Below are positions 1 to 64,000 of a stretch of DNA of 64,000 nt, in pieces. The DNA comes from Isoetes taiwanensis (lineage: Eukaryota; Streptophyta; Lycopodiopsida; Isoetales; Isoetaceae). Position numbers and translations under genes: made by a program. The stretch lies in assembly GCA_021234155.1 (NCBI GenBank), contig JAJEKV010000026.1:17326468-17390467 (forward strand), given 5' to 3'. Below the pieces are notes generated by a model. It made no database searches and was not told where the DNA came from. It saw nothing but the letters and a program-made list of their open reading frames with translations. Position 1 is the first letter of the stretch; every line of letters starts with the position of its first letter.

Positions 1-719
1 GGGCAAAAATTTGGAGTGCATGAGGTTATCTTAAGTGGATTGTATTATCAATTCTTGGGTAATTTCAAGTATATGTTGCTCACTAAACAACCCAAGCCTC
101 CGGCACGTACCATGTGGTAAGATATCCTAAAATTGATATGGAAAAGTAGAAGGCAATGCATATGTATGTAATTTCACAGAGACCCATGAAAAAATTATGG
201 CCGGCCTCCCAATAACAATGTAATTGTTTGACACTTAACTAAATTGATGTTATTCTTTTCAAGTGATTTGTTGTTCCAAAGACCTAAGCATGTAAGCACA
301 TATTTTTATATATATTAACAATAGTGAGGATGCACAAGGGTGGTGTGCATGGACACGCACTCAAAATGAAGATTGAATTGTTGTTTATAAGAATGTAGAT
401 TTGTGACATTGGAATAAGGTTCAATTATTTATTTTGGTACCATCACTATCCCAACATTCTTGGCAAAAATATATATTGTCAAAGGCGTTTTTCCTCGATG
501 TGACATGTGTCAATTCGAGTAGTCATACCGAAAATATTGCAGCCTGGGTTATTTAATTAATTGTTCGGCGTGTGAGGTTTATCGCAGCGGCGACGCCTGG
601 CATGGACTTAGCAAGTTGAAACCCACAAGCTCACGCCCGCCTACAAGCTCTCCGCCACCATCCGCCGCCAATTCCTCCTCAGACTCCGCCCAATCCGCAT
701 TCCTCCCAATCCTCCCAAG
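1..719. other. Intergenic, no gene seen
   Basis: This stretch is AT-rich and contains no convincing reading frame, RNA gene or repeat boundary on either strand. A short open frame begins at 720 but stops at 932 and resembles no family I know, so I do not call it a gene. Confidence 0.6.
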
Positions 720-973
720 ATGAAGCGAGCACATAGCGAGGAGCCGGAGGTCACCTCAAGCGGGCTTACTAAAAGCGTGAAGAGGTGTTCCCTCCACTCT
801 TCCCTCTGCCACGGGTGTTTGCCGCCTCCCACTCTGCTGCCTTTTCTCCCGCCCCACTCTATCGCCTCCCGGTTTGAGGAGAGGCTGATTCGATTCCTCA
901 TCTTCGATTCCTATGAGGAATCAGCAAAATGAGGAATCGGAAATGAATTGCTAGGAGAATATGTCACCGATAG

Positions 974-1072
974 GATGAGGGAGGAGGAGGAGGAGAGGAT
1001 GGATAGGCTTAAGAAGAAGAAGAGGAAGAGGAAGAGGAAGAGGAGGAAGAGGAAGAGGAAGACGAGGAAGCC
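974..1072 (+). repeat. GA-rich (GAAGAGGAA)n low-complexity tract
   Basis: Purine-only triplets (GAG, GAA, AAG) run for about 100 bases. Read on the plus strand they give Glu-rich then Lys/Arg-rich text. Such text can be a real nuclear-protein tail, but no flanking domain supports a gene here, so it is annotated as simple repeat. Confidence 0.7.
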
Positions 1073-1227
1073 GACTTGGAGGAGCTCAGGGCTTTCCTTA
1101 AAGGTACATGCAAATTTTCATTTGTTTTCTGTTTTCATTTTTTCGCTTGTTTAATCTTCGTTTTGTTTAATTTTTTCGTTTGTTTCATTTGTTGCGGATG
1201 GAGAATGAATGCAGGAGCGAGATGAAG

Positions 1228-1330
1228 ATGAAGAAGACACCCCTTGAAGAAGACACCCCCTTGAAGAAGACACCCCCTTGATGAAGAAGACAACCCCTTT
1301 GAAGAAGACACCCCCTTTGAAGAATACACT
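1228..1330 (+). repeat. 17-18 bp tandem repeat GAAGAAGACACCCCCTT
   Basis: About five consecutive units of GAAGAAGACACCCCCTT, with small length changes (an extra T, an inserted GAT), follow the GA-rich tract. Unit length varies between 17 and 20, so no single frame stays open. It looks like a minisatellite rather than a coding repeat. Confidence 0.75.
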
Positions 1331-2203
1331 GGCCTCAGGGCCAAAATTTTGTAAAGATTTTGTAAAAATTTTGTACATTGGCCTAATGGTCTTTTTTTAT
1401 AAAAAATCTTGTTTATCATCAAACTTTGTTGTAACTTTGTTTCTTGTTTCATTGAGATCTCTTCTTCTTCATCTATGAAATGTTATTTTTGTCTATCTAT
1501 CAAATTTATGAAGTTCAATTCTCTGTGCGGTCCATTCAGATTTCGCTTGAATGTAACGTTGCTCTAGCTCTTTCATTAGTTTCAAACACTAAGCATTTTA
1601 ATCACTTTTCAGCAGCGCGGTGAGTAAGCACGGAACACACGAGCACTTATGCAATAAACGGCTATCTTTAAACAGGTTATATGGCTTAACAATAAGCACC
1701 GCGACCTTACCCCGCATGACAAGAAGCACATGATGACATTAAGCAACTACATAAAAGTATCCATCACCGCAAGACAATAAGCAAAGATTCGCCATTAAGA
1801 CTCAAACCATAGCACTTGCTGGCAATTTTTTTTTTAAGCACTTGATAAGTTTTAAGCATCCCTTTTCGGTCAAGATTGAAGTATATATAAACAATATAGC
1901 AAAAACTTATAGACAAGTCCGCATTGAACTACATAAACAATATAGCAAAAACATTCTTAAATTAAGATAAAGATGGTACATGAAAAGTGTAGGATTCCTT
2001 GGCCTAAATAAATGACAAACAGACCAATAATCATGGAGAATGACAAGCGCCATCACCATAAACCTTCTCCAATTCCTCCTTCACAAACCGCAGTAATCAA
2101 GAATCTTTTTTTCCGTGAAAAGTCTTTCCAAGCATAGCTTCATAATCTTTCTATCTGCCTTAGGCCAAGGCTTGTATCTATGTGTATTCTTCACCAAGTA
2201 ACT

Positions 2204-2800
2204 TCATTTCTTCCTCGGTCTTGGTCTCGGCAGTATTTCTTCTATCTTTGGGGTGAGTAATCGGTAGCACTTCATCATGGACATCCATCTTGAATGCGGT
2301 GCACGCAGAAATTTCCGTGGTTTGCTAAGGTAAGACTTGTACAATGAATCATCAAGAAGCAAAGTCTTACCCGAGAATCTTGGGTATGACTCATATATTT
2401 TCCCAAGTGGCTTCATCATGATTGGATGACCAGGTTTGTTAGGGTGGTGAAAACCGGTTCGCACACATTTTTCCCTGTCCCCATACAAATTCAAATCTGT
2501 CCCTCAAACGGACATAGTACTTGCAAAGACATCTTCCACATTGGAGAGTTGCATTGATGACCATATACCAACACAACACTTCGTAACAAAGTCTTCAAGA
2601 AGAACACCGCTCGGGTGCGAATATCACTTTCTTTCGCTAGTGTATGTCATTGTCAATCCCGCTTCCAAGCGTATGTGTTCATTTGCACCAAATGTTTTTA
2701 CCAACACACCATTTAAATCCAAGACAATGAGTTTATCTTTGGTCGGCAAATCAATATTTAGTACGTTGGAACATCCCGAATACCTACACAACAGAATTAC
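2204..2800 (-). pseudogene. FCP1-homology (HAD-type) phosphatase domain, broken
   Basis: Read on the minus strand, one continuous frame contains the order of motifs of plant FCP1/NIF-like phosphatases. Near 2,720 is the aspartate motif in the form LDLNGVLV (plant relatives have LDLNGLLV). Near 2,560 is the VGIWSS segment, near 2,470 DREKCVRTGF, and near 2,380 the LLLDDSLYKS motif with the second acidic pair. Two in-frame stop codons separate these blocks, one between the first motif and VGIWSS and one just before the DREKC block. The family acts on phosphoserines of nuclear proteins such as the RNA polymerase II tail. The first catalytic motif is DLNG rather than DxDGT, as in many plant paralogues of unclear activity. 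The stops make this a probable pseudogene; short introns covering both stops cannot be excluded. Confidence 0.7.
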
Positions 2801-3019
2801 TACATGAATAAATAGATGAAGATGAAAATGAAAAATGGGTTGAATGTGGAAACCTTTTACGTATCAACAGCAGGATTCTCTCGACCTATGAGAATGAACC
2901 GGTAATCCTACAATTGAATGCAACAAAAGAAAATCAATAATATTCAATGTTTTAATCAACACTAAGTTGTGGCCTTCTTGCCCAACAATGCCCATACCCC
3001 CTTTCCGTGGTTAGTAATG

Positions 3020-4709
3020 GCAAAGAATCACTTGTTGAAGATCGGGCTCACTGAAACTTGAGGGCCTGATTCGCATTTTCTTGAGAACACACTTCGATAT
3101 GTGTGGTGTCATGATTGAGACCGCTTCTGCATCTTTTGCATAGCTACTTCTTGTTCTCTTTCTTGTAGCCCGAACAACTACTTTGCTATCCTCCGCTTAC
3201 CCCTCTTTGTTTTTCGCCCTTTCCTTTTCAAGCAAATATTCAGCCAAGTTGCCCTCATCCGATGGAATTACTCCCTCAACTTCCTTAGGTGCTTCAATTG
3301 TGTACAATCGGTCTGTTGTTTTTCCACAACTGGTGGTGTTTGTGTTCACGGCTTCTTCTATAGCTTCTTGGATGACTTCTTGGTGGTGGTGGTGGTGGTT
3401 CTATTTTGTTGCAATCAAATCGATCACAATTGACTGCACTCCTATAGGACTTTGCGGGTGTTGTGCATCTTCAAATGGCACCATTGTCCTTCTTTTTGAA
3501 CCCTCAACGGTGAGACCTCAATTGCAGGACGGATTAACACATCCTTTTTTGGTGTACTATTTGAAGCACCCGCAACATGGCCAAAACCTAGCTCGTCAAA
3601 TACACCCTCTGGCACCTTTCCGGGCAACCATGAATACATTGTCCTCCTCTCAACAATGAACAACAAGCTATATGATACTCATGTTGGCAATTCGATTGCT
3701 AAACTTAACCTCGTAAGCTTTTAGTGAATTCCGCACCACATCTTAGAACATGTATAAAATGAATCTTCCACTAGCAACTTATCTCGTGATAATAGTAGAG
3801 ATGCTAAATGTTGTGGAGTATCCATTTTCAGCTTCCACAAATTGTTTATGTAGAAATGCGTAAGTCTCGTTTCTTCTTCGAGAACTTTTAACTCCTCCTC
3901 AAGTTTGAGTTTACGTTTGACCCGCTCATTAACGGATGTAGGGTTCATTGCTTTTTGTACCTTGTTCGTGCCAAGTTTCCATCGGGACGGTCTGCTCCAA
4001 ATCTTTAATTTCTGCCTCCAACTCACATGTTGGATTAAGCTTGAACTCCTCTGTTTTGTAGCCAAATCATTTGTGCTTTTGTCTTAAAACTGTTTTCAGC
4101 CTCTTCCAACATCATTTTACGTAATTGAGAGGCCTTCTCATTGCCTTTCAGCTCACTTCCCTCGCTTCCAGATTCTTTGTGATAAGTAAAACCGATTTTC
4201 CAATCTCACATCTTTGCATTCTCTAAGGTTTTATGTTTTCATCACATGCACCGACCTCATTTGATCCAATTTGCCACCTTTGGCTTTTGCCTTCATTTGA
4301 TTTTCCTAACATGTGCTACAACATCCGCCTCTGTTTTTACTTGTCTATTGTTGTGGTATCTTTGACATTGCACGACAAATACTGACCCGATTTACTTTGT
4401 GTTCCGAGGTGCAAGTATTGATCTAGTGCAATTTTCAAAAAAAAAAGCAAGGGCGGTTGCTTTCTTTACTTCTTTGTTGTGACAATTCTTGTAGATTTTT
4501 CGCGGCAGAGTGTTTCCAACTTCTCTTGAAGATGCTCCTTTGCACAGTGCCATTTTATCTTTCCCTTGTTCAACTTCTTTGTCCAAACAGAATCCCAATC
4601 TCGATCCGTGACATTATTTTCCAACCAAGCTTCTTCCTCGTGGGGCTTCACCCCCGAATTGCACAGACCTCTCGATGGTGTGAAAATCATCCGCGCTCCA
4701 TGCCTCCAT
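3020..4709 (-). pseudogene. N-terminal part of the same gene: charged, coiled-coil region
   Basis: Upstream of the FCP1 domain the minus strand keeps coding character in several blocks. At 4,466-4,709 a frame opens with MEAWSADDF and, after a frame change, a Trp/Lys-rich block (WTKKLNKGKIKWHCAKEH). At 3,721-4,065 is a strongly helical Lys/Glu segment (KRKLKLEEELKVLEEE). At 3,020-3,430 is an acidic then basic segment (VRATRKRTRSS) that looks like a nuclear localisation signal. The blocks run in the same direction toward the phosphatase domain, so I infer one gene with introns. I recognise no named domain in them. Stops and frame changes between the blocks suggest decay. Confidence 0.45.
3378..3401 (+). 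repeat. (TGG)n microsatellite
   Basis: A pure run of TGG/GGT triplets lies inside the decayed FCP1-type gene. On the sense (minus) strand it reads as a short polythreonine-like run. Confidence 0.8.
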
Positions 4710-4857
4710 CGTCAGCGGTGAAACACCGATCCGAGTTTTTCGCCTGGGGAAAAAGGAGGGAGAAGGGCGTGACGGCTTCGACGTCCATGAAGTTTCAAAG
4801 ACTTAAAGTGCTTAAACGCTTCGCCAAAAGTTGTACCCCACTAGCGATTTTACACCC

Positions 4858-4968
4858 TGGTCTGAAAATGTCTTTCAATATCATGCAGCGGCTTTAAATT
4901 GAATGGTCTGAAAATGCCTTTCAATATCATGCAGCGGCTTTAAATTGAATGGTCTGAAAATGCCTTCA
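4858..4968 (+). repeat. 46-bp tandem repeat, about 2.4 copies
   Basis: The unit starting TCTGAAAATGTCTTTCAATA recurs at 4,861, 4,907 and (partial) 4,953, giving an exact 46-bp period with one or two differences. It directly abuts the 5' end of the FCP1-type gene. Confidence 0.95.
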
Positions 4969-6341
4969 AAAGCTCAGACACTTTCTACATTATAACCAGT
5001 TATGATCTTAATGTATACCATTACATTTGAGTATATGGTAAGTCCAATGAACAAATTCAGACCTTGAAGCTTCCAGAGAACATGCATACAAAAAAAATAG
5101 TAATAAGGACATAGTTGTATATCTATTCAGGTCTCTTGTAACTATCTATTTAGTGAAGGAGTTTAGGTGCAGATTGAGCAATTGATCCTAAGGGTCTTGG
5201 CAGCAAATAGTCAATGCATATTGGGGAGGCATATGCTTTGGCAGCAGATAGTCAATGCAATTTGAGGAGGCATATATTTTGCTTTGAGGAGGCATATGCT
5301 TTGCAATTGCGAACGGATCTCATAAGCAATACCCAAGAAACTGCACATGTTGGCACTGGAAAGCTAATTTTTAAGCAAAGCAAATTGAAAGCCATAGATT
5401 GGCAGCACTTACCCAAGTGATGGAGTTGCAGCAGAGATGTCTGCTAGTCATGAAGTTTAATGCCGTCATGCTCTTTACCATCACTAGAAAATCCTACCTT
5501 TGTGCTTGCAATGCTGAGAAGACGTTTTTACTCTTCTCCATTGGAAGCTTAAAGCAAGATGCATGCAACACAATCCCTAAAACCAAAATCATAGCTTCCA
5601 AATGGACATAGCTTTAGAATGAAATGGCATCCTCAAACACCAAGATGTTGTACTATAACGACATCCTTACAAAAACGAAATTACAATGGCAAAAAGGGAT
5701 TAAGGTTCGTCACGAAAATGGAAATGAAATGTAAGCTACGGCTTTGGAGGTGGCCACTTGAATGATCTACCATTCCATTAGCCAAAGATAGGTTAAAATG
5801 ATATATACATGTTCCAATTATGCCAGAGAACATTCACGCCATTGAAGAGTGTTCAGGCTCAACACATAAAAGCCATGAATAGAGATCTGAAGTAAATCCT
5901 CTCTATGAAAAAAGATACAAAAATATTAATGGTTTTGGCTGGGAAAATGGCTACCTCAACATACACGTAGCATCTGTAGACCCTTCAAACTGTATAAAAA
6001 GAATTGTCAGATATGAAAAAAATTGATGTTCAGTCCGATCGCTCCAACAGCAACTCAATTTCAGTTTTGATGTGATACTACTACTCGGAATCTGCACAAA
6101 AATATTAGTATATTTTATATAACATTTCCTCTTCTGTCTGGCCCAAAGCACAAATGTTACCATACATGTTTCAAGACAATCTGAACATTAGGTTATCAAT
6201 TTGCAGATGCAAAGCTATCTTAGAGTCATTTTTGAATGATGCAAAGCTGGTACAGTGCTAGCTTACAGTATTTTTATAATAAAGCAAAGCTATCTTACGG
6301 CTTACTATCTTCCAAATTCGGCTGTAGAAGCAAGATCAGAG

Positions 6342-6695
6342 AACAAAATCGAGACCTTCCAAGATCAGTTTTAGAAGCAAGATCGGTTCTATAAGCAAGA
6401 TCACAGAAGCAAGATCGGCTCCAGAAGCAAGATCAGAAAAGTAAGGTCGGCTCTAGAAGCAAGGTCAGAACACAAAACCCTGAGAAAAACATCTTATTAA
6501 ATTAGTTTTTTAGCACAATCTGACCAGCTCAAGCACAAATAATCAAATGAAACAGAATCGAAACCTTCCAAGGTCGGCTCCAGAAGTAAGATCAGAGAAG
6601 CAAGGTTGGCTCCAGAAGCAAGATCAGAACACAAAACCCTGAGAAAAAAATCTTATTAAGTTAGTTTTTAGCACCATCCGACCAGCTGAAGCACA
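6342..6695 (+). repeat. Tandem duplication of ~150-195 bp, with AAGCAAGATCAG minirepeats
   Basis: Copy one (6,342-6,537) and copy two (6,550-6,695) both begin AACA(A/G)AATCGA and end GACCAGCT(C/G)AAGCAC, sharing the inner block GAACACAAAACCCTGAGAAA. Inside each, the short phrase GGCTCCAGAAGCAAGATCAGA is itself repeated. Copy one has more of these minirepeats, which explains its greater length. Confidence 0.85.
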
Positions 6696-7280
6696 AAAGA
6701 TCAAACGATGCCACCATCAAAGTCGTCTAAAAACCATCTATACCTGCAGATCCGCTGGTTTTGTACTCATCTTTCCAATCCGACAACATGAGATGGGCTC
6801 CAAAGGAGACGGTGGAGAAAGCTGTGCTCAAAATTTGTATCATCCCAATTTTTTCTTGCTCTAGATTTTCTCATTCAATGGTTGCGGGCCATTCAAATTT
6901 GCATTTAATTCCGTCAACTGGGATCCCGCAGTGGGAAGTTGGATGCCGGAGGGGAGCTGCAAGATGAAGGGAACGCCGCATGCGGCGTTACATGCGGCAT
7001 TCCCTGGCACAAATACTCTCCAAAAATAAAGAAAAGAAGATAAACAAATTTATAAGGTATTTATGACAAAAAATATGTACAAAATATGAAATAAATGCGA
7101 TTATAGGGTTACATAAATTACACTGACCTTCGAATACATTTACTTTAAGAACAACATAAGATAATCCATGTAAAAGTTGAATGCCAATTTGGAATTTTAC
7201 CTAACAAGCAACTAAATGTCTAGATAATAATGACAATCACACATGTTCAAATCAAAGCAATTGCTACAACAGAATAGTAA

Positions 7281-7330
7281 AAAAAACGAGGTGCCGCGCA
7301 CAAAGGGTTGCCTTCCAGTGCCCGAGGGTG
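7281..7330 (+). repeat. End of a dispersed repeat (also at 45.63 kb)
   Basis: The stretch beginning AAAAAACGAGGTGCCGCGCA and continuing into GGGTTGCCTTCCAGTG matches the reverse complement of 45,632-45,677 with few differences. Each copy has a GC-rich inverted core (GGTGC..GCGCAC) next to an A-run. This suggests the 3' end of a small non-autonomous element. The other end was not found. Confidence 0.5.
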
Positions 7331-8819
7331 TAGTCGCAGATTTTTCGTTTTCTCAAGTTCAATAAAAGTTTTGTACAAATTTATCGAGCTCTAAAATTGG
7401 GAAATGTACGGTGAATTAGGACATAAGCAAATTCAATATTGAGATTGCACATACAAAAAATTGTGTAAGTTGTTTCTATTTAAGTTTCTTAATAAAAAAC
7501 TTAAAAATAAGGAAAACTTCCTAGATAAACTCTGTTAATATTCTCTAACATTTATGAAAGGGGATATGAAATCCTATTAATATTCCAACATTTATGGAAG
7601 GATTTGCTAGATAGAGTATGGCTGTGAATGTATTGCATCTTCTAGATATAAAATCTAGAAGTATGGGTTCCGTTAATATTGCGCAGCAACTTTAATGTGA
7701 AAGGCATCTTCAATAATTTGTATTAAAAACTTGTGTCTAGCAATGTCGAGCATTATCCGTGGACATGTGAAATGCAATTATGGGCATTAGTCATGGCTTA
7801 CATAATGTTTAAGCAAATTGTGCAGAGAAAAGAACAACATAAACTAGTTTCGTAGCATCAATGACAAGCTTAATAGAGAACCTTTAGTCTGTTTGGCATC
7901 GTCATGTCTTGTACCATGTATTAAGGTGTTTGAACGTACACTTAATAGGACCAAAAACTACCATGAAGCGCCCACAAGTGCCCATTTGGTCTGGTCCATT
8001 ACATGAACAATATTTACAAATTCCAGTGCATAGAGATTTACGAAAGTGCAGCCCAAAGCAAGCAATCATTGTACGACTTAGAGGCAGTATACATGGTTCA
8101 ATAGATTGTATTATGTTGATTGTTCTCTTTCTTCAAATATTTTGCATAAGATGCCTTTGTTATTAGACACCACATCTCAGCACATTGCACATTAGCGATG
8201 AATCACTGATGAGTTCATCTTGTCTTACTAGAGCGACAGTGAGTCCTAGCTTGCAATGCAACTTTGTCATGCTGATTACTTTAACAAACTCATTCCACCG
8301 GGTGACAGAGCAGGTCATTATTAGGTTTCCTGTAGTTTTCAAATTGTTACTCTGGCATGCAAAAGATCATTTCCCTTTCCGTTGTACCTTGCCTCTTGCA
8401 ACATGTAAGGTATGCAGGATTTAGGTGAGTTCAACCTTAGTCACATTTTATGATCACAGTTTCAAAAACGGGATCAAAATGTACCAAAATAAACTCCCCA
8501 ATCTGCATACTGTTGATACAAAGATTTTATAAAAGTTTGACCACCCTCATTACTAACGTTTACTCCAACGAAGCAATCTGGCATAAATGAGCACTTCTAG
8601 ATCAAGAAGAGCAATATCTCCTGCAGTCCAGTTATGCAGATCTGGTCCTGGTGGGCTCCCTTGTAGTTAGATCAAGTAGAATTAGTGTACGCGCACCAAA
8701 ATGCTAAAACCAATGCAATAATATTATAATATGACAAGCTGATGCAGATGGAATAGCTACATGTTGCGCATCACAGATGTTGAATTACAACATTGTCTAA
8801 CAGAATCAATGGCAAGCAC

Positions 8820-9284
8820 CTACGCACCACAGATAGCGTATTACTTTCTACTGCAGCTGTGCTGATGCCATGAACAACATGGATCCCAAACTTCAGACCC
8901 ATAGAATGAATAAGTTCTGCAACAGGTCCAAACCCTTTTCCTCCTTGTGACGAGGGCCAACGAGGTGGATCTGGTATGGGTCTTCCCCAATTCTCTATTA
9001 CATCATGTCCAGCTGTGGTGAAGGTAACATCAGGCTCATGCTTGCGATACTATAACATATCCACGACTACATACTCCATATACACTTGAACAATCAACAA
9101 TGCTTGTATGAGTTTTATTGCTTTCTCTATTATTACCTCATAGCCGAATGGAAGAAGCAACTCAGCAACGAGCTTAGCATTGTTCAAAAAGTCTTCTTCG
9201 CTAATGGTCCATGTAAATGAATCATATGAATTCCAGCCCTTCGGAGGAAATTGTGCCAGAGATCCATCAACGCGCAACTTCCTT
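8820..9284 (-). pseudogene. Alpha-galactosidase (plant melibiase-like) gene fragment
   Basis: Two minus-strand exons are recognisable. The first (9,137-9,284) encodes FPPKGWNSYDSFTWTISEE, the diagnostic start of the plant alpha-galactosidase-like (GH27/GH36-type) barrel, and ends at a GT donor. The second (about 8,822-9,073) follows an AG acceptor. It gives YVVVD, then RKHEPDVTF, a GHDVIENWGRPIPDPPRWPS block and KFGIHVVHGIS, the expected next strands of the barrel. An in-frame TAG replaces the codon of the conserved Trp in the usual 'VVDYLWYR' segment. Downstream exons with the catalytic aspartates (VDCVFG and later) were not found. The family removes alpha-galactose from glycans, usually in wall or vacuole. 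This is a truncated pseudogene. Confidence 0.85.
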
Positions 9285-10748
9285 TTTACAATTAAAAGAC
9301 ATGTTGTCCCATATTAGAAAAATGTGCAAGATACACTACCCTCAGTTGCGATTATCTCCAATTGAGAATTGAAATGAGTTAGCTAGATATCTGGCTAGAT
9401 CATGTATTGCACTGCAGATAGGGCACACTTCCATTTTATCTGAGTAATGAGGTTATAAATGTATTTCTTTTATAGGTTACAAATTTTCAACACTAGAAAT
9501 AGAATGCTAGAAAAGTAATTCCCACCTTGAAGTGAGAGTTGAGAAAATCTGACATGCTACAAATAGCAACTTGAAGAGGTTGTGGGACATTCTGACTATC
9601 TCATTTTGTAACTTGGATCACTCCTCTATGCGTCAATATCTTAAAGAAATAATTTCAATACTGTGAATTTGCTTGTCTTATTCCATAAATCATTAACACA
9701 GTTTTGATAAATGCTATCTATCTCCACTTGTAACTTGGATCACTCCTCTCACTGTCAATATCTTAAAGAAATAATTTTAATACTGTGAGTTTGCTTGTTT
9801 TATTCCATAAATATGAAATTGAAATAGAGGATATCAAACCATATTACAGTCTCGGACAAAGCATATTACCATCATATGCAGGATTTGAAGTGCCTGAACT
9901 ATAATTGAAACAATATCTTCATGATGAATCGAGTAACACCTGCACATTGACTGACAAAGATAATGCAACTATAGTTGTGATGCATGTTATTGACTTTTTA
10001 GAACATTACTACAGGCAGGCTAACTATGGATTAGATGCATGACGTTTTTCATGCCATTGGATTCCAGAACTTAAAAGGCCGCTAGCAAACAGCTTAAGCA
10101 TTGGAACCATTTTTGCTGCAAAGCATAAACATCTATGTTGACAAAAAGTTAGCAGGAAAATCTGTCATCTATACAAGATTATAGACATACATCAAATCAA
10201 CAAAGGAAATATGTTAGTTTGATGCTTCCAATCCATGATCTAAGGTAATCTGAAGTTAAGCATCAAATGATGTTACAAAGATGTACAAAGATGTTACAAG
10301 TTAAGCACATCATACTGGCATCATCATTAGAAACTAGAAGCATCCTAGCCCTAAAAATAACTGCAAAGACGTGATCATACAGCAAGCCAGAAATTTGATT
10401 TGAGAATACACACCTACAACTCCACCATCTTTATCAAGAACAAACCATTATGCAGAAGCACCAGTCTTACATTAGTATTGACCTGCTTGGCTGCTGACTC
10501 CCATTCTCTACAAACCTGAAAAGAAGAGACGGATCTAATAAAGTGCATGTATGTAAAATATCTATAGGAATTAGCACAGTGAACAATAATTGTTAAAATT
10601 GTGCTAAGTTATCTGTCTACTCTCACCTCTGCAGGTAATCGGTTCCGATGACCCCTTTTCATCAAAAATTGTATTTTCGTTTCTTCCTGTATCTTGAAAA
10701 ATCTTAAAAAGCAAAACAAATAAGGATGAACTAGGAATCAAAATTTGA

Positions 10749-11075
10749 CTATATGCACAGGACTGTTGAAGCAATGATACTTGAGAATAGTATTGTTTTT
10801 TCAAATGCAATTCTCAACATTGTTGAACTCATTCTTTCTCTGGGCCAGGCAACAGACTCCATTCCCAAAACCCAATATCCTAAGGTAGGTGCATCATTGA
10901 ACATTATCACAGTTCCATGCTGGTCTATTTCTTTTCCATACCTTGTCCCTTGAATTAGAGACTCTGAACTCCATCCATGGCACAGCTTTTCGTATTGCGA
11001 AGTTCTTGCAGATGATGCGTACCATTTTTCCATATAAATACTTTCCTTGTAAATATTTTTATCATCTGCATCCAA
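10749..11075 (-). other. Possible exon of an unrecognised minus-strand gene
   Basis: An open minus-strand stretch preceded by an AG acceptor reads in a protein-like way (KWYASSARTSQYEKL, GKEIDQHGTVIMFNDAP, GYWVLGMESVAWP). Its composition looks like a globular plant protein rather than random translation. I do not recognise the family. A smaller acceptable exon (CREWESAAKQVNTN followed by GTAAGA) lies downstream near 10,450-10,515. Both lie between the alpha-galactosidase and RING fragments on the same strand, so they could belong to either gene or to neither. Confidence 0.3.
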
Positions 11076-11438
11076 AAGATGGGATCAAATTAACAAACTA
11101 TCAGACTTTGAATTTGGCAAACTATGAAGCAAATAGACTAAATTACCTGGCTTTGGTGGATCTTGCATGTTGTTTTGTTTTGCCTAATCATGCAAAATTC
11201 TTTGCTTTGCTAGTTGTAAAGTTGCTTGCTTGGCTTTCTCATCTTCAATCAGGAACTTCATGGAAAAACAATCAGTAAGAATCAAAGACAAATAAAAAAG
11301 CTTCGTAGCCAGTACGTTCCTTACCTGATGTCACTATCTCCTTTAAATTGATAATGTTTTCATGATGCAACTTCTTCAAAATTTTAGTCTCCCGAGTAGT
11401 TGCTATGGGATAACTAAAACTTACGTGGAAATCTCATC

Positions 11439-11642
11439 TTATTGGGTTGGATGTTTAAGAGCTCCAACGGATATTTTCCTTGTAATGTCTTCAAGCTCAA
11501 ACATAATGAAAATGAGCCACTTTTTGAAGTCGGTTCTGGTTATAACCGTAAAGATCAAAGCCAGAAAGAAAAGCTGGCAAACTTACCAGCATATGAGTTG
11601 GACGTTAATAGCTCCCGATGATATTTTCCATGTAATGCTTGT
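11439..11642 (-). repeat. Diverged ~50-bp direct duplication
   Basis: TGGGTTGGATGTTTAAGAGCT (11,439 onward) recurs in altered form about 155 bases later as TGAGTTGGACGTTAATAGCT (11,594 onward). Each is followed by a similar GATATTTTCC(T/A)TGTAATG. On the minus strand both give an 'IT.KIS.GA' phrase, so this may be an internal protein repeat of a decayed gene. Confidence 0.55.
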
Positions 11643-11789
11643 CTTTCGCAGATGTGAGACTCGATAGAAAGCCTTAAATCTCTGACCATCGCGACGATAT
11701 ATGCGCAAAAGGATCGCACAAGCGACTTTTGCCATTCGAACCCAGCCCTAGATCAATCTAGCCCGATCCCCTCCGGAGTTAGCCTCGGA

Positions 11790-11998
11790 TGCGAAAGCGG
11801 AGCAGATTGTAGACTTTAGCCGTCGACCGGTTTGCACAAAGATCCCGCTTAACAATGCCGGGCGACCGGTTCTGACCAACATCAAGTTTGGGCGACTTTT
11901 TCGGTATATTCTAGGCATATTTCAGCATATACTTAGAATATGTCGAAAACCCACATGAACAAGGGTTTGCCCCTCTAGGGGCAACCCAAAAAACGTAA
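11790..11998 (-). repeat. Dispersed ~200-bp repeat, copy 1 (partner at 42.49 kb)
   Basis: Read on the minus strand this copy starts GGGTTGCCCCTAGAGGGGCA, a perfect hairpin with a 10-bp stem. It continues through CCCTTGTTCATGTGGGTTTT and a TATGC-rich stretch to TGCAAACCGG. The same order occurs on the plus strand at 42,484-42,640 with roughly 70-75% identity by eye. The outer boundary lies in an A-run (CCCAAAAAAC), as for a retroposed element, but I found no internal promoter boxes. Confidence 0.6.
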
Positions 11999-12030
11999 TT
12001 AGTCAAGATAACATAATTAAAAGTACCTTG

Positions 12031-12477
12031 TTAAGTAGAGAGTCCCATAATTTGACGCAGATCTTCAGGCCACAAACACTCATGTATATATTGGTTTGTT
12101 GTGGAAACCTTGTATGATAGACAAAGTAGACAGTAGGGATGTCCACAACATAGTAAAACCAGCAATATAGGGTTGAGGCACTCATTGCAATTGCTACATG
12201 TATTCACACGACCAGAAGTTGATGTCCTTGATTCTGCTACAAGTAGAGGAGTAGAATGCAAGGAAATTACATCAGATTTTTCTAAATATAATATCATTTC
12301 CTTTATTTTACTCTCACTAGCATCATTTGGCTCCAAATCCCTGCTGATTTCATGGATGGCAACCTCTAATCCATGCAATTCATTTGTCAAACTCTCAATT
12401 GGCATCTTTAAGCCATTTATCTCCTCAATAAAACAAAATTTTTCCTCTTCAAAGTGGGAGGCCAAGGCCATATGCAA
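12031..12477 (-). pseudogene. Coiled-coil plus RING-like zinc-finger protein fragment
   Basis: The minus strand carries a 149-residue frame. The first ~100 residues are a heptad-like, Glu-rich helix (SLTNELHGLEVAIHEISRDL). A RING-type signature follows: TCSNCNECL, then about 11 residues, then CCGHPYCLLCL, i.e. C-x2-C ... C-G-H-x2-C-x2-C. RING fingers recruit ubiquitin-conjugating enzymes, so an E3 ligase origin is likely. Coiled-coil pieces (MDAMKKLIEGRSLDAASL) continue upstream to about 12,750 in other frames, with stops between. The last zinc ligands of a canonical RING are not all visible. I regard it as a decayed or partial gene. Confidence 0.6.
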
Positions 12478-12941
12478 AATCAGTTGGCTACCCTGTCGAG
12501 CATGAAGTCATCAATTTGTTTAACTGAATTCTGATCTGTGCATCCTTGCTTTGCACAAGCCTATTCAAGGTATTTCTCTCCCCCTCTAACTTGCATAAAT
12601 CAGATTAATGTTTTCTTTTTCTCTTTCATATCGTTCGTTTTCCTCATCAAGGACGCAGCATCCAATGATCTTCCTTCAATCAACTTCTTCATTGCATCCA
12701 TCTGCTGCCCCAATCCGACTAGGGAAAACATACACGAAGTTTTTCTGATTTCATACTGGTTCAAACATTACCATGGTTGTTAAACAAGGGAAGAGGGCAT
12801 TCATGTTAACTCAAAAAAGGCACACTGGCTTGTAACAGTAATAGGGGCACATTGGACAATTTCGCCGTGACTCGAAACAAAGAGCAGTTGCATGACCATG
12901 GGAACTTGCTGCCTTGCAACCCATCGCTGTAAATGTCAGAC

Positions 12942-13078
12942 GTGAGCATGTTATAGCCAGCCTTAAATGGCAAAAAATTCGCCGAAGTCCACAAAAACAC
13001 TGTGTATTTTTTTTTGGCGTGGCTATAACATGTCAAAGACACGGATATACCACAGATATGCCCGTGGCTATAACATGA
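12942..13078 (+). repeat. Inverted repeat GCATGTTATAGCCA / TGGCTATAACATG
   Basis: GAGCATGTTATAGCCAGCC (12,942-12,960) faces GTGGCTATAACATGTC (13,019-13,034) across about 60 bases. A second GTGGCTATAACATG follows at 13,063. The arrangement resembles a small foldback element. No target duplication was found. Confidence 0.5.
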
Positions 13079-13617
13079 CTGCGTCCGATATATACACCCC
13101 GTGCAACTACATTAAGTTGCGCGGCAAGGGGCGAGCACCCTGAGTTCACGAGCCATACGTCTGGGGTGCCCAGGCCATGGTCAGTGGTACCACGATAAAT
13201 TAGGTGGGTGGGACCCTAAACCCCCTTGACTTTGACCATGCTAGGTATAGGCCCTTGCACGCATAAATCAATAAATGGAAGCCTGGAAGGACTTGGAGAG
13301 GTATTCTGGCTTCCTATATACAAAATACATGTGATCTACGTGATTTGTCTGGTCCCTCGAGGTAATTCACATCTCATTTTGCCAAGTCCTCCAGGCCGCT
13401 CTGCGAACACAAACAAATTCATTATTTGGCACATTTTGAAAGATGGCTATACATTTTAGTGGAGCTAAAAAATAAGGCTGGCCCGTTATGGCATGGCATC
13501 ATCCCGCATTATTCAGTTTAATAAGGTGAACTCTATAATCTATGCTTACAACATGATTTTTTCTTTTCCTTTTTCTGACTAGGTCGTCAATAGCAGATTA
13601 GCAGGATTTTTGAAAAT

Positions 13618-15625
13618 TTGAGTCGGATTTATGGAGAACAAGGATTGCAAGAATTACTTGAAGCTGCAGAAGCTTTGGATGGGCAAGGAAATTGTATTAC
13701 CAGAAATAATGCTTATTGTCTTCTGCAAGCTTGTGAGAACACAAAAAATCTCAACTCTACCAGGCGAGTTCAATTTCTTATCACTCCTACAGAACTCTGT
13801 TCGATTGCAGTATTGGATGACCATCTCATTAGGTTGTTTTCATATCATGGGCATTTGGTTGAATCAACTACTGCATTTAGTAAAATTACAAAACCGTCTC
13901 CATATACATGGTCTGCAATTATTGGAGCAAATTCAGTGCTGGGACACAGTGACATATCCCTTGAATTATACCATAGAATGCATGGATTAGGCATCGAAGG
14001 CGATAATTATGTTAATGTGTCTATTACACAGGCATGTGGGATGCGAGAAGATGTCATGCAGGGAAGATATATCCACTGCCAGATTGTTGAAAGTGGACTC
14101 CAACCAGATGTTGTTGTTGGCAATGCATTAGTTGATATGTATGCCAAATGCGGAAGTCTGGAGGAGGCATACGCTGTTTTCAAGAACTTGAACCATGATG
14201 TAATCTCATGGGGAACAATGATTTCTGGCTATATGCAGCATGGCGAGCCGCTTTTGGGGTTAGAATGTTTGTGTAAGATGCAGCAGGAGGGGCTTGAGCC
14301 AAACAAAGTTACATTTTTGGGTGTATTAAAAGGATGTAGTCATCTGGGAGCATTAAAGTAAGGTAGACTCGTCCATGGAAACATCATACAAAGCAGGCTC
14401 CACCTTGATCAGATGTTACAAAGTTCTTTAATTGATATGTATGTTAAATGTGGAGGTCTAGAAGAAGCGTTACTAGTGTTCAGCGCATTGTCAAACCCAG
14501 ATGAAGTGCTTTGGAATGTGATCATTGCTGGATTTGCAGAAGGTGGAAATCCCATAATTTCTCTTGATTACTTTTACAAGATGCAACATGAAGGCATGAA
14601 CCCATCAAAAGTAACATTTCTGATCATCTTAAAGGCATGTGCAAAACTTGGAGCAATTGAGCAAGGCAGAATCATTCACACCCAAATTGTTCAAAGTGGG
14701 ATTGAATATGATTCTATCATTGGCAGTGCATTGGTGGATATGTATGCCAAATGTAGGCACCTAAACGAGGGACATAAAGCCTTCAACAAATTGCTCAGTC
14801 ATGATGTTGTGCTTTGGGGAATCTTAATTGCAGGATACACAGAACATGAAGAAGCTTGCCTTGCTATAGAATGCTTTGAGAGAATGCAAATAGAAGGAGT
14901 AAAAGCAAGATTATGTCATCTGCATTCTTGTTTTGAATGCATGTGCTAGGATAGGAGCTTTAGGTCAAGCAAGATTTATCCATGGGCAGATAATTGACAA
15001 TGGAGGTGAAGTGGACATTCTTTTGGGGAATGCTTTGGTGAATGTGTATGCCAAATGTGGGAACCTAGAAGAGGCTTATAATGTATTTATTAAATTACCA
15101 AGTCGAAATGTAGTAACATGGAATGCAATGATTGCAGGGTATTCTCAGAATGGGCAGGGATGCCTTGCCTTGAACTGCTTTGGGAAGATGCAATATGAAG
15201 GAATAAATGCAGATGTAGTCTCATTGACTAATGTTCTTGTAGCATGCAGTCATGCGGGCCTGGTTGATGAAGGTCGTTGGCATTTTGTATGTATGCAAAA
15301 CTATTTCTATGTTCTACCAACGGTTTCCCATTGTGCATGCATGGTCGATCTCTTGGGACATCCAGGATTCATTGACGAGGCGGAAGATTTCCTCCATAGC
15401 GTTTGCCTCACCAATATTATGTGTTTTATGTCATTGCTTAATGCTTGTAAATTGCATGGTGATATCAAGCTAGGGCAGCATTGTTTTATTAATAAAATTG
15501 TTGGTTTATGCCCTAGTGGGATGACAAATTTCTGATGCTCTGGATTGTATAAAAGCTGCAGTTGGATACTTTTCCTGTTTGAGCAGTTGAAATCACAGAA
15601 TTTGTGATCAAGGATGCAAATAGCC
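13618..15625 (+). pseudogene. PLS-type pentatricopeptide repeat (PPR) protein gene, broken
   Basis: An intronless plus-strand gene encodes a tandem series of ~31-36-residue PPR motifs. Typical helices read VDMYAKCGSLEEAYAVF near 14,130, IDMYVKCGGLEEALLVF near 14,430 and VNVYAKCGNLEEAYNVF near 15,040. PLS-class PPR proteins enter organelles and bind RNA one base per repeat, mostly for C-to-U editing. The series closes with the final repeat and part of an E domain (SLLNACKLHGDIKLG). A trace of the E+ motif (ITEFVIKDANSHI) at 15,585-15,625 is separated by a stop and frame change. No DYW deaminase domain is present. An in-frame TAA near 14,361 stands where CAA is expected, and there is a one-base frame change near 14,910-14,940. 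These make it a pseudogene. Confidence 0.93.
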
Positions 15626-15923
15626 ATATATTTTAGGTGCGGGCCGTGAGAAGAATATTGAAACGTAGGGACCAACTTTGCGGGTCCTTTCTGTAATTCT
15701 GTCTAAAGGGTCCGTACACTTTATCAATATTAAAGTGAAACACCATGAACTTTACCTTTAGATACCTATGTAAATAGGTTACATTCCCTAGTCGTCAACG
15801 TAAGTGGGTCCAGATTCTTGCTTGATTCAAGATAATTTTTATCAAGAATGAAAAATTGCTGCACAAAAACTTGTAGAATCCAGTCATTGTTTACCTTGAC
15901 GTAGTGAAAACGAGAACGGGCCA

Positions 15924-16013
15924 GGCATTCTTGCCATCCCTTGGACCTGCAGAATTCGGTCGCGCCTCAACGGCGCCCCGGATTCTGCAGGTCAAGGGGA
16001 TGGCTAGAATGCC
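15924..16013 (+). other. 36-bp-arm hairpin, 18-nt loop
   Basis: Arm 15,924-15,959 (GGCATTCTTGCCATCCCTTG...) pairs with 15,978-16,013 with about five mismatches, leaving the loop TCGCGCCTCAACGGCGCC. The size and imperfect pairing would suit a plant microRNA precursor or a tiny foldback element. I recognise no known miRNA in either arm. It lies in the PPR gene's downstream spacer. Confidence 0.6.
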
Positions 16014-16677
16014 CTCCCCCTTCCCCTTCCCCTTCCACATCACTTCATAAAGAGCATTGCAGCAACTATGAGCATCCAATTAGGCCTTATGTGATTTAAC
16101 TTATGTGATCTAACGCCCAAAAAAGGCTGTGGAAGATTGATTTCAGTTAATCTAATGCATAAGGAGTCTGCATTTTTAAGAACAAATCTTTTGCCTTTTC
16201 TATTTTTAAAACCTATAGGGAACTAATCTTTCTATAACACTAAAGCCAAAATAAGATGATAATTTGTGTGTGAGATCTGGCCGTTGATTTTTGTTAGCTT
16301 ATTTTGAGTTGTTGACTTATCGGTTTGTTGTAAGCACACTGGAACACTAAATTAATAGAGAAAACCAATCGGCCGAGAATCATGTATTACTTGACACTTA
16401 CAGTTTGATCCTTTATTGTAAAGATGTGACGAAGAAGTTGTCTTCCTACACTCCTTTCTTGCCATTCAAGAACAGCCCCTTGATCCTCCAATGAAAGTGA
16501 TGGATATTGACATGCAAGATTTGTGTACAGCCAAATAAAAAATGACTGGTCGCCTTGTGGAACTCTATGGCAGGTAATATCTTTGTGCTTTTGCCTTATA
16601 GGCTAGAATAGGTTAGGTTGTTGGAAGGTTAGAGATAGAATAGGCTGCAACTAACTGTCTTGCCTTAGATGTTGCTA

Positions 16678-16714
16678 ACAAGATGCGACATGAAGGCATG
16701 AACCCATCAAAAGT
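16678..16714 (+). pseudogene. Orphan PPR-gene scrap
   Basis: Thirty-six bases (ACAAGATGCGACATGAAGGC and on to CCATCAAAAGT) repeat 14,576-14,612 of the PPR gene with one difference. The flanks do not match. It is either a remnant of a second PPR copy or a template-switch insertion. Confidence 0.8.
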
Positions 16715-17395
16715 TTTTTTCTTCCATGCCACACAGATGCCCTTCCTCTTTCCGATTCTCAAAAGCCAAAACCTAGCAAATCAAAAGCTCCGAAGATCCG
16801 TAAATAGACCTACCGGATCTCCAAATCTTGCGTTTCTAATTTTTACAAATGCTTAACGGACCGAGGGCTTCCAAAATATGCGGTTCAAGCCATGATTGCA
16901 GCATGGTATGGAGGAGCTGTGATGCTGAAACCGAATAACAGAGGAAAAAAAATGGAAGAATTGGCAATAGATGGTGCTGTACCCATCTCGGTCGTCCCAA
17001 GAAAAGAAGAAAAGAAAAGCCTTCTGTTCTTCTGTTCTCTGCCAGTCCGTTACACCCGCCGCTGAAACAGAGATGCAGCACGTAGAAAAAATATTTAAGC
17101 TTACATAGAATCGCAATTTTGCTTCATCGTCAACGGCTGTCACCGAGACAGCTAGAAACAACTGGAGCCAGCAAATAAAAACCGAGATCCATCAAATCCG
17201 GCAGTATTCAAAAACAGGGAAACACTGGAAACATGAATTCTTGTCTGGATCCAAACTGGAACACTGCAGAGAATGGGGCCAAGATCGCTACGAAATGGAC
17301 GGTCAGATGAGTGCCTTGGTGACACGAATATTCCAAGGCACAAACGAAGCAGGCTTATATATGTTTAGATTTAGTTTTTCACATCCAATTCTAAG

Positions 17396-18537
17396 ATGGC
17401 AGAACGCTCCGCATATATTCTCCTCTGTCTTCTTCTTGCTTACAAAAGCCTGCTTCCAATTGGAGCCGATTCATCGTAAAACTCTACTCTGTCACGCTGA
17501 TAATATTTTCAATGCAAATCTAAACTAACCTAACTCTTCATTATGTATTATAATCAGGGGACACCACTTGGTATTGATTCATGGAGCTAGTCATGGAGCA
17601 TGGTGCTGGTATAAAACTCAAACTCTGTTAATAAATAGTGGGCAGAGAGTGAGCAGCTTGGATTTAAAATCAGCGGGAATCAATGGCTATGATCCCAATC
17701 TCATCAAATCATTTGTGGAATACACACAGCCTCTTGTGGATTTTATGGAAAGCATTCCAGACTCCGAAAAGGCACGGAGGATCCTTTTATGCTAATTTTT
17801 TCTAATCTAGTGCTAAACCAGAATGGATATGTCAATTTGATACAGGTAGTGCTTGTGGGTCACAGTTTGGGAGGACTAAGTTTGGCATATATGGTAGAGC
17901 TATTTCCAACTAAAATCCTGGCATGTGTATACGTTGCTGCATTGGGCACTCCAAACGGACTTCCTCCACAAGATCTTACAGTGGTGCGTCGTAATTAATT
18001 GATTAAGCTCTCCTTACCAATATTTACTTCTGATTTTCTGTGCATTTTAGGTGATGAATGGAATAGCCACAAATTTATTTACCCCAATTTACGCAAATCG
18101 AACATCAGACCGACCAACGAGCGGTGAATTCAACAATATAAGCCAATTTCTCTACAATACCAGTCCCCCTGAGGTGAAAAATATTTCCCCCTTTTTTTCT
18201 GCACTTTTTTAAGATAAGATTATAAACAAAAAATTGTGATTTGCAGGATGTCGTATTGGCTGCTTCACTTGTGAAAGCATTTCCCTATGATGCAATAGCC
18301 AATGCTCAATTTAACATTACAGCAAATCGCTTTGGAAGCATTCCCGGATTTTACATTAGAACCCTTGATGATAATGCTTTAAGTGATGCGTTGCAGACTT
18401 ATTTTATAAGTCGGTTGAAGCCGCAGCTTGTGCTGAGTATACAGTCTGATCACAGCCCATTTTTCTCAGCTTCTTTGCACCTTCACAAATTACTTTTCCA
18501 GATTCTCCAAATTATTTCTACCAAAAAAGACGGGTAG
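17396..18537 (+). CDS. Secreted methylesterase / hydroxynitrile-lyase-like alpha/beta hydrolase
   Basis: Five exons give an uninterrupted 281-residue protein: 17,396-17,475; 17,558-17,771; 17,846-17,983; 18,051-18,173; 18,247-18,537. Exon 1 encodes a signal peptide (MAERSAYILLCLLLAY). Exon 2 has the oxyanion-hole strand HLVLIHGASHGAWCW, exon 3 the nucleophile elbow VLVGHSLGGLS, and exon 5 the acid-bearing IRTLDDNAL and the catalytic His in QSDHSPFFS. This is the Ser-Asp-His triad of the MES/HNL family, which hydrolyses methyl esters of hormones such as salicylate or jasmonate or cleaves cyanohydrins; the substrate cannot be told from sequence. Introns fit GT-AG except the second, which starts GCACGG (GC-AG). 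Phases join correctly throughout. A TATATAT motif lies at 17,355-17,362. The family is usually cytosolic, so the signal peptide is unusual. The donor of intron 3 could be 17,981 or 17,984. Confidence 0.85.
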
Positions 18538-18539
18538 AA

Positions 18540-19430
18540 AAAGATGCTGCTGGGGAGCTATAGATCATAAGCAATAAGCAGATGACTTTCTCATTTTAGT
18601 TTTTTAGTTTGGAAGACTTATTTCCTGATTTCTTGCTATAACATATTCCTAATACAGGCGACATGCTTAAGATGGGAGGGCTTCCAATATTCCTAATATC
18701 AATCGAGGAAAAAACATTTATAATTAAGCATGCTCGTTTAAGAACTTAAGATGCCAAAAAAAGGGGACCATCAAATTTCAACTCTTTTCAAGATGTTTTT
18801 ATTGAATGGCTGTCGAATTTTTGATTATGTTTGTCGAACTTTTGATGTGTAAGTGGAATCATGTATGAACTCAAATATAGCTAGCATATGCCCTGAGGTA
18901 GACGAAAGAGGGGCTGAAGGCAACCATCAAGCGCATATACATTATACAACAGACAAACCAGAAGGGGGAACATCTAGGGTTCAGGGGAAGGACATCAGAG
19001 ATGCAAGCAGCTCTATGCAACACACCAGAACCAAGGCGACCTCATACCAAAGACCAGAAGGAGCAAGGAACGTGAAGAACGTCGAACATCCACAGACATT
19101 CACGCAACACTCCAAACTCAAGAATCCAACCAAGCAGGAGGGGGAGGGGTGACCAACTCGTGGGAGAGGGTTACGCACTCGCATGCAGCACAAACTCATC
19201 CTCCATGCAACAAGGTCCATCAAATCCTAAGGGGCCTAGACTGGACTAGACTAGACACATACTCAAGATGCTAGATGGGCATAAGATTATAATCATCCTC
19301 GTGTACCACATCAGACCCTGATGGTCCCAAGAAATCCCCCCTGACGGGGGTGGCAGGCCAGAGGGGGTGGGACCTCCCCCCCTGGCCAAACCCAGCTCAA
19401 CTCAATTTTTTTTTATTTTATTTTTTTTTT
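18540..19430. other. Downstream spacer, no gene seen
   Basis: This region includes the 3' flank of the hydrolase gene and a mixed-composition stretch with a short open frame at 18,853-19,152. That frame has no recognisable motif and high Lys/Thr/Gln content, so it is not called. Confidence 0.5.
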
Positions 19431-19436
19431 ATGAGA

Positions 19437-19622
19437 AGGGAGAGAGAGAGAGGGAGGGAGGGAGGGAGAGGGAGAGGGAGAGGGAGAGGGAGAGGGAGGG
19501 GAGAGAGAGAGAGGGAGAGAGAGGGAGGGAGGGAGGGAGGGAGGGAGGGAGACCGGAGAGGGAGGAAAAGATGAAGGCGGATGGATGGGGGACATGGAGG
19601 AACGAGAGAGGGGGAGAGAGAA
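19437..19622 (+). repeat. (GAGA)n/(GGGA)n microsatellite next to a T-run
   Basis: A T-run at 19,408-19,430 is followed by almost pure GA/GGGA repeats to about 19,560 and a degenerate tail to about 19,622. All six frames stay open across it because of composition. None is a gene. Confidence 0.95.
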
Positions 19623-19751
19623 AATACAAAGCGCGGCACGGGGTTTCGTACCACCAGCACCGGCTAAGGAGAACAAAGGCCCCAGAGATAATCCCTGGGC
19701 AATGTAACAACAGGGAGGCCCATGTCCGCATGTACATGAAGTTCATGCAAA

Positions 19752-19851
19752 ATATACACTGTGGAGGGCCATCCCAAAGGGATCGAACTCAAGACCAACA
19801 TTAGTCACAATGCTCTTAGGGAGCTAGGTGTAGCCAACAAGGAGGCCCTCA
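19752..19851 (-). mobile_element. tRNA-derived SINE copy (head region)
   Basis: On the minus strand the copy runs from GAGGGCCTCCTTGTTGG through GCTCCCTAAGAGC to GAGTTCGATCCC. The last resembles the RNA polymerase III B box (GGTTCGANNCC), with an A-box-like TAGCTCC about 40 bases before it. This order and spacing fit a tRNA-derived SINE head. SINEs are copied by LINE machinery. Three close relatives follow in the same orientation. Confidence 0.7.
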
Positions 19852-19889
19852 AATACACAAATAAGGAGCCCATATATAAAGAATACTGT

Positions 19890-19998
19890 GGAGGGCCCCT
19901 TTTTTTTAAAAAAAACCATTCATTGGGATCGAACTCGGGGCTAACACTTCATGCCCTAAGCTCTTGCGGAGCTAGCCGTAACCAACAAGGGGGCCCAT
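19890..19998 (-). mobile_element. tRNA-derived SINE copy (best preserved)
   Basis: Minus-strand order: GGGCCCCCTTGTTGGTTACG, then A-box-like GGCTAGCTCCGCAAGAG, then B-box GAGTTCGATCCC. A T-rich spacer (plus-strand TTTTTTTTAAAAAAAA) lies beyond the B box on the same side. It shares the plus-strand phrase GTGGAGGGCC with the preceding copy, so the two look like tandem insertions or a duplication. Confidence 0.75.
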
Positions 19999-20035
19999 GA
20001 AGACATAAACTATACTATGTAAGAAGTTCACTTAG

Positions 20036-20160
20036 GGGGGTCATCTCATAGGAAGCAACATCCAAAAATAACTTTTTTTTTTTCCTTTGGGGATCGAACT
20101 CATGACCCGATGCAGCCCTCAGGCCCAAGAAAGGGAGTGCCAGCCCGCAGGAGGCCCTAA
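20036..20160 (-). mobile_element. tRNA-derived SINE copy
   Basis: The plus-strand GGGGATCGAACTCATGACCC (B box reversed) at 20,089-20,108 and the GCCAGCCCGCAGGAGGCCCT end at 20,139-20,158 match the layout of the two previous copies. An internal T-run again lies just before the B box. Confidence 0.65.
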
Positions 20161-20249
20161 CAAGATATGGAAAAGATGACCACTAGAAAGAGAAAAATCA
20201 AAAGGGAGAAAAAATTCAATAGGAGAGGGAGACAAGGGTTGGATAAAAA

Positions 20250-20460
20250 GCTCATTAGAAGACTTGAACTCCTGACCTGGACTAAGGTGACAAATTGGCT
20301 TAGCCAGCTAGATCTAGAAGATGGGGCAGAGGGAAAGAGCACCATAAATGACGTGGCAAAGGAGGCAGAGGTCAAAAGAAAGGAGGGGGCCAAGTACACA
20401 AGAGGGTTTGAACCTACGACTTTCTTGTTATCGGTCAAGGGCTAAGCCATTGGGCCAGGG
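20250..20460 (-). mobile_element. Two degraded SINE/tRNA-like heads
   Basis: Two further B-box-like blocks lie here on the minus strand. GAGTTCAAGTC near 20,262-20,272 pairs with GCTGGCTAAGCC near 20,297-20,309. GTAGGTTCAAACCC near 20,404-20,417 pairs with GGCCCAATGGCTTAGC near 20,441-20,457. Neither folds as a full cloverleaf by eye, so both are SINE heads rather than tRNA genes. Confidence 0.5.
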
Positions 20461-20467
20461 TTCAAAA

Positions 20468-22011
20468 TTAGTGGTCATTGCATATCTTGTATTGTTCTAG
20501 ATGCATTACATGCATATCTTGCATTGTTCTAGATGCACTCCCCCTATCTGGTGCAGCCCGTTTGATTCTATGAACACGGGGGGGTTGATACCTTCCCAAA
20601 GCTGTCACACCTTGGGCATACTGTGATCCATCTTGGGCAAAACCGGATTGTACCATATGCCAAGTAAGACTATTCATCTCCATTCTAATGGTGAGCTTGC
20701 ATAACATTTTGATTGCCACTTTCCAGATTATATGCGCATGGGTGCACGTCCAGAAGATGTGTTTTTGTGAAGCTAGCTCACCACACCAGTTACATTGGAA
20801 GAATGAGGGAGGTTGGCCTCTTCTATAGCACATGGGGATGGCACTTTTGTTTGCAATCTGCCACAGCAGGTATTTTACCTTTGCGTGACTTCCGTTCTGC
20901 CAGATTAGCTTTAGGATCTTTTTCCTTTGCAAATTGTTTTCTATCCCCCATGACTCAGCTTTTCTAAAGAGTTTAGATGTTTCATTCTCCTCAATGGCTA
21001 ACATTATTCTTCCAATTTTTGGTGTGAAGGAGAAAAAGTCAAACTGACCTAGGTCTCCAAATTTCCAGCTCCATTGCCTTGGATCCCACTCCAGTTGTTC
21101 AGAGCTGCAATTCCTGAAAATAAAAAGGTTAACATCTTGCCCCTTTTTTACCTCTGGATCTACATGTATGTGTTTGCCTTGCAAGTCCACTACCTTGATC
21201 TTCTTCTGGGTGTTGTATGACAGGGGCAAAGCTTGTAATTCAGGGACTATTTTTTGCTCAATTGCACCATATTCATCAGCTGGGAACTTGAATCCCTTGT
21301 TGTCTATACTTTTAGGTACAAACCAAACTTCCCTTTTGTTGTTTTGATCTGGGATTTCTTTCCAGCTCCATTTCTCAAAAATCATTGCATTTTCCTCAGA
21401 AAATTCAGCCCATGCTTCTCCCCCTTCGCTTGCATTAAAATCTCTATCATTTATGATCCTCTTTCTCCCACATGGCCCCAACACCTCAATAATTTTTTGT
21501 AGGGTTTTAGCTCTTGTGGGCCTTACTATCTTATCCAAGTCTTCCACCAATCTTATTCCTCTCTTGTGAAGCCATCTCCATCCCCTTTTATATGCATTCT
21601 CCCCTAATTGTTGGCCCAAATATTTTATTCGGGGGTTATGGTACAGAAGTTGCTTTTTGAATCTACTGGGAGTACAATGCTCCTTCTGAATCAGCAAAGG
21701 CTTAAAGAGTTCCCACATTCTGAGAATTCCTTTAGAGAATCCCTGAAGTCCTTTTGCCTTGAGCGGGCAGTTAGCATAAATCCACAAAGGATCCTGCTCC
21801 CACGCTTCCCCTTTCTTCCTATCAGGCCCAACTTTAAGCATCATATGTCTGAAGAGGACTTTCCATGGTTGTTTCCCTGGAGAGAACGCCCTCACAAACA
21901 GTTTAAATACCAGGGCTTTGGACTGTTTTGTAAGGTCTATAATTCCCAGCCCCCCTACTTTTGGGTAAAATTATGTTTCCCCATCCCACCTTTGAGGCTG
22001 GTTTGATCTCC
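20468..22011 (-). mobile_element. LINE (L1-like), 3' coding part: RT thumb to zf-RVT
   Basis: A 475-codon minus-strand frame encodes the C-terminal part of a non-LTR retrotransposon polymerase. GGLGIIDL (frame-shifted by one base from the preceding block), the usual segment after the fingers/palm, lies near 21,940. The zinc-binding zf-RVT module follows near 20,770-20,880 (WQIANKSAIP, CNWCGELASQKHIFW, C/H ligands C-x2-C and H). The coding part is continuous with the RT block at 34,051-34,975 if the transposon between them is ignored: with a single CTCC kept, the junction reads EEIKPASKVGWGNIILPK. No poly(A) is evident at the low-coordinate end, where SINE sequence begins. The element is 5' truncated and has at least two frame changes. 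Confidence 0.85.
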
Positions 22012-22043
22012 AACCATCATTCAATTAAATTGGGATTATGTCT
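22012..22043 (+). repeat. Left TIR of transposon A
   Basis: These 32 bp are identical to the reverse complement of 34,019-34,050. They are followed by a 26-bp tandem duplication (CACTTTTTTAGTAACTTTGTT, 22,068-22,116), a common subterminal feature of DNA transposons. Confidence 0.95.
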
Positions 22044-22261
22044 TAATTTTGGGATAAATTTTATATTGCACTTTTTTAGTAACTTTGTTAAATTCACTTT
22101 TTTAGTAACTTTGTTGCCCTTAGACTAGAATAGACGTTAACATATAATCACACACGGGAATATAAATTCACACCTTAACTTCAAATTACAAAATCATATA
22201 TCATGAAACTCAAGTAGTACACAACTTTTATTAAAAGTGATTGATACATAGTAACTGTTTA

Positions 22262-25227
22262 TCATTTTTCCACCAACATCCCCAAGGATATGAGAACCTT
22301 ATTCCTTACATCCTGAGGTATTGTAACTCTCATTTGTTTTACTAGGAATAGTTTTGGAGTCCATGAGTACAATACGGTTTCAATGTCTAGCCAAAGATCG
22401 GGATCACTAGGATTTCTCCTCCACCTCTTTGTCCAACAATCTGAATATCTTTCTTTATGGGTGACATTACTCAACTGATGTCTTTGGACACCACCATTCC
22501 ACGCCAGACCTTATTGAAGTTAACATCACCTTCTTCTTTGCAAATATCTGAGATAGTCCATCCCAACCACCTTTGGATAGGTCTCTAGATCTTTGGTTTT
22601 ACTACTACAAATTGGTGGCACTCCACGTCGGGTAGAAGGTTCATAACAATCCATGCCTAGATATTTTGGCCTATCCTTCTTAGGACCAACATAGTGTTTA
22701 TCGATTGAGGAGGAGCATATGCCTTCACAATGCTACTAATGGTACCATCATCTTCACAAGACCAGCTAATGTTTTCCACTTACTTTTAGGGAACCACCCT
22801 TCCGGAATTTGTTCGAGGATGTGTCTACCTCATCCAACAAGTTGATCACCTTCTTCCAATAATCTATCAATGCACGATTAGTCTCATCGAATTAGTTTGC
22901 CAATGCTTGATGTAGTCATTGATGCCATCCTTAGTCAAGCCCAATTGCTTGACTTCTTGATTGGTTTTAGAGCTTTTGGTTGACCAGAGGTATCATAGGC
23001 TTGCCATTTGCATCCCTGGCGCCAAATTTCTGCCCCACCTCTCTACTTCTCCAAGGAAGGTCTCATTTTCCATTGCATGATTGGAATCCCTTCTCTCACC
23101 CAAAAGTGAATTGAAGAGGTCTAGAATGACCTTCCATGTCGAGAGCATAACCATCCACAAAACTCTTCCAATCAGGCACTTCTTCTATGATAGATCCTAT
23201 AGGAGATGGATTTGTACATCCATGAAATATTTCCAATAGCCCGGGAAAGTTGGTAAATCTGCTTGTCTCAATACATGACTATATTTTCCAAACAATGCAT
23301 CCACATCCTCATGAGTATGTGTGGGGCATTAGGAACCCCAAATTGACTCTTTCAAAAATACCCACAAGTGTTAAGTAGGATAGGAAAGAAAACATCCACC
23401 TATTCTTATTTTGACAAAGACAATTATCTAGTTGCAAGAGGAGCTTTACGGGCAGATCTCGAGGTTTAGTACGAGATGTTGAAGCTCCAACATGTTCATT
23501 AGGTCCATTCCTCCTAAATCTTGCCTTGCTAAACTTTTCAATACTATTAGGGTTCCATCCAACAATGCACTATGTAGTGCCCGGCTAGTCAGTAGGATCC
23601 TGTAGGTGACCATTGTAACCCTTCTCATAGTTTCTTAAACACCTCATGATACTCCCAATGTGAAAATCGGACCATCACTCCACAACTCTAAACCCAAAAT
23701 GGCCATAATAGGTCTCCAGGCGCCCATGCAATATTGCCCCGATCATTGAAATCTGCAAAGGGTATGATCTTCCACATGACTTAGGAATGTACTTTGAATT
23801 GTGGAAGACAAGTCTTCGTTGGTCCATTTTATCATGTATAATACATAGATAGTTATTAGGTTCCATTGCGGATAAGGTCCTCCACATCCAATAAGTTGAT
23901 CTACATGATAGTTGATCTCATCATATGGTCCTTCATATGTTCCCTTATCTTTGCCCTTAGACTTGGTTTACGCGGTCTTATCTAGTGTCTCCTTGAGCTT
24001 AGCACATAAATTGCACTTGGCAAAGTTGTTTGAAGTTGCTATGGTCACATGCTTGAAATGCTTATTCCATAGCCTACTAAACTGGGCTGGGATATAGAGG
24101 CCACTCAAGTTCTCAAGCAATGCATTTATTTCCTCTAATATGCTCTTTTCCGGGTACAATGGGATGGCAATCTCTTTTCAACAATAACTCTACCCCTGCT
24201 TCATCCTTCTTACTCTTATGTGGCATGTTTTACGCATTGAAATCCACATATCTTTCAAATATTTCCTTTGCAGCTATAGTTCTTGAGGTAGGCCTTACCA
24301 GGCCGGTGTTCCCATGCAATGCAATTTTACTACCATTTTCATGTCTCTTTTGCCGCTTGTGCCAAGAAGAGGTTGGAATTCCATGTATAGCCATCCATGC
24401 TTTTGAACATATCCACTTTCCATTCAATGGGAATCTTTTCTTCTTTTGATCTTTCATCTGAATTGCATAGCCAAATATGGTGTACATGAAATTCCTCCTG
24501 CTATCACACTTATGTTCCCGATATGTAGCTCTTGCTCCCACCAACTCCTCTATTGTGAACATTCTAACACAAGAAGCCCAACAACATTCACCTCCTCTAA
24601 CCTTCATCATAGCTTCGGAGAACAATCATAATCGACTTGCATCTTTTGGTGGGATAATGTTTGAAAGTTGGAAGTGGCCTCTTGCTACCGTGTGAACATT
24701 GTTGACAATGGTTCTACATCTATAGGAAACGTGTAGTCCTCCGGTTGAATAATGCCCCTAGGCCATGCAACAATAGTTGGAACCTCTAGTTGCTTCACAC
24801 AAGCTAGGCATTCTTGTTTCTGTCTGAACCCTTTTCCTTCCAATTGTCATATAATTTTGAGATTGCCACACCTAACCCGTCCTCCCCTAATCTTTTTCAT
24901 CATTCACTGCATTGATAGGATCTGCTAGAACAATAATCCCTTCTCCTACTGCCTCTCTGTTGCATGCATGCAGGATCTTGACCTTTTTGTTTTTCCAATC
25001 GACCCGAGTATAAAGTACAATTTCCTTTCCTTTGGCATCATCCTTTTCATTTGAGGCCTTTTCCTTTCCTTTGCCATCATCAACATCATTTGAGTCTTTT
25101 CCTTTCCTTTGCCATCATGAACATCATTTGAGGTATTTTCCTTTCCTTGGCCATCATGTTCATTAGTTGGGGATTTTTCCTTGCCTTGATCAGCATCATT
25201 AGGGGCTTTATTTTTAGCATTTTGCAT
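22262..25227 (-). pseudogene. Transposase-like gene of transposon A (DUF7869-type)
   Basis: Minus-strand blocks appear in the order I remember for the DUF7869-type family. First comes a charged N-terminus with ~13-residue repeats (DVHDGKGKEK), 25,000-25,227. Next are a Cys/His-bearing region (WICSKAWMAIHGIP, then ALHGNTG) at 24,230-24,625 and FSRLWNKHF with FAKCNLCAKLKETL at 23,968-24,159. A DKMDQ block follows at 23,800-23,840. LLLQLDNCLCQNKNRW lies near 23,420 and a THTHEDVDALFGKYS block near 23,310. A C-terminal SWTPKLFLVKQMRVTI segment lies at 22,262-22,474. Acidic residues in DGMDQ-, LQLDN- and HEDVD-like blocks could form a DDE/D triad (inference). The gene has several breaks or unrecognised introns. 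Confidence 0.7.
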
Positions 25228-25409
25228 GCCATTGACCTAGAATGCATAAAAATATATAGTAAGTTAGCATATCCAAATAACCTCTCAATAACATGTTCAT
25301 AAATGAAAGCCTCATATGTCTTATTCTATTTGATCATTCTATTTATATAATGGGATTCCCCAAGTTATTTTCCTCAACATTATATATAAATAAAACCCTC
25401 TACTTATTA

Positions 25410-25641
25410 GCCTTATAACTTGTATCCTATAATAACCTTTGTAATAAATTTTAACCTTGTAAAAGGGATAACCCTTATGAGGGTTAACCTTAAAAGGTTA
25501 ACTTAACCATTAAAGGGATAACCTTGGTATCCTATAATAACCCTTATAATAAATTTAACCTTATTATTACAAGGGATAACCTTGGTATCCTATAATAACC
25601 CTTATAATAAATTTAACATTGTTATTACAAGGGATAAAATC
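25410..25641 (+). repeat. 58-bp tandem repeat, about three copies
   Basis: GGTATCCTATAATAACCCTT recurs at 25,526 and 25,584 (period 58), with an earlier diverged copy from about 25,410. The array lies in the intergenic space between the two divergent genes of transposon A. It ends at AAAATCGCGG, which resembles half of the element's palindrome. Confidence 0.9.
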
Positions 25642-25779
25642 GCGGTCCTTAAAACAATTAACTTGGAGTGCAATAAATTTTGCGGAAGTTATAATGGTGA
25701 TTACATTTAAATTTTGAAAGCAGTTATTATTTCAAGTTAGCATTCGTTTTCGAACTTTTCTCTCTCACTTTTCGAATTC

Positions 25780-26300
25780 CAGGCGCTTCTGCTTCCAATT
25801 CCAGGCATTCCAGGCGCTTCCAATTTCTCGCTTTCTGCTTCCAATTTCTTCTCGGCTTCTATTTGCTTCAATCGCTTCTCGGCTTCTATCCGCTTCAAAC
25901 TTGGCTTCGCTTCAATCCGGCTTCTCGTCTATCCGCTTTGAACTTCGGCTTCTATCGCTTTTATCCGTTTTTTTATCTGCGCTTTCGGCTTCTACAATCT
26001 GTTTTTATCTGTTTTTTATCTGCGCTCGAAGTTTTTTACGCTTCTACAATCTTACGCTTTAGGGTTTTTTACCAAAGGTTTTTTCGGCTAAAAAGGTTTC
26101 TCTTTCGGCTTTTCTGGCTTTACGCTTTAAACTTCGGCTTCTATATGCTTTTCGGCTTCTATATGCTTTTTTCGCTCAATACAAGGTTCTATACAAGGTT
26201 TGTAGGCTCTATACAAGGTTTCTTCGGTTTTTTGGCTTTTCCGACTTTGAATAACTTTGGTTTTTGTGTTAAAGCTTCTAAATTTCTTATTGCTTTTTCT
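25780..26300 (+). repeat. Degenerate (GGCTTCTATMYGCTTT)n pyrimidine-rich repeat
   Basis: Phrases such as TTCGGCTTCTATATGCTTTT and TCTATACAAGGTT recur with irregular spacing. A long open frame through it is rich in Phe, Leu, Tyr and Arg from composition alone. It lies upstream of both divergent genes and could include promoter and 5' leader sequence. Confidence 0.6.
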
Positions 26301-26720
26301 CCAAATTAGTTGCTATTGCTTTTTTCTTCTTAAGGCTTCTCGAATCACTTCTTAAGGTTTCTCGGGTTAGTATTTATTGTTATTTACATAAAAGTAGTTA
26401 TTTTCCATAAAGCATGTTATTTACTTTTACATGCATCGGTTCTATTTCATATCATATCATTTCTCTATCATATCATATTACTCTATCTGTTCTATTTCAT
26501 ATCGATCTATGATCTTGCTCTATGATCTAGATCATAGATCATAGATCACGATCTTCACTAGCTCTTCCTCTACTCGTTTCTAAATAATGAACTAAAACAA
26601 TGAACTAAATATTGAACTAAACAAGGAGTATTATTATTATATATCCGCTCTAACCGTTTTTATATTTTGAATTTCCGCATTTCGCATTACGCATTTTGTT
26701 AGAATAATATGTTGGAATGG

Positions 26721-26852
26721 GAGAAATCGCTTAGGCGCATTTCTATTTTTGGGTTACGTTTTCCACTAGGTTAATCAAATCGCGCCCGGTAGCGTTTTAG
26801 TTGGCATTTCAATTTCATACGGCTCTATACAAATCGCGCCCGGTGGCGTGTG
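26721..26852 (+). promoter_or_regulatory. GC-rich palindrome cluster 1 of transposon A
   Basis: Three sites lie here: AAATCGCTTAGGCGCATTT (26,724-26,742), AAATCGCGCCCGGTAGCGTTTT (26,777-26,798) and AAATCGCGCCCGGTGGCGTGTG (26,831-26,852). Each is an imperfect palindrome on the theme AAANCGC-GCC-GGC-GCGNTTT in AT-rich surroundings. More sites follow at 27,304-27,325 and 27,369-27,390. Confidence 0.6.
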
Positions 26853-26888
26853 AAATAGATACGTGCTAATTACTTTCTCTCGATTCTA

Positions 26889-27344
26889 GTGCCATGGATT
26901 TTCCTTATGCATGGACCGGCTGGTTCAAATACACTGGCTGGTTCTAGTTCCCCGACGCACCATCAACTCTGGACCCTGTACAAGATATTACTTGAGTGTG
27001 CTGTTCAAAACGTTCAAAGAGAGTTGGAGAATCCATTAGACAGCCTGTATCAGGGGCCATGGGTACACTTCCATCGCATCTATGGACATATCAGACTCCT
27101 CATGCTCTTAGTAAGGCTCATGCCAACAAATAAGTACAAGGATTTGATTTATAGTATCGGGGATCGATACAAACACTGTTTGGAGACTCGACATCCTCGG
27201 GGAAAGATGAGGATCCCATCATATCGGGGTGGTTCAGGTGGGACTTCTTGCGGGATTAGGCGGATGAAGTGGGCTGTCCCGACATATTGTAGAGATAGAA
27301 AGAATTGGCGCTGGCGCATTTTGGAGAAGAAGAAATGTACATAA
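26889..27344 (+). other. Possible exon of unrecognised protein in transposon A
   Basis: A plus-strand frame reads in a protein-like way (YKILLECAVQNVQRELENP, HFHRIYGHIRLLMLLVRLMP) over about 100 residues, ending in a basic tail. I recognise no family. Its position between palindrome clusters, upstream of the ParB-like block, suggests a 5' exon of the plus-strand gene. Confidence 0.35.
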
Positions 27345-27477
27345 CTTTTTTGGAATATGAATACAACCGCTCGCGCTGGCGCAATTTTGCACTATACTTT
27401 TCTACGTCATTAGTTTATTTTTTTATATGCAATGTCGAAAACATTGAATCACTGGATGCCTCCAGCCCGGTATGACC

Positions 27478-27524
27478 AACCCCAAGAAACTACATATTTT
27501 CATTAATGTGTAGTTTCATGGGGT
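27478..27524 (+). other. Hairpin AACCCCAAGAAACTACA / TGTAGTTTCATGGGGTT
   Basis: An 18-nt arm pairs with its inverse across an 11-nt loop with one or two mismatches. It lies in non-coding sequence of transposon A. It could be a transcript end structure or a remnant of a smaller insertion. Confidence 0.6.
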
Positions 27525-30130
27525 TGATATGATCATAAAGAGCATCAAAGAATACAAAGTTCACAACATCACGCCAGATGATATGATATATTTTTTTTTT
27601 TTGAATATCCAAATATACATACCTTTTTTTTCGGACGTTCTTCTTTTGGCCATGCTACAAATGTGCCCACGCTTTCAACCGCCCCATACGCTAAGGGATG
27701 TCTTCTTGGAAGAGCCTCATCTTCATAATTGCGGTTTAGAATAGAAATCTTACGTAAACTTGTTCCAAGAGGAACACCATGACACATAGAACTTGGATTC
27801 AAATCTTCGATTTTACACAATCCTACTCCAAGACTTCAAGTTTGTTGTTAAAAGATAGCATTCTTCTCTAATCGCGATAAAGAACCGAATGCATTGTAAA
27901 AATAGAGGACGAAAAAATTGAGAACAAGAGAATGCATTCGAATTCACCATAGTTCGCGAGACATCGAATGGGAATTGAAGGCGGCTCGATCGAATGGATT
28001 GAAGGCTCGATCGATCGAATGGGATCGAACGGATCTTGGGCCTTCGATAGTCGATTGTTCTTGGGCCTCGATACTAGGAATGATCTTGGGGCCTCCGATA
28101 GTAGGTGGCCGATTAGGTGGTAGTAGATTGCCACATATCGCGTTTCTTGAAATTAATAATTAATTGTTATCTTGAAATTGCACTAAAAGAAAAACACAAT
28201 TTAAATTTGTAAATGAGCGGAGGCGGTTAATTAAGGCGGTATAAATTTAAAAGGACGCCAATTTGAATTTACGATTTGTAAATCGGACGGCTTTAGATTA
28301 TGAACGATACATATAAGTTTAAACCAAAACCCCGATCTCATACTATCCGCACTTGCGATTCTATGGCGTCCTAGATCGGGCCGCCACAGGCGCCGGTAGA
28401 GGTGGGCTTACGTTTCAGCACAAATCCCAAGCCCTAGAAAGTTTTGATCCAACAATCCCGGGTAATTGATCTGCTTTTTTGTTTTGTAATTGATTTCGTG
28501 TCCTTTTATTGTTAGGTTTCTAGGATGTTTTTCAACCGCGGTGTATTTTCCGTGTATCTTTGTGTCGCGTGTATTGTCTACCTTTCATATTGTTTCGTGT
28601 GTCATTTCTCTGCTTTTACTACCTTGTTTTTGTGTGTTTTTTGTTATAATCTTCTCCTTTACTCGAGATATGTTTTTGTTGGAACAATTATCCATTTTGT
28701 ATAATGTAGACCGTGTAAGTCTTCTTCAGATTCTCCAGTTCTTTTGACAAGTCTTTTTTTGTAGCCTAGTATGTCTCTTATAAAAAGAGAAGAAAGGTCC
28801 CCTCTAAGAACGCGCGGGCGCGATTTATAATTATGAGTGGTTTTGGTTGTCTCTGCTACTTTCCACTGTACAATTTATGTTTTTGAAAGTAAAGGCGTCT
28901 ATGAAAACGCTCGGCCGCGATTTCATTACTCACCACATGATTGTAACTTTCGGGATCTTCTAAAAATGTGAAAAAAAAGCAAAAGCACAAGCGAGGTCCG
29001 AGGACATCCGCACGAGAAAAACCAAGAACGGATGAAGATGTATCGATTTGAGATTTTGGCACACGTTGTGACCATTGACGATATCTGGCCAAAATAATGA
29101 AGGCTCGGGTAGAGCCTCCATGTCGAAGAAGATCTACCGGAGGGCTCACGAATGGTATGTGGAGATCTTCAAGACTAAGCGGAAAGACGATCGATTTTCA
29201 TGTCTAGAGTTAAGGAAAGAAAGATCAAATGAAGAAACAAAGGTATTCTGATCACATGCGAAGAACAGGGCGATTCTTATCGTTCAGACATTACTTGAAG
29301 CGGGTCGAGAAAAATAAAAAGTATTGAAGAAGTTAAATTCTTTGCGATTGCTAGTTCCTTTAAAAGACCGCCCTAAGAGCGGATGAGGCGCAGATAACCT
29401 CTTCAAATTTGTTTGGTCGGTGGTGATCTATTGACACCAAAAAAATATGTGAAGGTCTCTCAATTTGAGAAGAGCAATCAGTACAAGGCCGTCGGCTAGT
29501 CTGTACCTACAAGCTTTAAAAAAGAGAAGGAAGATGCAAGTTCTAGAGCCGTGGGAAACACCGTGACGTTCTAGGGCATTACGTGATATGACTAGTGATG
29601 ATGACAAGGCGAGAGCGGTTAGAGGCCATGAGCAAACTCAAGAAATATGTCGACAAGTATCCACCTGGCCTTAGCTTCACGATCCTATCCATGTCCATTG
29701 GGCTTTTCGTGTCCACGAAGGCTATGTTTGTCGCCAGAAGATTTGACAAGCAAAGACGAATGGAAATAGTCGACAATGATGATAGAAAACCCGGACAAAA
29801 AAGCCAATGCCTAAGCAGATGTGGTGCCTTTTGATATGAAGACTAAGAAGGTGTTGATATGGAATAAACTTGAAGATTTAACGGCAACCTCGATATTCAC
29901 TTCATGATAATAGATGGCCAAAGATTCGATGGAGGGTGGAAGGTTTTGATCGGGCCAAGCACAAAAACCGGAAATCGGTTATTCTATAGACCGTATTCAA
30001 ATGTAAATTGCCGCATTCCTCGGTGGCTCCACAACACGCCGGCGTAATTAGCGAAATCAAATCAGCCGCCTTGAATGACATGGGAAAGACATTCCTGTAC
30101 AAAAGGTATTTTATGTTCCACACATAGCGT

Positions 30131-30373
30131 TTAAATGCGGTAGCGTTTTAAGCTAATCACGTATTTACAAAAACGCGCGCTGGCGATTTCTTCATATGGC
30201 TCGCGATTTTTAAATATTGATTAGCAAAAGCCACCGGGCGCTGGCTTTTTATGTTGTTATTTGTGTGACGGATTTACAAAGAAACGCTTTGGCGCAAATT
30301 CTTCATCATGAAGAAATCGCGCCCAGCGAGCGTTTTGTAAATCGTGGATTAACTAAAACGCGGGGCGCTTTTA
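30131..30373 (+). promoter_or_regulatory. GC-rich palindrome cluster 2 of transposon A, inside an intron
   Basis: Six sites fall within the intron 30,106-30,429: around 30,131, 30,169, 30,226, 30,280, 30,312 and 30,354. Examples are AAAACGCGCGCTGGCGATTT and AAATCGCGCCCAGCGAGCGTTTT. They are variants of one palindromic theme, 33-57 bp apart. Confidence 0.65.
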
Positions 30374-32397
30374 TATTGTTACTTTCACGACTTGTTTATT
30401 TTTTTTATCTAACGGCCCATATTTTGCAGTCCGTATGTGGAGCAGTTGCGGCACGCTCGTAACCAATGGATCGAATATGGAAAACCAATGCCGACCAGAC
30501 AAGGGCAATCTAAGAGTGCCGAATTCAAATTACTAGAAAGGACACTGTGCCAAACCATAATGGGGACAAGAACAAGGCCACTAGATCAAAAGAAGAAAAA
30601 GGGATGCACAAGCCGCACGAAAGAGCAAACGGTGCCAAAGGATGCATGCAAGATTATTTTTCTTCGACCGGTATGGGAAAAGTGGAACGTATTTTGGGAC
30701 GCCTATTCGAAAAGAAGTTGCCGATTCGTATGGCGGGGTTTCCTCCGCAAAGATCACGTCTATTTTTGATATAGGTATCCTGAAATGAGAAAGGCACAAG
30801 GATTGGATGATGCAGAATTAATCTCTGTTCTAGATAGTTGCATCAGAAAGGAAGTTATCTACAAGAAAACGTCTGCAGCAAAGCACTTGACATCTTTCGA
30901 AGATGCATGCGAATCGATAAAGAATATGAAAGTCCTGAAAAAAGCTGTTGGTGAAGAACTGCAAAGGCTCTCAGGAGACATGATGTTATCAGAGATAGGC
31001 TTAATGCAAAAGTACAACGTATCTAATGATGACATTAAGAAATATGTATTTTGGTCAAAAGATTTTGTGAAGCGACAAAGCTTAAGAATGTGGCAACTCT
31101 TAAGGGGATTCACACGAAAAGTTGCGTCGACCTAAAAAAAGAAAAGTTGCTTTGGTGAAGAAGACGGCGAAGACGAAGTCTCCTTTTTCTATAAAGGTGT
31201 CCAATCGGTTATAAGTGTGCCATGCGAGGTAGGTGAAGGGCCAACCGACATCACTCTATTTGTTCTTGATAGCCGTGGCACGAGATGGACTGGGATGATT
31301 CAAACACCTTCTTCAACACATGCGGTGGTTTGACGACCGAGATGCATTATACTATCGCGGTTTGCCACTACCCGACATTTCCTAATGATATGCACTAGTC
31401 GCCAAATGATGTCGAATGCATTAAAGTGATGAGGCAAGCAAAGAATGATAGATGAAAACAAAGATAGTGAGTTTAGTACCAAAGTAAGATCTCACATGTG
31501 CTAGTCCTTATGATAGCCATTATGGATGATAAAGAATATGAAAGACTCAAGGGGAAACCGGAAGGTGAGAAGATTGCTTGGCGGTGCTATCGGCTAGATG
31601 AACCCCTATTGAAGAATGTTTTTTATGTCGAATCCAATTGCTAAGACAAAGGGAAAGGGACGGCAGATGTGGATGTGGACACGGGACGAAAGAGGAAGAG
31701 GAAGAGGAAGAAGAAAATCGGTCGACCATCCTTAATTCACCAATCAAGGGCATGAGCCTCTTGACGGCGCATAAGGGGAGGCTGAATAAATACGGTTTTC
31801 TTTGGCCCTTTCGAAGTTTTACGATTGAAGCCTTACCCGTTAGAGTCTCACGTGTTGGGAGTTTCATGTTGGAGGTTATGTCGTGGCGGGAAGCTCTGAA
31901 GCTAGCTAGGAAATGCCAAAGTGTGGTCTCGATGGTCAAGCCAAGGACTTCCTCGATATTTTTTCGAGAAAGTGCTAGAGGTGGCACCTAGGGGGTCCGC
32001 TAGGTAGTGCAAAAAAATAAAGCTTCCAGCTCTAAGTCAGCTTACCTCGCAGATCCGCCGCAGAGGGGAAGAAATGAGAAAGCATATAGAGGGCATAAAG
32101 AAGAATATCGACAAACAGCAAATTTTAACTATGCGGCGAGAGGCGTGCCTATCCTTCCAATCACATTGGAAAATCCGACGAAGTGGATGTAGGTAACTAA
32201 AGCTAAGAAGACAAAATCCTAGATGATACAATTGGATTCGGGAAAGCTCGAAAGGTTAGCATAAAGAGTAATGAAGTATCAACCATAGTTCAAACACTAA
32301 GCGATAAAACGACACTTCGCGTAATCGAAGACGGTAGGAAGTAAGCTCATCATTGCGGATGTTGAACGAAACCGAAGGTATGTTATTCAAAGCGAAA

Positions 32398-32502
32398 TGA
32401 AAATCGCCGCCAGCGCGATTTCAATTTTTCAAACGAATTGAAAATCGCGCCAGCGCCGATTTCAATTATTCAACAATTGAAAATCGCCAAGCGCATTTCA
32501 AT
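32398..32502 (+). promoter_or_regulatory. GC-rich palindrome cluster 3 of transposon A, inside an intron
   Basis: Three sites (AAAATCGCCGCCAGCGCGATTT at 32,400, AAAATCGCGCCAGCGCCGATTT at 32,440, AAAATCGCCAAGCGCATTT at 32,479) are spaced 40 and 39 bp. Each is followed by TCAATT. They lie in a probable intron (GTATGT at 32,378, AG near 32,545). Confidence 0.7.
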
Positions 32503-34018
32503 TTTCTTTTCCTTGTCTCACAAGTGTGTGCTTTATTATTCTGAGACCTAATCCGGTTTCCTCCAAAATTCGGTGTTCGATTTGAATGGAGTGCTCGCAA
32601 AAGCGTTACCTAAAAGCACAATTTCCTTTATCATGGTATGCACAGAAACCATTTGAGGCATATCGAAATGGGTATATCCGCGTCGTATCTGAAGGAGATG
32701 TTAGACCAAGCTTTCTTTTTATTTCGTTGTGCAATTTGGTCGTCGATGGAGAATAGAAATATCTGAGGAAGTTTTGAGAGTAGTTCCCGAAGTTACATAG
32801 AGATTGGGCATCTGTTTGGGATCGAGCAAATGTAAGTCATTCAATAACCCAAAAGGAGTCTACGGGTAAAAAAATATTTGTGAAATGCTTGAGCGACATG
32901 ATGGATGACTTGATGTTCAGGAGAAGGAAGACATCATTATAGTTGATGATGACGCAGAAGTGTTGCTTCAATCATCCGCGATCACTAAATCCACCATCCT
33001 ATCATCGAGGATTTTGAAAAGATGACTTCTGCCGTTTTGTCGACATCTTGCGAAAAATATCTACGGAAAAAGGTCGAAGAGATACAAACACTATACCCTT
33101 AACTTAATCCGGACGGGGAAATTGAGGGGACCTAGAGAAGATCGTTCTAGAAAGGGAACTTTTTGATATATATATATATGTATCTGGGGAAATACACTTT
33201 CCAATAAGTTTTGAATATGAAATATACTTTACACCAAACTCTTTCGAATATATATTGTGTTCTTATATCAGCATTATTGGTTCTGTGTACGTATTGTTCT
33301 TTTATATTACGTGTATGGTTTGCTATACTTGCAATAATTTGTATGTATATACCGTCAATAATTTAGGTGTCTATAAATACGTATGCATGAAATTGGCAAA
33401 CCATCGGCCGGCTTCCCTTACGCTTTGTTATTATGGCACATTCTATTACTCGCCGGATGAACCACGCAGACCTCTGCGAAGTGCCGCGAGCTAGAAATAG
33501 AACTTCAGGACTGGCTTGATGTCGCTTGCTATGAATCCCGTCCTTCTATCCTCGATCCCTTTGATGTTGTAATCCATCTTATATGGAATCGAGCATGGTT
33601 TGTTCATGATCGAAAGGATCTCACCGCTGCTTGGCCTTTGTCGGCGATGATTCGGATTAGTTTTAAAGTTTATGTTCCACTATAATCGTTATTTATGGGA
33701 ATAAAATCGTGCCACGCCGATTTGACCTTTTGAAAATCTACTTTGTAGCAACTTGCTTGTTGTTATTTATTAAAAAAACACTACAATTTCAATGTTTAGA
33801 TTTCGTTGTCGCCGGTGATTATGCAATTAATAAGCAATTTCCTACTTTTTATATTGCCAACATTCTTTCATAATATGGGTCATTTGGACCGAATATTTGG
33901 ATGCCCTTGCATTTCAACATAAAATGCATCTTCCTAGCCCGAAAATGAACTCAGTGCAAAAGTGTGGTTAATTCAATATAATGGTCAATAAATAGCTTAT
34001 ACGGCGCGATTTTGGAAT

Positions 34019-34050
34019 AGACATAATCCCAATTTAATTGAATGATGGTT
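34019..34050 (-). repeat. Right TIR of transposon A
   Basis: The exact inverted copy of the left TIR. Just inside it lies a GC-rich half-palindrome (GGCGCGATTTTGG) of the element-specific motif family. Confidence 0.95.
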
Positions 34051-34975
34051 CTCCTCTGTGCTCCCTTTCCATAAATACACCCAAATACATCTGGTAATCT
34101 CATCTAGGTATTTCTGCTTAATTATCCAGCCACTAGTGAGGTACCATAGAGCTCCAAGTATGATGCTATTTATGACAGTTGCTCTTGCTGGCAGGGAAAG
34201 TCCTTTAGATGCCCACTTTTCCAGGTGGTTCTTTATCAAGGAAACCATATACACTTCCTGATCAGAATTATTCACATCTGGGCCAATCTGAAAACCAAGA
34301 TACCTTGTTGTTTCATGTTTTTCCAGCCAATGAAATCCTCTGTCTTCTCCCCATGTGGGTTTGTTTGTTGGAAACCCAGATGCCATAAGGTTTGTCCCAA
34401 TTAATTGAGGCTCCCGAGGCAAGGCAGAACGTCTCCAAACAATTATTCATTTTGTCAAGGTTGCTCACTTCCCCTTTCACAAACAAAGTTGTGTCATCTG
34501 CAAACTCACATTCCCTGAGGTCCAAATCATGATTTGTAGGTTCCTTCAGAATTGCATCTTCCTTAGGGAGTTCTAACCCTTCTGGTCCTTCACTACTTGT
34601 CAAGAAGTGTCCCAGGGCTTCAGTCATTAAAATGAATAATGCCGGAGCAAGCGGGCATCCTTGCCTTACTGATCTGGCCAAAGGGATGGGATCCCCCATA
34701 TTCCCATTCACCACTACTCGACTGGTTGAGTTCCTGTAAAGTATTGAAGCCATAGATACAAATTTACTGTCAATACCAAGCTGAATCATTACCTTTTCCA
34801 TGAAATCCAGTCAGTCCTATCATAAGCCTTTTCAAAATCCAAGAGGCCTCAATGTGGTGATATTCTCAAAAATTAGTCTTCCCTTAACAAAGCCCGTTTG
34901 TGAACTTCTGATGACTGAAGGCAATATATTCCGAACCCTCATTGAGAGGGGTTTTGCTAAAATTTTGTACACCGT
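34051..34975 (-). mobile_element. LINE (L1-like), reverse-transcriptase part
   Basis: The minus strand gives the palm motifs of a non-LTR reverse transcriptase in order: QTGFVKGR near 34,895, LDFEKAYDRTDW near 34,830, SVRQGCPLAPALF near 34,660 and the active-site FADDTTLF near 34,490. ETTRYLGFQIG near 34,300 and a thumb segment ending WKGSTEE at the transposon boundary follow. The frame changes at least once between LDFEKAYDR and the next block. Coding similarity starts abruptly near 34,975, so the copy is 5' truncated, as most LINE copies are. The endonuclease domain is absent. Confidence 0.9.
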
Positions 34976-35720
34976 ACACATCATACACTACAACCCCAAC
35001 ATTTGGTCCACAGATGAAAACAACAGTAAAAACACAATAAGGGTTGTTTTTTTGAAGATTTGAAAAAAACCTGATGTGTGGTTTTTCAAGGATATGTTGT
35101 AGTTTTTTTCAAGGAGCCATAGTTTTTTTTTTTTTAAGAATGTGTGGTTTCTTAAGGGGGCGTAGTATCTTTTTTAGGATGTGTTGTTTTCTCAGGCTGT
35201 ATGGTTAATTGAAGGGATGTTTTTTTACAGGTGGTTTTTTTTTTTAAGGTAGTGTTTTTTTGAGGTGTGGTTTTTTATGGTTTTCTATGAATCCATGTAT
35301 GACCAAGTTGTCCACATGCCATTACTGCCATAAAATGGTAGCATACAAGACTTATATGCATGCTTAACACACTTCACTAGCATTTGACTTCATACATGTG
35401 TGTGTGAGAGCTTGTAAAGCGTGAAACTTGAAGACATCCATCACTGGTTTGGCATCATATAGGCATTTCTTGAAGAATATTTGATCACCTAAGCATCTTT
35501 GAACACTTGAAGTCAAATGTTGAAGACACCAAAGTTGAAGTTTGGAAGACCACTCGAATTTCAATGGTACTTCGCATGAGCCATGATGTTACTTCTTAAG
35601 GCATGATTTGCTATTTCCCAAGGCTTTACTACCATTCCACCCAAAAAAATCATCTCTTTATATATCATTTTCTCTCCTTTACACCGTTGCCATTTGTCGA
35701 GACCAAAGTTAGCCAAAGTC
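34976..35720. other. T-rich spacer, no gene seen
   Basis: Long T-runs with GTGTGGTTTTT phrases (35,090-35,280) mark low-complexity sequence. The remainder up to the minisatellite has no recognisable coding region or repeat end. Confidence 0.6.
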
Positions 35721-37678
35721 AACATGCCAAGGTGGCTCAAACATGCCACCTAGGCTCAAACATGCCAAGATGGCTCAAACATGCCACGCGCGCTCCAAGA
35801 TGCCACCTTGCCTCCAACATGCCAAGGTGGCTCAAACATGCCACGCAGGCTCCAACATGCCAAGGTGGCTCAACCATGCCACGTGGGCTCCAACATGCCA
35901 CCTAGGCTCCAACATGCCACAGTGGCTTAAACATGTCACGTGGGCTCCAACATGCCACCTAGGCTCCAACATGCCAAGGTGGCTCAAGCATGCCATCTCG
36001 GCTCCAACATGCCACGGCTCAAACATGCCACCTCGGCTCCAACATGCCAAGATGGTTCAAACATGCCACCTGCGCTTCGAAGATGTCACCTAGGCTCCAA
36101 CATGCCACCTAGGATCAAACATGCCAAGGTGGTTCAAACCTGCCAAGTTGGCTCATGCCACGCATGCACCAACATGCCACCTAAGCTCAAACATACCAAG
36201 GTGGCTCAAACATGCCATGCCATGTTCAAACATGTCACGCGTCACGTGGGCTCCAACATGCCACCCATGCTCCAACATGCCAAGGTGGCTCAGACACGTG
36301 GCTCCAACATGCCACCTAGGCTCCATCATGTCAAGATGGCTCAAACATGCCATCTAGGCTCCAACATGCCACCTAGGATCAAACATGCCATCTCGGCTCC
36401 AACATGCCACCTAGGCTCAAATATGCCACACGTGCTTCAAGATGCCACATAGGCTCCAACATGCCACCTAGGATCAAACATGCCAAGGTGGCCCAAACAT
36501 GCCAAGGTGGCTCAAACATGCCACCGGGCCAACGTGCCACCTAGGCTCCAACACGCCAACATGCCACCTAGGCTCCAACATGGCTCAAACATGCCACCTA
36601 GGCTCCAACATGCCAAGGTGGCTCAAACATGCCACACGGGCTCCATCGTGCCAGGGTGGATCAAACATGCCACCTAGGCTCCAACATGCCACCTAAGATC
36701 AAACATGCCAAGGTGGCTCAAACATGCCACGCAGGGTCCAACATGCCACCTAGGCTCAAACATGCCAAGGTAGCTCAAACATGCCACGCAGGCTCCAACA
36801 TGGCAAGGTGGCTCAAACATGCCACGTGGGCTCCAACATGCCACCTAGGCTCCATCATGCCAAGATGGCTCTAAATGCCAAGGTGGCTGAAATATGCCAT
36901 GCGGGCTCCAACATGCCACCTAGGCTCCAACAATCCAAGGTGGCTCAAACATCCTCGGCTCCAACATGCCTCCTAGGCTCAAACATGCCAAAATGGCTCA
37001 AATATGCCACACGCGCTCCAAGATGCCACCTAGGCTCCAACATGCCACCTAGGATCAAACATGCCAAGGTGGTTCAAACATGCTAAGTTGGCTCAAGCAT
37101 GCCACGTAGACACCAACATGCCACCTAGGCTCAAACATGCTATGCCACGCTCAAACATGCCATGTGGGCTCCAACATGCCATCTAGGCTCTAGCATGCCA
37201 AGGTGGCTCAAACATGTCACCTAGGCTCAAACATGCCACCTAGGCTCCAACATGCCAAGGTGGCTCAAACATGCCACACGGGCTCCAACATGGCACCTAG
37301 TTTCCAATATGCCAAGGTGGCTTATACAAGCCACCTCGGCTCCAACATGCCACCTAGGCTCAAGCATGCCAAGGTGGCTCAAACATGCCATGCACGCCCT
37401 AAGATGCTACCTAGGCTCCAACATGCCACCTAGGATCGAACATGCCAAGGTGGCCCAAACATGCCAAGGTGGATAAAACATGCCACACATGCTGCAACTC
37501 TCCAACATGCCAAGGTGGCTCAAACCGCGTGGGCTCCGGCATGCCAAGGTGGCTCAAACATGCCATCTAGGCTCCAACATGCCACCTAGGATCAAACATG
37601 CCAAGGTGGCTCAAACATGTCATGCGTGCTCCAAGATGCCACCTAGGATCAAACATCTAAGCTGGCCCAAACATGCCG
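35721..37678 (+). repeat. 19-bp minisatellite array, about 100 units
   Basis: Units alternate mainly between AACATGCCAAGGTGGCTCA and AACATGCCACCTAGGCTCC, all with the frame AACATGCCA-N4-GGCTC. The core (GCCAAGGTGGC or GCCACCTAGGC) is itself nearly palindromic. Because 19 is not a multiple of 3, all frames stay open over long stretches and repeat with a 57-bp cycle. These frames are by-products, not genes. Occasional short or missing units are present. Confidence 0.97.
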
Positions 37679-37696
37679 AGATTTGGTCGTTATGGA

Positions 37697-37975
37697 GGTC
37701 GAGTTTTGGCCATTTGCACTTGGGACATAGTCGAGAAGCTGCAGTTGAAAATGAGAAGCAATAGGAACTAATGAATGGGGTTCGGGATCTATCGGTCGTC
37801 CCAAAATAATCCCAAACAATGTCTTGCTCTTTGCAAAAGTGCCTTTTGATTTCTTATTGCCACGGTGAAGGAGGAGAATAGATCCAAACCCCATTCCGTG
37901 GAGTTCTTATTGCTTCGCATTTTCATCCGCATCTTCTTGACCATGTCCCAAGTGCAAGCGACCAAAACTTGACCT
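37697..37975 (+). other. Long foldback: ~97-nt arms, 85-nt loop
   Basis: The arm at 37,697-37,792 (GGTCGAGTTTTGGCCATTTG and on through CACTTGGGACATAGTC) is the inverted, ~80-85% identical counterpart of 37,878-37,975 (reverse complement GGTCAAGTTTTGGTCGCTTG, CACTTGGGACATGGTC). Transcription across it would give a long imperfect hairpin like those of young plant microRNA genes. No host coding source was recognised for the arms. Confidence 0.8.
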
Positions 37976-38740
37976 TTATAACGTAAACCCTTCAATAACC
38001 TAGCAATACCGGGGTTTATGTTTCGGAGGCCATATCCTAGTCAGATTCGACCAGGATCTCGCACAGTATCATCACATAGAGGGACGACATTGACGTCAGA
38101 AGGCGGAGCCTTTAAACCTTCCGGAAGCAGTTTGTCCCAAATGTTCTCTCCCTATAGCCCTGGCATTGGACGGGCGCAATTCTCGCACTTCGAAATTGTG
38201 AATTGGCTCTGCAAACAGACTCAGAACATTGACATTACCTTATAGACCAAGATTCGTAAGGAAAGCTACCCCTTCTCCAAGAAGCACCAAAGAGGTTCAT
38301 GTCTAACATATTCGTAGTCAATTAACTTAGGAGGTGGCTGTGGAATACTGCTATATAACTATATGTGTTTCTTTCATTGCCAAAATTGACAGTGTAACAT
38401 GGTTCCTAGGGTAATTTCACCATTCCGGATGATATGGAAAAGTTGAATCATCATTCTGAAGCCTCTGTACTGTCCGAACGACGAAACAATTAAGTTTCTA
38501 CACGATCGCCCGCATGATGCTTACCGTTTGATAAGTTTACCTGAACCGATCTTGAATTTGTTTAAACATGCTCGAAGCAGGCTCCTTAAATGGAGAATTC
38601 AATGATTGGATAGGGAATCCGAGCTCCGGGAGGGGGGGCATTAGCATACAGCCTCCCGGAGGAACGCTGCCAGGGAAGGATACATCGGGAATGTTTTTGT
38701 GGTCCATCTCCTGGGGCTTGGCTTCTCTCCTTTCGCGAGG

Positions 38741-39092
38741 TAGCATATTTGAGCCTATGTGGCATGTTTGAGGCTAGGTGGTATGTTCGAGTCCATGTGG
38801 CATGTTTGGGCCACCTTGGCATGTTGGAGCCCAGGGTGGCATTTCGTGAGAGCCTAGGGTAGCATGTTGGAGCCAACATGGCATCTCTGAGCCTATGTGG
38901 CATGTTTTGAGCCTAGGTGGCATGTTGGAGCCCGCGATGGCATGTTTGAGCCACTTTGGCATGTTGGAGCCTAGGTGGCATGTTTTGGCATTTTGGAGCC
39001 TAGTTGGCATGTTTGAACCACCTTAGAGCCTAGGTGGCATGTTGGAGCCCCATGTGGCATGTTTTAGCCACCTTGACATGTTGGTGCCCACA
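38741..39092 (-). repeat. Same 19-bp minisatellite, inverted array
   Basis: About 18 units of the reverse complement form (GAGCCTAGGTGGCATGTTG, GAGCCACCTTGGCATGTTT) lie 1.06 kb beyond the main array in opposite orientation. The two arrays flank the foldback and unrelated spacer. Confidence 0.95.
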
Positions 39093-42000
39093 TGGCATCT
39101 GGTATTCTAGGGCTATGAAATATTTGTTGCAGGGGATCGTTCCTGCCTAATTTGGCATTGCAAAATCATGTAATCCATAATCTGTCAAATAAGTCTAATA
39201 CAGGGTCCATGAAGCCCATAAAGCAAGGCATTATACCTTTAAATCTTGCCATGGATCTGCTAGTGTAAAGTATTTGGATAAGATAGCTTTATTCTTGCAA
39301 CTATGGAAGAAGTGACATCCATGAACTGGTATCTAGACAAGTTATCCAAAATATGCTTCTTACTCCAACTTGCTTAGGCAATTAGAGGAATCAAAGGTTT
39401 GCTACTAATATTGCAAAAGGTAGGCTAGGTAACTAAATCAAATAATGCAACCCTTGAGGAAGCCTAATCTTAGGCTCTGTACATGGCATAATTACTTGTA
39501 CCGCTCCACATGTGCCAATTAGCTAGAGCTTGCCACCACAGGAAATTCCCGCTTTTTTGCTTTTTGCTTTTTTACTAGATGCGCCATGGCCACACTTTGA
39601 ACAGATGAGTTATCTCGAGCTCCTGCTATGACGGTCCCTTCAGTCGGTTTCATCTCTTGCATTCACATGCACTTACCAACCTTTGCATGCTTGTCTGCCT
39701 GCATGCATGCCATCTGCAAATTGCTATAAGAGTCGTATGCATCTATTCTTGCAAAGGTTTGGTAGTATAAATGGCATTTTTGGCTATGCATATGTTTGCG
39801 AAGATTTGGCAATATAAATGGCATTTCTGGCCATGCATCTTGTTTGCGAAGATTTGGCAATATAAATGGCATTTTTGGCCTCATTGCATATCTAAATCAT
39901 TGGAGCTATAGCGCCACAAAGTTTTCTAGTTAGTGATCTACATTTTTACCTCAAGGTTAGCCTTGCATCTCTTGCTCTTATGCACAAGTTTCATTAATAT
40001 GAAAAATAAATTAAATGTTAGAGAATTTTGAGTTCACAGGCCCACTACAAGCTTAGGCACTTTTTCCACAACCCTGCTCTGGGCCACATCATCAGATAAG
40101 ACACCAGGGCTTTTCCACGGTATCTTTTTAGACATGTCTCATTTGAAGTCCGTACAAGCATAGTGTTGCATTTTCTTCTGGGGGAAACCCCCCGCCATAA
40201 AATGAGACAGCCAAACTTGGCTAATCCCAGGCCTTCTTGGCAGCAATCTTAGGGTGGCCTAAAAATAAGTTGCTGGAATTGTGTCTCTGGCACCTGATGA
40301 TAAAGACCAAGATCAGATTCGCAGATTTGCAGTCCTTTAGTTTGATCTGCTCAAAGTTTTTGGTTTTTGTAACACAATGGATGTTTGTAAAACACACCAA
40401 TTGGAGCCGGAATCGAGGGCTGGCCCTCCATCTCAGACTTAAGCACCCTGAATCAAGCATTTGCATGCCGTTTTTTGCTGTCTGCAGGCCGTGGAGATGA
40501 AGTCTGGCCCATGGGTTTTACCTAGATGGCCTTAGGTCAAAGTGTACGACCCAGGCTCAAAGAGTACATTTTGTTTTCTGAAGCACATCTTCGAGCTTGA
40601 GCCCTGCTCTGCTCTGTGTTTCAGCTTGAGTCATGTTCTGCTCTGTGTTGCGTGCCTGATGTTAGCCTGCTCTGCTCTGATGTTTCACATGCCTGATGCA
40701 ACAATGGAAAACAATAGTAGAAATATTGAGAATTACATTATCGGTGAAAAGATGCAATGGAAAGAATGGAAAGTAGGATCGACCAGAGAAGAGGAATGGC
40801 AAGCTTTTTATACAAATTCTTGTCTATTCTCTTGGATTCTTAAGAAAATGTCAGCAAAAGATTATTATGTATTGCAAGAAAAGCAAAAGGAGTTTACTTT
40901 TGGAGTGCTTCTTCAATTTGCAAAAAGGGTCAGTGTACGAAGGAGATGCAAATCCAGCAAATTTTCAGCTTTCCCTGTTCAAATTGCTTGCTTCAATCTG
41001 CATGTGGAAAACCAAAAGGCATGTCTTATTTTAATAGTAAATGTCTTATTCTGAAGTAATGGAAAACTTATTTGTTTAAGACGTGTCCTATCTATGAGTC
41101 CTTTTCCATATCGACCTGTCGAACTGGCGAGGCGACTCCAGCGCTCACTTCGGGCTCCTTTCCGGCGGCCATAGGTAAGCTCCTTGCACTAACAGACGTC
41201 TCCGGCGGCCATAGCGTACAGGTTTTAAGCATGTATTTTTCTGCAGGTTTTGAGGAGAGGATTAACTGGATGATTCTGCCCTTGTATTTCATGTCGACCT
41301 TGCGCGCTAGAATCTTGCTGTATTGGAAGGAGTTTTAATATGAAAGGCCTGTGCACAACAAGTCTACCATCAGCCAGGATCATGTCTTGCGGATGCCCAA
41401 CAGTGGCGGATGGCTACAGAGGTCTGTTATGGCAGATAAGAGGTATAAAGTCTGATTACATGTACTCCATTTTCTCAGCTATTTATACTTACTCAAATAC
41501 TTACTCAGAGATCCTTTCTTGATAGTACATGATGTGCTTGCTGGGCAGCCAGATTAATCAGTTTGCATCTTTCTAAGCTATGAAATCCTAGTCTAAAAGC
41601 AAAAGCCCCAATACCTCTCTGCTAAACTCCATCTATTTCTATTTTCAAAGCCCCCTTTTTTTTGCCGACTTGTTTTTCCTCTGATACGGTTGCAGGGCCT
41701 AGAACAATCTCTGTTTTGGGGTCAACAATAAATAGAATCGGAAAGGTTTGCATGGTCAAATGTTCGTCGCATTCCTGTATCTATTTTGCTGCATGTATTT
41801 TATTTTTTATAAAGGAATTCATTATCAAAGTTATACAAATGGAGAATCTGATTACTCCATATCGAATTTCAGGATCTTGGAGTTGGACATGGAAAGAGAA
41901 ATGAATGTGAAAGTAATGTCCTTCTAGCTTTGATTGAAAATATGCAGTCACAATTGATGTCTTGCACAGGGTATTGTTGTAAAGTTGTGTTTTTCATCTT

Positions 42001-42200
42001 TTTCGACTGCTTGCTTTAAGAAGCAAAAGTCAGGTAGAATCTTGATCTGAAGTATAAAAGCCCTTTGTATGTGTGCCTTTGTTTATTTCACAGGTTGTGG
42101 CATCTATTTCTCAACTCCATTACGATACCAACTCAGCATTATACAAGATAGATTGGCCTAACTCAAACAAAGACGAAATACAAGTTGGCGTAGCTCAACA
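39093..42200. other. Decayed or non-coding region
   Basis: There is no supported complete gene here. A plus-strand frame at 40,542-41,054 has some protein-like text (EKMQWKEWKVGSTREEEWQ) but matches nothing I know. The phrase TCCGGCGGCCATAG occurs twice (41,160 and 41,201). Around 42,080-42,210 an AG-preceded plus-strand block (SISQLHYDTNSALYKIDWP) looks like an old exon. Confidence 0.4.
39751..39885 (+). repeat. 47-48-bp tandem repeat, three copies
   Basis: The unit starting GC(A/G)AAG(G/A)TTTGG, with TATAAATGGCATTTTTGGC inside it, starts at 39,751, 39,798 and 39,846. Confidence 0.95.
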
Positions 42201-42219
42201 AAGATGGATTATAGATGAT

Positions 42220-42291
42220 AAATAATTGGGCTTTTGAAGAGAAGATCATCCATGGCAAACCTTTTGGAATAGATGATATAGTACATTTGGT
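42220..42291 (+). pseudogene. Mevalonate kinase-like exon remnant
   Basis: The plus strand reads NNWAFEEKIIHGKPFGIDD followed by a GTAAGC donor. Plant mevalonate kinases have NKWAFEGEKIIHGKPSGID at the GHMP-kinase substrate loop, a near match over 20 residues. The enzyme phosphorylates mevalonate in the cytosolic isoprenoid pathway. The ATP-binding motif (GLGSSAA) and other exons were not found nearby, a stop lies just upstream, and the conserved Ser after KP is Phe. This is a gene scrap. Confidence 0.7.
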
Positions 42292-42483
42292 AAGCTCTAA
42301 AAATCTGGTGCTATTCATTGTTTCAATCTTTGACATCATTGTATTGGATTCTTTTTTATTTTAAATGTAAATGTGACCATGTTTTCGTATATAGTCTAAT
42401 GGACTTGTTTTGTTTGGGTTCGATTCCCAAAAGACTTTTTAAAATAAACTGGAGCAATCCTATGTGGATATTTCCTGTAGTTT

Positions 42484-42640
42484 TTTGGGTTGCCCCTAGG
42501 GGGGCAATCCCTTGTTTATGTGGGTTTTTGGCATATTCATGGTATATGCTAGCATATGCCTAAAATATGCCAGAAACTGCTACAAACCTGGTGTAAGCTG
42601 TAAATGCTCGGTCACGGCTGTTGCCCGGGGGCTGCTGTGC
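42484..42640 (+). repeat. Dispersed ~200-bp repeat, copy 2 (partner at 11.8-12.0 kb)
   Basis: It starts GGGTTGCCCCTAGGGGGGCA, continues CCCTTGTTTATGTGGGTTTTT and a TATGC-rich stretch, and reaches TGCAAACCAGATAACCGG, in the same order as the minus strand of 11,790-11,998. The terminal GC hairpin is conserved in both. Confidence 0.6.
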
Positions 42641-42666
42641 AAACCAGATAACCGGAAGTATGCATC

Positions 42667-42732
42667 GGCTGGGTCTTCGGCAGCAAGTATCTTCATCTTG
42701 GCTGGGTCTTCGGCAGCAAGTATCTTCATCTT
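42667..42732 (+). repeat. Perfect 33-bp tandem duplication
   Basis: GGCTGGGTCTTCGGCAGCAAG and the following 12 bases are repeated exactly once, at 42,667 and 42,700, directly after the dispersed repeat. The perfect identity suggests a recent event. Confidence 0.97.
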
Positions 42733-43375
42733 GGTATGTACACTGAGCTCACTTTGAGATTAGAAATTTGTTGGATTTTGCACATGCTGGGTCTGTGTCA
42801 AACAGAGCTTCTTAAAGAGTCGCACAATCTTGTTCACATCTGATCAACATATGGCATATGCCCGATTAGCCTAGATTTCTTGTACATGCCAGAAAAAGGA
42901 TGTGGTCACATTAACTGTCACAGGTTGGGCCAAATAAAAGAGGCCATAACTCGGAATAATATACTGCATCCACGGCAGGCAAACAAGGTAGCAAGGTTGG
43001 CGATTGGCCAACTGGTTTGGGGAAATTCTAAGCAGATCCAGTCTTCTAAGCAGATTCTAAGCGGGAGTTCCCAAAGACTTACATGGCTTATTAGCATTAA
43101 TGCTACATGTTACCAGATCTTCGACCTGACCAGGGATAGAACAGCTGAAGAAAAGTAAACCATGCCTGTTCCTGAGCCACGTAGGGGTGATCCAGAAACA
43201 CATAATTGTGCCTGCATCCTTCTGTCTGCAGCATATATCCATAGAAAAGCTCCATCAATGGGACTAAATTGTAACAGTAGGTATTGCCAGTCCAACAACA
43301 CAATGTAGGTGGTCATTGCAGATGCTGCATCAAACATAAACTAGAGGATTACATTTAAATTGATCTCAAAACGTG

Positions 43376-43645
43376 CCTCTTTCCTCTAGTACAAAGGACT
43401 GGCTAGCTGGGCCTTTTGATTGCAATGGCACTACATCTGGCTTCAACAAATGGTATGCCAGTTACTTGGTTACTGATGGCATTAAAACATTTGTCATCAC
43501 ATATCACCCTTCTCTTATCAGCTGGGTCCTGCATGGCGGGCATACTGATGGTGAAACTTCCCTTTTCTTGGCTTGTGCCAAAGGATATGAACAGATTGTG
43601 AATTTGCTTCTCAGTTCTGGTGCCAACCGAAATCTTGTCACTGGG
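43376..43645 (+). pseudogene. Ankyrin-repeat exon
   Basis: The plus strand encodes one clear ankyrin unit: GETSLFLACAKGYEQIV followed by NLLLSSGANRNLVTG, with the usual TPLxxAxxxGxxxIVxLLLxxGA pattern. A GTAAGA donor follows at 43,646. Ankyrin repeats mediate protein binding. The neighbouring exons expected for a plant ankyrin protein were not recognised within several kb, so this is either one exon of a gene with long introns or a captured fragment. Confidence 0.6.
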
Positions 43646-45631
43646 GTAAGACAGTATTGAATGGAATTCATTTTGTTACTTTTATGTGCACTGCAAGTCT
43701 TTGACAAAACGTTGCAGATGAATGCGCTACATGTTCGTACTTGAAGATGTATGGAAACCTGTAAACAAATTTGTGTACTTCAGGTATTGTCTGATTTTTT
43801 CAAATTTTCAAGTGCAATCAGGGAAGGATCTTATTGTATCTAATTGTTGGCAGATAAATAAAATTATTCTGTAAGTTGTACATTCAATTTCAGAAATTTC
43901 ATTTTCTAAGATAGACAGATATCTTCATCCCTGCAATATGCGCATCTTCTTTTGATCATGTGAAGAGTACGAGTCACAAAGCTTTGATTGTATAACAAGA
44001 TCAAAAAGCTCAGGATTTGTGGGTTTTTGGGATGAACTCAGCTATGCCAGGCCAGAGTTTTGTAATGCCATTGATGAAAGTTTAACAAAAGCAAAAGTCA
44101 TTTTTCAGAGAAAAGAAGATGGATAAATCCAAGGTTAACATTCATAAAGAAGTTGAAGTGACAGAATTATGCAATGACTTGAAAGCTAATCTCCAAAATT
44201 GGTAGCAGACCTTTAAGAAAAAGCTTGCAAAGCTTGACAAGTTTGTCCCATGTCCATTTGCTATTTGTTTCCAGTGGCCAAGACTATCTGTCTACACTGA
44301 TGGTTATGTTGAAAGGCACATGGCATTAAGCTGTTTATATGTTCAGAAGATTTGAGATTGGCAGTACTTTCTCACCAATAAGAGTGCTCCAACTTGCTAA
44401 GAGGACCCCATTGAATAGATAATACCTTCCTTACCTTCCTGTTTATTTCTTATAGACCATGTGAGATTGCTTAGGAAAGCGTAGCTGATTCAACTTTCAA
44501 ACTTAAAAGGGTTGAACAACTCCGCCATAAGAGCGAAAAAAGCCAGAATTCAATCTAAGAAGTTATTAAATGACCTCTACAACGCATCAATAACTTCTTT
44601 CTCAATATCTTATCTGGCCATTAAACTTCTTCAATGCAAAGGGGAAACAAGACGTGTAAAAACACTATAGCATTCCAATAGCATTCCGTAGTTCTAACAT
44701 ATGCTAAAATATAAACTTAGACATTTGGGAACATACACATAGTTCTCAACAATCTAAAGTACAATGCACACAAAATTCCAATTACAAGTTTCCAACTTTA
44801 GCCCAACACTAACTCCGCCGATTTATCTCACTATTTAGGTTTTTGCTAGGCACTATTTAGGATATTTTCCAACTTTAGGTACGCTGACTTATCTCACCAT
44901 TTAGGTTTTTGCTAGGCACCGTTTAGGTTTTTTGCTAGACACCGTTGCTATCTGGTCTTTTTGCTTTAGCATGCATTTGGTCATAGCAAATCTTAATAAG
45001 TTTGCATGCATGAGAAATTACCTCATGTCAATAAAGACCACGTATCATTCCAACGTTTGCCCAGCAACGCTGGGCACCGTTACTAGTAGTTAAATATGCA
45101 TCTCTTAGCATAAATGGCCAAAGTGGACATGAAATGCACCTTGAAATTTTCAAATAGGGGCATTGAAAAGAAAAATTTGTTGTAGCTAAAATGCTCCACG
45201 TTCCACTACTATTAAATCTAGGCACAATGACAAAAATACCTATTTGGTTCCATGATTACTAAATCTAGGCACAAACCATCCAAAAAATGGAAGAGATGGT
45301 TGTTGCATCTTGCATCTCATTATCTGCAATAGTAGTAAACTATTCAGCCTAAATGTGTGCAGAATTAAAACATCAAAAATCAAAACCCAATCTCAGATGT
45401 CTTGAAACATCACAAACCAAAGACCACTTAACTGTTAAGTATCTGGATCTATTTTTCTTTCAATTGACGTGCACAGCTTCGTACATAAAACTCAACACTC
45501 ATGCGCTAAGAAAATGGCACCCCCTGTTCATAGCATCCACGCGGCTCCACATAAAACAAAAAAGACTCAATACGAAACGTTGAAACAGAAACCACAAAAA
45601 CACATTTATAGAAACCATGAAAACACATTCT

Positions 45632-45677
45632 CTGGACACTGGAGGGCAACCCCCGGTGCGCAGCACCTTGTTTTTAT
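45632..45677 (-). repeat. End of a dispersed repeat (partner at 7.28 kb)
   Basis: Its reverse complement, ATAAAAACAAGGTGCTGCGC and on to GGGTTGCCCTCCAGTG, matches 7,281-7,330. The two copies differ at a handful of positions. Confidence 0.5.
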
Positions 45678-45727
45678 AGGGTTGGTTTTCCATGTTCCCA
45701 CAAATAGTAATATTTACAAGCAATTTA

Positions 45728-45751
45728 TCGCGGCGGCCAAGGCCGCCGCGA
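45728..45751 (+). other. GC hairpin TCGCGGCGGCC-AA-GGCCGCCGCGA
   Basis: An 11-bp perfect stem with a 2-nt loop in AT-rich surroundings, 50 bp from the dispersed repeat end. It may be a structural part of that repeat. Confidence 0.8.
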
Positions 45752-47162
45752 ACATTTCTCTTCACCCCTCATTAGACTTTAACATTTGATGATGCACTTA
45801 AGACCCTTTAAATCATAGCTAATGTATATCTACCATACACATTGATCTACATTTTGCATTACTCGAGTAAAGTTATAAGGAAATTTTTTTGCGAAGGAAG
45901 ATGAAACTTGGATAATGGACACAATTAACTATATTAACTTTTAAGCTGAAATCATGGTTGCTCGTCGTTCGTATTTTGCCATGTGTATATATCTTGTAAG
46001 GGATCTCAATCATCTCAATCATCGGTTTGGCCCTTTAAGAGTGTCAAATGTTTCATTTCAAGTTGTGATCATCCTAAAAGGGCAAGGAGGATTTGCTTTA
46101 TAGCTTAATAGGGTAGTGCTTAGGTTCATAGTTTATTGTTGATCTTCACCCATTGATTGTATGTTCCAACTCGTGAGACAAAACAAAGCCAGGTTTACAA
46201 CTTGCAAAGAAGACCAACATGTTTAGTAAAGATGCAAGTCTTAAGATTCCCATCTGATTGGAGTTGTGCCATTTTAAATCTATGACACCAATGATGGAAT
46301 TTGCAAGATTGATGAAATTCTTATGTTGCTAAATAATCTTATACTTCTCAAGCTTACGAGGAACTAGAGAATTCAAAGACCAAAACTGCAACTACTCTAA
46401 TAAAAAGTTATTGGCAAATACTAAAACGGCAACTAGTAGTCCAATAAAAAGTTATTGGGGTATGGCACGATTGCAATTAGTGACACTGCAAAATTTGATA
46501 TTCACTTGCATTCATGTGGCAAGCATGCCAGCCAGCATTTGCATAGGAAGGACAAACGGACGGACTTATAGGCTTTACATGAAACAAGTTGTGCAGTCAA
46601 TAATAGAATGCCAAGTTGCAGCAGCATATGGTTAATCACAGTTTCAGTACTTCTATGCCCAAGAAGATTGACAATGCAATTATGATGTTCCAAAGTGTTT
46701 GATACTATGGAGTTGGTATTATAGACACAAGGCAGAGAAATAAAAATGTGACGGTCATCATCAATTTCCCCATTAGGTAGGTATATGCAACTAGAAAACT
46801 ACATAATGTTCAGGACTTATATCTTCTTTTCCTTCAACACTTTTTTGAAAAATTAGGACAACCAAATTATGTGCATATGCTACAAGGTTTGCAAACCAAA
46901 ATGATGTTATGCATAGTCAATTGGTCAAATACAATGTTAGAAACTGCCATGGTTGATATACACATGAAGAAACACATTTCAGACTCCTAATGTTGTTGTG
47001 AGTTCAAATCTTAACAAACTTGATACCCACCAAGCTGCATTAACTGAAAAATGCCAAAAGCTCCCTTCGCAGTTTTGTGCACTTGCACAAATTTAAACGT
47101 GCACTGTATTCTAAGCTTCAAGTGAGATTATCTACAATATACCGATATTCTGCAATAACGCT

Positions 47163-48121
47163 TTAGCCCACAGCAAAGCATGATCTCATAAGTCCAGTCA
47201 GAGAAAGCTGAAGACAATGATTGCATACAAAACCAGCTTTTGTGCATAGTGTAGCTGCATCCCATGAACTGGACAGAATATTTTTGATTCCTTCCTTTAT
47301 CACAGGGCTCAGGTTCTGCAAAAGCTCTTTGGGAATGTTCAGTCCTGGCATCTTCTCCCTTATTGCCTGCAAGGCAGTATGTCTGGAATCTGCCTTAGCT
47401 CTCCGTATCTGCATTAACAAATGCCCACACTTGAAGTTAACATCATAACTACATTACCCATTCTATAGATCTGGCTAACATATATCATATGGCATCTTAC
47501 GATAGAACAAAAAAGGATGTCAAGATTGCTACCCTTGCTGTACTTCAAAGGGCCACCTCCATTTGCTAATCGCCTACATCTGCATAAGGATCGATCTGGT
47601 AATTTACTCGCTTTATCAACAACTTAAATGCAGAAAAAGACCAAACATCAATAAGCCATTTAAGAATCTAGACCCATCTAATCAGACTACCAACATTAAG
47701 TGGGGGACTGGTTACAACTAGCAGTGCAACTGACGTAAGTGTAAGTTACAGGTGCATGCAGTGGCTGAAGAACTACACAACTCATAGATAATAAAAGAGA
47801 ATTTGAATATGATTCTGAAACAGGTAAAAATCCAGGAATAAAGTAATGTTCTAAATGCTTATTAATTAACTTATAGAAATTGCTACTACATTTTTGTAGG
47901 TATGCATAAAAGCTGAAGTTAAGATCCTAATGGATGACTCAGATTTGGCTCCATATACATTTGCTGCATTGGATCTAATTACCTGACAAATTAATTGTAC
48001 CTTGAGTAGGCTGCATATACTGAAAAAGCTGACTTTGTGCAGGCTGTGGCGTTTGTTGCATTATGTGAACCGGTTGCAGTGCATTGGCTCCACTTGTTGA
48101 ATTGGCTGTATCGATGCTCAT
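47163..48121 (-). CDS. Small three-exon protein of unknown function
   Basis: Three minus-strand exons join in phase to 159 residues: 47,983-48,121 (ATG), 47,501-47,595, 47,163-47,408 (TAA). All junctions are GT-AG. Exon 1 is Gln/Pro-rich (MQQTPQPAQSQLFQYMQPTQ). Exon 2 is Cys/Arg-rich (RSLCRCRRLANGGGPLKYS). Exon 3 is helical (LNIPKELLQNLSPVIKEGI) and ends with three Cys (FVCNHCLQLSL, RSC). I do not recognise the family. The Gln-rich head suggests a nuclear or transcription-related protein (inference). The ATG lies about 155 bp from the copia insertion, so the retroelement sits in or next to the promoter/5' leader. Confidence 0.5.
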
Positions 48122-48278
48122 ACAGTAATATAGCAATTATTTCCACTGGAAAGATCTCTAGCAACCCTGGGCGGTTTCGAATACACTATCACCAGTCTCT
48201 CAATAAATGATCAACGTACATAAAATGATCAAGGGGCAAAGGACCTACTTGGTGAATGCAGAACATAATGGGAAACGG

Positions 48279-48888
48279 TGATAAAACCAGAAGCTTTTGA
48301 GCCCGGGAATTGAACCCAGGTAAGACTACCACAGCTTAATCTCCTACTCTTCTCACTTTAAGGTTTTTCCCTCACAGCTATCCACAATCCACACAGGATT
48401 CGTCTGCACACTGTATTCCTCAAAGGATTAACCACACATCTTCCACACAGAAGCTTAACCACACAGAAGCTTAACCACAAAGGTTTTAGGAGATAACAGA
48501 GCAAGATTGACACTAAATAATACTAAACAAAAACCTGAGATGCTTCAGGTCTGCATATCGGCCACTGTCACAGATGCCCGGGCTTAGTTCACTGCCACAG
48601 CTGTCAAATAACGGATTCTTCTTTCAATCTTAATCTCCATCAGCGATTCCGATGCCAGAACGTGCATCCACCCATGCGATCTCACGCTGCCGCTTATTGT
48701 CCAGGCCGTAAAAACAAAAGACAGATTTCTCCTATTTCTGCTTCGTGTGTTTTTCTTGCTTTTTCTCCCTTCTAAAATATCATAAGCATGCAAATATAAT
48801 ATGTTAGGATGGACCATATGTTTCTACAATTAATTGCCACGTGTTCCATTAAATATCACATGGGCATGACAAATATTTGAATCCAACA
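48279..48888 (-). repeat. 3' LTR of the copia element (610 bp)
   Basis: Bounded by TGATAAAACC on the low side (plus strand) and ATCCAACA on the high side. It aligns along its full length with the interrupted copy at 62,330-63,991. The adjoining 48,889-48,900 is the purine-rich tract (sense GAAGGGGAGAT) that primes plus-strand synthesis in this family. Confidence 0.93.
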
Positions 48889-49043
48889 ATCTCCCCTTCA
48901 TGCCTATGTGATAATAGTCCCAACATCTTCTACCCCTAATTCTTTTTGAAACAATTTAAATTTGGACTCAGGCAAAGCTTTTGTAAATATATCTGCACAC
49001 TGTACATCTGTAGGCCTATATAACACAGCTATTTCCCCATTTT

Positions 49044-49449
49044 TCACGTGGTCGCGTATGAAGTGATTATGCAGCTATGTTTTGTTCTTTCATGTAACAC
49101 TGGATTTTTAGTCATGGCAATACAGCTCGTACTATCACAGTATAGTGGTGTAGGCTCTTTCTGTACTAAACCTAATTCTGCCAGTAATCGCCTAAGCCAA
49201 ATTATTTCTCTGGAAGCAAGAGAAACTACTGCATACTCAGCTTCTGCCGTAGAAAGAGCAATAGAGGTTTGTTTCTTACTTTTCCAAGCAATTGCTGTTT
49301 TGCCTAGTAAACAAGCATATCCTGATCTTGACCTACGTGTATCCACATCGCCACCCCAATCTGCATCTGCAAATCCTTCAAGCAATAGACTTTCCAATTT
49401 CACACCATGCCCACGTCTAAAAATAAGTCCATAGCTTAGAGTGCCTTTT
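49044..49449 (-). pseudogene. copia RNase H region
   Basis: Motifs GFADADWGGD, AWKSKKQTSIALSTAEAEY and YCDSTSCI identify the RNase H domain of plant copia elements. It is separated from the reverse transcriptase by the Mutator-like insertion. Fossil; broken. Confidence 0.92.
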
Positions 49450-49458
49450 AAAAATCTT

Positions 49459-50230
49459 GGGAAAATTTTAAAAATGCCCCAATATTTTCTCATATTTGTT
49501 AAAATGCCCTTGTATTTTGTGTATTTATCATATTGCCCCTATTTTTGTACTCTTCTGCATATATTATGGCATAGCTGGAACAATCTCTCTTTTCGTCTGC
49601 TCCTTGATCTCTATACTTGATCTTGATGTTCTTTGTACAAATCTATTCTTTTTGTTTTGATGTGCATGAAAAAAACAGAGCCTAAGATTCGAACACAACA
49701 GATGAAACCAATCCTCTCCTTTCTCAAGTTTGCTCCAGCTGCAGACGGCTCGACCTGAGCAATAAGATTCAGAGCGGATCTTCAGAGCGGCTTTAATCTT
49801 CAGAGCAATAAGACAACACCCGGATCTTCAGAACGGCTTTAATCTTCAGAGCTTCAGAGCTATTTGCATTGTCGACTTCCTGTTGAGACATCTGCATCAT
49901 CGGCCATCCCTTTACTATCGCCAGAAACAGCCGCATGTGATTTAATGGCCAGATTTTTCTCCATCGATTCTTGATGCCCAGGTTTTTTTCCATCAATTCT
50001 TGCTTCAAAGGAATCGAACCTTTACCAGATCTGCCGAAAGCAGGGGATTTGACATGGAGCAGGGGATTTGATGCCGGTTCTTCACCGATCCCTGCTGCAA
50101 TCAAAGTTCTTGACGAAGCTTCCATTTTCAGTGTTTTACAGAAATTTTCAGGGCATTTTGACAAATAACAAAAATATAGGGGCATTTTGATAAATATGCA
50201 AAAATACAAGGGCATTTTTAAAATTTTCCC
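49459..50230. mobile_element. Mutator-like non-autonomous element (772 bp)
   Basis: Flanked by a perfect 9-bp duplication AAAAATCTT (49,450-49,458; 50,231-50,239), the hallmark of Mutator elements. Ends are inverted repeats beginning GGGAAAATTTTAAAAATGCC and extending about 85 bp with some differences. Each contains two or three copies of the phrase AAAATGCCC(C/T)TGTATTTT. No transposase is present. The interior carries short ATCTTCAGAGCGGCTTTA repeats and a 110-codon minus-strand frame (49,793-50,125, starting MEASSRTLIAAGIGEEPASN). That frame could be captured host sequence (Pack-MULE) or chance. Confidence 0.92.
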
Positions 50231-50239
50231 AAAAATCTT

Positions 50240-51162
50240 AGAATGCGTTTTGCACATTTCCAATGTCCCTCGCCAGGATTGTTCAAAAATTGACTTAATA
50301 TATTTACTCCATATGTAATATCAGGACGCGTACAGTTCGATACATACTGAAGACACCCAATAAGTTCTCTATAAGGTCGGTTCATCATAATATTTTTTTC
50401 TTCTTCTGTTTTTGGGCACATATCAGAGCTGATTCTTTGCCCAGGTGCTACTGGAGTGCTAGCAGGTTTGCATTCATCCATCTTAAACCTTTTAAGCATA
50501 CCTAAAATATTCTTTTTCTGGGTAATAGCTATAAATCCACTTTCCCTATGTCTATAAACTTCCATACCTAGTAACTGTTTAAGTTCCCCCAAGTCTGTCA
50601 TCTGAAACCTGTGCTTTAAAATATCTTTGTAGCGTTCTAGGCAATTAACATTGTTTGCTGCCATGACACAATCATCTACATACACAGCGATTAAGCAAAA
50701 ATGATCTCCGTCTCTATAGACATATACATTTCCATCCATGTTTAATTTTTCAAATCCGTTTGCTTTCAAATGATTGTCAAGACATAGATACCATTGCCGT
50801 GGCGCTTGTCTTAGACCATAGACTGCCTTCTACAGTTTCCATACTTTATCCCCATCAATCTCATAACCAGGAGGTTGCTCCATATAAATCTCCTCATTTA
50901 GGTCTGCATTTAAAAACGCTGTGCTAACATCCATATGATGCAATTCTAAATTGTGCACGTTAGCAATAGCCATAATCGCTCTAATACTTGTTAACTTAAC
51001 AATAGGAGAGAAAGTTTCATCATAATCAATACCTTCTATTTCCGTAAATCCTTTCGCCACCAGTCTAGCTTTGAATTTTTGCTGTCCATCTGGCCCTTGT
51101 TTAATTCTAAAAATCCACTTGTTTCCAACCACATTTCTATTATTAGGCCTGTCAACTAATTT
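50240..51162 (-). pseudogene. copia reverse transcriptase region
   Basis: Sense-strand motifs include [10 protein letters not shown], the metal-binding [12 protein letters not shown] block and the active-site YVDDCV. A transposon lies on each side (B upstream, Mutator-like downstream). Fossil; broken. Confidence 0.92.
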
Positions 51163-51187
51163 AACACGATTGCAAATTAAACGGGAG
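51163..51187 (+). repeat. Left TIR of transposon B
   Basis: These 25 bp match the inverted right end (59,528-59,552) at about 22 positions. Internal hairpin AAACGGGAGTG/CACTCCCGTTT spans the inner edge (51,178-51,206). Confidence 0.85.
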
Positions 51188-51687
51188 TGTTGCATCACTC
51201 CCGTTTCAAAGATTCCCTTTAAAAAAACACCAAGTTTCTAAAATAAGCCTTTTTTGATAGTTGTTAAGAATTTCTAGAGGTTTGCATTTTTTTTCATGCC
51301 ATTTTGGCCCATTATTAGACGAAAACTTTGTACTTATGAAACACAAATCATAAAAATAGCAAAATTTAGGCATAGACTTGAAGAGATCGAAAGCATTACA
51401 AAAACAACAACACCGAATAGAAAGGAAAAAAAAAGTACTATGTTTTAATAAATTGTTGTACATCAATATTGAAGATTCATTGTAATAAATAATGATAATT
51501 TTAATATCACGGTAGTCAAAGATCTACATCATAGTCCTCCTCATTCTTTTTTTTTGCTCTACGCCATCTCGCCCTTACGTTTCTATCCGCTCCTTTACTT
51601 GGGGACTTGAGTTTTGTATCCTCCTTGTTCTCTCGGAATGGTAGCTAAAGCTACTTCTTTAAGCTCTGCAAAAGGTTGCCTCATCGT

Positions 51688-54600
51688 CTAGTGAGTGGAG
51701 AATGGAGGTCGTATCTCCGAGGGCGTTAGTTTAGCATAATCAGATGAAGACTTGGCCCCTAACTCTCGATTTTCATCCGGTAAAGTAGGTAAGGCAGCCG
51801 GTCTCATCTTCACAAAATGCACGACCTCCTTATCAATATCCACGGCTACGGTTGCGGCCCTTCTTAAGTGCACATGCGATAGTAGTACCAGAACCGAGAA
51901 AGCATCAAGTACCCAATCTCACGGGACGAGAACATGTCCGGAGATGGTTGATGAGCTTTTGTGGTTTCGGTAGTGATTCACAAATCGCCTTGTGCACTTG
52001 GGTCCTGCATTTCGTAAGGCTGGCTGGAAACTCTAGGGCGTTTGAAAAAGTTTTGACGGCGGCAGTGTTAAAGTGATCCATGGTCCTCTTCCCATCAAAA
52101 CTCCAATAAGCTACATGAAGGTACTCTACCTTGCCGAAAGCAACCTTGGTCCTCCACCATGGTAGTTGATGTTCGTTTTGTACCTAGTGAAGCATATATA
52201 AAGTGATATTAGCAAAAACAAGCAAACACTTGAAAACCGAAAAAGGGGAAATACTATTAGGAATACACACTACGTTATTAAAGAGAAAAGTAATTGTGAT
52301 ACGGAATAAGACTTACCGCACAAGGTTTTCATATCACTTTGAACTGGAGAACCAAAGTGATTTTTGTTGATTCCACCAAGCCGACGCATGCTCGAATGGA
52401 GCGTAACTAAACGCCAATGTTTGGCCGTTGAGATCTGCTTAATTCCTTCAATAAAAGCATTAAACTCGAAAATTTGAAGGGCTGGTTGTCATTATCTGCG
52501 TCTTTAAGCTTAAACCCATATGGAAGATCAGCAATAACCAAAGTAAAGTCCCGTGGCTTCACCGTTCGACAAGGTTCGTGCAATCACCATGAATGATTGA
52601 ATATAAATTGTTTTGATCAAACATGCGAGAATCTCGGGGTTAGTCGGATGGTTTCGGCTCAACAGTTCTTCTTTATTAGCGACCTCTCTTCCCGTCTTCG
52701 TTCTAACCAAATTCATAAAGCCCTCGGGTAGGTCTTTATTTTTCTTTTTGCTCTAAGAAAAACAAAACAACAACTGTCAAAGAGATCGTTTGCAGGAGAG
52801 AAGGAATTCTAAGTGTAATTACCCAGCCCTCAAAATTTGGTGAATATTGGACAATCGCTTTCGTCGGATGTGGCAATTGGGTAGAGTTCCTTGCACCTTT
52901 CCCATGTGTCGACGTTTAGCTGCTCCATCAAACATGTTTGACATGTTATGACGTTTTTTGGTGCAAGGCGTTAAGGAAACAATGAGTTTAAACGAAAAGA
53001 ATGAAGGCAACGTAAAAGAAAAACAAATACAAGTCAAGCTAATTGTATTCTAAAATACAAACCGGTTAACTTGTGATGCTACCTCGAAACAATATGCGAG
53101 AAAATAGTTCTACTACTGGGACAAACACATTGCTTCTCTAAAGGAACGCATGCGTATTCCGAATACACGGGCCAACATTGGGAGGAGCAATGTGTATTCC
53201 GAATACACATGTCTTCCTTCACCACGGGCAATGTGTATTCGGAATACCTAATGCCTTTCTAGAGACAAGCAATGTGTATTAGGAATACACATTGCCCGTG
53301 TGTAAAGAAAGGCATGTGTATTCGAATACACTAGCCTGTAGATGTTTTTGGGAATCTATCATGCAATTACTAATGTTTGTGTCCGGAAAACTTACTTGTG
53401 TAATTCCTTTGACATTTCTTCTAGGCTAAACTCCTTATCAACAACTTTTTGGAGAAGCTGCCGAGCTCCTGTCGGAGAAGCCTCAAGCATTTCCGCCAGA
53501 CGGTAATGGTCATTTTTTTTTTTGGGATGCGTCACGAGCTTTTTCTTAGCTGTCTCCTTTCCCTTGCTCTTTAACTCCCCTCGCTCGAACATTGTAAATA
53601 TCTGGTCCTGGAGTTCCCAAATCTGTTCAAGAAGATTCATGTTAAATAGTTGATTTGCTATTCTGGAATACATTTTGTGCTTACCTTGCCATCTCTAAAA
53701 GCTAACTGGAACCAGTTGTCGTGGCCAATGAGAGACTGCCTTTTGTTGGCCTCGTCATATTTCAGGCAGCATTCAATAGCACACGCCTCCTTAAGCTCCA
53801 AGGAAAATGCTGGCTTCTTCGGGTCCCTCACGGTACTTTTCCTTGAATATTACATTACTCCCATTGCATGAACCGGATCTTGTCGAATGGCTCATCTTTA
53901 ATTTATATTCGTTGTCAGCATTGTGGGTGTTGGCAACGATTTTCGCTTCTTCATCGGTAAGACCACAGTAAACAGCGCAGAGGACGGAGAGGTACCTCGG
54001 GTTCTTCTTCTCTTTATAAAGTTGCCTTCTTGCCTTAAAGCTGTGATTGCCTCCCAAGACGTAGTGAGTGTAGGTCTCTGCGTTTTCTCTGTCATAGTCC
54101 TGGGGGGTTTTGCACTCTTCCCTGTCAACAAGGACAACTATTGGGGCCACATGAGCATTTGGATTGCTCCTTATTACGTCTTTTCGGGTTCCTTAAGTGA
54201 TCGGCATAAATTTTTTGCGAACCTGAAGTGGCCTTTCACCAGCTTCATTTTTCGGTGGAAGCTTCATTGAAGTGACTGGCAAATAAATTACACCTTGCAC
54301 AAACTTGTGCAGGTTAATCTCTTCCATCTTTTCAGCTGTCTTGTCAACTTTTTTTTCCTTTATAGCAACACCAGGTGCTTTACCCTTCCCCTTCTTCTTC
54401 TTAGGTTCCTCGGAAATATCCTCTGCTGCAATTAAGGCCGTCTGCTTTTTTTTAGGCTCTTTAGCAGCAATTGTGTCCCTTGGCCGCTTCTTTGGTGGTG
54501 GTGGCCGGTGGCCTTTCACGGTTGTGATGGACTCCCAGTTGTGATGAGGAACTGCTTTCGGGCTCGGTTGCTTATCCTCTTCCTCGGGCTCGGACTTCAT

Positions 54601-54800
54601 TTGTAGGGGAAGTCTTGGCTCGTTATTGCGAACATAGTTGATGATGGCGGCGACCTCTTCTCTGATGTAGTGAGCAACATACTTGTCACGAGGAAGGGCG
54701 AGGATTTACTTCGCCACTCTAAAATAGGATTCATCAACATGAATAAAGCCTTGGGATGTTTGAAAGACAGATCTCCCCGGCCTGGCCGGACTCTCTGACT
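51688..54800 (-). pseudogene. ParB-like / DNA methyltransferase-like gene of transposon B
   Basis: Minus-strand order: an N-terminal stretch (LALPRDKYVAHYIREEV, about 54,600-54,700), then a Lys/Pro-rich nuclear-type region (54,193-54,600). A ParB-like domain follows at 53,791-54,150 with THYVLGGNHSFKARRQLY and AVYCGLTDEEAKIVANTHN, matching the nuclease/CTPase fold of ParB/Srx proteins. Next is a helical segment (LLEQIWELQDQIFTMFERGE) ending at a GTAAGT donor (53,395). After an intron containing palindromes come further exons. The last part (51,690-51,900) has GSGTTIACALKKGR and VAVDIDKEVVHFVKMR, the AdoMet-binding motif I and following strand of N6/N4-type DNA methyltransferases. Motif IV (DPPY/W) was not located here. 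ParB-methyltransferase fusions are known from phages and plasmids. Several breaks are present. Confidence 0.65.
53150..53335 (+). promoter_or_regulatory. Palindrome array 1 of transposon B (intronic), ~41-bp period
   Basis: Five copies of the palindrome TGTGTATTCCGAATACACA or close variants start at 53,152, 53,192, 53,233, 53,274 and 53,316, giving intervals of 40, 41, 41 and 42 bp. The spacers differ from each other. The array lies in the intron after the helical segment of the ParB-like gene. Confidence 0.9.
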
Positions 54801-55289
54801 ACTTCACTCTAATGGATTTGGATGGTGCCCATGCAAACAAATTCCCTCTCATCGTACCTTTTTGCTCCAGCACTCCGACAGACATGTAGGAAAGTAAGTG
54901 TGCTGTACTTTCCAGAAGTACCCCTTGTAAAAAACCATTGAGTTTGAAAGTTTTCGTAGATGGCAGGCGCAGATGTCTCCTCAACCCTTCTCTGTGGGTG
55001 CGGTTTCGTTGGGATTTTAACGGTTCTCTTGTGTTGTTTCTTGCTGCCTTCTTGTCTGTGCAAATTGTGTGTAAACACGATCTTGTTAGAGAAAGCAGTG
55101 GCAAAAAACTATTCCAGAATACAAAATGTCTTGCGAAAAGGAAAAAACAAGGGCAAAAAGAGGACCAAAATGCCAAAACAACACGCAATCTTGACAAAAA
55201 CAGGTCTAAACAAGTTTTAAAAAGCAGAAAAACACCTAAAGTCACTACAAAATCACGGAAAAACAAACTTACAAAACAAAAGAACACGA

Positions 55290-55600
55290 ATGTGTATTAG
55301 GGAATACACTTTAGCCTTTGAGGGAAGGCTAACGTGTATTCGGAACACACTATCGGCTTTCCTCAAAGGCGAAGTGTATTTCGAATACACTTTTAAGCCT
55401 TTCCTTCAAGGCGAAGTGTATTAGGAATACACTTGCCCGCCTTCTCTCGGCGAAAGTGTATTCGAATACCTACGCTCGCCTTCCTGAAAGTGTATTCAGG
55501 AATACACGGCGCCTTAAGGCGAAAGTGCTACACTTTCCTCGAGGGAAGGCGACAGAGTTTCGGAATACACTCTCGAATACGCAATGTATTCGGAATAAAA
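55290..55600 (+). promoter_or_regulatory. Palindrome array 2 of transposon B (between divergent genes)
   Basis: Six GTGTATT-N-AATACAC palindromes start at 55,292, 55,334, 55,374, 55,416, 55,456 and 55,490 (intervals 42, 40, 42, 40, 34), followed by two degraded sites near 55,555 and 55,584. Spacers often hold a second inverted pair (GCCTTT...AAAGGC, GCCTTC...GGCGA). The array occupies the shared upstream region of the two genes. Single relatives occur at 55,830 and 55,900. Confidence 0.9.
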
Positions 55601-56717
55601 ACGAACACACAAATGATTGTACCTTGTACTTTCTTACTCACCTCTCCATGTTTTCTCTATGTGAATCCGAATGATCTGAATATAATAATCGGCTGGCTGG
55701 CGACTTAATTTGAGCTGAGATCTGAATACTAACGAAAGCCCGAAATTTCCTTTTTAAAGGTGTCCATTCCGTCTTGCTCGTTTTCTATGTGAAGTGGAAT
55801 ACGTTTGGCCTTCTTGCTCGCTCTAGTGTATTGGGAATAGCTTTTAGTTTGCCTTTCTTTAATTGTTGCGGGAAGTTCTACTTTTAGTAGGCGGGCTTGT
55901 ATTCGGAATAAGAAAAGCTGCAGAGAGAAACATTATCTAAACTCTACAATCGCTTTGCAGTTCTTAAGATGACAAACCGTCAACAAACTTCCACCACCTT
56001 TCGTTGTCTCAAGCTTCGTGCGGTTTCGAGGACACGCTTGGGACCAACGTCGTTTCTTCCCGAAGACCGAATTCTCCGACTCCTACCTCACGCTTCATCG
56101 TTCTTGCTTCGAGAAGACACAGGAGTCCAAAGACGTAATGGACTTCCACCACCCTTCCAACCGTCACCAAGTCACGTAGGCGGCCTGCTTGGCATCTCCT
56201 TCCAAAGAATCACCACTAGTTGGGCGGGCTGCCACCACCCTTTGCTCCATCCCGGGACTGCCGAAGCTCCACAACAAAGGGTGCTCAAGAACAAGCTACC
56301 CCCTTTTGTAGTTTAGCCTCCGCCGTTGCAAACATACAAGGAACACGAGAAAACAAGGCTGCGGAGATTCACTACAATTTCTCTCACCGGGACTTCACTA
56401 CAAATGAGGGGAAGCTCAAAGATGCACTCCTCTTCACACAACAAGGGTTGTGACACATGGATTTTGAGAATTCCGGTCCGCTCTAAAGGAGATGTTTGCA
56501 AGAACTCCTTTTCAAGATGGTACAAGAACAAATTGATGCCACAACCTCTTATGGGCCATCACCACCCTTTAACACTTGCACCCGCCTATTAGGGAACAAC
56601 TTCACGTGGTCTCCGTTTTCCTCTACAAGCACACCACTTTCGAGGACGGAGGAAGTCACCCCCGAGTAGAAGTTTCATCGAGAAGATGAAGACACCAACG
56701 AGGAACAAAGAGATTAC

Positions 56718-58989
56718 ATGTTCTCAAGCCAATCTTCAAAGAAATTCAAGGTGGATTTTGGTTTGAGGGCTTGCTCCTCTGCAAGAAGAAGAAATCTTAT
56801 GGATGAACAGAAAATGAGGAGACTTTTGAGAACTAAATGCTGCTCATTGGGTTGCATCAACAGACTTAACATGGCTAAATTACGAAGCGTTAGAGACAAC
56901 TACGTTCCATGACATTGGCGCACTGTAATGCCTACTTAGCTTATCATGTAAGACCAGACCGCAACACCTTCTTGCACTACATTAACCGTCAAGAAGTTTG
57001 CCAGAAATGTTTTATGGTTGTCCACCGTTTAGGGTCCACAAGAATGTCTAGAATACACAAAAGACTGGACAAAAATCCAGCAATCGATGATCATTGTGGA
57101 CCAAGAAGAGTTGTAACCATGCATGCCCTTCTTGCCGTGGTGTCTGGATGGAGAAATATTTTAGAGAAACATGTGAGAAGCTACCTAACAGCAACATGTA
57201 TCATTTAAGCGATAACATCACCAAAAGATGTTTTAATGAGTACAAAGAGACTTGCACTCGACTTGGCGACATCTCTTACTCACACTTCACCGACCGTGGA
57301 AAAGTGAATTCGGTCTTGTGAAAATTCCTAGAAAAACATAGAATGTCCGCTTTTTGCTCGAGGTGTGCGTAATTAAAGAGTCAACGAAACCGCAAAGACA
57401 GAGGGTCGAAAAGAAGTAAGTTCATGTTCTCCAATCTCTCACTTGTTTTAGAGAAAATGCTTTGACCTGATTTCTTCTACAGATATTGTGCAACAGAACC
57501 TTGCCAGACATCGTGAACAACAAGCAGCAGAGAGAAGAAAGCTTGCCAAGCATAGAAAAAAAGCTCTTGAACGTCCACTGCAATACATGTCTGTTGTGAT
57601 TGATGGAATGGACCAAAAAAACAACTCTACCACATTTCTTGAACATTCCTAAAGATGTGCCAGAGGAATGTTTTGTTAAGGTCCACCTTGTAGGAGCTAT
57701 GGTCTTCAAAGGAAGTCTAAGGTGCAAAGTTTTTTTGACGTATCCAAACTTGCATGGTGACCCCAACCTCACAATTACAATTCTTAACAAGGTCCTGTGC
57801 GAGCAAGAGCAATTACCACCAGTGCTTTATCTGCAACTTGACAATACTACAAGGGAGAACAAGAATCAAACACTCTTTGCGTACTGTGCCATGTTAGTGG
57901 AGCTAGGGATCTTTAGAAAAGTGAAGCTCGGTTTCTTACTTGTAGGCCACACTCATGATCGATTGACCAAATGTTCAAAGAGATTTTACGTGGCTCTTTA
58001 GAAGGAAGAAGGCTTTTCGTCTTCCTTCTTTAGTTCGAATTATTGAAGATTCTTACACTCCTACTCCGGTGGTCGATCTTCTTAAAGAGCTCGCTGATTT
58101 GGAGAGAGAGTTTGTTTTCTCTCAACGTTCAAGCAGAGAACAAAGTCGTGAACAAGTTGAATGATCTCACCTTTCAACATCATATCAAGTTCTACTTGAA
58201 GGATGGCCAAAGCTTCTTCTGAGGGGAAGAAGTATACCACAACTAAGGACTGGAGTCCGCCCGGAGGATGCAGCTTCCTTAAATATATTCCGGACACTTC
58301 CTTCATAGAACGTCTTTGAGCAACTTCCTCTCAAAAATCCTAAGGAGTCAAAGCGGAAAGAAAAAGTACGAGAGTCATCCTTAAAAGCCATTGAAAATGG
58401 AATTTCCTCGAGCTTTAAGTACTTCTTAGAAGAAGATGGGATGTGGTGGAGTAATTTCTTTTCGAACAGAAAATTGTTGTACAAAACATAGCTCTAAGGC
58501 GGTTGCAAGAACCATTTCAATGGCCTAACACCTTCCATCAACCCGGCACCAAAGCAAAGGTCCAAGTGCTACATTTGCACCTGAAGTAGAAGACGAGGAG
58601 GACCGAGTCATGTACCTCGGACCAAGACGCAGGAATGAGCCCCAAGGTAATATCACAGAAATTACCAAAGGTATGCTAATTGCTCTTCCGACTGAGGAGG
58701 ATGACAAAGGTCGGATCGCGGATAGCAAAAGTGCTTGACACAGGTCAAGGAGGAAGGCTTAGTCACTAAACTCAAGATTCATTGGCTTTGCAAACTTCGA
58801 AAAAATGCTTTTGAAGGTAGATATGAGTTAGAAATGAGAAGCCAAGGAAAAGGGAGAAAGTCCAAGAAGGTGGGTTGTAGGGACGAGCTGAACCTTAATG
58901 ACGTGACTATATTGTGCTATGATTTTAAATTGAAATCTGACAATCGTCTCACGCCCTTAAGACTATCAATTTGCTTAAAAAGCTTGTAA
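56718..58989 (+). pseudogene. Transposase-like gene of transposon B (DUF7869-type)
   Basis: Plus-strand blocks in order: a Cys-rich start (CCSLGCINRLNMAKLRSVRDNY, 56,840-56,910) and a Cys/His block (YINRQEVCQKCFMVVHRLGS, about 56,970). Next is a helical block (YHLSDNITKRCFNEYKETC) and then YMSVVIDGMDQKNNSTTF near 57,590. The core follows at 57,830-57,960 with LYLQLDNTTRENKNQTLFAY and GFLLVGHTHDRLTK. A C-terminal module (VMYLGPRRRNEP, GMLIALPTEEDD, LKIHWLCKLRKNAFEGRYEL) runs to 58,989. As I remember it, LQLDN..NKN and VGHTHEDID are the signature of DUF7869 proteins. Acidic residues in DGMDQ, LDN and HTHD could form the catalytic triad (inference). A possible 5' exon starts at 55,969. Several breaks are present. 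Confidence 0.78.
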
Positions 58990-59527
58990 TTATGAAGAAG
59001 ATGATGAAGAAGGTGGTGACAATGCTTCACCGCCTCGTTGATAGTGATGAGGAAGATAACTCAAGCACTTCCTCAGTGGCGATGGAAAGAAGTGAAGTGA
59101 TGACGATGGCATAAATGAACATGAGGACGTCCTGGATCCCTCTCTCATCACTCCTCACACTTTTGCACATAACTGAGTCTTAGAAAAAGACTGTAAATTT
59201 TGATGTGAATATGAAGATTCTATCTTCAAATTTTGAGAATACTACAGTTTCAATTACAGACTTACTTCAATTTTTTGTTAAATATTTTATCCTCTGAAAT
59301 TAGAGTTTCTCTCTTAAAACATACTTTAAGAACATTCTTTTTGCTAAGAAAAGTGACACTTTAAAAAAGTCAATTCCTTCGTTGCAAAAAAAATTTAGTC
59401 ATTTCGGGGGGGGTCAAAATAGAATTTCATGCATCTTTTTTTTTTTTAACCTCATTTTACCCCCTTTTTCGTAAAAAAAAAGGGAATCTTTGCGGAATAT
59501 TCCTTTTGCTCTCGTTTCAATGATTTG

Positions 59528-59552
59528 CTCCCGTTTAATACGCAATCTTGTT
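59528..59552 (-). repeat. Right TIR of transposon B
   Basis: The inverted counterpart of the left TIR. Just inside, GCTCTCGTTTCAATGATTTG and GCTCCCGTTT repeat the TIR's inner GCTCCCGTTT in direct orientation. Confidence 0.85.
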
Positions 59553-59556
59553 ATTT

Positions 59557-61535
59557 ATATGTTTCTGTATGTTTGAAAGAATTTAACTCTGCATCCATTG
59601 CATGTTTCCATTCATCCGACTTTGGGCTTTCTACAGCTTCATTATAGCTAATTGGAATTTCCGATTCTAATACAGTTATAAGAGCCGGTATTACCTGATC
59701 ACTTTCTTCAATATCTTCATGTGCTATCCTTCTCTCAGTTGCATCTCTCCTCATACTTCTTCCAGTCTCATCCCTTCCATATTGCATTGTATCGAATAGT
59801 ACTCCTTCTTTAAGTAATTCGGCTTCAGTTCTTCTTCTACGCCGTGGTACTACAGGAACTGGTTCTGTTTCTTCATCACCATGCTCAACTTCGTCTACAT
59901 GTTCAGTTTGCTCTTCTTGCTCTCCTGCTTGACTAGTATCCCCAATAGTTCTTGTTTCTTCTTCCCCATCCTCAAAATAGTCCACTGGTTCCCAGTTAAC
60001 ATCTTTACCTGCATCTTGTTCTTTCTTATTAGTAGAAATCCGATCCTTATATAATACATTTTCAAAGAAAACAACATCTCGACTAACAATTACTGCCTTT
60101 TTGCTTGGATCATAAAGTCTATAACCTTTTGACAAGCTATCATATCCAACAAGATAAGCTTCTCTACTTTTATCATCTAACTTCGATCTATTCTCTTCCA
60201 CTATTTTTGCGTAAGCCAAACATCCAAACACTTTAAATTCTTTCACTGATTGGCGTTTACCTGTCCAAAGCTCATCTGGAACTTTACCTTCTAAGGCTTT
60301 GCTTGAGATTTTGTTTTGTATATAGAAGGTCATTATTTTACGCACGCCCAAAAAATTTGGAAGACCTGCATGCTTTAGCATTGCCCGTGCTGCTTCCATT
60401 ACCGTTCGATTTTTCCTTTCAGATACACCATTTTGTTGAGGAGTCCCCCTACACGTCAATTGTCTTTGATTCCCTTTTCTGCACAAAAAAACTTAAATTC
60501 GTTTGATAAGTATTCTCCTCCTCTGCTGGACCTTAAACATTTTAGCTTGCACCCAGTTTCTCGTTCCACTTCTGCAAGATAAACTTTGAATGAATTGAAT
60601 ACCTGGCTTTTGTGACTTAGAAAATACCACTTAGATTTTCTCGAATAATCATCAATAAATGATACAAAATAGTATTTTCCACTTGCACTTCTAACTCTCA
60701 TAGGCCCACATATGTCAGAGTGTACCAAAGCTAATTTTTCCCTTACTCGTTCACTTTTCTTTGGAAAGGGCTTTCTACTTTGTTTGCCCAACATGCAACC
60801 ATGACAAGGCGAGTCCAAGCCTTCCTTAATATCAACAACATCTAAGTCATTCAATATCTTATGCTTTTTCATAAAGACTATATTTTTCACATTTGTGTGA
60901 CCCAAACGTTGATGCCATAGTTCTAATGATCTATTACTTTCAACTTCACTACTTAATATCATGTCTACATATTTTGGACAAAACTCAAAACGATTTCCAA
61001 CTCTTTTTGCATATAAAACAATGTTTCCATTATAATGTACGATGCACATGTGCTTATCAAATGATACTCTATAATCTTTATCTACTAGATCTGCTACAGA
61101 AATCAAATTTTTCACCACTCCAGGAACACACAAGACATTATCAATGGATATTACACTTCCATCCTCTCCTTCAAGCTCTAACAAACCACAACCTTCTACT
61201 TTTTGTTCTTCGCCATTAGCCATACGTACACATCTGAGTTTACTAGTTTGCATATCTTTTAATATTTGTGAGTTTCCCATCACGGATTTTTCAACTCCAG
61301 AATCTATAACCACACGGTTAGCCAAGTTTTCATCACAAGAACCTGATAACACAAAAGAATTTACCTCTTCTTCAGAAATTTCTTCTTCAGTTGACACACG
61401 ACTTATAATTGGTTTTGAAGATGTAACCGTCCGTCTAGAAGTTCCTCTACTAGAAGATCCTCTAAAACTTCCACGTCCCCTTCCTTTTTTGAACACATAT
61501 TTGCAAGATGCCCTCCTTCTCCACAAACATAACAA
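59557..61535 (-). pseudogene. copia protease and integrase region
   Basis: Order on the sense strand: an aspartic protease with VIDSG; a pre-integrase zinc domain (LWHQRLGH ... CHGCMLGK); an integrase core with the first acidic residue in HSDICGPM, the second in FIDDYSRK and a GGEYLSNEF block. It ends in the basic linker toward reverse transcriptase, where transposon B is inserted. Fossil; broken. Confidence 0.92.
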
Positions 61536-62310
61536 GTACGACCTCTAATACGTGAACAATTCGGTTTGATATGACCACTTTCTTCACATCCATAGCATAT
61601 CACATCCTTCACCTCTTTACTTCCCCCTCTTCCTCTCCCAGTATATAAAATACTATCTCCCCCTTGATTGTAATCTCTTCTAGCTTCTCTTTGTGTGACT
61701 TCAGTTCTTGCAGTACTTATTGCTTCTTCCTTGGTTTTTGCAGTGGTTTGAATTAATGAAGCAATATTTTCATCATATTCAGCAAACATGTCTGATATAT
61801 ATAATATTTTAGACTGAACAGAGAGGGGAGCAGCACCATCTAAATCCATGAAAATACCTTCCATTTTGTCAAACAATTCTACTAAATCCTTTCCTCTTAC
61901 ATACTTGAGCATTCTTAATTCTTGTTCTAGTTTGTGTATTTGAGATGCGCTTAATTTCTCATATTCATTTAGCAAATATTGCCACATCTCTCGTGGACTC
62001 ATGTGATGAATAGAAGCTATAATTCCATAACCAAGTTTGGAAATAATAATACCTTTTGCATGAGCTATATCCTTAGATGATCCAGACGATTCCTCTGAAG
62101 TACTGCTGCTTCCACCTTCGGTCTTTATTGTAATTTTTCTTTGCTTCTCAGTTTCGGTAAGAGGTCTCACGTAATCCCCACGGCCCTTCAGCCTCTAATG
62201 CTTGTTCCACTTTCACCTTCCATGCTTGAAAACCTGAGCCTCCCTTATAAACTTCAACTCCGGCTAATATCGCAGCAGCAATTTTATTGGCTGCCATCTC
62301 TCTTTCGAAC
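61403..62310 (-). pseudogene. copia gag region
   Basis: The sense strand reads a UBN2/gag-like protein with two CCHC zinc knuckles (CYGCEESGHIKPNC and CYVCGEGGHLANMC) near its end. Gag of copia elements packages the element RNA. It is the first part of the polyprotein after the primer site. Treated as a fossil; broken. Confidence 0.9.
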
Positions 62311-62823
62311 TCAAAGCTCTGATACCAGATGATAAAACCAGAAGCTTTTGAGCCCGGGAATTGAACCCAAGTAAGACTACCACAGCTTAATCTCCTACTC
62401 TTCTCACTTTAAGGTTTTTCCCTCACAGCTATCCACAATCCACCGGGATTAAATCACATTGCTTGTATTCCTCAAAGGATTAACCACACATCTTCACACG
62501 AAGCTTAACCACAAAGGTTTTAGCGGATATGAGCAAGATTGACACTAAATATCGCGAACAAAAACACGAGATGCTTCAGTGCATATCGGCCCTTTGTCAT
62601 CACGGATGCCGGGCTTAGTTCAGCGCCACATTTGTCAAATAGCGGATTCTTCTTTCAATCTTAATCTCCATCGGCGATTCGATGCGAGCGTGCATCCACC
62701 CATGCGATCTCACGCTGCGGCTTATTGTCGGGGTAAAAAACAAAGATGATTTCTCCTATTTACGCCCGTGTGTTTTTCTTGCTTTTTCTCCCTTCTAAAA
62801 TATCATAAGCATGCAAATATAAT

Positions 62824-63900
62824 GTCGTCGATTCGGCGTAGCGAAACGGCGGCATTCTGCTCAAGGCGAGCATGCATGCATTGCATGCATCGCATGCATG
62901 CATCGCATCGCGTTTGGGCCGTTTCGTCGGGTTAGGCGTTTGCTACTTATTGCGAGTTCTTCATCGGCGTTTCATGGTAGCTTTCTCTTCTCGCATTTAC
63001 CTTATTCTCTTTGAATTGTTTCCCGAGGCGGGGAGGGGCTTCTTCTGCTGGTTTGGCTTATTTGGCGTTTCTTTCTTCTTTGTCCTTTTAGGCCTTTAGC
63101 CTTCGTCCTGTGACCTTAGTCCCTCGATTCTAGTTTGTTAAGGAAGTCCTTTGGTATTCGGGCGCTTTGTTGGTTTCATGCGGTCGCGGTGCAAAAGAAT
63201 GTCGTCGATTCGGCGTGGCGAATCGGCATTCTTCTCAAGGCGAGCATGCATGCATGCATGCATCGCATGCATGCATCATATCGTTTTGGGCGTTCGTCGG
63301 GGTTGGGTTTGCTACTTATTGCGAGTTCTTCATCGGCGTTTCATCGGTAGCTTTCTCTTCTCTCGGTGATTACCTTATTCTCTTTGAACCCACCCTTCCC
63401 CCTTCTTTGTTTCGCGTATTTTGTACAAGTTACGTTTTATCATGTTTTTCCACCCGGTGGGTGATGTTTTTTTTTTCCACCCACTTGGTGATGCTATTCT
63501 TTGGTATGTTTCTCGTTTATTGTTGATGATGTGCAGGTACAGGTTGGCGAGCGCCATCCGTTTTGACTTCTCCATCGCGGGTTTTGGGGCGATTCTATGC
63601 CTTTACGTTTGTCTAAGCCCCTTGCCGAAGGCTTATCACTAGGGTTTTTCCTCGAAAACCCGAAAGGGCGGGGTTTTTTAATCCCGGTGATAAGCTTTCG
63701 GCAGGTACATCAGCCACTCATCTATTAGCATTGTATTTGTTTTTGGGGTCCAAATATTATAATTGGATTTTCCCTTTATTTTTCGTGGGTAGTTTGCATG
63801 TGTGCGGCTATCCACTGTCCACCATTGTAGAAATCTGCTGAGATGAATGAGAAGCCTATCTACGGGCGCTTTGTTGGTTTCATGCGAGTCGCAGTGCAAG
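62824..63900 (+). mobile_element. 1,077-bp head-to-tail repeat dimer inserted in the 5' LTR
   Basis: Flanked by AAT on both sides (62,821-62,823; 63,901-63,903), a likely 3-bp target duplication. It consists of unit 1 (62,824-63,197, 374 bp) and unit 2 (63,201-63,900, 700 bp), again separated by AAT. Both units begin GTCGTCGATTCGGCGT and share GCATGCATGCAT runs and TTGCGAGTTCTTCATCGGCG. Both end GGGCGCTTTGTTGGTTTCAT followed by a GTCGC-GTGCAA end. Unit 2 has ~330 bp of extra sequence, including the hairpin at 63,620-63,703. There are no TIRs and no coding region. The family is unknown. Confidence 0.8.
63620..63703 (+). other. Nested hairpin inside the repeat dimer
   Basis: CTTGCCGAAGGCTTATCAC pairs with GTGATAAGCTTTCGGCAG with one mismatch. 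Inside lies a second hairpin (GGGTTTTTCCTCGAAAACCC) and a G-rich piece. The structure is unique to unit 2. Confidence 0.8.
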
Positions 63901-64000
63901 AATATGTTAGGATGGACCATATGCTTCTACAATTAATTGCCACGTGTTCCATTAAATATCACATGGGCATGACAAATACTTGAATCCAACAAACGGATCT

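Follow-up and report, generated by a model that had tools for sequence, protein, structure and literature searches.

Bacterial ParB-parS systems, which act in segregation together with ParA, combine a ParB-type protein with clustered palindromic sites on one element. Among the DNA transposons, Sola1 has target site duplications (TSDs) of 4 bp. Sola1-1_Ec32, a giant DNA transposon of 21.5 kb from Ectocarpus, has been reported to contain on the strand opposite the transposase a gene for a protein of 1104 aa with ParB-like and N4C/N6A DNA methyltransferase (MTase) domains (PMC12477816). In the accessible part of that paper it is proposed that the ParB-MTase binds the sequence of its own transposon and marks it epigenetically; green and red algal cases of the accessory protein are cited, the red algal giants that carry such genes being named EnSpm. 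Fusions of a ParB domain with a methylase have also been reported as nonspecific nicking enzymes (Bce_0392; PMC5512222, accessible part), and the presence of 6mA in plants is disputed (PMC12695648, accessible part).

In this study we analysed a window of 64,000 nucleotides from Isoetes taiwanensis that contains two elements, A and B (Table 1). As in ParB-parS, a ParB-type protein (probable in A) and clustered palindromes are found on the same element, but ParB-parS is bacterial and serves segregation with ParA, and B has a methyltransferase. The plan of a ParB-MTase gene beside a transposase is known already from PMC12477816, so that the preliminary description of this DNA, which had considered such a partner undescribed, was superseded on this point by Sola1-1_Ec32. 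Element B resembles Sola1-1_Ec32 in its ParB-MTase gene opposite the transposase; Sola1-1_Ec32, however, belongs to a brown alga, is 21.5 kb long and comes without a palindrome array in the accessible description (PMC12477816). The green and red algal transposons share the type of accessory protein but differ in host lineage, and the red giants are EnSpm (PMC12477816). Bce_0392 is similar to B's partner in that a ParB-type domain is fused to an adenine methylase, but it is bacterial, is reported to nick nonspecifically and appears in the accessible text with no mention of a transposase partner (PMC5512222). Sola2-Fanzor elements have the 4-bp TSD and the combination of transposase and accessory gene in common with A and B, but there the accessory is Fanzor, the transposase is Sola2 and, in the text available, the TSDs are AT-rich (PMC3627910). 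In the literature searched, mostly papers outside subscription, neither palindrome arrays nor a land-plant host were found for ParB-MTase transposons, and a search for DUF7869 returned no paper.

Table 1. Coordinates of the features of elements A and B in the window.
Feature	Position	Strand	Basis
Element A, complete DNA transposon	22012..34050	.	32-bp perfect TIR, CTCC TSD, LINE frame kept
A left TSD CTCC	22008..22011	.	flank comparison
A left TIR	22012..22043	+	32 bp, perfect match to right end
A DUF7869 transposase, decayed	23090..24619	-	matched by profile A2 in four collinear pieces (E 3e-17 to 9e-9)
A palindromes, half site AAATCGCGC, divergent intergenic region	26777..28926	.	
A partner, probable ParB-like part, decayed in window	28937..30108	+	via L044; limits estimated from locus offset
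A palindrome cluster inside partner gene	30170..30370	.	intron or coding; L044 open frame spans cluster
A partner, further coding stretches of unknown kind	30413..32390	+	410-aa ORF L043, 283-aa ORF L040
A palindrome array, 41-bp period	32401..32500	.	TRF, 3 copies; intron or coding; L040 open frame spans array
A right TIR	34019..34050	-	same 32 bp in copies L054 and L055, where the flanks differ
A right TSD CTCC	34051..34054	.	flank comparison
Element B, complete DNA transposon	51163..59552	.	TIR; TSD ATTT; both ends in 14/20 fetched copies
B left TSD ATTT	51159..51162	.	flank comparison
B left TIR	51163..51187	+	arm 51162-51187 of 26-nt pair, 88% complementary
B partner, beta-class N6/N4 methyltransferase part	51703..52577	-	PF01555; P0126 pieces; rank 1/1064 tiles, two motifs
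B array 1, five sites at intervals of 40-42 bp	53152..53331	.	probable intron 3' of ParB exon
B partner, ParB part	53395..54696	-	P0121 E 1e-36; rank 1 of 1064 tiles
B array 2	55292..55600	.	divergent intergenic region
B DUF7869 transposase gene, frameshift-broken	56535..59173	+	tblastn of P0029 and P0001; PF25273
B right TIR	59528..59552	-	arm 59528-59553 of 26-nt pair, 88% complementary
B right TSD ATTT	59553..59556	.	flank comparison

Two families of DUF7869 transposons

It is practically certain that A and B are transposons and that B has the two-gene plan. Both are broken copies, belonging to two families of large DNA transposons with terminal inverted repeats (TIRs). Element A was found inserted in a LINE (named by eye), and when A and one CTCC were removed the LINE frame was open across the junction, with a frame change further on. 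The host of B was a copia element (named by eye); with one ATTT taken out, the copia reading ran unbroken across the insertion site from HTETYK into LVDRP, as followed by eye and unscripted.

The genome searched for family copies comprised 1.66 Gb in 1,110 contigs. A 551-bp transposase query of the B family gave 1,607 candidate places, 40 of which were scored (96–100% identity, window copy included), and 20 copies were fetched out of the other 39. For the A family, 753 candidate places were obtained with a query of 723 bp; 40 were scored (91–100% identity, window copy included), and 20 loci were fetched, with L034 being the window copy itself. The earlier suggestion of successful families was thus borne out by these numbers. 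Both ends were present in 14 of the 20 B copies.

The 4-bp TSDs of the preliminary description were recovered as CTCC for A, where the family TSD is known from the window copy, and as ATTT for B, with an exact 4-bp TSD in 12 of the 14 two-ended B copies (L019 and L027 were without). The flanks of these 12 copies did not match between copies. In L017 and L021 the left and right flanks matched each other. A 4-bp TSD is a feature of the Sola/Sola1 superfamily, and A and B may belong to Sola1.

The DUF7869 domain of B was recognised by Pfam (PF25273, E 9.6e-34, 117.1 bits against a curated cut-off of 26), and the gene has one intron, placed by eye near 57415–57487. The read-through transposase query matched 315 proteins at E <=1e-5; among the best 120 of the 315 were P0001 (77% identity) and proteins of Ceratopteris, Adiantum, the liverwort Riccia and animals. 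In 75 DUF7869 sequences, D42 and D119 of P0001 were invariant and D161 was at least 90% conserved. We take these three residues to be the probable catalytic ones and DUF7869 to be the predicted cut-and-paste (DDE/D-type) transposase of both elements. Searching DUF7869 against the PDB returned chance-level xylanases and nothing else, and a pattern scan of the IMG/VR viral contigs detected no relative of the transposase or of the partner protein.

The assignment of A to DUF7869 was obtained via profile A2, built from 39 of the proteins matched by B's read-through query, and not via Pfam itself. In this way the transposase regions were compared by profile, as had been proposed earlier, and A was found by the profile of B's relatives. 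In a tree of 31 DUF7869 rows, B and P0001 formed a group (100/100) on the same side as the named plant rows; a 100/100 branch separated A from B and put it with the named animal rows. A formed the longest branch of the tree, as decayed sequence may do. The earlier view of A and B as TIR transposons that are related but have diverged strongly was supported.

The likeness of the TIRs, also claimed before, was confirmed in part. AAC, ATTAAA and GG were invariant in all four ends of A and B. An ungapped pattern of the form given in the preliminary description, however, was not significant: it had 4 matches in the window against 1.61 expected, a number reached by 6 of 100 shuffles, and it fitted the ends of B and not those of A, which are one base shorter there. 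Further copies in the window were not obtained through this pattern, the 4 matches being B's ends and two at chance level.

The divergent partner genes

The ParB part of B's partner matched proteins P0121–P0125 (E 1e-36 for P0121), and these proteins stop where B shows a splice-like GTAAGT (by eye). No match to the ParB part was found in the PDB. The MTase read-through matched PF01555 with E 1.5e-14 and 54.9 bits (cut-off 26.7). When the MTase part was used as query 4 proteins were found, 3 of which (P0126–P0128) join a ParB and an MTase part; their prefix Gb_ presumably stands for Ginkgo biloba. The PDB sequences matched by the MTase part include RsrI, MboIIA and CcrM. The motif order in B's partner was IV then I (by eye), as in the beta class of N6/N4 methyltransferases, to which we assign it. 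Phage methylases were matched by the MTase part in the best 20 of 536 records, and no record covers 80% of the query.

DUF7869 matches were present in all 20 fetched B copies. ParB-MTase matches on the strand opposite to the transposase were detected in 17 of them (missing in L015, L022 and L025) and in all 14 two-ended copies, and a separate MTase profile matched in 12 of the 20. Ends or TSDs at other positions, a second gene absent from all other copies, or transposase regions without homology had been named beforehand as outcomes that would speak against the described plan. None appeared in the B family, where every one of the 14 two-ended copies keeps the second gene. The transposase stretches of the B copies were nearly identical, and the left halves ranged from >90% to ~75% identity or had no blastn match, which suggests that left halves may have been exchanged between B subfamilies.

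The ratio dN/dS was calculated from the longest open frames, some of which include shifted ends, so that intact stretches are favoured in all B-family values given here. For the ParB exon, dN/dS was 0.05–0.16 in 8 of 15 pairs, those with dS >0.2, and 0.19–0.48 in three closer pairs; dS was saturated in 4 of the 15. For the MTase exon it was 0.09–0.26 in 14 pairs with dS >0.9, 0.58 for L019–L032 (dS 0.38) and 0.67–1.0 in six close pairs. The transposase pairs gave 0.23–1.06, all with dS <=0.14, and the A family gave 0.29–0.98. A captured passenger gene with no role for the element would agree with the decay of many copies, with the high MTase values in close pairs and with those of the A family. 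The low values of both exons in the more distant pairs argue against a passenger, as do the presence of the gene in every two-ended B copy and the similar partner reported, in the accessible text, for the brown algal Sola1 (PMC12477816). We consider a passenger very improbable.

In A, the divergent two-gene plan was recovered to a lesser extent: the plan with ParB and MTase, claimed before for both elements, holds for B, and in A the ParB-like half was found with moderate support and no MTase. The 490-aa ORF of locus L044 could be aligned with 128 columns of the ParB profile (hhalign E 3.2e-4, probability 39%), and it weakly matched DndB (PF14072) with E 0.0055, below its cut-off. A ParB profile run on the A loci hit L047 at E 0.011 and L044 at E 0.059. 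Judged from these alignments, the divergent partner of A is probably ParB-like. The 410-aa ORF of L043 and the 283-aa ORF of L040 had no convincing family match. No methyltransferase was detected in the ORFs of the 20 A loci or in two 3' pieces of the family, both of which end in A's 32-bp TIR with different flanks.

The partner in the window copy of A received no identity from ParB and MTase profiles, Pfam, PHROGs, NCBIfam, the PDB or hhalign. Frameshift-tolerant alignment gave 17.8 and 20.0 bits, against 15.1–18.2 and 18.8–21.4 bits in the controls, and tile ranking placed the motifs picked by eye at ranks 163 to 863 of 1064; both approaches were rejected. MTase motifs seen by eye in A were dropped, as the family copies gave them no support. 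For the C-terminal MTase motif, the best tile outside B was located in A at 32041–32400 (17.2 bits, next 15.6); it was not counted as evidence.

Family-specific palindromes

The palindromes, which are absent from the preliminary description, were reached via words enriched in each element. The B-family site is mostly 18 bp long, GTGTATTCCGGAATACAC, with 131 sites with two central bases in the 20 copies and B together and 49 sites with one central base; B itself has mostly the 17-bp form. The A palindrome has 21 bp, the commonest forms being AAATCGCGCCAGGCGCGATTT and a variant with an A-to-T centre. At up to 4 mismatches, 19 of the 23 B-type places in the window were located in B (one-element Markov control: mean 0.85, maximum 5) and all 10 A-type places in A (Markov control: mean 0.25, maximum 2). 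In the family copies, 91 sites with <=2 mismatches were detected in the 20 B copies and none in each of 3 shuffles; the strict setting for A gave 65 sites in 20 loci and none in each of 5 shuffles. At the strict setting zero sites were found in B copies L014, L017 and L025 and in A loci L038, L049 and L050. When palindromes were counted de novo, the arms GTGTAT/TGTATT/GTATTC came out on top in 16 of the 20 B copies; the signal was weak in L026, and L015, L022 and L025 did not show it.

The two families did not share sites: no B-type site (two central bases, <=3 mismatches) was found in the 20 A loci, and no A-type site in the 20 B copies. One B-like place lacking a central base, with 3 mismatches, was observed inside A of the window at 27932.

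Some controls speak against this picture. When one mismatch was allowed, the half site AAATCGCGC was no commoner in the window than in shuffles (13 against 8.22, with 13 reached by 7 of 100 shuffles); what stands out is its placement, all 13 being in A. An unbiased count of palindromes per kb gave 1.99 for A, 2.74 for B and 2.07 elsewhere, so that A was not set apart, and loose half-site families had up to 6 members outside the elements against 5 in B.

A spacing of 41–42 bp was found in 43 of 67 B-family site gaps below 100 bp, and in 30 of the 59 A-family gaps among those listed. We infer that this spacing corresponds to about four helical turns. In B, array 1 is accompanied by 5' splice-like GTAAGT/GTAAGA (by eye).

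The palindromes might instead be hairpins or minisatellites unrelated to ParB, arising from slippage or acting through transcript structure or on splicing, and in A they could even be coding repeats. Tandem Repeats Finder reports the sites as 41–42 bp tandem repeats, the spacers of B array 2 form hairpins too, and the copy number of the arrays differs between copies. Two A clusters are moreover traversed by open frames, in L044 and L040, and may therefore be coding rather than intronic. Spacers within one array were 54–56% alike. Between the two B arrays, however, 2 kb apart, the cores were 86% identical and the spacers 45% (random 39%), a comparison in which the likeness of the cores is favoured since sites were picked by motif. 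Furthermore, the commonest spacing is common to two families with unrelated palindromes, and L020 and L024, whose left halves are ~75% identical to that of B, retain its palindrome. Taking both sides together, we regard the hairpin or minisatellite origin as unlikely, though it is the strongest of the alternatives.

In some superfamilies, repeated motifs in the interior of the element are bound by the transposase. The DUF7869 transposase could likewise bind the palindromes as sites of the subterminal type, and one A half site at 34004 adjoins the right TIR. The sites of B are not subterminal, most of them being located in the intron 3' of the ParB exon or between the genes, and we find binding by the transposase improbable.

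Binding of the palindromes, as putative sites, by the ParB-type protein has in our judgement a little better than an even chance. The nonspecific nicking reported for ParB-methylases in the accessible part of PMC5512222 counts against this reading.

A possible self-marking system

The explanation that we favour overall, with some reserve, is that of transposon families with a ParB-type protein on the palindromes of its own family and, in B, self-marking. The ParB-type protein would bind these palindromes as a phased array, as ParB does on parS. In B, the attached methyltransferase would then mark the element's own DNA by 6mA or 4mC. Such a mark may regulate both genes, preserve an open state of the element where the host would silence it, or distinguish its own copies from other DNA. 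That self-methylation is the purpose of the predicted MTase is a tentative proposal, falling somewhat short of an even chance. Similarly tentative is the wider idea of self-recognition by a plant transposon, in which a ParB-type protein, fused in one family to a bacterial-type N6/N4 methyltransferase, would bind family-specific arrays with a spacing of about four turns and mark the element's own DNA by a modification other than 5mC.

The self-binding proposal in the accessible text of PMC12477816 gives no candidate sites, and the palindromes described here supply some. With two families, two palindromes, one common spacing and hundreds of candidates, that proposal becomes directly testable. 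If a bacterial-type N6/N4 methyltransferase does mark transposons in a land plant, this would bear on the disputed presence of 6mA in plants (PMC12695648, accessible part) and on the evasion of silencing by transposons. The elements would then be the analogue of ParB-parS among transposons, with the added ability to place a mark other than 5mC on the DNA of a land plant.

Halves of the B-family copies and their palindrome

Three copies of the B transposon family fetched from elsewhere in the same genome (L020, L024 and L030) were compared with B, and their transposase halves were approx. 89–90% identical to it across 4 kb, whereas their left halves, carrying the ParB-methyltransferase gene, showed only approx. 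75% identity. In some other copies of the family the left half gave no blastn match to that of B. High identity in the transposase half together with low or unmatched identity in the left half suggests that left halves were likely swapped among B subfamilies. In a further copy, L033, the initial 3 kb were open in all frames as a single stretch, presumably a run of N such as a gap.

The centre of the family-specific palindrome was TCCGGA at 54 of 131 sites; the main variants, TCTGGA (27/131) and TCCAGA (22/131), are those that decay of a methylated CpG should produce.

Other features

Repeats and open frames in the window
Position	Feature
13594-15535	Open frames, pentatricopeptide-repeat-like (family named by eye), divided between two frames
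25834-26221	Short-repeat run, CGGCTTCTAT-rich, between the divergent genes of transposon A
35713-36452	Minisatellite-like; open frames yield a repeated NMPPRLKHAKMAQTCH-like peptide

ParB-methyltransferase proteins, possibly from a seed plant

ParB and N6_N4 methyltransferase were encoded together in P0126-P0128, found by searching from the methyltransferase part of B. These gene models carry the prefix Gb_, which we take to be Ginkgo biloba. If this label is right, the ParB-methyltransferase accessory protein extends to seed plants.
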